Of a stretch of 64,000 nucleotides of DNA, positions 1-64,000 are shown one piece after another. Origin of the DNA: Taenia hydatigena (Eukaryota; Platyhelminthes; Cestoda; Cyclophyllidea; Taeniidae); assembly GCA_036345935.2 (NCBI GenBank), contig JADWOT020000004.1, positions 14,523,467 to 14,587,466 on the forward strand. Direction: 5' to 3'. The notes under the pieces were generated by a model that saw only the letters and a list, made by a program, of their open reading frames with translations, was not told the DNA's origin and made no database searches. Position numbers and translations under genes: made by a program. Positions within the stretch are counted from its first letter, which is position 1, and each line of letters opens with the position of its first letter.

Positions 1-1070
1 GTACGAATCTTACCAAGAGTAGTAATTATAATCAACACTAAGTTGGTGCATTTGATTGACATTTCTCTCTGAATACTGATTGTTGGGCAGTTTGGCCTGC
101 GTTTTACTCCGAGATGTAGATGACTATACGATTTGCCAATTTTATGCCATAGAATATTCCTTTCGCGTGTGCTGAGGACATGGATTCCTTAAGTTACAAT
201 GGCTCAACAGTGTGGGGATGAATGTTAGCCTTGTGATTTTGCAGAAAAGGAGTTGGCGATAGGCAAGTTAGGGTAAGCGATTCAGAGTGCTCCTAATGTC
301 CATTTTGCTACTGTCTTTGCCAATAAGAACGAAATATGCAATGCTCTGTCTGAGTGGTACGCAGTGTGGAGGTAAAATACGAGTGATGGGCCAACCTGTG
401 CCCTGAGTTCAGCAGTGTGCTCACGTAACAGGATTCGCATGTAGATGCCGATTCCTCCATGGTGCTTAACTTGCTAATGCTATTCTTACTAATTTTTGGT
501 TATCGACTCCGGTTCTGAGTTTATGACCACTTCTTTGCACATCCTTGTGAACTACTTCCACCTACCAATTGCTCATTTCAGTTAGCATTTCCATATTATT
601 CTAGCCATTCTTCACTTTACTGCAAGCCCCACTTTTCGTAAAGACGAGAGGTGTAATGCAGCAAAGGCAGTGGATGACAGTTCGTCGGTGAACAGAACTA
701 ACTATATAGCCTTCAGACTCTTGCTCTAGCACCATCATTACGACGGTCATGCCGAGATCTCTGATGATCCCCCCGACATCACTGCTGCTTCTCTCCGTTG
801 AAGCATTAGGCTCACAGCTCACTCAGACGACGTCTTCTGTATGGGCACGCGCAACGACCAGGTCTTTGATTAAATCCTTGTCTCCGTAAGTCAATTTTAC
901 CGTATTCCTCATTCTAGAGCTAACGCGCATCTCGCGAACTCACTGTTTTGGTGTACTATTGCTGTTTTATGTGGTGTGGTTTTATGAGGTCATTAATGAG
1001 TGATGGATGAGCCCAATTTACCTACTAATTTTGATGCAGGACTTGTGACTGTGGCAACCGTCAAATGACA
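1..1070 (+). repeat. R1 dispersed repeat, copy in segment 1
   Basis: About 1.07 kb with an end-to-end but diverged relative at 20697-21728 and a close one at 28585-29655. Shared blocks include tactccgagatg near 107, tggagg near 367, the run around gacgaga near 642 and the stretch ending near cgtcaaatgac at 1060. I see no long reading frame, terminal inverted repeats or poly-A tail, so it is either non-autonomous or a degraded piece of a larger element. The first ~280 bases differ from copy 2 far more than the rest does. Confidence 0.8.
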
Positions 1071-1985
1071 AAGGAAATCTCAGCACTTTTCTTTTGTCAA
1101 TCTTCGCTGGATAGGTGGCCGAGGGTGATCCAGTGTGCTCGTTGATAACATTTGTTGGGAGAATGATGCGTGATCCCTCCACATGCCTAGACTCACGCCA
1201 TGCAGCATTTCCAGAGGCGGAAGAAGAGGTGGAAAAGGAGATTACACATTACAGACATGGATGACTACCTGAATCCTTGTATGGGTCATCCGACTAGTCT
1301 CTGCTGTACTTGTGCAATGGATGGTGAGCCCACTTACCCCACTTAGGCACTTGATGGGTGGTGATAAGATGCCCCTAGGAGCTCACGACCATTTACACTC
1401 ATTAATTTGCCTTCGTTTATTCGTGGTCAGATGTGAACCAGGGATATACCTACACTAATTGTCTGGTTTGCTATCAGCTTCTTAGAAGTTGATAGGTCAA
1501 ATTGTCCTTGACTTGATTGCCATTACTTTACCTGCAAATTTTTGAGAACAATTTTGTCACCCTCAGTCAAGTTCTCACTTCACCTACTGACCATTATATG
1601 CCAGAGGCAGCCGTCAAACTGTGAAGAGGTTTATGGTGGTCTTTCTGTAGCCAGTCCCTATGGAATCAGTTACTGATAATAAATTTTCTTTCACAAGTGA
1701 CTCGGGGATTTAATAATGTGCAAACCTTTGAAGTGTTACCAGACACCGTCATACACTCCACAAATAACTAAAAGGAGCCTGCAACATCTTACCCCGCGGT
1801 CACGAGTGCCCCGATTGGCTCACTTCTGTGAGCCTTTTTGTTTTGTCGTACGGACCCATCCACAGGCTACTTTCAATAACAATAGCGTAGAAGGCACCAC
1901 TCCAAGCTTACTAAGTCAACAAAATGACAACATGCTAGAGCTGAACAAATTTTCGATAGGAGTAGAAAAAAAATTGCCATCTTAC
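1071..1985. other. no supported gene
   Basis: Non-coding as far as I can see. Short open frames on both strands overlap each other and none has splice or family support. There is a purine-rich patch near 1215-1245. Mirrored at 29656-30570 with about three differences per kb. Confidence 0.5.
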
Positions 1986-2092
1986 CCGAGATTTCCTCTG
2001 CTTCTTTCATCCACTCTTCATCCTCTCCTTCAAAGTCACTCTCGTCAATGTTGATGAAATCAGTGAATAGCCCGGCAAAGTGCAGGGACATT
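1986..2092 (-). CDS. candidate acidic exon, unidentified
   Basis: On the minus strand an open segment of about 35 codons encodes a strongly acidic peptide with the core DFEGEDEEWMKEAEE, preceded by FTDFINIDES. It is bounded by an acceptor-like attggcag (exon from 2092) and a strong donor, gtaaga, just after ATC TCG G (exon to 1986, phase 1). I saw no difference between the two copies inside it. It lies downstream of the CDK pseudogene on the same strand but resembles no part of a kinase, so it probably belongs to another gene whose remaining exons I cannot find. Composition and splice signals are the only support. Confidence 0.4.
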
Positions 2093-2224
2093 CTGCCAAT
2101 CTCAGGTCAGCATACCCTTTACCAACTGCAGTTCGCGACTTTCTGCCAAGATTTCAAAGTGGGGATGCAAAAGAGCCTGCTGCGCATTTATGCGCAACGG
2201 TGAGCTGTAAAGAAGAAGCGCCTA

Positions 2225-2255
2225 GACTTAAATGATGTGGTGGTGGTGGTGGCTT
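2225..2255. repeat. GGT/GTG microsatellite
   Basis: A short run of five GGT units, following gatgt near 2234, inside sequence downstream of the CDK pseudogene. The run has the same length in copy 2 near 30825, so it gives no length polymorphism between the copies. Confidence 0.6.
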
Positions 2256-2429
2256 CGTGTCAGCAAACAATTCGCCTTCTTAGGAACGATAAAATAATGC
2301 TAATGAAATAGCGAACCTTGGTCTAGTGATGAGTTGTACAGATTCCTGAAAACAGTGAAGGACTTAGGAGGGCAATGGTGACATCAGTAAATAAAGAGCA
2401 GAGGGGTGATACGCAATGACTACTCAAAA

Positions 2430-3330
2430 GTAACAAATCAAGGCCACTTGTATCAAGCGCACGCATGATCCTTTCTTGGGAGCAAAGTCTGTTGGCGTGC
2501 CAAGGCTGAAGCAATGCAGGGTGATAATAAAGCAAACTTACAACACTGCCGGTAACCCCTTTATTCAGGAGATGTAGAGCAGTTGAATAATCTCTCAGTC
2601 ACCGCAAAACAGCACACTTCTCATGATTATTTTTGCATAGAACATATATAGACGCTACAACAATAGACGCCTTCGCTCAGCAGAGTCTCTGGAGCGAGAT
2701 AAAATAAAGTGATTACCTATATAAATCTCAGATTAGTCAAACACCTTTTGAGAGTCATGAGCGGAACAGAAATTACTTCGCGAGTCAATGCGCGAAGTAA
2801 GCAACCGAAAGACCTAGCGAGGCCAAAGTCTGTCATCTTGACAATACTCCTATTAACATCGACCAACATGTTTTGGGGTCTCAAAGCGCGGTGGATAATG
2901 CGCCTTATGTGGCAACTCAAAGAGACTGCAGCATGTGTTACATGAACAACCAGATACAAAATTAGCCAAATTAAAAATCCACTTTAGCAGTGCCTGGAGA
3001 CAACCCACTGTTCTTATGCTTACGATCCAAACACCGCATGAGATCCATATTCAAGTATTCAAACAGTATGTATGGTCGACTGCCATTTGGAGTGACATTT
3101 TCTGCACTGGGCAACGTCGTTAATCCCTAGGATTTGCTTCACGATGTTGAGGTGCTACGGTTCTTTCTGGAGCGCAATTTCTCTGAGAGCAGTTGAAGGG
3201 ACAACTTGGTCGGTGTGATCAAGCCCTACTCGCTTTAAGGCCCTTAGCTGTTCTGAATTAAGGTCAAAACACTTGTAACAACACCGTACGTGCCTAGGAC
3301 GATAGACTAAGTGTCTCTGTCGCATCTTCT
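2430..3330 (-). pseudogene. cyclin-dependent kinase pseudogene
   Basis: Read on the minus strand, the order of CDK landmarks is preserved: GTYGVV of the glycine loop (3277-3294), ALKRV with the ATP lysine, PSTALRE of the C-helix (3181-3201), FEYLNMDL, CHIRRIIHR, DFGLARSFG (near 2822), FYLAPE, VLFCGD and LGTPTD. A 60-nt GT-AG intron (2717-2776) splits the EVVTLWYR equivalent, and a probable 36-nt intron (2506-2541) precedes LGTPTD. Damage is extensive: a frameshift between GTYGVV and YKCFDL, an in-frame TAG at 3155-3157 after the LLKEL equivalent, a further shift before FEYLNMDL, a stop inside the VLFCGD region, and HRD changed to HRA at 2885-2893, removing the catalytic Asp. It is closest to the PSTAIRE-type (CDK1/2/5) group. 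Retained introns mean it is a duplicated, not retro-copied, relic. Confidence 0.85.
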
Positions 3331-3339
3331 CCCATTTTT

Positions 3340-4397
3340 GATCGAATAAGCCTCGAAACATTACAACCCGACATTACCGCAAAATGCTCAGAGCAAAATT
3401 CGAGTCAACGTTAATTGTAACTAGTTACTTACTCGTCGGTGTCTCATTCTAAAAATAACCAACTCGAAAAACTGTTCAGCTTTGCTTATTTGCAAGACAA
3501 ATGACAGATTTGGATGAGTGAACCAGTTTAAACTGGTGAGTTTCTATTTGAAGCAAGTAATTTTTCACAACTGAGAAATGCTTTCATCGCCAATTCGCAA
3601 TGATTTGAGCACTCTTCTGTTTGACTTGACCTCAGTTTCTTAACCAATGCTATTGTCGCAGTACAAAACATCATTCTTGCTCCTTCATTTAGCTATTTAT
3701 AACCAAGTCTATGGTGCGAGGAAATGGCTCATCAAAGTAAGACTCAATCATAAGTAAATATAATTTGCCATCAAATTATCCTGGGTTTAAAAAACAAGTT
3801 AAATATTAGGTGCTACTGAATGAAGTAAGAGGGAATTTGTTAAAGAAGGTTGATATTTTAAAAATTCTAAGCAAGAGCACATTATTTTGCAATTCTTAAA
3901 GAAAATTGCAGACCTTGTCAAGTCAAAATATTATATTTTAAAACCAAAATCCGCTTTGATCATCCATTTCACCGAAGCAACAATGCAACTTTACATTGTG
4001 GTGATTTCATGGGTAATAAAAACAATGTAAACATCAATCTGAAGTGCAGCCACTGGTGATCCGGCTTTAAAACTCCTTCCTAGCTATGACTTCTATCTTC
4101 CTGCATATAAATTGATGAAATGATCATGTTTCGTGCAATATATCTCCTGGACGAGTGGCGGGAATGGTGCTGATACCGAGTACATGAGAACAGATTAGCC
4201 CTCAGACATTCTTGTTCTTAACCTCCTATTGTTGTCAAATCGCCCAAATACTGTACCTGTCCCAACGAAGATGGTGCTACAACTTATTCGTGCAAACAAT
4301 TTTGCTTTTCTAACTTTGCTATTCATTATACGGTTAAGCAAATCAAAGCGTTATTTAAGACTAATAATGCTTGAAATGGGAGGTCGGAAACCCTCCC
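3340..4397. other. AT-rich stretch without genes
   Basis: Clearly more AT-rich than its surroundings, especially 3740-4020, with many runs of A or T. It contains a perfect 16-base palindrome at 3522-3537 and no coding support on either strand. Mirrored at 31925-32982. Confidence 0.5.
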
Positions 4398-5181
4398 TTA
4401 ACTAATCATGACCAAAGTTGCCCTGAACTTTGCTCTAGGAGCTTCGAAGTGGTGCCGATTATGTTCATTCGGATATTTCCTGACTAGGACAGGTGTAAGA
4501 GGGCCAAGCAAAACCAACTTTTCTACTGTTCTAGGCACACATTCGGTCGCTTTGAGCTGTCGCAATCGAATGTTTTGATAAATTTGGATGGTGATGGGAA
4601 TCATGCTTAAAGTGTTTCACTGTGGTGGTACTTCAACTTCCAAAGCAGTCCATGATGGGATGGGCGCGAAGCGTCGCTTTTGTAATTACGATATGGATGC
4701 AAACAACACCTTGAATTTCTTGCAACGCCATCAATTCGGGGCAGATATGCTCTTGAATAAGAGCCAATTCACAACTTCTCTTAAACAACTTTCTTCCTCT
4801 TCGGATTGCACTCCAGCCTGCTGAATCTGATGCTAACGAGAGTATAATGGGAGCATCAGAAATAAGTAAGACGAAAGTCTGGTGTGGACATGGAATATTG
4901 TCGCTGCTCAAACTCGACTGCAGGATTTCGACTTCGACTATCCATTGCACAGTCTGTTCAACCTAGTTTTCTTAACTTGGGGCCATAAAAGCCTGATCGA
5001 ACGCATACCTGAATTTGGGGGAATCCCCAACACAGTGGAGTTGCAAGTCCGCCTTGTTCTGAACAAAACGCAACATGTCATGCACTACAGATGAGGGAGT
5101 GAACGCGAGCACAAAAGGCAGATCCTTCAACTGAAACAGTAGTGCCACCCACCCCGATCGCCCGACTCTAGCTGCTCCCAT
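4398..5181 (-). CDS. unidentified multi-exon gene (conserved protein)
   Basis: Three minus-strand coding-like blocks. Block 1 starts at an ATG (5181) as MGAARVGRSGW and runs to a donor, gtatgc, at 5008. Block 2 (about 4962-4710) contains WIVEVEILQSS and a segment ALIQEHICPEL, ending at donor gtgttg. Block 3 (4604-4398) contains RLRQLKATECVPRTVEKL. The support is comparative: of four copy-to-copy substitutions inside blocks 2 and 3, three are silent in this frame (TCG/TCC, GCG/GCA, CTC/CTT), and the fourth (Ile/Ser) is the last codon before the stop. The same changes would alter the protein on the opposite strand. I do not recognise the family; ALIQEHICPEL faintly resembles the Sld5 subunit of GINS, but the rest does not. 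Phases between blocks 1 and 2 do not fit cleanly, so the exon model is incomplete or the gene is damaged. Confidence 0.45.
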
Positions 5182-5560
5182 TGTTGACCAATGCCATAGG
5201 GGGCTTTGGAAGGATCACTTAATTCTCCTTCCTACAATTTCCCAGTCATAACACCTTAGCTCATTCATTCTCATGACCTTGAGTTGGTCTGACATTCGAT
5301 ATTGGCATTCGTGAAGTGTGGAAAGTGTTAAGTGCATGGGTTTGGTCGAAATCACTAATAATAGGCAAGAGGTCACAATTAACTCAAGCAACAAGGAAGA
5401 GGACAATTGCATTTCAGACATACAAGGAGTCGATCGTTCCTATTCCATTCTACAAGGTATCAATGAGCAGCACGAGCCATCATTGTGCCAAACCCTGCCT
5501 ACTGCTCGAAACTGCAGGGTTCCTCCACGTCAACAAATTGATCTCTTTGTCAACGGGCAC

Positions 5561-5720
5561 CTAGGTGGCAGCAGCAGAGGGAGGATCATCGTCAGTAGTG
5601 CCCTTGTCAACGGAAGCAACAAGAACCGGCAATTCTTCAGTGACAGCGTACACGTTTTACTCACCAACAGTGTCAATGAATCCGTGGTTGGAAGCCGTAA
5701 TCAAAATGGATAATTTGACA
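5561..5720 (-). CDS. candidate 3' end of an unidentified gene
   Basis: On the minus strand an open stretch ending TASNHGFIDTV meets a perfect donor, gtgagt, at 5664-5659. After only 30 nt an acceptor, gaag, precedes a 24-codon terminal exon (5634-5561) that reads ELPVLVASVDKGTTDDDPPS and ends in TAG. Phases match (1/1). No substitution separates the two copies here. The upstream boundary of the first exon is not clear, so the gene cannot be extended. Competing plus-strand frames cover the same bases and I cannot exclude them. No family recognised. Confidence 0.3.
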
Positions 5721-8700
5721 ATATTGCCGCACGGTGAGGGACCCGATCAAAGATGCGGTATGTACAACTCCATGCATGAGACATTGTCCTTACAAGTACA
5801 ATCTCGTAGCAAAAGAAGGAGGCGGAGATCTTGATGATCTCAGATTGACAGTCATGCTGAGTATCCTGCAAAGAGAAGTGTCTGTTCTTGACACTGCTCT
5901 ATGGGAGGCGAAAAGAGGAAGCCAACTGAGTAAATGGAAACAATTTACAAAGAGGCACCTAAGGGCAGCCCAAATGTCGAATATGATGACAGCGACCAAT
6001 CAATGTTTCAAAATTAGTATCATAAGTACCATGGACAATGAGCGGTGAATGTGGACAACATAAGACGATAGAAGCCTAAAAAAGTGGAATCTGCATAAAA
6101 TGTCGAAGAAGAAGCAGAAGGAAAATGGCTGACTTTGGCTTTGGAGGGCGCCAGTGTAGGGAAGCGAAATGCCAGAGTAGTTCTGGCCTCATTGAAGTGC
6201 AGCACATAAGATGTAATGCCTTAGAAGAGTGTAAGCAGTTGGGGTCCCATTCACCCCAGCCTGACTTCTCCTCGCTTACTAATGCCTCTACAATAAACAA
6301 ACGGTGCTGCACAAGTAATCGTGGTTCAGTGCGTCAACTGCTAATTTCTTTCTTACAACATGATGTGCAGAGGCATAAAGATGCTGAAAGCGTGAATAAG
6401 ATAAAGAAGTTTGCGACGTGCCCATAAATGTAACAAAAATGACAAATTTTGGGTGCAAATGATTGCTTTATTTCCTTCTGCTTTTGTAAACTCTTGCCCC
6501 TACTAGAGGGGAGTGTGGGTTTGATCCGACCTCTCCAGGCTGAATGGAGAGTGTAAGAGTATGTGAGAAAAATGCTGCCACGATTGGATGTCTGAGCATA
6601 GAGTGATAGTTAAATTAGCATATTTAAAGTAATTTTCCATCAGCCCATTCTCCTGTTCACGCAACTGATGTAAGCTGATGTAAGTTGGGATTGTGCACGC
6701 AGCAGCCAAAGAATTTGCTGTGGCTAAACAAGTATCTATTTTCACGCCCAAATAATAGGCTACTATTTGATCCGCGCCAGTATAGGAGAAATTGGAGCAA
6801 AATTTAGGGAAAAGGTCAAGTTAGACATGCGTGACTCATCCATAATTTTGATAATCTCTACCTGTTTGATGTAGGTTGTTCCGTTAAATATGAAGAGGGG
6901 GATTAGTAAAAGACATAGATAAGAAATCACATTACTAAGCTCTACGAATTGCCAAGAAGGCTATAAGGTGGTTGCATTGTGTCTATTTAGGCCGCAACTT
7001 CTAATGTCAATGACATAGTCAATCTATTGACACTGATTGCGATCGCTCCAGTCACTGCTGATAAAGGTAAGGCCATCTTAATTCCTGTAAGATAGATACC
7101 AGTGCAGCTCTCCTAAGTTATTGTCATTTTCGGCACAATTTTAATACAATTCCGAACTTAATTGCGATCTGAGGAAAAGGCCGACGTGGTATTACTAATT
7201 GTTTGACGATGAATTTAAACCTTTGTACCCGTCCGCAATCAAGGGCCTTTATCAACCCGACCACACGTAGAATTCACTAATATGCCAGATTAGATACGAA
7301 TATTCGCATACACGGATCAGTGTTACTTCCATTATTCAATATTTTAGCAATTGGCGTATCTATTGATGATAAAAACGCACAAAATTGCATCGACCTTACA
7401 ACCGAACAATAAATATACAACGGCTACACAACGGATACATAAGTCAAGCGATTGGCGTTGACAAGTCTGCAACGATGTGCACGTCGTATGTACAAGACCG
7501 AATCTAAGTCCCTGTCAAATGTTCATATCACCTATTCGATCGGTTTTGGAGGACTTCTGCGTGGCTGGCAGTGGACTGGTGGTGTATATCAGAAAAATTT
7601 CAGGTGTAACAAATGTAGTCACATGCAAACAGCTAAGAGAAAATTGCAAGTGCAAATAGTCAAGAAAGCATAGACTTTCACAAAAACGAAACATAAAAGT
7701 TACTGAAGACCTGTAAACATAAAAGACCATTCGGTGCGATTCCAACGGTATTTGAAATGTGTATGCTACCATCCACATGCATCGGAAGTACGCGTACAAT
7801 TTCCGAAATAAGGTAATTTGATTTGGGTAGAGTTTCTGCTCATGTGCTAAGCATGCTGCTTAAAAGACGAGTGCTATGAAACAAAGCATTGCGTCGTGTC
7901 CTGCATCGCATGCATTCTCGCATCAAAATTGCATTATTTTCTCGGGACTGTGGTTTTGCGTTTTACGGCTTATTATGCATAACTAATCCCCAGAACCTTT
8001 TTAATACATTATTCAACTGTATAATGAATGTTTAACTTGGTCAATTCAAGTAGCTGTCAGCCTCTTCAAGTGCGATTAGCATTGACATGCGACTGATTTA
8101 AGTGTAAGCACGTAAGCGTGTGATGTGTGCTGGACTGGTCATTTCTTTGTATTGAGTTACCCTCATGCTCCGTGATAAAGCAGCCCTTGGGGACCTCGAT
8201 TCCAGTGCTTAATGCCTCCTTTTGGGTCCCCTACCATAGCCTTCTACTAACTGTAATCATGTATAATTCTGCCATGCAACCCCTGCAAAGCATTAGCTTA
8301 GTGGTGAAATTATTTCCCACTAAATTTTGTGGAGACAATGCACACTTGGGCAACCATGCAAAATAGGGGAAAATGAGTGACCATGCCTAAGCAAGTGCAT
8401 AGTAGCTGCTTGTGCACGCACTGGTGTGATGGCTAAATTGAATCTTCAGCACTATTTAACCACTGGTTCGCTGATTCCAGAAGTGAGGTACTAAGTTTAT
8501 AGGGCGATGCCAGCACTCAAATTCGGGCGATAAAGCTATGAGCACTTTATCAAAGCAGCTTGTTTTTAATTTCTGGAAGGTAAAAGCAAAACGCTATAAT
8601 TTCGCGTTAATTAGCTCATTCTGAGCCACCTAGCAGGTTCTAGCTAAATGGTACCAATTAATGGTTTTAGACCGCTACATCAGAACTTTCACTGAAACCG

Positions 8701-9540
8701 ATAAATTCATACAAAATATAGTTATTAAGCAAAATTTACTTGTAAAAATAAATGCCAATGCATGGAAAATTTTTATTAAGCCGTCCCATGAAAAGTCGGT
8801 ACTTGCCAAGCAATAAATGCGCGGAAGTATATCATGAATTTCTTTTTCACAAAATGGGTGATTTTTAACTTATTTATGACTGTTGGAGTTCATTTTATTT
8901 TCATTCCTAATTGATTTGCCCAATTATATCAGTATTATTCTAAGCGTTGTTTTAACAAACTTCATTAGGTGTAGCAGAAATTAAGGCAATTCCTTATTTG
9001 CTCGTTGGAAAACTAAGAGTCGTAGCCGTAAGAGTCGAATAAGTGAGACACCTAAGGTAATTCTTCGTATCATGCACTATGATTCCCGATTGTCAGCCAT
9101 AATGGAGGGACATAGGAGCAATGCGTCCTTAGGCCAAATTCTAGCTCAAGTTAATGCTGCTCCCTCAGATAACAGACACGACGTCACCATAGACCATAAT
9201 ACTACTGTCACGAATCGATGTTCATACTTGTGAATAGGGTAGGATTCAATTACAATGGCTCAAGGCATATTCGTGAACGCTTTGTTAAGTCTTTTGCCAC
9301 ATGCCGAATTACCATGCGCTATCATATCTCCCCGAAACCCGCTTCTTGCTCAATATCTTCCCTCACTTTGGTTTACCCTACCAGTTTGTGCTCGGTTTAT
9401 AACATCACAATCCTCTCCTTAGTGTTCAGTGTGCGTCGATGGGTCAAAGCACAGGGAGCAGATAAAAGGTAAGTGGTGTCTACGCGGATGAGAGCTTAAG
9501 TCATGGGGAGTTCTAGGCCTGTGTACTGAGGTAACAGAGA
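5721..9540. other. no supported gene
   Basis: Many short frames on both strands and none with convincing splice sites or family signal. A 105-codon plus-strand frame ending at 6048 looks protein-like and has a possible 39-nt intron at 5759-5797, but its one copy-to-copy change is a replacement (Leu/His). The frame 6125-6427 shows one silent and two replacement changes. The segment 8560-9000 is AT-rich. Mirrored at 34306-38125. Confidence 0.45.
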
Positions 9541-9544
9541 GTTT

Positions 9545-9592
9545 ACAGCGCCGCACGCAAATGTGCTAACATACTAAGTCGAGCTTAATAGT
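9545..9592 (-). repeat. tRNA-like box A fragment (possible SINE remnant)
   Basis: On the minus strand the bases read gacttagtatgttagcacat, close to the D-arm/box A region of a tRNA-type promoter (GGCTTAGTGGTTAGCAC). It shares the 13-mer atgttagcacatt with a second site at 27568-27592 on the same strand. No box B (GGTTCGANTCC) or clover-leaf follows, so this is not a tRNA gene. A decayed tRNA-derived SINE would explain it. Confidence 0.35.
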
Positions 9593-9599
9593 GGGTGGG

Positions 9600-12500
9600 T
9601 ACTGTTACCTCCCGCTCCATAATCAGCCCAATCTGCGCGATACGGAAGTGGGAAAATGGAATGCAGCACGAAATTTAAGATTTCTACGCGTTTTGATCCA
9701 CAGAACATTCAGTGCTTTTGGAACGAACTACCCCTCCAGCTTGGTTTCAATGAACTGTTAGAAGATTAGCATCCATAATCGCTACCTATCGAAGAGCGAA
9801 GAAGGCCCTTAAGCAGATAATGAGTAGAGATGTCACTTCCCATGAGATGGGTAAATGTGGGGGGTATCACGTCAAGATTATCGGCACTATCAGCACTCAG
9901 CAGCAGCGATCTTCCTTTGGAGTTACAAGCAAGTCTGGAAGGTGGAAAGGATTCGACCAAGATTGTACCTTTAACATAAAGACCAATGTGGAGTTGCCAT
10001 CCCTTCCAGCTGCCAGCTGAGCGCAAAACCCACTCATTGACTCCACCTCGCTGAGCTGTGTGCATGGTTTCGCACACACGTAAGTGCACTTCGTTGCATG
10101 TACTGCGGAGCAGTGATTACTGGACGCATTCTGCAGCTAAAGTTACCCTAGCAACTAGAGAAACTGCAATATTTTTGGCTTACGTCAATGCAAGGACATA
10201 CAAAATTCAGTTGGTCTCTGCAGCGTCCCTAATTTACGATCAGCGAGACTGCCGCTATTGTAATTACGTACATGGGACTGTCTAACAGGCTAAGGCTGCC
10301 AGCTTACGCTACTGACTACAGAAAAGGTCTTCTTATTTAAAATTGAGATGCATCTAACTTCTTAAGGTATTTGGGCATTGGCTATTAGGGATTAATCACC
10401 TCATAAGTTACTACGCTAGGAGATGGGTAACCCGGCCCAAATCAAAGAAAGCCTTACCAGATATGCGATTGGTCTCCCGTGTGGTATACCATTCTACCAA
10501 TATGCAAATTTTGCTAGTCAGTCTTCCATGGTAGCAGCTTTGCCAATCGCAAAATGGAATATTGCAGACTGACTGCGTTAAGCATGCCATTCCACAGTTC
10601 TACATCCGGCATGTCCTTACGTAGGCAGAGGCTGTACATTGTGTTAACCCTCTCCATCTTTCTGAGCCTAAAGTACTTCTTAAGTAGGCGCAGTAAAATG
10701 CTAGAAAATGAGAAATTGACGGCTTTAACTTCTATTCGCTGCATCAACAGGCGGAGTTACATTTTGGGACAGATGAGTGTATAGTAATCACTGATCCACG
10801 GCACTTAAAACGAAGTTTTTAACATATGTGCATATGAAGCAAGGTACAGCTTTTGGTAGGAGTGGACCAACTGAGAGGATTTTGCGATTAGCTAGCTGCT
10901 GGGAGGGATTACAGCACGACTACTGGTCAAGAAGATGATCATTCTCTAACCAACTGCCAAAAACAGCAGCTTTGTATTTGTAATGTTATTCATGTTGACG
11001 CAGCCCCTTCCAATACGTACCAAGGAAAGCAAGCGACAGCTTATCCTTTAAAATAATTGAAGCTTCAAAAAGCGAATTAATAGGCAAGGGGTCATGTAAT
11101 AGCACTTTCACGACTTAGACCTGCATAAGCTAGCGCTAGAAAAATTAGCAAATCCTCTTAAGACAAAATACCTTTGCAGAAATATGTTTGGTAAGGTTGT
11201 TTAGTAAGCACTTCATCAAATATCGTGACAGCCCTTTGACAAGAAGTTATTGTCCTTTCTTTAAATAATCCACATACAGACTTCTCTTGACAGATCAAAT
11301 TGGGAATGCCAGCCCTAGAGATGATGGTTGGGATGACGCTCACAACCGCAAAAGAGGGGGAAAATAGAAGAAATCTATAAAGGAAGGAAGAGAAATTATT
11401 CCACGAGTTACACTTAATTTACATGAATTCCAACAGTTCCATACGCATGAGATTTTGAAATCCTTTAGAAGGAGAAGGAGAGAGCAGTGAAGAATTAAAG
11501 GGCAGAGTGCTAGGGCAAAACGATGTGGAGAAAAGGTGGTGAGGATGACTTGAACAGCATGAGTAACGGCGTAGAGTGCCGCAATAAGAAGCACGCTTTG
11601 AGTTAATGTGACCGTTATCTTCCTCGTTGTGTTGTAGTGCGGGGATAAATTTTGGCCTTGTGATTTTCAGATATAAATTTGGAGATGGGTAAGTTGGTTA
11701 AGCAATCTTTTAGTGAAGATGCAAACTAAGAACTGATACTTGGATAATGCTTTTAGCGATTGCGATGGCGTAGCATTTTGCGGTTAATTTTTTTCCATGC
11801 AATGCTTCACACCTTCATGATTAAAAGCAAAATTCCCTAGAACTCTTGAAATTCCATCGCCTAATCGATGCGTTAATTGGACTTCGGAAACCAGATCTAC
11901 GGCCCAATAAAATACAAAGCTAACATAAATTTCTTCCGCGGTCGCGACTACAAATCTACTCTTACTGAAGCAATTTCCATTCATCAATTTCTATATTTCT
12001 TTTCCAGCGCAGGCTATGATTCGACAACAAGAATATGTGCAATTCAGTCATCATAAAGTCCTCCTATCAAGTCCCACACACCTCCTGCTCAATGACTATA
12101 GAATGTCCCACTGTCCAATTCCTTAATCCATCTGCCGAATTTGGGAAGAATCTGGTGGAATAAAACATAATTTTTAATGGTAGAAGTGGTATGGCACTCA
12201 AGACAAGGATGGTTCATTTCACCTAAGGCAGATGACAATCAAGCCTTGCGCATAGTTTAATCTTGAGAAAAAAATCGCAAGTAGCAAGAAAGAAAATTGT
12301 CCCCAGTGATTTACAAAACTCGTGCTTTTTTCTCCATAGAATTCCAATTAGTCGTACGGGTGTTGCGTCTTGCTAAATATGGAACGTGATTCTATCAATA
12401 CCTCGAATAAATCTTATTATTTAATTTACCGTTGGCAAATGCAAATAAGGTAGTTCCAGCTAAAAGTGAGTAGCAACGGGAGATTGATCAAACTTGAAGT

Positions 12501-12872
12501 CAGTGAATCACTAATCTGATAATTGCAACGATTCGACAACAGGGTGTTTGATGTTTAAGCATCTGAAAAAGTCTAAATATTGTCTTAGCTTTAAATGGTG
12601 GGGCATGATTTCCACAAGGAAATTTATCTTTCCATTGAACAGTTGCGATTGGGAGCAATGGTGAACGATTTAGTTAATGGTTAAGAAGAATGGCACTAAT
12701 TGATGTTGATTTAGTTAGGAAGTAGACGATGAAAATGCCTCTTTGTTAGAACTCACAGAGCAGTGGAAAGTAACGACAGCTCACTAATCAAACTATGTGG
12801 CTATGATCCTATTTTAGGCTGAATAGTTGTGAGGCAGGCCAATTTAGTGTTTACAAGGAAATGTCGCATTGC
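9600..12872. other. no supported gene apart from the R1 fragment
   Basis: Overlapping short frames on both strands (for example 9766-10089 minus, 10514-10747 minus, 11158-11343 minus). In 9766-10089 the copy-to-copy changes are replacements, which argues against coding. The stretch 10508-10790 shows no change between the copies but nothing I recognise. A purine-rich patch lies at 11460-11490. Mirrored at 38185-41455. Confidence 0.45.
11636..11712 (+). repeat. R1 fragment
   Basis: A short internal piece of R1. The stretch ggggataaattttggccttg, the following tgatttt and then gggtaagttggttaagc correspond to bases about 215-285 of R1. Only this middle part is recognisable. It is repeated in copy 2 at about 40221-40297. 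Confidence 0.55.
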
Positions 12873-13030
12873 TTACATGTTTACATCTGTCCACTGCCAC
12901 AAAAGCTGAAGACGAAGGCAAACAGCATCAACTTTGCGAAGAGTAAGTCCCAGTCTGCCTACCCTTCTTTCAATTATCCACGTTAAAAGGCAATTTGAGA
13001 GCTCCTTATTGGCAATTGTTTTTAGTTTAA
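12873..13030 (-). pseudogene. possible CENP-B/pogo-type transposase HTH fragment
   Basis: On the minus strand the peptide NKELSNCLLTWIIERRVGRL followed by GLTLRKVDAVCLRL resembles the second helix-turn-helix of CENP-B/jerky/pogo-type proteins (pattern E-L-x4-L-x2-W-x2-E-R-R-x4-L). The only change between copies in this part (CTT/CTA) is silent. No DDE domain is recognisable nearby and the frame is not continuous with other homology, so at most this is a remnant. The likeness is to a short pattern only and may be chance. Confidence 0.28.
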
Positions 13031-13179
13031 TCACGCACGCTGCTGGTTTCTTGACGGTAGCGGATAAATGCCACCAATTTATGTGGCAGGAAGTGTAACG
13101 TGTTACTTGGTAAGAATACGACTGCAAAAACGAAAACAAGCCCGTTTTGATCAAAGCATGATTTTGGCAATCACTCATT

Positions 13180-14587
13180 TAGCTCCGAACAAAGCAAGAA
13201 CCATTAGCAAAGACAGCCCTACAGTGGCACAATATGGCCGAATTTGCACCTTCGGAAAGCTTTAGATAACACATTAATTCATTCGACACTTATACTAATT
13301 TCAAGCCTCATCTTTTGTAGAGGCTAACATGAAAGACGCATGTGCTGATATTTGTAATCGTGCAGGGAGAGTACGCATTGGAATCAAAAGCTCACCCATT
13401 TGAGTTCATATTTCACCATTGACTGCATCGTCTCTAGTCTAGTCAAAAAAGGCGTTCAAGTCTAGGGATTTTAGCTATGTCGGTGACAGACTCTCATGCT
13501 CGTGTCAAATGATTGCCCGCAAACCTGGTCTCTTCAAGCCATGCTTTGGACTGCTCTTCTAATTTGAATTGGTTGTCAGTCACCTCAGTGTCAGACATTA
13601 ATTACAAGACCTAGGCCAACCCTCTTTAAGGGTTCCGCATGTCAAGCTCCGCTGGTCTCAGTGAGTCAATGTCAATCGCTTTGTGCACTCACACAAGTAC
13701 TCACTGTGGGTCCATTTTAGCACGCAAGAGTTTTGTGAATAGGCACATGGTTACACTTGTGAGAACAGTAGAAGCTAGAGAGTGCTTGTAAAATCACACT
13801 GGGTCGCCGGCTTGGGGATGGGCTAACTTCGCGCCAATTATGCTGTCTGATTTCTAAAGGACTCGGTCTGCCCTGCGACCCGACACTTTTTACTCCTCAG
13901 GCCAACTTTGTTCATCTCAACCGCTACTGCACACAACTATACAGTTGGCTGCTACACCAACTTCTCCTCACATGACATATGGAAGCCACTCCTTTGTCGA
14001 TAAGATACTTCTCAATGTGTCGTTCTGTGTTGATAAGGGTAAAGTTAGCAAGGAAAACAAGAGTTTTTTGCCAATGCAACTAAAGTAATGAAAAGCACAT
14101 AATAATAGGCTGCAATAGTTTGAATAAGCTACCACTCATGATAATGCAAGAAATAGTTTAGCAAACGAGGCTTAAGTAATTAACATGGCTTAAAATTCCA
14201 AAGTTAGAGGTGGAGGTGGTGGATCTTACCTAAGCACAAATTTATCTCCCTATTCCACGCTGAGAGCTTCTACGACTCATGTTTAACTGTCGACAACTCA
14301 GGTCGCTTCCGTTCAGTGGCACTGGCAAGGTGAATTGAGATGGCCCACTACTACTCATTGCCTTTTATTTGTTAAGCAATCATGCGCATGCAGCTTCATC
14401 ATTATAATGAGTGCAGGTAGCGCGTAATTTTAAATGGATTTAGGCGTCTAAAATCACAATGTCCGTGTGAATGGCATCATGGTTTGTTTAGCTACATATT
14501 TGACGCTTCCGTTTTAGATTAATTGCAATACCTAAAGCTAATATAATTGAATGTTATAGTGAGGAAACCTTTACTGTTTTGCATCAG
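13180..14587. other. no supported gene
   Basis: I see no coding support. There is a short G-rich patch (ggtggaggtggtgg) near 14210. Mirrored at 41763-43170. Confidence 0.5.
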
Positions 14588-14788
14588 ATCTGAATGTAAC
14601 TGATGAAGAAAAAGTTGCCAGAAGTAATCCAAGCCGTTAGGTCGAATGGCATATGGGCGATCAATGAAACAGGGATGGTGGTGGAATTTGTGGAGTCCTC
14701 CATATGTTGCATTTTGACAAAGGATGATGCGTCAGGTTCATCTATGTCATGTTATTGCCAAATGGGACCATTTGGCAAAACATGGTGA
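14588..14788 (+). pseudogene. candidate exon, frame broken in copy 1
   Basis: After an acceptor, ttgcatcag, copy 2 has an open frame of about 65 codons (DLNVTDEEKLPEVIQAV at its start, a CCILTKDD block, then CYCQMGPFGKTW and TGA). In copy 1 the run after gaag is one A longer (aaaaag against aaaag), which shifts the upstream part out of frame, so only the piece from about 14610 stays open. There is also an Arg/Gly difference soon after. I do not recognise the protein. It lies 345 bases upstream of the zinc-finger gene on the same strand and could be the end of a neighbouring gene. Confidence 0.3.
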
Positions 14789-15132
14789 TTCACTCTTTAG
14801 ATGCTACCCTACAGAAAATAGGCATCGCAAACAATATTGCTAGCAAATTTATCGGCTTCCAGTCTAGCAATACTTAAATCATGCTTTTACGTAAGAAACG
14901 GAGAGCGCTCGCAACTTCTTTTGTCAACAATGGTGGAAATAGTGAAAGTTGTTACCGCGCCATAGGTAATTTCGTAAAAGCACATAAGAATGTGGTCTTG
15001 ATCCTTGCACTACTTAGTATTTTTGCGCCACATGTTCAGCGCACTTAAAACGTCTGGGTATTGTGACTTGTGGCTGTTTGGGCTTGACCTCCTAAAGTCT
15101 ACCAAAAATAGTAGCATTTGTTGGATTCAACA

Positions 15133-17225
15133 ATGTCCGCTCCACAGCCTAACGACTTCAAAATGTTTTGCTACACAGCGACCTCGACCTTATCTCCTCA
15201 GACAGTGGTGGTAAAAGAAGCCTTCATACAGGTCCCACTACCGCAGAAATTGCATGGTGGGGACAAATCCCACCAACATCCACAAAAGGGCCGATCACCA
15301 CAGATGGCTTTACACAGCAGAACAGTCGCATGTACAGATTGTGACAAATACAGCAAAAACTGACGTAACTTACATTGCTGCTTTTAACCAGTTTCAAATC
15401 GCAAGTCCGTAATACGGACCAGGGAGAGACGATTCTCTGTTTTTAACATTCCTTTCAAAATTTTGCCCTTAAATTTATTTGTCACGTTATATCTTCTCTT
15501 ACCTCAGGTAGCGTATTTGAGGCACTTTTTCACTGCCTCAATTTCGGCATCTTTGAGATATCAAAGCACATCCCTCCTCTTAAGTACAAGCGCTTTGAAC
15601 ATTCTTGTAACAAGAACTCTACGACATCGACAATCTGGGCGCTAGGTAGTGGTGATGGAATTCGATGGATTCGAAAACGTAGCAACTGCTGACCTCCCTG
15701 CACATTTACTCATTTGTCTTACCATCCAACACTTCTTTTCAAACAACGGATGATTTCGATTAATATGGCGTCTTTGGTTGATCAAGACTGATATGCCAAT
15801 GTTAGCTCTTAGGTTATTTATTAAAAAATGCATTTGTGTACTTTGCTCTTGATTGTTTTCCAGTTCCATTGTTAAATTCTGATGTGCTTTAGTCGGAACG
15901 ATTGTTTAATGCATCTGTACTCAACTGCTAGTTAGACTTGAGGTTGCACCCCAACATGGTATTCAATTCACAAAGCGTCAATCCACTTATCACCGCCTCT
16001 GATTTTTTATTTTTATAAATATACAAGAGTGAGAATGAAGACGATTTTTAATGCTCTCTTTCGAATCACGAAAATGGTTTATTTCGAGCCTGAAAAGTAA
16101 AAGCAGATTAAACCAATTGTCCGTGCGCTCGGCACCCGATAATGCAGTTTCATCAATTTCGTAAAATACACGGGGGTAAACCACATGCGGATAGTTTACT
16201 TGAGTCGCATTCGCAAACATGGCTAGCCAAATTAGCGAACTGTGATTACTTGTGCTCTAATCCTATTTAAGCCTGAACGCAGGTCCAGCAGTATTCGTTT
16301 GTTTAGCACAAATTACGGCGCAAGCGTTACAGCATTCCCAATATTTTGCCTAGCTCAGCTCCAATGGACACCTTCATGTGTGAAAAATGCCTTAAGATAC
16401 ATGCTAACCCCATCCTATACCGGGCACACATGGCAAGTGTGCATCACGGTAAGTCCCATTCTCCTTTTCAAGGCGTGTATTGATTCACAAGCACTACTTA
16501 GAATTCAAGAAAAACTAGATAACTTGTGTAATTGAGCAGGCGAATCAGGAGAATGAGTGGTTTGCATCCATTAATTTGCTGCACCACCTGTGTGCCTTTT
16601 GATAATTTATTCAACACTATTTGCATCATTTTAAACATATTTTAGAATGCTTGCCCGCATGCTGTCCGAATTGCTTAAGAATGGAGGTATCGATTGGGAA
16701 GGTACTCATACATCAAAAAGGTAGGTAAATCTAAACATTGTCCTCATTACACTCGCACTACGGTAACATGTTCGCTAACGAGAATGCATGATTTCATTTA
16801 AACACTTTCCAAGCTTCGCAGCACAACGTGTGCTTTGTGTGTCCCCAGCAATTCGAGAGTTTTGAATCACTCATGCAGCACTACATTGAAGCGCACATCA
16901 GTGAGTTTGTAGATGCGTTAATCCGGTCAGCTAAAAAGTATTTTATTGTTTCAACATGCTTTAGTGAACATACGAGCTTCTCCTGAATTCATACCTTGTT
17001 GTGATATGCTGCAGCTCAAAATAAGGAGTCATCTGATGTACGCTATTACTGCATGGAATGTTATGAGGACTGTCCAACATGGGAGACACTAAAAGAGCAC
17101 ACCCGCTTGAGCCATCCTTGTATGTTTTCCTCCATTTGTCAGACTCACTTCTTGATGACTAATTTTGCTGATTATGCTCCTGCATTGCAGATGTTTGGAG
17201 CAAGCTGTACAGTCAAATGGGATAG
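15133..17225 (+). CDS. C2H2 zinc-finger protein, 7 exons, 242 aa
   Basis: Exons: 15133-15331, 15508-15645, 16359-16448, 16646-16720, 16814-16900, 17015-17119, 17191-17225 (TAG). Every junction is GT-AG and phase 1, and each of the five internal exons is a multiple of three (138, 90, 75, 87, 105). The total, 729 nt, gives 242 residues. The start ATG (15133) has A at -3 and is the first ATG after an in-frame TAG. Four fingers follow a Gln/Ser/Thr-rich N-terminus: CEKC...H-x4-H (exon 3), CPNC...H-x5-H built across the exon 4/5 junction, CFVC...H-x4-H (exon 5) and CMEC...H-x4-H (exon 6), each with x12 between the second Cys and first His. It is presumably a nuclear nucleic-acid-binding protein; the target is unknown. 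The copies differ in exons only by TCG/TCA and TCT/TCC, both silent. The donor of exon 1 (gtacag) is the weakest part of the model, and the 5' end could differ. Confidence 0.85.
16100..16205 (-). pseudogene. possible MULE-type transposase fragment
   Basis: Inside the second intron of the zinc-finger gene, on the opposite strand, a peptide YPRVFYEIDETALSGAERTD followed by NWFN recalls the conserved end of MULE/FLYWCH-associated transposases (FPP-x-x-W-N-x-x-x-x-x-L-x-G-x-x-RTNN). Only this short block is visible. The match is by pattern, and the Asn of RTNN is replaced by Asp. No terminal inverted repeats were found. Confidence 0.25.
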
Positions 17226-19620
17226 AATTTCCTTCACGCAGATGAATTTTGTAAGTTTCAAACGAGTTCATTTACTGCCCCAAAGCACTTTTATAAGTTC
17301 CGCCTTTGCAAAACTTACTTTAGTTAGTTGATATTGCGAAAAACCCATGTTTCGTAGGGATCTACCGGTCAAGCTTCTTAAAACTGTCAGGTGTTTTAGG
17401 CATCACCCTCGGTGTAAGCTCTGCTTGGCTACGCTTTGATTGCGTTTAACGTTCTATCTTCTGTCACCTTCCTTGGGCAATCGTTTCGGCATATACTTTA
17501 GCATAAACATTAGTGCAAACTGCGCCTGTCCTGTCATCTGATGTTCATGCAATTTACCACTTTTAAATGTACGGACTTCTGCTTTTCCCATCACTTATTC
17601 CTTAGTGCATTGAAAAAAGCGCATAGGCATTCGTTTGATAGAGTAAGAATTCCGATGGAAAATTGATTGGGCATCTATCTGGATGCAAATTACACCATAC
17701 AAATTTTTAATTCTCAGACCAATATAAGGCAAAGACATTTCCTTTAGATATAAATCCTTTTAATCTACGCAGCGCTGCTGCAATAGTCAGCTGTCATCAA
17801 TACCGCTCAGTTCAGATGCTAGACTTTAAAAGGCAGGCCACGTAAAGCTAGGTAAATTAAATCCCCAGATTTTATTTAAAAGGAAGTTTGCGTTCATTTA
17901 TGATGGAAATCTCCTTTTGAAATTATAATTTTTTGATCACTAATGGTTTTGCAGCGCGTTATGTTGTTAAGCATGAAATTCTTGAGTCAAATAGATAGCA
18001 AAAAAACTTACTTGGCTTAGAAGAAAATTTGTGGGTTCCGAATTATTGTTCTCAACGCCAAAATATACCCTATGCATAAATACCTTTACTGACTGTTGAC
18101 AGCTCTCATTGAGGGCAGAATTCCTATTTAAAGCATAGACAGCTGTAGCAAGTGCTTTCTGAGTGCGTGTTTTGGGTCGCGAGCGGTCAGCTTAGCAACC
18201 CCCGTGACTCAGCAGAGGTCACTAATACCACGATGAAATTAAACCCTGATTACATCCATGCTGGTGCGTTAAAAATACGCATGCGGAGGAGTGGTCGAGT
18301 GAGAACCTGTAATAGTAACATGGACCAGTCATGCAACACTTTCATTCCCAACACTGTCATGTCAGAATGAAGCAAGATTCTAATGTGTTTGGCACCGCGT
18401 CTAATTAAGCTAAGGATAAACGTAACAGCACGAATTAATTTAACCGTTAGTAGCAGATAAATGTACTCTGATCTTTGTAGTTTTTAATTATTATGGGATG
18501 ACCAGAAAGAACCGTCAACTTTCGAAGGCTTTTTTTTCACATTCGCTTAAAAATGCTGCTAATTTTGTGCAGAATACACAAGCATGGGCTTTAAGGATTA
18601 TAATTTCGTTCGCAAGCTCACAATTTACCCACTGTATCTAAAAATGCACAAAGACATCGCTAGAGAATTTTTAGCGAGTCAGTAGAGAGGTGAATAGAAA
18701 ACTGTTTGGGTTTTAGAAATAAATCAGCTGTAAGACTATGGGAATCACACTGACGACGCGTCATGCCAAAGACCACGTGAGTCTGGATCTGCCGATAACG
18801 CAAGCATTTCAAGACAAACTGTTAGGCCTATGTTTGCAAAAAAACTCGGTGCCGTCAAACCACCATTGCCAGTTTTCCTCAGTGGCGTCCAATTACAAGC
18901 CTCCACACACAACCCTACATGCCGGTGTGCGCTCCCGATGTGTTGATAAGGTATCTCGACTACTTCTAAATACTGAAGCAAGCAATGCACAATGTTCAAT
19001 AAAATGCATCTGCTCTGAGGAAAGCAATGACTTTGGCAGTGCTCCCGCAACGTCGTCTCAGAATATGAATTCACGGGTAGACCATTTGCAGTCAAGCTAG
19101 ATGAAAATCCGCAAAATCAAAATTAAGTGCATCTAGGCTAAAGAAGAAGAGTCGAAATCAAGGTAAAATAATTATTTTAAGCAAAGCAAGTAGGGACAAA
19201 AAAGCAAACTAAGGTGTGATTGTATGAGCAGGCTCTGCAGTTTGGGATGATTGCACAGTAGATGCCACCAGTGCTTGCTTGCATTAAGTTCCAAACCGCC
19301 TGGTGAGATGTGTGTATTGACAGGTTGCTCTAGCCTCTTAGAGGGTAAATTCTTAAGATTTTATTTAGCACGTATGGTATTTACATTCGCCTGGATGCGA
19401 TTTGTGGTTTGCACGGATGTGCAGGTAATTTGTGTTCAGTAATGAGTGCGAATAATAAGGTCAACTAGCAATGAGTGTGGGTTGTTGCGCATGTAAGTTG
19501 GTTTGCAGTAGGACATCCACAATAAAATTAAACATGCTGCTGACAAAGTCACTTACGCCCCAATTTGGCTTGTCGCACCAAAGACAAGCGAATTACGGAT
19601 GGCTACGGAGCAGCACGCTA
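17226..19620. other. no supported gene
   Basis: The longest frame, 18738-19100 on the plus strand, overlaps an equally long minus-strand frame. Its copy-to-copy changes are three replacements and one silent, so I do not call it a gene. There is a poly-T run near 18532. Mirrored at 45808-48202. Confidence 0.45.
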
Positions 19621-19720
19621 NNNNNNNNNNNNNNNNNNNNNNNNNNNNNNNNNNNNNNNNNNNNNNNNNNNNNNNNNNNNNNNNNNNNNNNNNNNNNNNN
19701 NNNNNNNNNNNNNNNNNNNN
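19621..19720. other. assembly gap, 100 N
   Basis: Exactly one hundred unknown bases. A round 100-N spacer is the usual scaffolding placeholder and its size says nothing about the true distance. Because it sits at the right edge of copy 1, it marks the most likely false join in the window. Confidence 0.99.
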
Positions 19721-20696
19721 TGCTGTGTATTCAAAATAGACCAACTGGCCTGTGCAGCTGTACCATGTTTTCTTTCTTGGTAGAAGTTGATTTTGCTCTT
19801 TTGATAAAATATTTCTTCTCTATAATAGATTTTTGTCGTACTTTTTCACGTATCAGATCGCAAGATTGCCTGATGCCTTCTCTTGGTCCCAGAGCATACT
19901 TTAAGACATTGATGGTTAATAACTTTGTATTTTATAAAATTCAACTCAGGGTACATTTATTGTACAACCTGTGAGCAACTTGGACCGTGAGATGTTCGCT
20001 AATGTATGAGTTGCAGTCCTTTGGAGCTATAAGAGCTCGACCTAGACTTATATGCCAGTCTTTCGGTCGCGCAGCCTTGGCAAACGCCTTTAGTAGTTTA
20101 ATTAGAGAGCAAAACGTCTCTCCTATTTTTTTTTATCGTTTTGTCATTGACTGGATTTTAATGCATGTCATTGAAGTCCTGAGGGTTCTCGTTTGCCAAA
20201 TGCTCTGCACTGTTAAAGCGCCTGCAAATGCAGTGGACAGAAAAGCTGCCGTCTGCTACGCGAACATCTTGTTCCCAATGTATTCACTACTAATCGGTAA
20301 AAGTCGAGACGAAAGTCAAGGAACCACTGAGATCAAGCTACAAATATCTAAGCATAAGTATGGTAAAAAGCTGCAGATTATTTGATAGCATTCTTAGTGA
20401 GCAACTCACCACTGCGAAAATGTGCTGCGCAACAATCAGTTTGCATGAGGTATCATGATGCTACAAAGTTACAGCTCCTTTTCGAAAGCATAAATATTAG
20501 TTACTTAGCGTGTTTCGGGTAAAACTGTGTTTACCAAGCAAAGACCACACTACTTTGTCTGTGGAAGTAGTCGAATTTCAGCAGATGTAATTAGTGCATA
20601 GATGCGTAAAAATGACAACAAGCCATAGCGTCAGCGCTGGTGCGTTTTGCTTCCTTGTTTCCTTCCTTTTAACAGAAGTGAAGACAAAAGGATGAT
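19721..20696. other. spacer right of the gap, no supported gene
   Basis: Unrelated to the sequence that follows copy 2 at 48203. A plus-strand frame of 132 codons (19987-20385) is open but has no recognisable domain, and reverse-strand frames compete with it. It could belong to a gene cut by the gap. Confidence 0.4.
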
Positions 20697-21728
20697 TATG
20701 ACTAAGGACCTTATTTGCAATCAACAATAGGTTGGCGCATCAGGCTGATATTCTCTCTGCTTACTAGCTGTTGTGCAGTTTGACCTGTGAATTTACTCCG
20801 AGATGAAGAAAACTATAAGATTTGTCGATTTTATGCCATAAAATATTGCGTTTGTTTGTGCTGGCAGCACAGATCCCCTTGGTCACAATAGCTCAACAAG
20901 GTGGAAATGAATTTTGGCCTCGTGATTTTTAGAAATGAAGTTGGCGATGAGTAAGCTGGTGTGAGCGATCTGCAGTGCTCTTGACGTCCATTTGGTTGCG
21001 TCCTTTGCTACTTAGAATGAAATAAACAATACTTTATCGACTGACACGCAGTGAGGAGGTTGAATACTAATGCTGGGCCAGCCTATGTCCTGAGATCAGT
21101 AATCTGTCCACGTGATGTGATTTGCATGTAGACGTCGATTTTCCCACGGCGCCTAGCTTTTAAACATTATTTTATGGATGGTTTTTGATTGTCGCCCTGG
21201 TTTGGAGTTTATGACTGCTCCTTGGTGCATCATTTATATGTATTTTCACCTACCAGTTTCGCATTTCATTTAGCCAATCATTGTCACCCTACCGAAGGCC
21301 CCACTTTCCACACAGACGAGGGGTGCAATGCAGCAAGGGAGGTGGATTGCACTTCATCGGTGAACAGAAATGACTATGCCACCTTTAGTCTCTTGCCCCT
21401 ATACCATCACCACGACCGACAAGCCGAGATCGCTGATGACCACCTCATCACTCGTATCTCACGCAGACGACTTCTTATGTATGGACGTGCGCATCCGCCG
21501 AGTCTTTGCTTACGTCTCGCTCACCACCCGTCCATTCTACTAAATCCCGCATTCTAGCGATAAATCATGCCTGCGAACCCACTGTTTCGGTGTACTCGTG
21601 CCGTTTCGTGTGGCACGTTTTCGTGACCCCATTGATGAGTGGTTACTCAAGGCACCTCAGTACTGTTGCCACTTTACTTATTAATTTCGATACAGCACCT
21701 GAGACTGAGATAGCTGTGAAATGGTGAA
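20697..21728 (+). repeat. R1 dispersed repeat, diverged third copy
   Basis: Aligns by eye with 1-1070 across its whole length, at roughly 70-75 % identity with small indels. Anchors include tactccgagatgaag (compare 107), gagtttatgac (compare 519), cccactttcc (compare 630) and ggtgtact (compare 951). It lies about 980 bases right of the N gap in the same orientation as the other two copies. The higher divergence shows the family is older than the 19.6 kb duplication. No coding content recognised. Confidence 0.75.
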
Positions 21729-24700
21729 CGCAATTTGATTTTGCCAAAACCAGATTGTAGCTAATGGTGGAGTACCTTCATGTTCACTAATGTTGGTGAG
21801 CAATCCGAATAATAAATACCTAGTTTGCGCGAAAGTAATTAGATCCAAAATGATTGGCGCAATTATTACTTGAAGAAACGCAGTGTAGGCCATGGGAACC
21901 ATCACAGCGATTCAAGAGAACATGGTTGATCTTGCGGGTTGATCATACATTTGTAAACAAAGGCTGATTCTCAAAGGCTTATATTTTGCTTTTTTCATGC
22001 TATTGTGCCAAACAAATGCAGGACATGGAATACATTCATAAGTGGCGATTTCCTGTATCACCTTATGATGAGTGGATGCCGGGAGCATGGAAGCGTACCT
22101 GCCCGCCACTTCAAGGACTCCGCCATCCTCAATGTATTATGATGGCGAGCTAAACGGCATTGAGTGATCTACCCGCACCGCATTGATATAATAACACAAG
22201 GAAGGTAGCAATTTTGTAAGTGGGCTAATGATACATTGCGAATTACAACATAGAAATAAAGGCGTTGTTAAGGAAGACTGACCTGTACCCCTTTGCTATA
22301 TGTACATCGTTTGCACACTTGAAGCGTTGTATGAAGGCCATATTTGGATACTGCTTGCGCGTGTAGTGTGGTCTAGTTTACTGAAACGGGATGAGGTTGT
22401 GAATGATGGGTGTTTATGATTAAATCAAGTGGGTGCTCAGTTTTACGCAGCATCGCTCTGCAACCTCTTTGCAAACTTGGATTATTTGCAGCAAGCATTT
22501 TAATTGAGTACAGTTAGTGAAAAATCTGTCAATGTCACGAAGCAAAGGCACAATAGCCTTTCCCACATCTTGAGGTTAAGTTTCCTAGTCGTTTAGTGTT
22601 TAGGCAACACATTACGTAGCAAAACAAATTTTCCGATTTCATGGTTAATCGAAGAGATTTTAACCACCCAGGATGGTGGATAAAGACACTGCATGACAAT
22701 TTCTTGCTGTGGATGCCAAATCTAGAGCCAGCAGAAATTGGTAATTTGCTTAGAATACATAAGTTGATGCTTTTTATACGAGAAGAAGCAAGTGCAAAGA
22801 GATTCGTCAGGCTGGCAAATTTCAATCAACCCACCTCATCACTGTCATAGCTGACCAAGCGGTAGTGGCAGCTGGAGGAAGCATGGCATCACCCTCATAT
22901 TCCTAAGCGTGTTTCAAAAACGAGCATTTAAGGAGTAGTTCCTTTCGTAATGTCCTATCATGCATTTGTGGTCCGTGTTTGTGACGTACAAATGCCACGA
23001 GACAAGAGTCTGGGTAACTATTTGCCGAAGTCGAAAAAGGAAACGCAATAAAATGGGATAAGCAATAGCGTATGTGATTAAATCCCTAGTATGTTTAGCA
23101 GTGACGATCCGTTCCATTTTTCGAATTAGGTGGGACGATTCGGCTGGGAGCGCTTTGTGTGTGGCAAGAAATAGACAGGCCAAAGTAGCTAAGTGCTTGA
23201 CATGATCCACATTTCATCTAGGCCATTTGAAGTTGGCAGTCCTATTTAGCGATTGCTCTCAGAACTTGCACAGCATAAGCAAACGCAGCGTTACTTATCG
23301 AAGCGGAGCTAGTCTAGCCAACATTACGATGCGATACTGAGAGGACGAGTGTTTTAAGATAAATAAAGAATGCCGGGACGAGTGTGACTGCTAGACTCAC
23401 ATTGTGGAATCATGTGGTCTGCTGGACAGTAGTAATTAGCAATATCGGGCACACTTGTGGTGTGTGCAAAGTCAGATTGAGGAGAGGAACTTGAAGCCTA
23501 ATTACTTACTTGATAATCCTGTTAATGTTTGTTAAGTCTAAGACGGATCAAACCACGTAACCCAAATTTGAGTTTACGTCAGAGGCAAATGATTCGCCAG
23601 AAATAAGCATCGTGGAGCAAAAAAGTCTTACGACACGCTGTGAACTCGCTACCATATTGAATGTTTGCAGGCTTAATGCGCCAACAGGAGGAGACCGAGA
23701 GGCAAAGACAACTATGCAATTATTCAGATGTGAAAACTACAGGGCAATGATCGATATTTCCTGATCTTTCCAGCGTTAATTAAGCAGACAATCGTAAACG
23801 ATTTTTCGACAGTTGGGCACGAAGGAAAAGGATTCACTTCCTGTTAGACTAACAGCTACGTCATGAACTATGCCGTCACACTAATGATGCTTGTACACCA
23901 TAGAATGGTGGCGATTCATGTCGACAACCATGCAATGTCATTTCTAAGCATCTTCTACGTAGATGCAGTGGCTTCCTTAAAATATCGCCTGGCAAGGCAT
24001 TAGGTCCCACCGCCTAACAGGCGTTTGGCATTCACTTACACCACTAATGGCTTCCTTTTCACCTACTCCTCCATTTGCATTCTGACCATTCGCCTCTCAA
24101 ATTTAAGCGTATTTTCCTATTCCCATTCCCTGTATATCTGTGCTATCTACTTTCGTTCCCACCTTCCCATACCATTTTATAGTTTAGCAAAACCACGAAT
24201 GTCTTTCCGATGAGACTGATGCGGAACACAGAGGGGTGGGATTACGAGGTGGGGCTTAACTCCATGTTCAGGACACAACGCTCGTGATGAACTTTTAGTT
24301 TTGCATGTAAACACGCGGCACAACGAGGTCAACCATGTCTGAGTCATTACTGATTTTCGAGTCACTGCCACAAGAGCAATATTCGTCTGGCCTAATCGGC
24401 TCAGTCAGTATTATTAGGCGCAATTATTAGCTGCCTTAGGTGAGGTGAATGATGTCCCAACAAGTGATGTCAGAATGGTCAGTTGTGCCACTTCTCATAT
24501 CTGTAGGAAAAGCAAACTAAAGTAAGCGTTGCAAATATTGCTTCGTTCTTCTTCCTCCTCCTCTCCTTAGTTTAACTGCCAAGAAATCAATAACCAAACA
24601 TCTGAATTTATGGTCACTCATTCGTGATAGAAATTCGCTGCATCACTGTGGCATTCGAGTGACTGATATGTTCTCCATTAAACATTGATTGAAGTCTGCG

Positions 24701-27479
24701 GGAAACAGCATTGCAACATGGAGCCGATTCCAAGAGAATGTAGGTAGTTTGTGAGTTCTGCGAGCCGAAGCGCTAGTATGCCCATCACTTAACAGAGTTT
24801 GCTGAGCCGTCCTCTGGCTTTACATAAGTGGAGCTCGGTAGAGGTGCTTAGCCTCAAATACTGCAGAGTGCACGACATTCACTCAATAGATCAACCGTGT
24901 GCCTCTCCTTTCCGTCACCGCACATGTCTACCATGATTGCTTGTGGAGGTAAGATGTAATCACATGCACCTGCAGCTTAAAAAGCAAACAAGCTCTGACC
25001 ATTGGATGTAAAGAGCTCTCAGCGTTTGCCCATCTGTAGTCATTCCTTTAAATTTATCGAATGTTCAGTAGCTCAGATTGAAAAACATGTTGTAAAGAGT
25101 TCACTCATCAGACACTGCAATTACTCCTCGAACAAAACGTTACACTAGAATGACCTAGCTGTACAATTTCATGGCATTTCAATTTTTTTCGCTTCAACGA
25201 TACGTAGAACACACGCGTAGTATGAAGCAATGAATAGATTCATAGCGAAACAAGGCGACTCGCGATACGAGTGAAATCACGCCAATCAGTTTATGAAGGT
25301 TTCGCCGCTTTCCCCTGATGCATCTGCAGCTGCAAGTCTTATCGTCCATGCAGCCTAGTAAATGTGGTAAATCATAATGAATTGAATGCGTGATGGTGGA
25401 GAGCTAAGGTCCTCACCATTACAAGAAGACAATGTTTGTGTCTGAAGTGCAAAAGTCTAAATCCTCTGACATAGAAGAGACCCACGTAGGTATCGATCGC
25501 ATAATTACCTGCATTTATGCAGTTACTACATCTATAGAAGAACCGATTCGGCTTTACAGTGTAGCCCTATGTGCTCGTTGTTCCGTGTTAGCGATAAAAT
25601 TGTGTCGGAACTAGGACGCCTGCATGGGACCAAGAAGCACGTGCATCACACGCCATGACGAGGACTGTGTGCAGTTCTTGCACAATAAATCAAGGCGATG
25701 TGTGAGAAGGATCTCGTGGCGAAAGTAACCACGTGGGTCGGGTTAGCATGACATCAATTGGACTCCGTTAGAACGTGTCTGTCTTATTATTTGATGCATT
25801 CGAACCGGCCATTTGTGAGGATGGTAAAGCCATGCCAGTGATACGGCATGACAATGATCTAATGCTGGCAGCGCCACTTTATGACAGAGGAGACCCAAAT
25901 AACCATGTCCATAACGTAAGCGTTTCGGCCAATATTAGGTGGGTCATTGGGCCGTGTCGACGTCTTTACAATGAAGTCATATCATTCATTGTGATCGATG
26001 CCAAACACGAGGGAACGAAAAGCTATCTGCGTTACTGCTAGGTTGAATTCGTGAGATGTCTCACTTATGTCAATCGCGACTAATCCTATATCACCCTATT
26101 CAATATTTCCGCAACGTTGATCAAGGGCTTCATAAATCAAAGCTCTTAAGTTACGGTGTCGATTTAAGTAACAGTGTAGGCATCCCGCAGCAATGCAAAT
26201 GATGCGGGGGAGGAACACCATGTGCGTGACCGTGGAATTCACTTTGAGAATTCAATGCAGCAAAGTAGGCGCAAAAAGAGGAATGTAGGGAGAAAACAGA
26301 CTTTTTGAGTCTTAAGTTGAAAGGGTCTGGTGTACAAACTAGCCTGCTTCATGTAGCAGAAATCACTCGTCTCTTACTTATCGCCTTTGGCCACATCACT
26401 CGATGGTGGCTTCTGATCAACAATGAAGCGTCTCAGACTGAAGCACCTATCAAAAATGAATCAAATCCTGTGGATTTCATTGTACTTGAAGACTCACCCA
26501 CATTACTTCTCTAATTATTTTATTAGCGGATGTTACATTTCAACATTTCATACACGACTGCGTTCAAAGTTATTTTGAGCAGAACCTGTCTACTTAGTAT
26601 TATGACTAGTAAGACTATGCGAAGTTGATGAGCTTAGCAACCCATTGCCACTTTAAAAACAGGATGTCTTCATTATGCCTTGAAATTAGGGATAAATGGT
26701 CAAGACAACTTGCAGTATGGGTGACTCGATCAACGTTTTCCTGTGAAAAATTTATCGTATCTCCCACTCACTGACAATTTCCATCTACTCCACCGATGAC
26801 CGCGATCGTCGGCAATGCAATGTGTGGCTGATCGGAATGAGAGTTGTACTGGTATGTAGAGGGATTGCTGTGGAATCATCACAATAACTCCTTACTGAAC
26901 AGCAATGGTGTTGTCCGAATCCCCAGCTTATTTGACTACGTTGTGCAGTATGAGCCGTAGAGCAGTAGGGAGGTAAAAGCAAAGAAAATATCTGCTAGAT
27001 TGAAGGCATCACAAGCTTGTTCTTTTAACCGACAAGGCTTTTATTTGGGGAACCGAAGTTGCTTTCCATTTGAGCCCTATGCATACGTAGGAAAACGTTG
27101 AGCGACGAGGTGCTTCAAGTAAAACAAGGACAGCAATTGGAAGTAGAAACGTTTGACGGAAGTAATGAATGAAGTGAGCTGATCAGACCAACAAATGCGG
27201 CACTATGCAACAAAGTGCTCTGTAAGCAAGCATGACGCCATCCACAGCCAGATGATTGTCAGAATATTTTGCGACGCCTTAGCTTGCGAAATCTAAAATA
27301 ATATTTGTATTCTCTTAGTTTATAGCACAATTTCATTGCAATCGACTCCCCAAAGCAGTACTATGCCCTACATACCTCCAGCAATTGATTTGTAGGTCAA
27401 TATTGCAGTCACGCTACACCATTTATGCAACAAATTAGTCCATTGTATTCTAGTTTTATGATGGATAATGAGTTCTCAC
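21729..27479. other. spacer, no recognised gene
   Basis: Scattered short frames, none named. Candidates worth a search are 22641-22850 (plus), 25775-26041 (plus, containing EPAICEDGKAMPVIRHDND) and 26305-26514 (plus). At 22127-22090 on the minus strand a start codon reads MAESLKWRA, followed by a donor gtacgc and, 37 nt on, an acceptor, but the next frame closes at once. There is a pyrimidine tract at 24545-24580. Confidence 0.4.
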
Positions 27480-27600
27480 GTTGAGCCACTGCGCCACCTG
27501 TCCATCGGTAAAGAGGAATTAGATGAAGGGGTGATTAGGCGACGTCGAGGTCGGGTAATACGGAGCAAACCAATGTGCTAACATGAAAGTGAGGCGCGGT
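27480..27600 (-). repeat. tRNA-like fragments (possible SINE remnant)
   Basis: There are two tRNA-like pieces on the minus strand. One, near 27484-27502, reads aggtggcgcagtggctcaac and matches a box A consensus (TGGCNNAGTGG). The other, near 27568-27592, reads catgttagcacattggttt and shares a 13-mer with 9545-9592. Neither has box B or an acceptor stem. They may be degraded tRNA-derived repeats. Confidence 0.35.
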
Positions 27601-27764
27601 TTACCTATACCTCAACATCTCTGTCATGTGGTCAGTCTAAGCTAGCTTCGCTCGATGTCAGTAGGTCTTAGTGACACCTACTTATTCCTTGTCGATTTAT
27701 CTCTTTGTTCCTCCCTGTTCATTAGCTTGTTTATTTATGTTTTTGGACTCGCTTGACAATTTAG

Positions 27765-27950
27765 ATGCAGGATACCTCACGACGTAAAATCACAGATCTG
27801 CCTCCAGAACTGGGACTAAGAATAAGCAAACATCTCGAGCTCCGCGATTTGATGAATCTCTGCACGTGCATTCCGAGTTGAAGCTGGATTCTTTCGATGC
27901 CATCATTCCACATTCCTTCGTGTCTGATCATTAACCAAAGGACCTGGCTG
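27765..27950 (+). pseudogene. F-box protein, broken N-terminal fragment
   Basis: From ATG at 27765 the first 38 codons contain an F-box core: TDLPPELGLRISKHLELRDL then MNLCTC. This fits the L-P-x-E-x-x-x-x-I-x-x-x-L-x-x-x-D-L-x-x-L pattern by which such proteins bind Skp1 in SCF ubiquitin ligases. A TGA follows at 27879-27881. The continuation KLDSFDAIIPHSFVSDH is open in another frame, which suggests a one- or two-base frameshift where the helix normally ends with a conserved Trp. No substrate-binding repeats (LRR, WD40, kelch) are visible downstream. A spliced gene with an exon ending here is the alternative, but I see no good donor. Confidence 0.55.
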
Positions 27951-28584
27951 GATAAGCGTCTATGCTATCCATTAAAACTTAGCAATAAATTCCACCCCTG
28001 CAGGAAGACTGTGGAGCCATGATGCAGAAAGCATTGAGCACTCACTTGAATTAATTACGCACATACATGTACCAATTCGGAACGTTATAGCAACCTTGGT
28101 GACACGCCTAGCACAAGCAGTATTCTAATATGGTTTGACCTTCACACAATGCTTCCAGTGTGTTAGCGACGTACACATCGTGAAAGGGGTTAAGTCAGTC
28201 CTCTCTGTCAGTGCTCTTATTGCTGTTTTAAGTCGCACTGCAAGCTTTTCATGAAGATATAACAATGAGGCATCTGGCTGTTGACATTGGGACCAAAGTC
28301 ATATTTTGTGTGCCACTAGTCGCTTTTCTGAGGCGTGTTTCGTAAATCTTCTACTCTGTTGCATTTTCGGTGAAAGGCGTTACATTTGTAGAATAAGAGT
28401 GAGTCATTAAAACCTGCAAAGGTCCTAGTATCCTCTTCCCATCTCTAGATCTTAGCTGTTTATCATCGTATAGCAGGACGCTTTATTGCCCTCATTTCTT
28501 GTTGCTCATAGCCGAGTTAACATTAACATCCAGTGCTCATTAACTAATCATAATCTTGCCCCTTTTACGAAAGTGAAGGCAGCA
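27951..28584. other. no supported gene, left flank of copy 2
   Basis: Single-copy sequence up to the start of the duplicated segment. Nothing coding recognised and no direct or inverted repeat visible exactly at the junction. Confidence 0.45.
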
Positions 28585-29655
28585 TTACGAATCTTGCCAA
28601 GAATATTAATTATAATCAACACTAAGTTGGTGCATTTAATTGACATTTCTCTCTGACCACTGATTGTTGGGCAGTTTGGCCCGAGTTTTACTCCGAGATG
28701 AAGACGACTATACGATTTGCCGATTTTATGCTAGAAAATATTCCGTTTGCGTGTGTAAAGGCACAGAGCTCCCAAGTCAATACAGCTCAACAGTGTGAGG
28801 ATGAATGTTGACCTTTCGATTTTGCAGAAAAGGAGTTGGCGGTAGGCAAGTTGGTGTAAGCGATTCAGAGTGCTCCTAATGTCCATTTTGCTACTGTCTT
28901 TGCCAATAAGAACGAAATATGCAATGCTCTGTCTGAGTGGTACGCAGTGTGGAGGTTAAATACGAGTGATGGGGCAACCTGTGCCCTGAGTTCAGCAGTG
29001 TGCTCACGCAACATGATTCGCATGTAGATGCCGATTCCTCCATGGTGATAAACTTGCTAATGCTATTCTTACTAATTTTTGATTATCGACTCCAGTTCTG
29101 AGTTTATGACCACTTCTTTGCACATCCTTGTGAACTACTTCCACCTACCAATTGCTCATTTCATTTAGCATTTCCATATTATTCTAGCCATTCTTCACTT
29201 TACTGCAAGCCCCACTTTTCGTAAAGACGAGAGGTGTAATGCAGCAAAGGCAGTGGATGACAGTTCGTCGGTGAACAGAACTAACTATATAACCTTCAGA
29301 CTCTTGCTCTAGAACCATCATTACGACGGTCATGCCGAGATCTCTGATGATCCCCCGACATCACTGCTGCTTCTTCTCTTCGTTGGAGCATTAGGCTCAC
29401 AGCTCACTCAGACGACGTCTTCTGTATGGGCACGCGCAACGACCAGGTCTTTGATTAAATCCTTGTCTCCGTAAGTCAACTTTACTGTATTCCTCATTCT
29501 AGTGCTAACTCGCACCTCGCGAACCCACTGTTTTGGTGTACTATTGCTGTTTTATGTGGTGTTGTTTTATGAGGTCATTAATGAGTGATGGATGAGCCCA
29601 ATTTACCTACTAATTTTGATGCAGGACTTGTGACTGTGGCAACCGTCAAATGACA
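28585..29655 (+). repeat. R1 dispersed repeat, copy in segment 2
   Basis: Counterpart of 1-1070. It is highly similar from about 28870 onward but clearly more divergent in its first 280 bases, with clustered differences at 28695-28830. It contains the +2 net indel (one C lost, three bases gained near 29355) that moves the copy offset from 28583 to 28585. Confidence 0.8.
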
Positions 29656-30570
29656 AAGGAAATCTCAGCACTTTTCTTTTGTCAATCTTCGCTGGATAGG
29701 TGGCCGAGGGTGATCCAGTGTGCTCGTTGATAACATTTGTTGGGAGAATGATGCGTGATCCCTCCACATGCCTAGACTCACGCCATGCAGCATTTCCAGA
29801 GGCGGAAGAAGAGGTGGAAAAGGAGATTACACATTACAGACATGGATGACTACCTGAATCCTTGTATGGGTCATCCGACTAGTCTCTGCTGTACTTGTGC
29901 AATGGATGGTGAGCCCACTTACCCCACTTAGGCACTTGATGGGTGGTGATAAGATGCCCCTAGGAGCTCACGACCATTTACACTCATTAATTTGCCTTCG
30001 TTTATTCGTGGTCAGATGTGAACCAGGGATATACCTACACTAATTGTCTGGTTTGCTATCAGCTTCTTAGAAGTTGATAGGTCAAATTGTCCTTGACTTG
30101 ATTGCCATTACTTTACCTGCAAATTTTTGAGAACAATTTTGTCACCCTCAGTCAAGCTCTCACTTCACCTACTGACCATTATATGCCAGAGGCAGCCGTC
30201 AAACTGTGAAGAGGTTTATGGTGGTCTTTCTGTAGCCAGTCCCTATGGAATCAGTTACTGATAATAAATTTTCTTTCACAAGTGACTCGGGGATTTAATA
30301 ATGTGCAAACCTTTGAAGTGTTACCAGACACCGTCATACACTCCACAAATAACTAAAAGGAGCCTGCAACATCTTACCCCGCGGTCACGAGTGCCCCGAT
30401 TGGCTCACTTCTGTGAGCCTTTATGTTTTGTCGTACGGACCCATCCACGGGCTACTTTCAATAACAATAGCGTAGAAGGCACCACTCCAAGCTTACTAAG
30501 TCAACAAAATGACAACATGCTAGAGCTGAACAAATTTTCGATAGGAGTAGAAAAAAAATTGCCATCTTAC

Positions 30571-30677
30571 CCGAGATTTCCTCTGCTTCTTTCATCCACT
30601 CTTCATCCTCTCCTTCAAAGTCACTCTCGTCAATGTTGATGAAATCAGTGAATAGCCCGGCAAAGTGCAGGGACATT
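30571..30677 (-). CDS. candidate acidic exon, copy 2
   Basis: Identical counterpart of 1986-2092 in the second segment copy. The flanking intron differs just upstream of the acceptor (ccctttacc in copy 1, cccctcacc here), so the exon looks more conserved than its surroundings. The stretch is too short for this to be more than suggestive. Confidence 0.38.
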
Positions 30678-31014
30678 CTGCCAATCTCAGGTCAGCATAC
30701 CCCTCACCAACTGCAGTTCGCGACTTTCTGCCAAGATTTCAAAGTGGGGATGCAAAAGAGCCTGCTGCGCATTTATGCGCAACGGTGAGCTGTAAAGAAG
30801 AAGCGCCTAGACTTAAATGATGTGGTGGTGGTGGTGGCTTCGTGTCAGCAAACAATTCGCCTTCTTAGGAACGATAAAATAATGCTAATGAAATAGCGAA
30901 CCTTGGTCTAGTGATGAGTTGTACAGATTCCTGAAAACAGTGAAGGACTTAGGAGGGCAATGGTGACATCAGTAAATAAAGAGCAGAGGGGTGATACGCA
31001 ATGACTACTCACAA

Positions 31015-31915
31015 GTAACAAATCAAGGCCACTTGTATCAAGCGCACGCATGATCCTTTCTTGGGAGCAAAGTCTGTTGGCGTGCCAAGGCTGAAGCAAT
31101 GCAGGGTGATAATAAAGCAAACTTACAACACTGCCGGTAACCCCTTTATTCAGGAGATGTAGAACAGTTGAATAATCTCTCAGTCACCGCAAAACAGCAC
31201 ACTTCTCATGATTATTTTTGCATAGAACATATATAGACGCTACAACAATAGACGCCTTCGCTCAGCAGAGTCTCTGGAGCGAGATAAAATAAAGTGATTA
31301 CCTATATAAATCTCAGATTAGTCAAACACCTTTTGAGAGTCATGAGCGGAACAGAAATTACTTCGCGAGTCAATGCGCGAAGTAAGCAACCGAAAGACCT
31401 AGCGAGGCCAAAGTCTGTCATCTTGACAATACTCCTATTAACATCGACCAACATGTTTTGGGGTCTCAAAGCGCGGTGGATAATGCGCCTTATGTGGCAA
31501 CTCAAAGAGACTGCAGCATGTGTTACATGAACAACCAGATACAAAATTAGCCAAATTAAAAATCCTCTTTAGCAGTGCCTGGAGACAACCCACTGTTCTT
31601 ATGCTTACGATCCAAACACCGCATGAGATCCATATTCAAGTATTCAAACAGTATGTATGGTCGACTGCCATTTGGAGTGACATTTTCTGCACTGGGCAAC
31701 GTCGTTAATCCCTAGGATTTGCTTCACGATGTTGAGGTGCTACGGTTCTTTCTGGAGCGCAATTTCTCTGAGAGCAGTTGAAGGGACAACTTGGTCGGTG
31801 TGATCAAGCCCTACTCGCTTTAAGGCCCTTAGCTGTTCTGAATTAAGGTCAAAACACTTGTAACAACACCGTACGTGCCTAGGACGATAGACTAAGTGTC
31901 TCTGTCGCATCTTCT
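31015..31915 (-). pseudogene. cyclin-dependent kinase pseudogene, copy 2
   Basis: Counterpart of 2430-3330 at +28585. The same stop after the LLKEL equivalent (31740-31742), the same HRA and the same two short introns are present, so the gene was dead before the segment was duplicated or before the haplotypes split. Small differences include one substitution that turns LDLLLL into LDLLLV near the C-terminal end. The changes I see show no preference for silent sites. Confidence 0.85.
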
Positions 31916-32982
31916 CCCATTTTTGATCGAATAAGCCTCGAAACATTACAACCCGACATTACCGCAAAATGCTCAGAGCAAAATTCGAGTCAACGTTAAT
32001 TGTAACTAGTTACTTACTCGTCGGTGTCTCATTCTAAAAATAACCAACTCGAAAAATTGTTCAGCTTTGCTTATTTGCAAGACAAATGACAGATTTGGAT
32101 TAGTGAACCAGTTTAAACTGGTGAGTTTCTATTTGAAGCAAGTAATTTTTCACAACTGAGAAATGCTTTCATCGCCAATTCGCAATGATTTGAGCACTCT
32201 TCTGTTTGACTTGACCTCAGTTTCTTAACCAATGCTATTGTCGCAGTACAAAACATCATTCTTGCTCCTTCATTTAGCTATTTATAACCAAGTCTATGGT
32301 GCGAGGAAATGGCTCATCAAAGTAAGACTCAATCATGAGTAAATATAATTTGCCATCAAATTATCCTGGGTTTAAAAAACAAGTTAAATATTAGGTGCTA
32401 CTGAATGAAGTAAGAGGGAATTTGTTAAAGAAGGTTGATATTTTAAAAATTCTAAGCAAGAGCACATTATTTTGCAATTCTTAAAGAAAATTGCAGACCT
32501 TGTCAAGTCAAAATATTATATTTTAAAACCAAAATCCGCTTTGATCATCCATTTCACCGAAGCAACAATGCAACTTTACATTGTGGTGATTTCATGGGTA
32601 ATAAAAACAATGTAAACATCAATCTGAAGTGCAGCCACTGGTGATCCGGCTTTAAAACTCCTTCCTAGCTATGACTTCTATCTTCCTGCATATAAATTGA
32701 TGAAATGATCATGTTTCGTGCAATATATCTCCTGGACGAGTGGCGGGAATGGTGCCGATACCGAGTACATGAGAACAGATTAGCCCTCAGACATTCTTGT
32801 TCTTAACCTCCTATTGTTGTCAAATCGCCCAAATACTGTACCTGTCCCAACGAAGATGGTGCTACAACTTATTCGTGCAAACAATTTTGCTTTTCTAACT
32901 TTGCTATTCATTATACGGTTAAGCAAATCAAAGCGTTATTTAAGACTAATAATGCTTGAAATGGGAGGTCGGAAACCCTCCC

Positions 32983-33766
32983 TTAACTACTCATGACCAA
33001 AGTTGCCCTGAACTTTGCTCTAGGAGCTTCGAAGTGGTGCCGATTATGTTCATTCGGATATTTCCTGACTAGGACAGGTGTAAGAGGGCCAAGCAAAACC
33101 AACTTTTCTACTGTTCTAGGCACACATTCGGTCGCTTTAAGCTGTCGCAATCGAATGTTTTGATAAATTTGGATGGTGATGGGAATCATGCTTAAAGTGT
33201 TTCACTGTGGTGGTACTTCAACTTCCAAAGCAGTCCATGATGGGATGGGCGCGAAGCGTCGCTTTTGTAATTACGATATGGATGCAAACAACACCTTGAA
33301 TTTCTTGCAATGCCATCAATTCGGGGCAGATATGCTCTTGAATAAGAGCCAATTCACAACTTCTCTTAAACAACTTTCTTCCTCTTCGGATTGCACTCCA
33401 GCCTGCTGAATCTGATGCTAACGAGAGTATAATGGGAGCATCAGAAATAAGTAAGACGAAAGTCTGGTGTGGACATGGAATATTGTCGCTGCTCAAACTG
33501 GACTGCAGGATTTCGACTTCGACTATCCATTGCACAGTCTGTTCAACCTAGTTTTCTTAACTTGGGACCATAAAAGCCTGATCGAACGCATACCTGAATT
33601 TGGGGGAATCCCCAACACAGTGGAGTTGCAAGTCCGCCTTGTTCTGAACAAAACGCAACATGTCATGCACTACAGATGAGGGAGTGAACGCGAGCACAAA
33701 AGGCAGATCCTTCAACTGAAACAGTAGTGCCACCCACCCCGATCGCCCGACTCTAGCTGCTCCCAT
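32983..33766 (-). CDS. unidentified multi-exon gene, copy 2
   Basis: Counterpart of 4398-5181. The protein encoded by block 2 (33535-33218 region) is identical to copy 1 despite two base changes, and block 3 differs only by Ser for Ile in the final codon. The one change in block 1's read-through (Ala/Val) lies beyond the proposed donor site. The phase problem between blocks 1 and 2 is the same here. Confidence 0.45.
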
Positions 33767-34145
33767 TGTTGACCAATGCCATAGGGGGCTTTGGAAGGAT
33801 CACTTAATTCTCCTTCCTACAATTTCCCAGTCATAACACCTTAGCTCATTCATTCTCATGACCTTGAGTTGGTCTGACATTCGATATTGGCATTCGTGAA
33901 GTGTGGAAAGTGTTAAGTGCATGGGTTTGGTCGAAATCACTAATAATAGGCAAGAGGTCACAATTAACTCAAGCAACAAGGAAGAGGACAATTGCATTTC
34001 AGACATACAAGGAGTCGATCGTTCCTATTCCCTTCTACAAGGTATCAATGAGCAGCACGAGCCATCATTGTGCCAAACCCTGCCTACTGCTCGAAACTGC
34101 AGGGTTCCTCCACGTCAACAAATTGATCTCTTTGTCAACGGGCAC

Positions 34146-34305
34146 CTAGGTGGCAGCAGCAGAGGGAGGATCATCGTCAGTAGTGCCCTTGTCAACGGAA
34201 GCAACAAGAACCGGCAATTCTTCAGTGACAGCGTACACGTTTTACTCACCAACAGTGTCAATGAATCCGTGGTTGGAAGCCGTAATCAAAATGGATAATT
34301 TGACA
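34146..34305 (-). CDS. candidate 3' end of an unidentified gene, copy 2
   Basis: Same two-exon arrangement as 5561-5720, with the 30-nt intron and terminal exon unchanged in sequence. Confidence 0.3.
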
Positions 34306-37300
34306 ATATTGCCGCACGGTGAGGGACCCGATCAAAGATGCGGTATGTACAACTCCATGCATGAGACATTGTCCTTACAAGTACAATCTCGTAGCAAAAG
34401 AAGGAGGCGGAGATCTTGATGATCTCAGATTGACAGTCATGCTGAGTATCCTGCAAAGAGAAGTGTCTGTTCATGACACTGCTCTATGGGAGGCGAAAAG
34501 AGGAAGCCAACTGAGTAAATGGAAACAATTTACAAAGAGGCACCTAAGGGCAGCCCAAATGTCGAATATGATGACAGCGACCAATCAATGTTTCAAAATT
34601 AGTATCATAAGTACCATGGACAATGAGCGGTGAATGTGGACAACATAAGACGATAGAAGCCTAAAAAAGTGGAATCTGCATAAAATGTCGAAGAAGAAGC
34701 AGAAGGAAAATGGCTGACTTTGGCTTTGGAGGGCGCCAGTGTAGGGAAGCGAAATGCCAGAGTAGTTCTGGCCTCATTGAAGTGCAGCACATAAGATGTA
34801 ATGCCTTGGAAGAGTGTAAGCAGTTGGGGTCCCATTCACCCCAGCCTGACTTCTCCTCGCTTACTAATGCCTCTACAATAAACAAACGGTGCTGCACAAG
34901 TAATCGTGGTTCAGTGCGTCAACTGCTAATTTCTTTCGTACAACATGATGTGCAGAGGCATAAAGATGCTGAAAGCGTGAATAAGATAAAGAAGTTTGCG
35001 ATGTGCCCATAAATGTAACAAAAATGACAAATTTTGGGTGCAAATGATTGCTTTATTTCCTTCTGCTTTTGTAAACTCTTGCCCCTACTAGAGGGGAGTG
35101 TGAGTTTGATCCGACCTCTCCAGGCTGAATGGAGAGTGTAAGAGTATGTGAGAAAAGTGCTGCCACGATTGGATGTCTGAGCATAGAGTGATAGTTAAAT
35201 TAGCATATTTAAAGTAATTTTCCATCAGCCCATTCTCCTGTTCACGCAACTGATGTAAGCTGATGTAAGTTGGGATTGTGCACGCAGCAGCCAAAGAATT
35301 TGCTGTGGCTAAACAAGTATCTATTTTCACGCCCAAATAATAGGCTACTATTTAATCCGCGCCAGTATAGGAGAAATTGGAGCAAAATTTAGGGAAAAGG
35401 TCAAGTTAGACATGCGTGACTCATCCATAATTTTGATAATCTCTACCTGTTTGATGTAGGTTGTTCCGTTAAATATGAAGAGGGGGATTAGTAAAAGACA
35501 TAGATAAGAAATCACATTACTAAGCTCTACGAATTGCCAAGAAGGCTATAAGGTGGTTGCATTGTGTCTATTTAGGCCGCAACTTCTAATGTCAATGACA
35601 TAGTCAATCTATTGACACTGATTGCGATCGCTCCAGTCACTGCTGATAAAGGTAAGGCCATCTTAATTCCTGTAAGATAGATACCAGTGCAGCTCTCCTA
35701 AGTTATTGTCATTTTCGGCACAATTTTAATACAATTCCGAACTTAATTGCGATCTGAGGAAAAGGCCGACGTGGTATTACTAATTGTTTGACGATGAATT
35801 TAAACCTTTGTACCCGTCCGCAATCAATGGCCTTTATCAACCCGACCACACGTAGAATTCACTAATATGCCAGATTAGATACGAATATTCGCATACACGG
35901 ATCAGTGTTACTTCCATTATTCAATATTTTAGCAATTGGCGTATCTATTGATGATAAAAACGCACAAAATTGCATCGACCTTACAACCGAACAATAAATA
36001 TACAACGGCTACACAACGGATACATAAATCAAGCGATTGGCGTTGACAAGTCTGCAACGATGTGCACGTCGTATATACAAGACCGAATCTAAGTCCCTGT
36101 CAAATGTTCATATCACCTATTCGATCGGTTTTGGAGGACTTCTGCGTGGCTGGCAGTGGACTGGTGGTGTATATCAGAAAAATTTCAGGTGTAACAAATG
36201 TAGTCACATGCAAACAGCTAAGAGAAAATTGCAAGTGCAAATAGTCAAGAAAGCATAGACTTTCACAAAAACGAAACATAAAAGTTACTGAAGACCTGTA
36301 AACATAAAAGACCATTCGGTGCGATTCCAACGGTATTTGAAATGTGTATGCTACCATCCACATGCATCGGAAGTACGCGTACAATTTCCGAAATAAGGTA
36401 ATTTGATTTGGGTAGAGTTTCTGCTCATGTGCTAAGCATGCTGCTTAAAAGACGAGTGCTATGAAACAAAGCATTGCGTCGTGTCCTGCATCGCATGCAT
36501 TCTCGCATCAAAATTGCATTATTTTCTCGGGACTGTGGTTTTGCGTTTTACGGCTTATTATGCATAACTAATCCCCAGAACCTTTTTAATACATTATTCA
36601 ACTGTATAATGAATGTTTAACTTGGTCAATTCAAGTAGCTGTCAGCCTCTTCAAGTGCGATTAGCATTGACATGCGACTGATTTAAGTGCAAGCACGTAA
36701 GCGTGTGATGTGTGCTGGACTGGTCATTTCTTTGTATTGAGTTACCCTCATGCTCCGTGATAAAGCAGCCCTTGGGGACCTCGATTCCAGTGCTTAATGC
36801 CTCCTTTTGGGTCCCCTACCATAGCCTTCTACTAACTGTAATCATGTATAATTCTGCCATGCAACCCCTGCAAAGCATTAGCTTAGTGGTGAAATTATTT
36901 CCCACTAAATTTTGTGGAGACAATGCACACTTGGGCAACCATGCAAAATAGGGGAAAATGAGTAACCATGCCTAAGCAAGTGCATAGTAGCTGCTTGTGC
37001 ACGCACTGGTGTGATGGCTAAATTGAATCTTCAGCACTATTTAACCACTGGTTCGCTGATTCCAGAAGTGAGGTACTAAGTTTATATAGCGATGCCAGCA
37101 CTCAAATTCGGGCGATAAAGCTATGAGCACTTTATCAAAGCAGCTTGTTTTTAATTTCTGGAAGGTAAAAGCAAAACGCTATAATTTCGCGTTAATTAGC
37201 TCATTCTGAGCCACCTAGCAGGTTCTAGCTAAATGGTACCAATTAATGGTTTTAGACCGCTACATCAGAACTTTCACTGAAACCGATAAATTCATACAAA

Positions 37301-38129
37301 ATATAGTTATTAAGCAAAATTTACTTGTAAAAATAAATGCCAATGCATGGAAAATTTTTATTAAGCCGTCCCATGAAAAGTCGGTACTTGCCAAGCAATA
37401 AATGCGCGGAAGTATATCATGAATTTCTTTTTCACAAAATGGGTGATTTTTAACTTATTTATGACTGTTGGAGTTCATTTTATTTTCATTCCTAATTGAT
37501 TTGCCCAATTATATCAGTATTATTCTAAGCGTTGTTTTAACAAACTTCATTAGGTGTAGCAGAAATTAAGGCAATTCCTTATTTGCTCGTTGGAAAACTA
37601 AGAGTCGTAGCCGTAAGAGTCGAATAAGTGAGACACCTAAGGTAATTCTTCGTATCATGCACTATGATTCCCGATTGTCAGCCATAATGGAGGGACATAG
37701 GAGCAATGCGTCCTTAGGCCAAATTCTAGCTCAAGTTAATGCTGCTCCCTCAGATAACAGACACGACGTCACCATAGACCATAATACAACTGTCACGAAT
37801 CGATGTTCATACTTGTGAATAGGGTAGGATTCAATTACAATGGCTCAAGGCATATTCGTGAACGCTTTGTTAAGTCTTTTGCCACATGCCGAATTACCAT
37901 GCGCTATCATATCTCCCCGAAACCCGCTTCTTGCTCAATATCTTCCCTCACTTTGGTTTACCCTACCAGTTTGTGCTCGGTTTATAACATCACAATCCTC
38001 TCCTTAGTGTTCAGTGTGCGTCGATGGGTCAAAGCACAGGGAGCAGATAAAAGGTAAGTGGTGTCTACGCGGATGAGAGCTTAAGTCATGGGGAGTTCTA
38101 GGCCTGTGTACTGAGGTAACAGAGAGTTT

Positions 38130-38177
38130 ACAGCGCCGCACGCAAATGTGCTAACATACTAAGTCGAGCATAATAGT
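38130..38177 (-). repeat. tRNA-like box A fragment, copy 2
   Basis: Counterpart of 9545-9592. The core atgttagcacatt is unchanged, with one substitution nearby (gagcttaata becomes gagcataata on the plus strand). Confidence 0.35.
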
Positions 38178-40220
38178 GGGTGGGTACTGTTACCTCCCGC
38201 TCCATAATCAGCCCAATCTGCGCGATACGGAAGTGGGAAAATGGAATGCAGCACGAAATTTAAGATTCCTACGCGTTTTGATCCACAGAACATTCAGTGC
38301 TTTTGGAACGAACTACCCCTCCAGCTTGGTTTCAATGAACTGTTAGAAGATTAGCATCCATAATCGCTACCTATCGAAGAGCGAAGAAGGCCCTTAAGCA
38401 GATAATGAGTAGAGATGTCACTTCTCATGAGAAGGGTAAATGTGGGGGGTATCACGTCAAGATTATCAGCACTATCAGCACTCAGCAGCAGCGATCTTCC
38501 TTTGGAGTTACAAGCAAGTCTGGAAGGTGGAAAGGATTCGACCAAGATTGTACCTTTAACATAAAGACCAATGTGGAGTTGCCATCCCTTCCAGCTGCCA
38601 GCTGAGCGCAAAACCCACTCATTGACTCCACCTCGCTGAGCTGTGTGCATGGTTTCGCACACACGTAAGTGCACTTCGTTGCATGTACTGCGGAGCAGTG
38701 ATTACTGGACGCATTCTGCAGCTAAAGTTACCCTAGCAACTAGAGAAACTGCAATATTTTTGGCTTACGTCAATGCAAGGACATACAAAATTCAGTTGGT
38801 CTCTGCAGCGTCCCTAATTTACGATCAGCGAGACTGCCGCTATTGTAATTACGTACATGGGACTGTCTAACAGGCTAAGGCTGCCAGCTTACGCTACTGA
38901 CTACAGAAAAGGTCTTCTTATTTAAAATTGAGATGCATCTAACTTCTTAAGGTATTTGGGCATTGGCTATTAGGGATTAATCACCTCATAAGTTACTACG
39001 CTAGGAGATGGGTAACCCGGCCCAAATCAAAGAAAGCCTTACCAGATATGCGATTGGTCTCCCGTGTGGTATACCATTCTACCAATATGCAAATTTTGCT
39101 AGTCAGTCTTCCATGGTAGCAGCTTTGCCAATCGCAAAATGGAATATTGCAGACTGACTGCGTTAAGCATGCCATTCCACAGTTCTACATCCGGCATGTC
39201 CTTACGTAGGCAGAGGCTGTACATTGTGTTAACCCTCTCCATCTTTCTGAGCCTAAAGTACTTCTTAAGTAGGCGCAGTAAAATGCTAGAAAATGAGAAA
39301 TTGACGGCTTTAACTTCTATTCGCTGCATCAACAGGCGGAGTTACATTTTGGGACAGATGAGTGTATAGTAATCACTGATCCACGGCACTTAAAACGAAG
39401 TTTTTAACATATGTGCATATGAAGCAAGGTACAGCTTTTGGTAGGAGTGGACCAACTGAGAGGATTTTGCGATTAGCTAGCTGCTGGGAGGGATTACAGC
39501 AGGACTACTGGTCGGGAAGATGATCATTCTCTAACCAACTGCCAAAAACAGCAGCTTTGTATTTGTAATGTTATTCATGTTGACGCAGCCCCTTCCAATA
39601 CGTACCAAGGAAAGCAAGCGACAGCTTATCCTTTAAAATAATTGAAGCTTCAAAAAGCGAATTAATAGGCAAGGGGTCATGTAATAGCACTTTCACGACT
39701 TAGACCTGCATAAGCTAGCGCTAGAAAAATTAGCAAATCCTCTTAAGACAAAATACCTTTGCAGAAATATGTTTGGTAAGGTTGTTTAGTAAGCACTTCA
39801 TCAAATATCGTGACAGCCCTTTGACAAGAAGTTATTGTCCTTTCTTTAAATAATCCACATACAGACTTCTCTTGACAGATCAAATTGGGAATGCCAGCCC
39901 TAGAGATGATGGTTGGGATGACGCTCACAACCGCAAAAGAGGGGGAAAATAGAAGAAATCTATAAAGGAAGGAAGGGAAATTATTCCACGAGTTACACTT
40001 AATTTACATGAATTCCAACAGTTCCATACGCATGAGATTTTGAAATCCTTTAGAAGGAGAAGGAGAGAGCAGTGAAGAATTAAAGGGCAGAGTGCTAGGG
40101 CAAAACGATGTGGAGAAAAGGTGGTGAGGATGACTTGAACAGCATGAGTAACGGCGTAGAGTGCCGCAATAAGAAGCACGCTTTGAGTTAATGTGACCGT
40201 TATCTTCCTCGTTGTGTTGT

Positions 40221-40297
40221 AGTGCGGGGATAAATTTTGGCCTTGTGATTTTCAGATATAAATTTGGAGATGGGTAAGTTGGTTAAGCAATCTTTTA
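40221..40297 (+). repeat. R1 fragment, copy 2
   Basis: Same internal R1 fragment as at 11636-11712, carried along in the duplicated segment. Confidence 0.55.
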
Positions 40298-41455
40298 GTG
40301 AAGATGCAAACTAAGAACTGATACTTGGATAATGCTTTTAGCGATTGCGATGGCGTAGCATTTTGCGGTTAATTTTTTTCCATGCAATGCTTCACACCTT
40401 CATGATTAAAAGCAAAATTCCCTAGAACTCTTGAAATTCCATCGCCTAATCGATGCGTTAATTGGACTTCGGAAACCAGATCTACGGCCCAATAAAATAC
40501 AAAGCTAACATAAATTTCTTCCGCGGTCGCGACTACAAATCTACTCTTACTGAAGCAATTTCCATTCATCAATTTCTATATTTCTTTTCCAGCGCAGGCT
40601 ATGATTCGACAACAAGAATATGTGCAATTCAGTCATCATAAAGTCCTCCTATCAAGTCCCACACACCTCCTGTTCAATGACTATAGAATGTCCCACTGTC
40701 CAATTCCTTAATCCATCTGCCGAATTTGGGAAGAATCTGGTGGAATAAAACATAATTTTTAATGGTAGAAGTGGTATGGCACTCAAGACAAGGATGGTTC
40801 ATTTCACCTAAGGCAGATGACAATCAAGCCTTGCGCATAGTTTAATCTTGAGAAAAAAATCGCAAGTAGCAAGAAAGAAAATTGTCCCCAGTAATTTACA
40901 AAACTCGTGCTTTTTTCTCCATAGAATTCCAATTAGTCGTATGGGTGTTGCGTCTTGCTAAATATGGAACGTGATTCTATCAATACCTCGAATAAATCTT
41001 ATTATTTAATTTACCGTTGGCAAATGCAAATAAGGTAGTTCCAGCTAAAAGTGAGTAGCAACGGGAGATTGATCAAACTTGAAGTCAGTGAATCACTAAT
41101 CTGATAATTGCAACGATCCGACAACAGGGTGTTTGATGTTTAAGCATCTAAAAGTCTAAATATTGTCTTAGCTTTAAATGGTGGGGCATGATTTCCACAA
41201 GGAAATTTATCTTTCCATTGAACAGTTGCGATTGGGAGCAATGGTGAACGATTTAGTTAATGGTTAAGAAGAATGGCACTAATTGATGTTGATTTAGTTA
41301 GGAAGTAGACGATGAAAATGCCTCTTTGTTAGAACTCACAGAGCAGTGGAAAGTAACGACAGCTCACTAATCAAACTATGTGGCTATGATCCTATTTTAG
41401 GCTGAATAGTTGTGAGGCAGGCCAATTTAGTGTTTACAAGGAAATGTCGCATTGC

Positions 41456-41613
41456 TTACATGTTTACATCTGTCCACTGCCACAATAGCTGAAGACGAAG
41501 GCAAACAGCATCAACTTTGCGAAGAGTAAGTCCCAGTCTGCCTACCCTTCTTTCAATTATCCACGTTAAAAGGCAATTTGAGAGCTCCTTATTGGCAATT
41601 GTTTTTAGTTTAA
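41456..41613 (-). pseudogene. possible CENP-B/pogo-type HTH fragment, copy 2
   Basis: Counterpart of 12873-13030 with an unchanged peptide. Confidence 0.28.
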
Positions 41614-43170
41614 TCACGCACGCTGCTGGTTTCTTGACGGTAGCGGATAAATGCCACCAATTTATGTGGCAGGAAGTGTAACGTGTTACTTGGTAAGAAT
41701 ACGACTGCAAAAACGAAAACAAGCCCGTTTTGATCAAAGCATGATTTTGGCAATCACTCATTTAGCTCCGAACAAAGCAAGAACCATTAGCAAAGACAGC
41801 TCTACAGTGGCACAATATGGCCGAACTTGCACCTTCGGAAAGCTTTAGATAACACATTAATTCATTCGACACTTATACTAATTTCAAGCCTCATCTTTTG
41901 TAGAGGCTAACATGAAAGACGCATGTGCTGATATTTGTAATCGTGCAGGGAGAGTACGCATTGGAATCAAAAGCTCACCCATTTGAGTTCATATTTCACC
42001 ATTGACTGCATCGTCTCTAGTCTAGTCAAAAAAGGCGTTCAAGTCTAGGGATTTTAGCTATGTCGGTGACAGACTCTCATGCTCGTGTCAAATGATTGCC
42101 CGCAAACCTGGTCTCTTCAAGCCATGCTTTGGACTGCTCTTCTAATTTGAATTGGTTGTCAGTCACCTCAGTGTCAGACATTAATTACAAGACCTAGGCC
42201 AACCCTCTTTAAGGGTTCCGCATGTCAAGCTCCGCTGGTCTCAGTGAGTCAATGTCAATCGCTTTGTGCACTCACACAAGTACTCACTGTGGGTCCATTT
42301 TAGCACGCAAGAGTTTTGTGAATAGGCACATGGTTACACTTGTGAGAACAGTAGAAGCTAGAGAGTGCTTGTAAAATCACACTGGGTCGTCGGCTTGGGG
42401 ATGGGCTAACTTCGCGCCAATTATGCTGTCTGATTTCTAAAGGACTCGGTCTGCCCTGCGACCCGACACTTTTTACTCCTCAGGCCAACTTTGTTCATCT
42501 CAACCGCTACTGCACACAACTATACAGTTGGCTGCTACACCAACTTCTCCTCACATGACATATGGAAGCCACTCCTTTGTCGATAAGATACTTCTCAATG
42601 TGTCGTTCTGTGTTGATAAGGGTAAAGTTAGCAAGGAAAACAAGAGTTTTTTGCCAATGCAACTAAAGTAATGAAAAGCACATAATAATAGGCTGCAATA
42701 GTTTGAATAAGCTACCACTCATGATAATGCAAGAAATAGTTTAGCAAACGAGGCTTAAGTAATTAACATGGCCTAAAATTCCAAAGTTAGAGGTGGAGGT
42801 GGTGGATCTTACCTAAGCACAAATTTATCTCCCTATTCCACGCTGAGAGCTTCTACGACTCATGTTTAACTGTCGACAACTCAGGTCGCTTCCGTTCAGT
42901 GGCACTGGCAAGGTGAATTGAGATGGCCCACTACTACTCATTGCCTTTTATTTGTTAAGCAATCATGCGCATGCAGCTTCATCATTATAATGAGTGCAGG
43001 TAGCGCGTAATTTTAAATGGATTTAGGCGTCTAAAATCACAATGTCCGTGTGAATGGCATCATGGTTTGTTTAGCTACATATTTGACGCTTCCGTTTTAG
43101 ATTAATTGCAATACCTAAAGCTAATATAATTGAATGTTATAGTGAGGAAACCTTTACTGTTTTGCATCAG

Positions 43171-43370
43171 ATCTGAATGTAACTGATGAAGAAAAGTTGC
43201 CAGAAGTAATCCAAGCCGTTGGGTCGAATGGCATATGGGCGATCAATGAAACAGGGATGGTGGTGGAATTTGTGGAGTCCTCCATATGTTGCATTTTGAC
43301 AAAGGATGATGCGTCAGGTTCATCTATGTCATGTTATTGCCAAATGGGACCATTTGGCAAAACATGGTGA
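43171..43370 (+). CDS. candidate exon, frame open in copy 2
   Basis: Open version of the exon at 14588-14788. It runs from acceptor gcatcag in phase 1 to TGA at 43368-43370, with three cysteines close together in the second half. There is no family match I can name and no evident partner exon upstream. Confidence 0.33.
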
Positions 43371-43714
43371 TTCACTCTTTAGATGCTACCTTACAGAAAA
43401 TAGGCATCGCAAACAATATTGCTAGCAAATTTATCGGCTTCCAGTCTAGCAATACTTAAATCATGCTTTTACGTAAGAAACGGAGAGCGCTCGCAACTTC
43501 TTTTGTCAACAATGGTGGAAATAGTGAAAGTTGTTACCGCGCCATAGGTAATTTCGTAAAAGCACATAAGAATGTGGTCTTGATCCTTGCACTACTTAGT
43601 ATTTTTGCGTCACATGTTCAGCGCACTTAAAACGTCTGGGTATTGTGACTTGTGGCTGTTTGGGCTTGACCTCCTAAAGTCTACCAAAAATAGTAGCATT
43701 TGTTGGATTCAACA

Positions 43715-45807
43715 ATGTCCGCTCCACAGCCTAACGACTTCAAAATGTTTTGCTACACAGCGACCTCAACCTTATCTCCTCAGACAGTGGTGGTAAAAGA
43801 AGCCTTCATACAGGTCCCACTACCGCAGAAATTGCATGGTGGGGACAAATCCCACCAACATCCACAAAAGGGCCGATCACCACAGATGGCTTTACACAGC
43901 AGAACAGTCGCATGTACAGATTGTGACAAATACAGCAAAAACTGACGTAACTTACATTGCTGCTTTTAACCAGTTTCAAATCGCAAGTCCGTAATACGGA
44001 CCAGGGAGAGACGATTCTCTGTTTTTAACATTCCTTTCAAAATTTTGCCCTTAAATTTATTTGTCACGTTATATCTTCTCTTACCTCAGGTAGCGTATTT
44101 GAGGCACTTTTTCACTGCCTCAATTTCGGCATCTTTGAGATATCAAAGCACATCCCTCCTCTTAAGTACAAGCGCTTTGAACATTCTTGTAACAAGAACT
44201 CCACGACATCGACAATCTGGGCGCTAGGTAGTGGTGATGGAATTCGATGGATTCGAAAACGTAGCAACTGCTGACCTCCCTGCACATTTACTCATTTGTC
44301 TTACCATCCAACACTTCTTTTCAAACAACGGATGATTTCGATTAATATGGCGTCTTTGGTTGATCAAGACTGATATGCCAATGTTAGCTCTTAGGTTATT
44401 TATTAAAAAATGCATTTGTGTACTTTGCTCTTGATTGTTTTCCAGTTCCATTGTTAAATTCTGATGTGCTTTAGTCGGAACGATTGTTTAATGCATTTGT
44501 ACTCAACTGCTAGTTAGACTTGAGGTTGCACCCCAACATGGTATTCAATTCACAAAGCGTCAATCCACTTATCACCGCCTCTGATTTTTTATTTTTATAA
44601 ATATACAAGAGTGAGAATGAAGACGATTTTTAATGCTCTCTTTCGAATCACGAAAATGGTTTATTTCGAGCCTGAAAAGTAAAAGCAGATTAAACCAATT
44701 GTCCGTGCGCTCGGCACCCGATAATGCAGTTTCATCAATTTCGTAAAATACACGGGGGTAAACCACATGCGGATAGTTTACTTGAGTCGCATTCGCAAAC
44801 ATGGCTAGCCAAATTAGCGAACTGTGATTACTTGTGCTCTAATCCTATTTAAGCCTGAACGCAGGTCCAGCAGTATTCGTTTGTTTAGCACAAATTACGG
44901 CGCAAGCGTTACAGCATTCCCAATATTTTGCCTAGCTCAGCTCCAATGGACACCTTCATGTGTGAAAAATGCCTTAAGATACATGCTAACCCCATCCTAT
45001 ACCGGGCACACATGGCAAGTGTGCATCACGGTAAGTCCCATTCTCCTTTTCAAGGCGTGTATTGATTCACAAGCATTACTTAGAATTCAAGAAAAACTAG
45101 ATAACTTGTGTAATTGAGCAGGCGAATCAGGAGAATGAGTGGTTTGCATCCATTAATTTGCTGCACCACCTGTGTGCCTTTTGATAAGTTATTCAACACT
45201 ATTTGCATCACTTTAAACATATTTTAGAATGCTTGCCCGCATGCTGTCCGAATTGCTTAAGAATGGAGGTATCGATTGGGAAGGTACTCATACATCAAAA
45301 AGGTAGGTAAATCTAAACATTGTCCTCATTACACTCGCACTACGGTAACATGTTCGCTAACGAGAATGCATGATTTCATTTAAACACTTTCCAAGCTTCG
45401 CAGCACAACGTGTGCTTTGTGTGTCCCCAGCAATTCGAGAGTTTTGAATCACTCATGCAGCACTACATTGAAGCGCACATCAGTGAGTTTGTAGATGCGT
45501 TAATCCGGTCAGCTAAAAAGTATTTTATTGTTTCAACATGCTTTAGTGAACATACGAGCTTCTCCTGAATTCATACCTTGTTGTGATATGCTGCAGCTCA
45601 AAATAAGGAGTCATCTGATGTACGCTATTACTGCATGGAATGTTATGAGGACTGTCCAACATGGGAGACACTAAAAGAGCACACCCGCTTGAGCCATCCT
45701 TGTATGTTTTCCTCCATTTGTCAGACTCACTTCTTGATGACTAATTTTGCTGATTATGCTCCTGCATTGCAGATGTTTGGAGCAAGCTGTACAGTCAAAT
45801 GGGATAG
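43715..45807 (+). CDS. C2H2 zinc-finger protein, copy 2
   Basis: Counterpart of 15133-17225 at +28582. Exons: 43715-43913, 44090-44227, 44941-45030, 45228-45302, 45396-45482, 45597-45701, 45773-45807. It encodes the same 242 residues. The introns show ordinary divergence, for example two substitutions just before the 45228 exon, whereas the coding exons show only two silent ones. All splice sites are preserved. Both copies look able to encode a full protein. If the duplication is an assembly artefact, this is simply the other allele. Confidence 0.85.
44682..44787 (-). pseudogene. possible MULE-type transposase fragment, copy 2
   Basis: Same fragment as at 16100-16205, unchanged in the duplicated segment and again intronic in the zinc-finger gene. 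Confidence 0.25.
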
Positions 45808-48202
45808 AATTTCCTTCACGCAGATGAATTTTGTAAGTTTCAAACGAGTTCATTTACTGCCCCAAAGCACTTTTATAAGTTCCGCCTTTGCAAAACTTAC
45901 TTTAGTTAGTTGATATTGCGAAAAACCCATGTTTCGTAGGGATCTACCGGTCAAGCTTCTTAAAACTGTCAGGTGTTTTAGGCATCACCCTCGGTGTAAG
46001 CTCTGCTTGGCTACGCTTTGATTGCGTTTAACGTTCTATCTTCTGTCACCTTCCTTGGGCAATCGTTTCGGCATATACTTTAGCATAAACATTAGTGCAA
46101 ACTGCGCCTGTCCTGTCATCTGATGTTCATGCAATTTACCACTTTTAAATGTACGGACTTCTGCTTTTCCCATCACTTATTCCTTAGTGCATTGAAAAAA
46201 GCGCATAGGCATTCGTTTGATAGAGTAAGAATTCCGATGGAAAATTGATTGGGCATCTATCTGGATGCAAATTACACCATACAAATTTTTAATTCTCAGA
46301 CCAATATAAGGCAAAGACATTTCCTTTAGATATAAATCCTTTTAATCTACGCAGCGCTGCTGCAATAGTCAGCTGTCATCAATACCGCTCAGTTCAGATG
46401 CTAGACTTTAAAAGGCAGGCCACGTAAAGCTAGGTAAATTAAATCCCCAGATTTTATTTAAAAGGAAGTTTGCGTTCATTTATGATGGAAATCTCCTTTT
46501 GAAATTATAATTTTTTGATCACTAATGGTTTTGCAGCGCGTTATGTTGTTAAGCATGAAATTCTTGAGTCAAATAGATAGCAAAAAAACTTACTTGGCTT
46601 AGAAGAAAATTTGTGGGTTCCGAACTATTGTTCTCAACGCCAAAATATACCCTATGCATAAATACCTTTACTGACTGTTGACAGCTCTCATTGAGGGCAG
46701 AATTCCTATTTAAAGCATAGACAGCTGTAGCAAGTGCTTTCTGAGTGCGTGTTTTGGGTCGCGAGCGGTCAGCTTAGCAACCCCCGTGACTCAGCAGAGG
46801 TCACTAATACCACGATGAAATTAAACCCTGATTACATCCATGCTGGTGCGTTAAAAATACGCATGCGGAGGAGTGGTCGAGTGAGAACCTGTAATAGTAA
46901 CATGGACCAGTCATGCAACACTTTCATTCCCAACACTGTCATGTCAGAATGAAGCAAGATTCTAATGTGTTTGGCACCGCGTCTAATTAAGCTAAGGATA
47001 AACGTAACAGCACGAACTAATTTAACCGTTAGTAGCAGATAAATGTACTCTGATCTTTGTAGTTTTTAATTATTATGGGATGACCAGAAAGAACCGTCAA
47101 CTTTCGAAGGCTTTTTTTTCACATTCGCTTGAAAATGCTGCTAATTTTGTGCAGAATACACAAGCATGGGCTTTAAGGATTATAATTTCGTTCGCAAGCT
47201 CACAATTTACCCACTGTATCTAAAAATGCACAAAGGCATCGCTAGAGAATTTTTAGCGAGTCAGTAGAGAGGTGAATAGAAAACTGTTTGGGTTTTAGAA
47301 ATAAATCAGCTGTAAGACTATGGGAATCACACTGACGACGCGTCATGACAAAGACCACGTGAGTCTGGATCTGCCGATAACGCGAGCATTTCAAGACAAA
47401 CTGTTAGGCCTATGTTTGCAAAAAAACTCGGTGCCGTCAAACCACCATTGCCAGTTTTCCTCAGTGGCGTCCAATTACAAGCCTCCACACACAACCCTAC
47501 ATGCCGGTGTGCGCTCCCGATGTGTTGATAAGGTATCTCGACTACTTCTAAATACTGAAGCAAGCAATGCACAATGTTCAATAAAATGCATCTGCTCTGA
47601 GGAAGGCAATGACTTTGGCAGTGCTCCCGCAACGTCGTCTCAGAATATGAATTCGCGGGTAGACCATTTGCAGTCAAGCTAGATGAAAATCCGCAAAATC
47701 AAAATTAAGTGCATCTAGGCTAAAGAAGAAGAGTCGAAATCAAGGTAAAATAATTATTTTAAGCAAAGCAAGTAGGGACAAAAAAGCAAACTAAGGTGTG
47801 ATTGTATGAGCAGGCTCTGCAGTTTGGGATGATTGCACAGTAGATGCCACCAGTGCTTGCTTGCATTAAGTTCCAAACCGCCTGGTGAGATGTGTGTATT
47901 GACAGGTTGCTCTAGCCTCTTAGAGGGTAAATTCTTAAGATTTTATTTAGCACGTATGGTATTTACATTCGCCTGGATGCGATTTGTGGTTTGCACGGAT
48001 GTGCAGGTAATTTGTGTTCAGTAATGAGTGCGAATAATAAGGTCAACTAGCAATGAGTGTGGGTTGTTGCGCATGTAAGTTGGTTTGCAGTAGGACATCC
48101 ACAATAAAATTAAACATGCTGCTGACAAAGTCACTTACGCCCCAATTTGGCTTGTCGCACCAAAGACAAGCGAATTACGGATGGCTACGGAGCAGCACGC
48201 TA

Positions 48203-49993
48203 ATGCGCAGTACCTCATTCGACATTAAAAAGCGGCGTTGAGTCAATTAACTGCAGCACGATGAGGATACGCAGCGGATTCCGACCTTGAGCACGTCTGC
48301 GGCTACGACACTGCCAACAGCAGCGAACACGAAACTGAAAATGTGATCACTAGTTAGCATGCATTTAGGTTGTTTGCCAAATTTAAAGATATATTTCCAT
48401 TTGACCGCAATTATGAATTACACGAAAAATGCGCTTTCATGTTAATCATTTGATGCACACTTGCATGCACAATTATGCCTAGAATTATTATCTTTAAGCT
48501 AAAAATTATCCCACAGATGCCTAATCAAGTCTACATAAAAACATTAATTTCGATTACTCAAGCATTCATCTCTACATACTCAGTTAAACATGCATGCATG
48601 ATTAATGGTAATGTCATTCTTACTCAACAAAAGACCAAAATTAATCTTATCACCAGAATGTTGCGTAGGTAGCTACGCATTTAAAGCTAGAATTTTCGGT
48701 TCGCTTAAGTTTTATGCACAAACTTATACAAATGCTCAAATTGTTTGCTCAGAAAACACTTTACTTAAGGATGGCTCAGTCATCATGCCATTTAATAGGA
48801 TGCATGCCGCAGTAATGGGTGAAGATTCCAGAGTTCTTTGCCAACACCTAGTCACAAGTCACTCGATACGATCGAGTTAAGCCTGTGATTTTGCTGATTT
48901 TGCGAACTTCATTTAAGCATTAGATTTCCCTTGCCTTAGGCAAGTCGATCGCTTTAGTAAAGAAATGCAAGTTCAATCACGTTGTGGTGAAAACGTCGTG
49001 TGCAGAGTGTGATGCGTCAGGCAGTGGGTGAAGTGATTTAGGCGTGGATGTGGGGAGGCAGGCAACTGCGAATCAAATGCGTTCATGTGCACTCATCTGC
49101 TACATCGCCAGATGATGCTGTGAAGCAAGCGCGATCGCTTTAACCTCAAGCATCACTAGCACACTATCCTCTCTCTTCGGAGAGTGGGATGCTATGGAGC
49201 ATATAGCAAAGAATTTTCTAATAAGGCGTGCTCACATGAACTGTACACAATTGAATTAAGCAATTCATTGTGACAGGCAAACTGAGAGTTTCTGCTCTCT
49301 CTTTCCATTTGTAAATCGGAAATAGGTATTGCACTTTGTTGCCATCTATGCATCTATAACTTATCTTGTTCACATGTACGCTATTTACTTCGAAATCACA
49401 TCCCAAAAGAGTTGGGCAGCTAAACTAAATCCCAACGACAATTGCTGCGGATAAAATGGTAGTATTTTTGCGAGCCGAAGCAATCACTATCAAATACACT
49501 TGTGCTGTACGAGTGTGCTTAGAAAATCCAACCTCCTCAACACATTGCTCACGACTGCGGGTTCGAAAATTCGAATAAAATGACAGCAGTAGACGCCTAA
49601 GATTTGAGGAGTTGGCAAGCATTTCGGATGTCGAGTGGTTGTTAAATTTTGACCCTAGCGTCTACCAGCTTCATCTCTAGTTGATTACCATGAGAGCTAC
49701 ACCGCAATCGTTCATTAATGGCAAACCCATCTCACAGGTGCGTAGAAAGCTTGCCAATGTTTCCCATGGCACCTTTCCTCTTTGTAAGCCCTCCATGTAT
49801 TTAATATGTAAGGCTACGTGTGTGCATGAAAGTGCTTTTATCCTCCCACTTGTGACATCCAGATCTCTACCGTCTCGTACAAAACAATACCTTAAGAATA
49901 TTTCCGTATAACCTTGAAATCTTCTTTTGGCTCCCTTTTTTCAATCTATGGATCCGATTTCGCCAAGTACCCTTTAGAGTATGCTCCCCTCTC
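48203..49993. other. right flank of copy 2, no recognised gene
   Basis: Unique sequence. The plus-strand frame 48605-48880 (ending VLCQHLVTSHSIRSS) and 49681-49911 are open but unrecognised; the latter lies just upstream of the galactosyltransferase relic and could include its N-terminal part. A UUCG-type hairpin (ctctc-ttcg-gagag) sits at 49171-49184. Confidence 0.4.
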
Positions 49994-50770
49994 ATGCACC
50001 CACAAGCCACAGATGGGCTCGCCGGTGGATATTCTTGCCCTGACGTGGTAATTGTCTACAAGTCAGGAGTCTACAACTTTGAGGAGAGAAGTCAACTGCG
50101 CAAAGTCTGCTATCTCTACTGCCCGGATGTCAATATTTACTTCATCTTCTTTATCGGTTTGCCGCGAACTTTGCTAGACAATGTATTCCAACGAGGCGGA
50201 TTTAATATGACGCTTAATAGCAGAGCAGAAAATAAACTATAAACATGCTCCCAATACCCATCGAGGACGGTGGAAATGCTTTCCAGGGAATTGCAAAAAT
50301 ATGATGGCCTACTTGACGCCGAAAACGTTCCACGCATTCCAGTGGGCTGTTTGATTTTGTCGACTCTACAAACCCATCCGCGTCTTTCTTGATGACGACT
50401 ATGCCGTCAATACCAAAAAGTTATTCACATTTGTACGTAGCCTAGCACCGGAACTTTGAGAAAATATGAACTACGGTTGTGAAGTGATTGCGAATCCTAT
50501 CTTCCGGCACACCAGTCCGTAAAATAAGAAATGCGTTTATTCTCGCAATGAAGGATGGGCTGCAATAAAAGTTACACTAAAAGCGTATGCATTCCTCAAC
50601 TCAGCACCAAGACTACTTTCCCTGTTTGTATCATGGCTATCTCTATTGGCAGGACTGCGTTCTACCTTCGAACGGTCATTGCCATCACGAAAACTAGTCG
50701 TCATGCAAAAGCGTGGCAATTTAGACTGGAGGAAGGTAGAACTGTCAATTTCATTGAGAACAATCAAGAG
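49994..50770 (+). pseudogene. GT31 beta-1,3-galactosyltransferase pseudogene
   Basis: GT31 landmarks appear in order but in shifting frames: VVIVYKSGVYNFEERSQLRK (the R-x-x-I-R-x-T-W region), NIYFIFFIGLPR, an in-frame TAA at 50240-50242, ELQKYDGLL, LFDFVDS (the DFxDSYxNLT block, cut short), VFLDDDYAVNTKKLFTF with the metal-binding DxD, IFRHTSP followed by a stop and NKKCVYSRNEGWAA, and FPVCIMAISIG. The family normally has about 60-70 residues between DFxDSYxNLT and the DxD; here the two are almost adjacent, so an internal deletion is likely. Intact members are Golgi type II membrane enzymes that add galactose or GlcNAc to glycans. No signal anchor is evident upstream. I am confident of the family and of the damage; the exact acceptor specificity cannot be told. 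Confidence 0.8.
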
Positions 50771-53120
50771 TGAATGTGGGGCTTATCATAAGGATCACTT
50801 CACGTTCACATTCTAACCCAATCTCTCTGACGGAACGTCCCCACCTAACTTTGTTGAAGATGGGCTTCTAAAGCTTAGTGGTGTTAAGAGAGCTTAAGAC
50901 AGCGGCGATCTAGTATTTTACACGCTCATGTACTTAGCATCCTTACAGAGTCGCAGTATTGTAGGCGCGCGATACCTACTAATTATTTTTTACTACATAG
51001 CGGCGAAAATCGTTAAGTATGCATATTCTTGCCTTTTACTCATTGTGAATCAAGAATAATGCGGATGGTGGGTGAAAGATTTCGAAGCGTTACCTTGTAT
51101 AGAGGTGAAGATGGGTAACTCCGATGAATAATCAGCGAGGATATTAATCGTCCCTTATCGGAGAAATTTTTGATTAAATAGTTATTTGAATGTCTAAGCA
51201 TTTGCAAAAATCAAAGACATAAGATTAAATAAAAGTTGTACGGCTTCTTTTAAAATATCGTATATCTAGGTTTTTTCCAAATCAGCATATATTTGAACAA
51301 TTCTGTCGAGAAAACACGGTTCAATGCTTGAGGGTAGATCAAATTTAACAGCGATGGAAAACTGTATTGCCATAAATATCACGAATTCTAAAGTAGACTA
51401 CTCGTTTAATTAAAGCTTAATATAAGCGTTCGAAATACGGCTAAGAGACCAATGCTTTTAGCAGAATTATTGCTATCAGCAAATGCATGCAGTACCTTAA
51501 AGCCTATTTGAGGCAAATACTTTGGTGCTCTTGCAAGCAAAAGACACGAAAAATGGTAAGGATGCGAACTCACGATAGCATACTCAGAGTTCATACATCA
51601 ATCGCTGCTTCAATGTGCATACTATGTTGCAGCCCACAACTCGTCTGTTAGTTGCAAACGCTCGAGACTTCAACTTTTATTTATTTGTAATTTTTACTTA
51701 GATGTATGTTTCTGCATGGAAGTCTATGACATTAAGAAAGGCATACTACCCATGAAAAGCGGTAATGTATGAACCAGGCAATATTACAAAGAATCCCACA
51801 AGAACATTTCAGTATTTGTGCATCTAGTTTAGATCCATAAAGTAAGCAAAATGGTAATATTTATAGTTTTAACTGGCACTATGGGGTGGTTGTTTGAGGT
51901 AATGGCGGATGGGTAAGTGCATTTAGAATTTTAGGTAAACTAGTGCATATGCGTGAATCGAAATGCATATAGGTGGCAGCAATTTGTGAGCTCCTATAGG
52001 ACGGGATGATACTGCATTGAACAGCGGCAAAGCCAAATCGGTGCTTTAAGTTAACTCTACACTGACCTAGCCGTATCTATCCAAGCCCGCCTTGCTTACC
52101 CTATCGCATCATACCTGATTCTTAGTGGTTGTATAGGTTGTAGCATCGGTAGTTGCATGGTTATATGCTTCCGCTTTTGCAGCCCTCTGATTGGTTTTTA
52201 AACGATAATTAAGGTGGTCTGAGGTGGAGCTAAAATAACAAATTTTATGCTAATTTCACTCAAATTAAAGCATAGCTGCACGGAGATTTCCACGGCAAGG
52301 AGACTTACAATAGCTTATTTATGCTATCACTTGCCATGAAAAAGGTTTTGCAATATTCCAATCAGAATGTAAAAATCAGTTGTTGTTGCAAAGCTTTCAA
52401 TTAAACTGCCGAATTCGCAGTTACATCTTGCACTTACTCTAAAGAAATCAGGTCGTGCTCTTGATAGAGATGATGGTGATGCTGTCTTTTGACGAAGCGG
52501 GTATCCTCCGCTCATAAGTGCCTTTATGGTGCATTAATGATTTGATTAGAAACGCCTAGGGCATTTCCTTTTTCCCAACGTAGAATTAGGCCTTTAATGG
52601 TGTTTTAAGAGCTAAACAAAAGAAGATGTGCCATGTTCTGTACTTTGTTATTTGAAACTCAAAATGCGTAGGACAGAAAGATGCAACGCAAAGTAGGGGG
52701 CTTGCTATATCTACAAATTTTAAGCGTTTGATTAACTGCCTGATAGGGGAGATGCTCATAATTGTAACGGATCATTGGACACTCACCTAATCAAAAACTG
52801 TGTAGGAAAAGGAAAGTTTAACTGCATGCCATTGCGAGGAACAAAGGCAGTACGATACCGGAACACAACACAGAGAAGAGAATGCATATAGTAATGCAGC
52901 CGCTACTTCTTGCAGATGGGCCGAGGAAAGACAGGTGATGTTGCATTGCGTGCCGCCGCAGCTTTGGCATAGAAGGGATTCCACACCTCGTATTAAATCT
53001 TAGCCGGAGAGTTGATTTTATTGAGCAATGCAGATAGACAGATATGGCAAGGAGGCTAAAACTTTTCCTAGGGAACGGATTATGGGGATCTGAAGTGGCG
53101 TCAAATTGTCTAATCCCCAG
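50771..53120. other. no recognised gene
   Basis: AT-rich around 51180-51420. A minus-strand frame at 52787-52984 is cysteine-rich (CQSCGGTQCNITC) and followed by a donor-like gtgagt in another phase, but it has no partner exon. Confidence 0.4.
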
Positions 53121-53256
53121 TTCTTACAACTTTATCGATGCAAACATTTATCCAAGTGATGCACAGCAAGCTTTGGAACAAACTCCCATTCTTCGAGCAT
53201 TTTATCAGAGTTTTTTCCGTTTTGACTTTGTCAGCGCCTTTAGGACGACAGAAAAG
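53121..53256 (+). CDS. candidate internal exon, unidentified
   Basis: Bounded by an acceptor, taatccccag, and a donor, gtatca, 136 nt apart, with an open frame reading SYNFIDANIYPSDAQQALEQ and then an aromatic-rich FYQSFFRFDFVSAF. The frame also stays open across both flanking sites (53044-53364), so an intronless frame is the alternative. Composition looks protein-like. No family recognised and no neighbouring exon found. Confidence 0.3.
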
Positions 53257-56200
53257 GTATCACCTAATACAGGAGTGAGAATCAAACAACCTCTATCATC
53301 AGCTCAAGTGCAGCAGAAGTCACTGTCGTGGCCTTGCTACTTATATTGTAGCCACCGATCTTAAGTTTAGGCCAGTTAGCATGTTTCCGTTTATGGATGA
53401 GAATTATCTGCATTTATAGACCTATCATTTCTACATTGACTGTTTTAGTGTGATTCGCAGCCAGCTCTCGTGCACGTTTGTGCTGCCGATTAGCCCCTTG
53501 CATGCCTTAGGCATGCTTGTTTCATAGAATCTCTTCCTTGCTTCCACCAGTTCGACCACTATCTTGGCGGCGTGGTCGGAGGGAGGTGACATTGATATAT
53601 CAAGCTCCCTTTAATTCACTGCCTTACTTCTACATTTTGGCTCCATTTTGACCACATTTACGTCATTCACTCTTCAAGTCAGTGGGGTGTCTCTCCTCCC
53701 TCTAAGGCAAAGCAAATGATGAGACCAACATGGTAGCCAAGGTAGGATGAATAACTTCATTTTTAAGGGTGAGCAAGGTAGCTCATGCGACATGGTAAGG
53801 AACACAATAACAGAGTTTCCACTCAATAAATCATTCCTAAATTACCTAAGCTGCTGATGAAAGCACCCCTGAGTGTGGTACACGATTGGCATAATAACGT
53901 GAGACAATGTAGAGCACTCAGAATGGGAGGTCTCATTATGATGTTTGGATTTTTCTGCAACAACTTGGCATTTCAGAGCATGAATTACTGACTGATGACG
54001 AAGGACAGAAGAAAAGTTCTAATTACAGACATCCGCAGCACAGTGATATAACGTAAGGCGATGTGATCTTGATTGCTTTAATGGTTAATACGACAACCTA
54101 GATTTGACACAGTGTAAAGTGTTTGGAAACGAGTCACATGAGTAAAACTTTCAAGAAATCGAGTTAGAAGCGCAAAACAGTTTTGCTCTTTAAAGGAAGA
54201 TGTTCTTCAAGAAAACTTTAATACTCCCCCTTGACTATCCGCATAAATGGACGGATATTACTCATCCTGACATGGACCGATGCACCCATGTTAACATTGT
54301 CCCCGCAGTCGTCAAAGGGCACCAATCAGAACGAGCCAAATCAACTGGCGTTGAGGTGCGCGACAAAGGTTGATGCAGTCGTTGAAGTTGAATGAACCAT
54401 CCTCTGCCTGATACCGCACTTCCATGGTAATGAAATTTTGCTGTCTACAATGGACGGAAGGACATTTTTACCAGTTTGTTTCATAAGTCATAGAGTCATT
54501 TCCGGTTTGCGTAGCCTTGGACATTTCCATAAATGCATTGGAACCTCCACGGTTGAGCAAAATTTGTATGGAGAATGTTCAACTCAAGCATCAGGGTCTA
54601 CACCACATATCTTGGTCTCTGACAAGCCAAATGTTGTAAGTGTACTGAAGCAATCCTAAAAATTCTTCACATCTTTTTTGGTGTTAAATCGTCTATTTTT
54701 GCATGCATCCACTACCTTTGTTTGCTTTGTACCAATCACGTAAATCCTTAATCACCTTATCAAGTCGGCTTCCTATTATGCAGTCTGGGCTACTTGTATC
54801 CACCACAACCGTAAAATTGCCCATTCCTAATGCAATTTAATGACAAGCGAGATGCCAATCAAAGGTGTTAATGACCAGGAAGGAGCCTTGCACAGTGAAT
54901 AAGTGCAAAGGCTGCTATACGGTAGAGAATGGTAGGGTAAGGTCATCAATTGCAAATGTTTTGCCATGGCTGAGCCTCATATCATGGCAGTGTGCTCTAA
55001 GTCCTATGTATGGAAAGATACTCGAGAGTTTCATATCGCAGCTCACTGCACACTGCTTCGCTCACACAGGCGTAGTCTATCTTCTGTGCTACCTAGATTA
55101 TCGGCACCCCAATGCTTGCAAAGTAAATCATCCATCTCTTGCAATTACTGCAGAATGAATCACTTGTTAAATAGGAAAACAATTTGTTGGTCAGACAAAC
55201 TTAATCGCTACGCATCCTGCTTTGCCAAATCTACTTGAGTTATTTCAAACGGCAACTTTGTGCTTATACCATCGTGCCGTGCGAAATCATGTAGGCCGAA
55301 AACCTACTATTAGGGAGGAAGGGCTCAGCTCTACCATTTGTACAAGCTGCGAGTTCTCTAAACACGCACCAGCAAATAGTGACATGGGTCACGAAATCTA
55401 CAGATAATTTGAATTATTCCTTTCCGTCACGATTTTGATTTCAAGGAGGGAGTCAACTGCGCGCATTTTGCTCTGGCTCCTTCGTTCAGCATTTATCTCG
55501 AGCTATATGGCTAAACCAAAGGAAGTGTTTCACTAGTTTTTCATTTCAAAGTTATCTGACACGAGAATGCCTAATTGAAAGGAGTTGTGGATGAGTAATA
55601 TGCTCTTTCAAGAGTGGGAGTTGAAAGGTCCCATTACTTTGAAAGCGGGAATTAGGACAGAACATTGACAACTGGTTTACTGGTCGACTGGTTGATATTT
55701 AACATACAGCTTAAATCATTTTAAACTAATAAACTAGTTTGAACGATCAGTTAGGCCCACATTCTTTATAAAGTCGAAAGTTGCTCTTTAGAATCTTTGT
55801 TGCCATTAGCTGCATCCGCTTTCTGTTTTGTGATCTTGTGCCCCTTCGTAAGAACCACGTGAACCATGATGCCTGCCATGAAAAGTTTGCCATGGATTTT
55901 CCATCAGCATTCACAAATCAGTGATGTAAGACTTGTAGAGGTCAAAAAACTGATATGAAAGCTAAGAGGCAGTTGAGCATAATTGAGACAATATATGCAT
56001 AGTTAAAAAAATAACATTTAAGACCCTTACCACTTTATCCTTAAGCATTAAGGGTCCCTTTGACTCTAGATAAACATGCCTTCCTTACAGAAGTCTCCAT
56101 TAATGACGTGCATAGTTAAAGCAAAAGGGCACGCCAAACACTTCGATATCGCCCCGTAGTTTCATTCAGCCCCACCCATTGTCCCGGCGTCTTACCTTGA

Positions 56201-58902
56201 CCTTAGCGGGTTCAGCTAGAACACTTAAGACACGTCTGTACCCCACTGCAGGCAATAGTAGACACAGTGAAGGTTGAAATTTTAATCACTAAAATGAGGA
56301 ACTACGGTAGCCTAAGCATCGTATTATGTCTGAAATCGCAAAATACGCTTCTTAGTTACTGTCAAAGTGGCTTTATTGAAAAATTGCTGCTTTAGACCAT
56401 ATTTCAGTCAGATAACCTAGCACAATTGATGCGCATCGAGCAAAATACAAGAAATGGCAGCACTGACAAGCTAGCAGATTTGTATTTTAAGGCATTTTAA
56501 AATCATAGCCTCTAATAGGCTGGTTCACCAAGATATTCATCTTAAAGGAGATTTTGTTCTTTAGCGCGATAAAGTTTTGCATATACTTCTACACAATCTT
56601 CAACAATAATATATAGTGCTATATTGAAGGTGCCTTTGCCTTTAATGTGAATATTCTTCCAGTGCTTAATGTCAACGTCTTCAAGATTTATGAAAAAGGT
56701 TGCAAAGGCGGCACGTTAAGTAGCAATCTTTAACATAATCGCGAAGGCTGCAGTGCTCGAAGTATTGGAAAACGGACGCAGAGCTTCAAGTGGAGAACGA
56801 GTGGCTTAATAATAATTTCAATTAGGTAAAACTTAAAAGGATAAAGCATAAAGAAACAAGCCGTGGCATATTTTTGAGCTCCGAGGGCGTCACATTCAAA
56901 TGCATGACATGCCTCTATCATCCAAAGTGCCAGCATTCCTCCTTTCCTCTCTTCCAAGTTCCTGCACATGTTCTGCCTATAGTAATGCCATGATACCGCC
57001 GGTTTTAAAACTGCTTTACCAAACGCTTAGAGTCAAAGCCTCACACTTAATGGAGGGAAGATTGGAAGGACTTGAGACTTGCAAAAGGTGGCAAATCCAG
57101 CTTTCGACGCTAATTCTACTATTCAAACATTAACAAGCACTGCTTGGACCCAATGGCATCCGATTTTGCTTAATTTTAAGGTTGTGTGATCACTTTAAAA
57201 ACAGCTTGATTAAAACACTGGATTAGTAGGCCAACTTAACGAAAATCCGTTGTTGCATAACAGAAACCTGTTAAATATATTGGCGCAGATTCAACAACTT
57301 AGGCCATTTGACCAGTGCTAAGGTAATTTCTTTAAAGTAAGCTTTGATTCATGAGAAATTCTTAAACGATTTTATTAAGTACCTCTAATCGACTGATTTT
57401 AAGAGAAAACGGACTAGGGCTAATAAAAGTGGACCTGTAATCATACCAATCCCCGAACAAGTTTGGGTACGTATAAATTAGTAAATATATGCATAGCCCC
57501 AAGAATTACATTTCCATGTGGCAACTTTTTAGGCCTTGGAACGGTACGGTGGATGGTGGATTTACTAGCCTACGCGTAGATCGTCCATAGTGTCGTCATT
57601 CTGTTGAATCGCGATTTAAATTTATTTAAAGGTCACCCTCATGTTGCCTATTGGTTAAAAAGCGTTGGTAAATAAAAGGATAAATATTGTCAACTCATAT
57701 TGATGGCAGCATATCAAGTAGTGCATAGATTAGTTCAAAAGAGGAATCGCCTAATTTGTGAGGACAAAAAAGAAATATTACCTTAGTTTACTCTAAAAAT
57801 TGTGTGCCGCTTATGGCTCGAACCTTGTCATTTAGAAATGAATGCAAGCATTCCGTTAATTGCTAATTAAATGAAAAAAAAACGCTGCAAACTTATATTT
57901 TACTCAGCAATATACTAATCTGTGTGACCACTTCAGTCTCTGTGAACATGCTAACGCTCCGCAGCGGGTATTGCCTTCAGTATCTCCCAGTCCTCCACCG
58001 CATCATTCGTATATGGCTCTTTCCCACCACTACAGATACTGTGTTTATCCACGGCATAAAAGAATGTAGTCAACCCTACTGTATAGTTTGGCAAGCATTC
58101 AAGGTTTCTACGGCGTAATTTTGGTGGGTTTAGGGTCTTCGAGCCATATTAGTAGCTGCCCAAGCTTTTCTTTATAGCTGGACAACATTCTCACTTCGTT
58201 TTATGATGTCATTCGTCTTCAGAGAGGTCTCAAGGCGTTGCAGAGTGCAGAGTCACACTAAATTCAGAGTCACTTGATTTGTGATACATTACTAAAAATG
58301 ATGGGCTCATTTTAAAAGTGGCCAGAAATATGGCATTGATGAGACAAATTAGCTTCATCATTAGCATTGCAGACCAAACGTCCTTCAACATTTCTTAGTG
58401 TTCACGCCATGTTCAGGATGCAAGTCAGAAGCCTAATTCACGTAGAGTATGCTAGCAGAATAAGAAGAGGCGTTCTTTTTAATTAAGAGGTCGTCTCAAC
58501 GGGATTGTTTACACTACATTCATGACCATTAAGAATGGCATTCCCCAAAATCCATAGGGGTGTCTAAATCAAGCCAGTAAACAGACAAGCTATATCAGTT
58601 CTACCCTACCTAATAAGTTTGAATTCTATCGACTACGAAAAACCTTCTTCCCACCTCAGTGCATTCTAATCATGAGTTCGTAACAATTTAATCCATGGAA
58701 AAATACAAATTTACAATGCAAGGGTCCATTGGGATCAATTGACGCTTCTCCCAGCCCGTGGCTGGCTAGCATTGCAGCCGAGTAAACTCTGTTTCACTTT
58801 TAGGCTGAGAATTTAGGTTTCCTTCAGGCCTAATCATTTTCGATTTAAGAACCCTATCTTACATATCAAATGATAGCGGATTAGCACGCCAGTAAAACAG
58901 TG
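53257..58902. other. no recognised gene
   Basis: The short frames 54438-54659, 54865-55158, 54966-55238, 56900-57133 and 57924-58118 (plus) and 56730-56969 (minus) have no convincing splice sites or domains. One peptide near 55130 has Cys/His spacing slightly like a retroviral-type zinc knuckle but no other Gag or Pol signal. There is a 17-base near-palindrome (gcatgccttaggcatgc) near 53502 and an A-run near 57872. Confidence 0.4.
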
Positions 58903-59767
58903 CTATTTGCTGCTCGCATCATCGCTCCATCTGTACCGCTGTACGTTTCGAAACTTGGCACAACGATTTGTATACCACACTTGAATGTGCGATTTGGCTA
59001 TGTTAAATCGCGCTGCCAGCCTCTCACGCGTACTCAGGTTGGGATATTTGTTCACTGCGAACAGTTTCTCTGACTCATGCAGCTGTTCTAGTGTGCAAAC
59101 TGCCTGCTGGCGGTTGGATGGACGTTGAGCTAAAGGAAAGTAACAAAGTATAAAGTAGACTGCAATGATACCGAGCGTAATCGTCCACAGAATAAGACAC
59201 CGCATTCGGTACGGCCTTGCCATTGATGTCATTAAGTGCAAATTGGACACATGCGGACGAGTAATTAACATTCAAGGTAATAAAATCCATATTAATAGCA
59301 TAATGTATATGTGTGTATGCATCGTGGCGGTGGCCAGCAACATGCAAGTCATGCTAGAAAGGGTTGCAGTAAAGTTGCTCGCTTCAGCTAAAGTGTGAAA
59401 TCTGCGAAATTCTGGTGCCGGACACATAAACGGGGCTACTACATTTCTGTGAAACTTACTCTTTGATGACAAAATTATGGCGGATTATAATGTCGCACGT
59501 TCTTTACATAATCATCCAATTTAATCCGAGTAACCGCAGTGTGGGATACGATCTCGGCCGTTAACTCAATCGTTCCCCCCATGCGTTACAGTGGTACTTG
59601 TTGGAGAATCAACTGCTAAAATGCTTACATGACTGCATGACTGCATCTTCGAGTCTATTAACGCTAATGGCATTACTTCCATTCTGCAGAAGGGAAACCT
59701 CAGGTAAACGGTGCTGAGAGAGCATCAACCCCGTCCAATTCAGGCGCTCATGGCTGCAGTGTAGGAG
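58903..59767 (-). CDS. PRD-like homeobox gene, last two exons
   Basis: Terminal exon 59129-58903 (227 nt, TAG) encodes a complete homeodomain. Using Q12/L13/F20/Y25/P26/W48/N51 as anchors, helix 3 reads HIQVWYTNRCAKFR, giving Y49, T50, N51, R52, C53. Upstream exon 59767-59629 (139 nt) ends at a strong donor, gtaagc, in phase 1, and the terminal exon begins after ctttag in phase 1, so they join cleanly across a 499-nt intron. YPN-x-STRERLA and the helix 3 pattern place it nearest PRD-like homeodomains, presumably a nuclear transcription factor. Oddities: C8 for Phe, Q5 for Arg, S16 for Leu and C53 for Arg, all normally conserved. Only 14 residues follow the homeodomain. The upstream exon accepts in phase 0 (cgctcag), so more 5' exons are expected. 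It may be a fast-evolving or dying gene; no frame damage is visible. Confidence 0.75.
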
Positions 59768-60848
59768 CTGAGCGAATGTGGGCATTTGGCGTTTGAGGCA
59801 TAAGCGAATCGAGTAAATCAATAAATTTTTCAGTCCTACTAGTTTTCAGACCGCTTTGATTTGTATGGAGATGGTTTACACAGACCCACACTTGAGGCTA
59901 GTGGTGATGCTTTCTCGAAGCGACGATGATCTAAGTGAGCAGATAAGAGGTATCTAGGCAATAAAGAGGTAAAAATATAGTTAGTAATACTAGTACAGTC
60001 ATCATTCACTGTACTCGTCAGCACCTACCAGAGTTTCTCAAAAAATGCGCCTGAATTTATGAAACTTGTTTCCACCTTACCATGCTTTGATAACCCTAGC
60101 AGACAGCTCCTCCATTTACCATAGCCTTCATTTTGCTTAGATTTTGTCCATTACGATGCTTCTAGGAATCAAAACAGTTCTATAGTCGTCCCTGCTCTAT
60201 ACCCATTCCTTAATACGATCACCCACCTCTCACACGACTTCCATACTCTTTTAGACAGCAATGAATGAATAATAGAATGATTTGGATATAGGGCTATTAG
60301 CTCTCACTTGAGGCGGTTGATATCTACAAACAATGGACTTGTTGTTAGGACCACCATGTTAGTGCCGAGGCCAAAAGCATGTCTCTTGACCCCTCCCTTC
60401 CCCCCAAGTCGCAGAGTTTGATGGGTCGATGTAATAGACTGTAGCCTCCACAATCGCCCTCTCCTACCTCACCCATCCTGGCACACCTGTGAAGTATTAG
60501 GATTGCAGTTACTCATGCTCCAAAAGACCTCAGCCCAACTGACCCTGAAAATCATTTTTAATAGACCAAGCCAGACTGTGCCATTGGGACAGCGCGCATG
60601 GGCACAAATTTGAAAAGCCAATTGTATTGCTGTCCCTGGGGATTGCTGCATCAGGTGCAAATGTTAGAAGCGATTCGTGCGTTGGAGGGACTTTACATTT
60701 TGAATGTTTAAAATAACTTCTTGCCTATTCTCCCAACTCCATGAGTCACGCCTCTTAAATTCCCCTCGTCCGGTTCCACTCCGTCCTATGTTAAAGGCTG
60801 CTGCATTTGCTGCGAACTCATGCCCACTACCAACACGAAAGGAACTGC
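59768..60848. other. probable 5' intron region of the homeobox gene
   Basis: No exon that joins in phase 0 to 59767 was found. A minus-strand frame 60660-60469 is open but lacks matching splice sites. Confidence 0.3.
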
Positions 60849-61196
60849 TTAGTCAAATTTATTGTAGTAATATTGCCGTTGCTGGTGTCGTGGGACAAGT
60901 GCGGCATAGGACGAAGATATCCTTGATGGATGTTGAAGATCTGAATTGAAATTCTGCATCACTGCATTTGATAGGCCAGGGTACATGTGTGGCACTGATC
61001 TGCTGAAGGCGTGGGAAGTTCCTTGGACTGTGCTCCTTGTGGAGTTAGGCAAAGAAGAAGTACCATTGAAAGGAAGCAATGGTTGCCGTAATTGATAAGG
61101 CATGCATGGGGAAGCTGTCGGCAGCACATGACTTTGGCTCGCATCTAGACAGGATGTTCCGTCGTTTCGTCGGTATGGAGTTTGCAAAAGAATATT
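60849..61196 (-). CDS. candidate exon, Ser/Gln/Pro-rich, possibly of the homeobox gene
   Basis: After an acceptor-like attaatag, 115 codons stay open to TAA at 60851-60849. The peptide is low-complexity, rich in Ser, Pro, Gln and His (for example PGLSNAVMQNFNSDLQHPSR, and near the end PRHQQRQYYYNKFD), typical of regions flanking DNA-binding domains in transcription factors. It lies 1.1 kb upstream of the homeobox exons on the same strand. I could not find a donor that would link it to 59767, so it may instead be the last exon of another gene or non-coding. Confidence 0.35.
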   Translation of the reverse strand, partial: NILLQTPYRRNDGTSCLDASQSHVLPTASPCMPYQLRQPLLPFNGTSSLPNSTRSTVQGTSHAFSRSVPHMYPGLSNAVMQNFNSDLQHPSRISSSYAALVPRHQQRQYYYNKFD

Positions 61197-61559
61197 CTAT
61201 TAATTGAAGCCAGTTTTCAAGTAAACACTAATCAATTCATTTAACGTAGATCAACACATTAAGGGACTTAAAAGTGATATTTGGGTATAAGGATGGAGAG
61301 ATTGGCCCTCACTGACATCCCTGGGAACGAACTTTCTAATGGCAAGCGTGACGACTCGCATGAAGCAGAAAATTAGGACTGTAGGCTCTGATATACTTTT
61401 TGTTGGTAACGCAAACTTTATTTAACCAGTAAGGTTTGCGTTGCAATAATGAAGACTGCTGCAAAAGAGAAGGAGGTAAGATGGATTTAAATTGGCGGGA
61501 GACCAAGATTGCGAAATATCCGCTTCTCAAGAGTTGTAGACGTCATCAGTGATGGTATT

Positions 61560-61720
61560 TCACTTTGTCAATGAACGCCATGGTGTGGGTGCGAAGTCAA
61601 ATTTTAATTGGGAAATCGCAAGAATTTGCCCGGGATGCGTCAAATGATGATTTCTCGCCCCATCAGACGTGTGTAGTGTGGAGTGGATGCTGCCCATAGT
61701 GGGTTGAGTTGAGTTGATAT
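61560..61720 (-). CDS. candidate exon, unidentified
   Basis: Preceded by a good acceptor, tttatctgcacag, the frame reads DINSTQPTMGSIHSTLHTSD and continues to TGA at 61562-61560. It contains an internal ATG (MGSIHSTLH) that could be a start. It could be a 5' exon of the homeobox gene by position and Ser/Thr/His-rich composition, but no linking donor is clear. Confidence 0.25.
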
Positions 61721-61736
61721 CTGTGCAGATAAAGGA

Positions 61737-62334
61737 ATAGGAGATTAGCCAAAGTCTCTCCTCACAAGCGCAGAATGATCGCATTGCAGAGAAAATGGCG
61801 AAATGTAGGTAGGGCTACTGGTAAATAAAAGCAGAAGCCAGTAGCAACTAATGAGTAGAGAGCTTAGAATTCTCATTGCTGTTTGCCGCAGTATAAAATC
61901 TGTCGTTTTTGAATTGCCTCATTTTGAGATAGAACTAAATTAGTATGGTAAACAATCTGCATTGTCTGCACTGGCGTTGCCATTGGTGGATAAAGAGATG
62001 TTTGAACGGATACAAGGTTAGTGGTCGAAGTCATTGGTGCAAGAGACTACAAAGAAGCGAAGGAAACAAGTCACAAGTTGAGCCATCGCTACAAATCTTG
62101 CATTGTAGAGCCCTTTTAAATCCTGTTTATGATGTGTGAGGACCTGTTCGACTAGGCGGCTCATCCGATATTCCGTCACTAACTTAAAAGGGTCAGAGCA
62201 GTGAGTATACTTCTTTTTGTAAGAGGAAGACAAATATGCATCAAAATTGGCTCAGCCAAGGAGGACCACAAATAGTTTAATAACAAATGACTCTGAAGTC
62301 TAAAAATAATTTACCGAATTGAAGGCAACTGCAG
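61737..62334. other. no recognised gene
   Basis: Nothing supported on either strand. Confidence 0.4.
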
Positions 62335-62529
62335 GGGATCCTTCGTGTGATGACACACTCACCACTGCGTTCCGTAATCTGGTAACCTCCACTAAGTTGC
62401 GTGTAGCATCCCAGCAGATGCATGTAAGCACACTAACTCATTTCTTTATTTCTTTTCCGTCTGTTTCTCTTTTAACTCAAGATAATCAACCTTCTCTTGC
62501 ACATTGCAATGGGACTGCATGCCGTGAAG
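62335..62529 (+). CDS. two candidate exons of an unidentified gene
   Basis: Exon 62335-62423 follows actgcag and ends at the strong donor gtaagc. Exon 62482-62529 follows aactcaag and ends at gtaaga. The 58-nt intron joins them in phase 0. The spliced peptide reads GDPSCDDTLTTAFRNLVTST ... QQMH, then IINLLLHIAMGLHAVK, an amphipathic, helix-like stretch. Four good splice sites in consistent phase are the evidence. I do not recognise the protein, and neither end of the gene is visible. Confidence 0.4.
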
Positions 62530-64000
62530 GTAAGATCATAATCGTTCGGAGGGATATTAGGAAAGTTATGGATCAAGTAAGTGAGGCGGCATTACTTTCC
62601 CACACCAAATGAGGTATGAAATACCCTCAAGGGCATGTCCTGCGCTATCAGATTCAAGGTTCTCTCCTCCTGCGAGACTACAAATTGAAATCTCCTGCAT
62701 CCAGTTTTGACCTCTAGCATGAGCTCTATCATGGACAGCCCATCAGACCATCGCGACGCTCAAACCACATCGTTCCGAAGGTCATGTAGCGCATGCCCTA
62801 GGTTTGTGTAGAGTGCAATTTTTATTTTTCTCTTGATTAACGGCTTGAAAAATGCAAGTCAGTCGATCGACAAATAACTTACAAATAGCAGGTGTCCTTG
62901 AAAAAGAAATTGAAAATGAATTGATGTAAATGAGATCACTGTGATTAAAACGGCTACGTTTGGTGGGATAGCATTGTGTCAAAATGAATGGCCTACTCTG
63001 AGACGATGCTTTGAATATCGCCAATACTCATTCACCAACACACTGAATTACCTTGTCGCATCCACCTCTTAGAAGTGAGCCCAGCTAGCGCACACAGTGA
63101 CTATCCGATCTCCATGCAGCAAAAAAGTAAGAAAAATTTGGTGTTCAGGAACTAACCAACTTGCGCTAAATTCGTAAAACAGACCTGCTGCAGCCACGTT
63201 CACGGCATTTATCGTACAATTTACAACATCGCATTCGAAGTGCTAGGGAAGCAATACCTTGGACGGTAGGCTACAGCTCATATCTATGTCAGTTGTGCAT
63301 GCAAACAAAGGCAGATCCCACAGGTCTGCTCAGCATCTCAAATATGCTTTAATAGATAAAATGCATTCTCTCGCCCTAAGAAAACGCTGCTGCTCTATTG
63401 GACTACCGCTTGTGAAGTAAACGATTATCACTTCTTCGAGTAAATTAAAATCAACTTTTGGATTAGGTTTCATCTAGTCCCTTAAAATGTAAGCCATCAG
63501 ATTTGTAGGTGATTCCGAACAGACGTCGATGAGTGCTTGTTGCGGCTTGTGAATTGCACTACGATTTATGAAGGCTAGAGGGGACATCAAGTATAGTCTT
63601 TTAAGAAAGGGAACTACACCCACTATAGACTGCTAACAGTTAGAAGGTGGGTATCCTATGGTTCCTTTGCTGGTTTCCTGATCGCCTAAACATACTTGCA
63701 CTGCTACTCCTTTATATATCGTCCATCTATCTCTCTGAATTCACATGGAATACGAAACATTGATTTTGAGATTAAAGATTTGAAGCTAAAGAATATGTTA
63801 CACAGTGTAACCAGTCCCATCTTCCTCCCTTCGAATCCTACCTTTACACCTTTGTAACGAGCAGACATTCGTTGGAACTGCAACCACTAAAAGTAAGCAC
63901 TGGCCGACGTGCCACACGTAGAATCCACTACTGTCCTAATTGTCCATCCAAACGCCAGACACACATGATACGGCGGATCAATATTTCGGAGGAACTTGAT
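62530..64000. other. no recognised gene
   Basis: Could contain further exons of the gene at 62335 but none stands out. Near 63904-63930 the bases ggccgacgtgccacacgtagaatcc resemble the stretch with ggccgacgtgg and cacacgtagaattc at 7178-7275, a hint of another dispersed repeat. Confidence 0.35.

Follow-up and report, generated by a model that had tools for sequence, protein, structure and literature searches.

The window, a 64,000-nucleotide stretch of Taenia hydatigena DNA (C4:14,523,467-14,587,466 of an assembly of 306 Mb in 1354 pieces), contains two copies of a spacer, S, in the same orientation, each with a zinc-finger gene model. Region R follows the second copy, and an open homeodomain exon lies to the right of the pair (Table 1). 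Coordinates follow the window numbering, negative values lying to its left; 100 kb of flanking sequence was fetched on each side (264 kb in total). The only run of N found in the window by self-comparison is the gap between the copies. A scan of the window for tandem repeats (score of 50 or more), tRNAs (ARAGORN) and Rfam families (gathering score) found none of these.

Table 1. Features of the duplicated locus and of its flanks
Feature	Position	Strand	Basis or remark
Inverted arm U1	-47028..-32552	inverted	left of window
Start of the U2 arm, left of window	~-13266	+	flank comparison
Inner end of repeat arm, copy 1 (unit U2)	1..1134	+	99.7% to inverted U4, 90% to copy 2 over -250..990
Spacer S, copy 1	1135..19620	+	ends at contig end; 68 substitutions, 2 indels against copy 2
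Zinc-finger gene model, copy 1	16364..17225	+	hand-built from splice sites, 119 aa
Exons of the copy 1 model	16364-16448, 16646-16701, 16822-16900, 17015-17119, 17191-17225	+	
Assembly gap, 100 N, nominal size	19621..19720		self-comparison
Repeat arm, copy 2 (unit U3)	19721..29719	+	contig begins inside arm; outer part 99.05% to inverted U4
1-kb dispersed repeat	20665..21641	+	69% to 28561-29587 and 30-1002; weak copies on C1, C2, C3
Spacer S, copy 2	29720..48202	+	match to copy 1
Zinc-finger gene model, copy 2	44946..45807	+	protein identical to copy 1
Exons of the copy 2 model	44946-45030, 45228-45283, 45404-45482, 45597-45701, 45773-45807	+	
Region R, right of copy 2	48203..63316	+	right limit from flank comparisons
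Open homeodomain exon, right of pair	58903..59271	-	open frame
Inverted arm U4	78936..89007	inverted	right of window

The window occupies the edge of a ~7.9-Mb domain (C4, 6.7-14.6 Mb) that holds dozens of diverged copies of its segments. For example, with 40 of 53 candidates scored, at least 75 matches to a 1-kb spacer probe were recorded, none of them outside C4 6.8-14.6 Mb; among those listed, two are near-identical, both in the window, and the rest are 75-90% identical. Probe 17000-19620 likewise finds two near-identical places, the other listed matches being 77-90% identical and distributed over C4 and unplaced contigs (40 of 131 candidates scored). A 3-kb probe from R (49000-52000) has at least 41 matches, 39 on C4 including itself and 2 on unplaced contigs (40 of 133 candidates scored); among the matches listed, its only near-identical place is itself, and the 40 others are at 75-82%. 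What several unplaced contigs (C1194, C92, C257, C1115 and C540 among others) share is only a piece of ~730 bp from the spacer end, together with the ~300 bp before it, at ~80-88%, which suggests that they may form a separate repeat subfamily. A search of the assembly for the COX1 family found nothing (6 candidates scored).

The two zinc-finger models, of five exons each, encode the same protein without a single exon substitution between the copies; as built by hand, both are predicted to be intact and identical. If the duplication is real, the alternative named in the sequence-only reading, the locus may have two working zinc-finger genes. C2H2 profiles match the model below the Pfam cut-off (best E 2.2e-4), and a protein search with it found no homologue. 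Related exon pieces are numerous. The zinc-finger protein, with 150 of 1091 candidates scored, matched at least 168 of them. Most are on C4 and unplaced contigs, and a few of those listed are on C1, C3, C6, C7 and C8. The paralogs L038 and L039 have one finger without a zinc-binding cysteine, and L038 also has a stop inside that finger; the first exon was not found in their 3.2-kb pieces. Since many other single-exon matches are open, there may be further intact copies.

The exon to the right of the pair encodes a paired-like homeodomain, with DUX4 as its best match among solved structures (E 1.7e-12). It has 52 matches in the assembly (all 121 candidates scored), half of them (26) on C4 between 6.7 and 14.0 Mb. 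All 26 of the C4 pieces carry at least one stop, and 22 carry exactly one TGA and one TAA. Stop-free matches are found on C3, C7, C8 and unplaced contigs, among other places. Open gene models are thus kept in the window at the edge of the array, whereas within the array the homeodomain pieces are damaged. On C10 there is an inverted homeodomain pair of equal score, 20.8 kb apart, with one TAG in each member.

Self-BLAST of the window gives a single long direct match, 2-19620 to 28586-48202, at 99.32% identity with 119 mismatches. A two-copy match of such length is far beyond chance, and it bears out the sequence-only reading, in which a near-identical direct duplication (here 99.3%) had a first copy stopping at the gap, with 19620 as its last base. 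The extent of 19.6 kb given there is correct at the right limit, the gap, but the left limit is not at base 1, since the match extends leftward in the flank; the left end of copy 1 is only apparent, because the window edge, not biology, makes the cut. With the flanks included, the pair extends at lower identity (about 90-97%), from -145 against 28439, then to -3188/25334 and -8113/19721. In this part -3188..-293 matches 25334-28223 at 97.2%, and -8113..-3517 matches 19721-24368 at 94.5%, reaching the first base past the gap. The match thus consumes both facing contig ends (the left contig ends at 19620 and the right one starts at 19721), with an overlap of ~28 kb. The self-comparison shows no junction between the copies, whose place would be in the gap.

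The copies had also been described as differing by a few substitutions per kb. This holds for the spacer, with 3.7 per kb, but the differences are spread unevenly, the first kb holding 51 of the 119. From 1135 on, over 18,486 bp, 50 of the 68 substitutions are transitions and 18 transversions, and they are spaced as if random (CV 0.96, P 0.54, 5000 shuffles). The uneven substitution density inside S that recombining haplotypes could leave was not found, a result that discriminates between no hypotheses. Residual sequencing error as the source of the differences is ruled out by the ratio of substitutions to the 2 indels. The excess in the first kb arises because the copies carry different classes of arm sequence there. 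The divergent first kb does form part of a dispersed repeat, but this was rejected as a sufficient cause, both classes being common to the inverted units too. The weak copies of the 1-kb repeat on other chromosomes indicate that part of the arm is older and more widely spread than the array.

Four repeat arms flank the pair within 140 kb, U2 and U3 direct, U1 and U4 inverted. A 3-kb arm probe finds four matches of at least 93%, all at this locus, among the matches listed (40 of 154 candidates scored). Inverted arms are at least 99% identical at the locus: U1/U2 over 12,977 bp at 99.23%, and U3/U4 over 8,506 bp at 99.06%. In a four-way alignment, 393 sites separate the arms into two pairs. Within the outer arm (-8256..-600), 198 sites group U1+U2 against U3+U4, 22 group U2+U4 against U1+U3, and 2 group U2+U3 against U1+U4; in the transition (-600..-250) the corresponding numbers are 34, 9 and 0. 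In the inner block (-250..990), 116 of 116 sites group U2+U4 against U1+U3, and at 990..1135, where the spacer starts, 12 of 12 group U2+U3 against U1+U4. Of the 379 sites that show either of the first two groupings, a single breakpoint at -360/-314 fits 357, whereas no more than 245 were reached in 2000 shuffles.

The identities follow the same pattern. The left flank does align with 19721-28584, an alignment that the sequence-only reading had put forward as a check on haplotypes, but U2 and U3 are only 96.4% identical in the outer arm and 90.0% in the 1.24-kb inner block, compared with 99.6% in the spacer; within those blocks a different inverted copy is the better match for each of the two, at 98.9-99.7%. 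For the outer part the values are 98.9% for U1-U2 and 99.05% for U3-U4; for the inner block, 99.7% for U2-U4 and 99.3% for U1-U3. The 350-bp transition is 95.4% identical in U1-U2, 97.4% in U3-U4 and 86.6% in U2-U3. The arm of copy 1 is distally like the left inverted copy and proximally like the right one, and that of copy 2 has the opposite combination. Each of the four possible pairings of outer with inner class is present, and the arms have therefore exchanged sequence; the mosaic would fit exchange between paralogs on one chromosome and exchange between homologues equally.

A second 100-N gap is found left of the window (-32551..-32452), and U1 and U2 are 99.9-100% identical over the 5 kb adjoining it. 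Both 100-N gaps in the 264 kb border arm repeats. Open frames in the U1 and U2 arms (-13393 to -12425 and -33393 to -32947) are kelch-repeat-like by eye, and one such frame of 149 residues reads identically in the two arms.

Close copies also occur elsewhere in the array. Two copies at 7.59 and 8.09 Mb, inverted, 0.5 Mb apart and N-free in the fetched pieces, are 99.80% identical over 8858 bp. Over a 3858-bp part of this match the two are 100% identical, and another copy, at 8.11 Mb, reaches 97.95%. Two triplets of 1.8-2.0 kb have copies 97.7-99.4% identical and 0.4-5.5 Mb apart. Having three copies, these are not two haplotypes of one locus, but they are less alike than the S pair (99.6%); the sole comparably close case (99.80%) is just a pair and so could itself be misplaced haplotypes. 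A partial tally of close equal-score pairs within 100 kb gives 10 inverted and 1 direct besides the S pair, which makes the direct S pair atypical. The tally covered 19 of 75 rows for the spacer probe, 34 of 41 for the R probe, 19 of 70 for probe 17000-19620, 24 of 52 for the homeodomain and 27 of those listed for the 168 zinc-finger matches; the rows were picked for similar scores, so that direct pairs may be missed, and equal scores are no proof of identity.

The favoured reading, in our estimate about as likely as not, is that the pair represents real paralogous copies of S with exchanged arms. On this account two non-allelic copies of the 18.5-kb spacer would lie in a palindrome-rich amplified array, at the edge of the domain on C4, each with a repeat arm of at least 10-14 kb attached to its left side. 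Recombination or gene conversion among the four arms would have reshuffled the outer class, the inner class and the inner neighbour. Contigs would then end inside near-identical arms or spacer, and the scaffolder would have joined them by a nominal 100-N gap. As contig ends lie within near-identical repeats and the gap is nominal, the sequence fixes neither the size of the gap nor the orientation of the S copies. The repeat architecture, the mosaic of the arms, the amplified array and the single state of the chaperonin loci elsewhere are shown directly by the sequence; that both S copies are on one chromosome we infer.

Alleles of one locus, collinear or inverted taken together, are a substantial possibility somewhat short of even. 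Eight CCT subunits and HSP60 make nine Cpn60/TCP1 loci expected in the genome. All nine were found single, on C5, C6, C8 and C9 (all 33 candidates scored), and broad haplotype duplication is therefore unlikely, small as the sample is. The published genome (308.5 Mb, 43.0% GC) was assembled with Canu from 33x PacBio, with Hi-C in version 2.1 and 294 scaffolds in version 1.2 (PMC8384839). The size reported there amounts to 91% of the 338 Mb estimated from k-mers, and a size below that estimate speaks against haplotype inflation, on the figures in the available text of PMC8384839.

The sequence-only reading had favoured two haplotypes of one heterozygous locus scaffolded one after the other, with one S locus per haploid genome and its alleles assembled as overlapping contigs laid end to end. 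This is rather unlikely, but much is in keeping with it: as in haplotypic (false) duplication, a near-identical segment is repeated across an N gap and the match reaches both facing contig ends, as a dovetail of ~28 kb over a 100-N join. Only two S copies of at least 99% are present among the matches listed, no continuation of copy 1 beyond 19620 was found (the R probe having one near-identical place among its listed matches), and the other close equal-score pairs of the array are mostly inverted in the partial tally. Unlike in false duplication, the chaperonin loci are unduplicated, divergence is uneven by tenfold or more and the arms are closer to other paralogs. If these were alleles, their divergence would be 3.6% in 7.4 kb and 10% in 1.24 kb of arm, as against 0.37% in the spacer; each arm is closer to a different paralog, and elsewhere in the array paralogs come in threes. 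Heterozygous SNVs per Mb are 362 in T. asiatica and 122 in T. saginata (PMC5036155, available part). The spacer divergence is thus 10-30 times the heterozygosity of two other Taenia species, not of T. hydatigena itself, for which no figure was found in the available part of PMC8384839. The simple haplotype reading is weakened. Because the locus is at the edge of a palindrome-rich amplified region, a mix-up of parental copies is only one possible cause among several.

In a second form of the allelic explanation, the worm would have been heterozygous for an inversion of the S-R-B segment, which inverted arms flank, and the assembled contigs would switch phase inside the spacer. Both outer arm classes are found joined to S, an outcome expected from inversion via inverted arms, and the first base of the right contig is 143 bp from the end of the U4-U2 match, the first kb of this contig being 100% identical to U4. 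The reciprocal product, the same B region with the other arm, is absent from the 264 kb examined: between U1 and U4 the B regions are only 80-97% similar (99.9% in one 1.9-kb piece), and the one at U1 has no R match of 400 bp or more beside it. Such structural alleles are unlikely. Chimeric contigs, at least one of them with S attached to an arm that is not its own because the arms exceed the reads in length, are very unlikely: the near-identity of the arms beside the second gap and the position of both gaps at arm repeats would suit them, but the S copies differ by far more substitutions than indels, which gives them the look of two genuine sequences rather than of a single set of reads that was assembled twice.

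On sex chromosomes, palindromic amplicons whose arms exchange sequence are a familiar phenomenon in the literature available. The locus resembles the ampliconic palindromes of the mammalian Y and X and of the willow sex chromosome in its long inverted repeats of more than 99% identity, its mosaic arms and its multicopy sequences largely limited to one chromosome region. It differs in being on a non-sex chromosome, in that the array gene copies examined are damaged, and in that exchange is deduced from one assembly. The host group is, to our knowledge, hermaphrodite and without sex chromosomes. No palindromes or amplicons of tapeworms were found in the literature sampled in part, including PMC10850878 and PMC6225667, which is weak evidence of absence. 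Local segmental duplications reported for T. hydatigena are likewise duplicated blocks, but they amount to 0.63% of the genome, and the available part of that paper does not mention a single-chromosome array of ~7.9 Mb; genome expansion is credited there at least partly to retroelements, not to large duplications (PMC8384839).

A wider picture can be drawn tentatively, with the odds against it: a hermaphrodite tapeworm with palindromic amplicons on ordinary chromosomes, in which the ~7.9-Mb array would derive from a former homeobox/zinc-finger segment, with intact genes at its edge and perhaps elsewhere, inverted near-twins would be present on several chromosomes, and arm exchange would still be yielding new combinations of arm and spacer, the S pair being a fresh one. 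If the copies are real, the pair shows that a non-sex chromosome of a parasite has undergone recent, mosaic duplication driven by palindromes. This may then be part of the reason why the assembly is ~1.8 to 2.7 times as large as the other tapeworm assemblies listed in the available part of PMC8384839. If the copies are alleles, the gene counts of the array are too high. In both cases the array is a demanding test of how well haplotypes can be separated from paralogs, and it would be wrong to take the gap for a simple tandem duplication.

Two further open frames lie to the right of the window. The first, 91722-92303, is retroelement-integrase-like by eye. For the second, 129384-130778, 65 kb from the window, the protein matches include one database entry at 100% identity, a T. 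asiatica fragment at 92% (60% covered), a Taenia crassiceps protein at 85% (79% covered) and one from Echinococcus granulosus at 78%.
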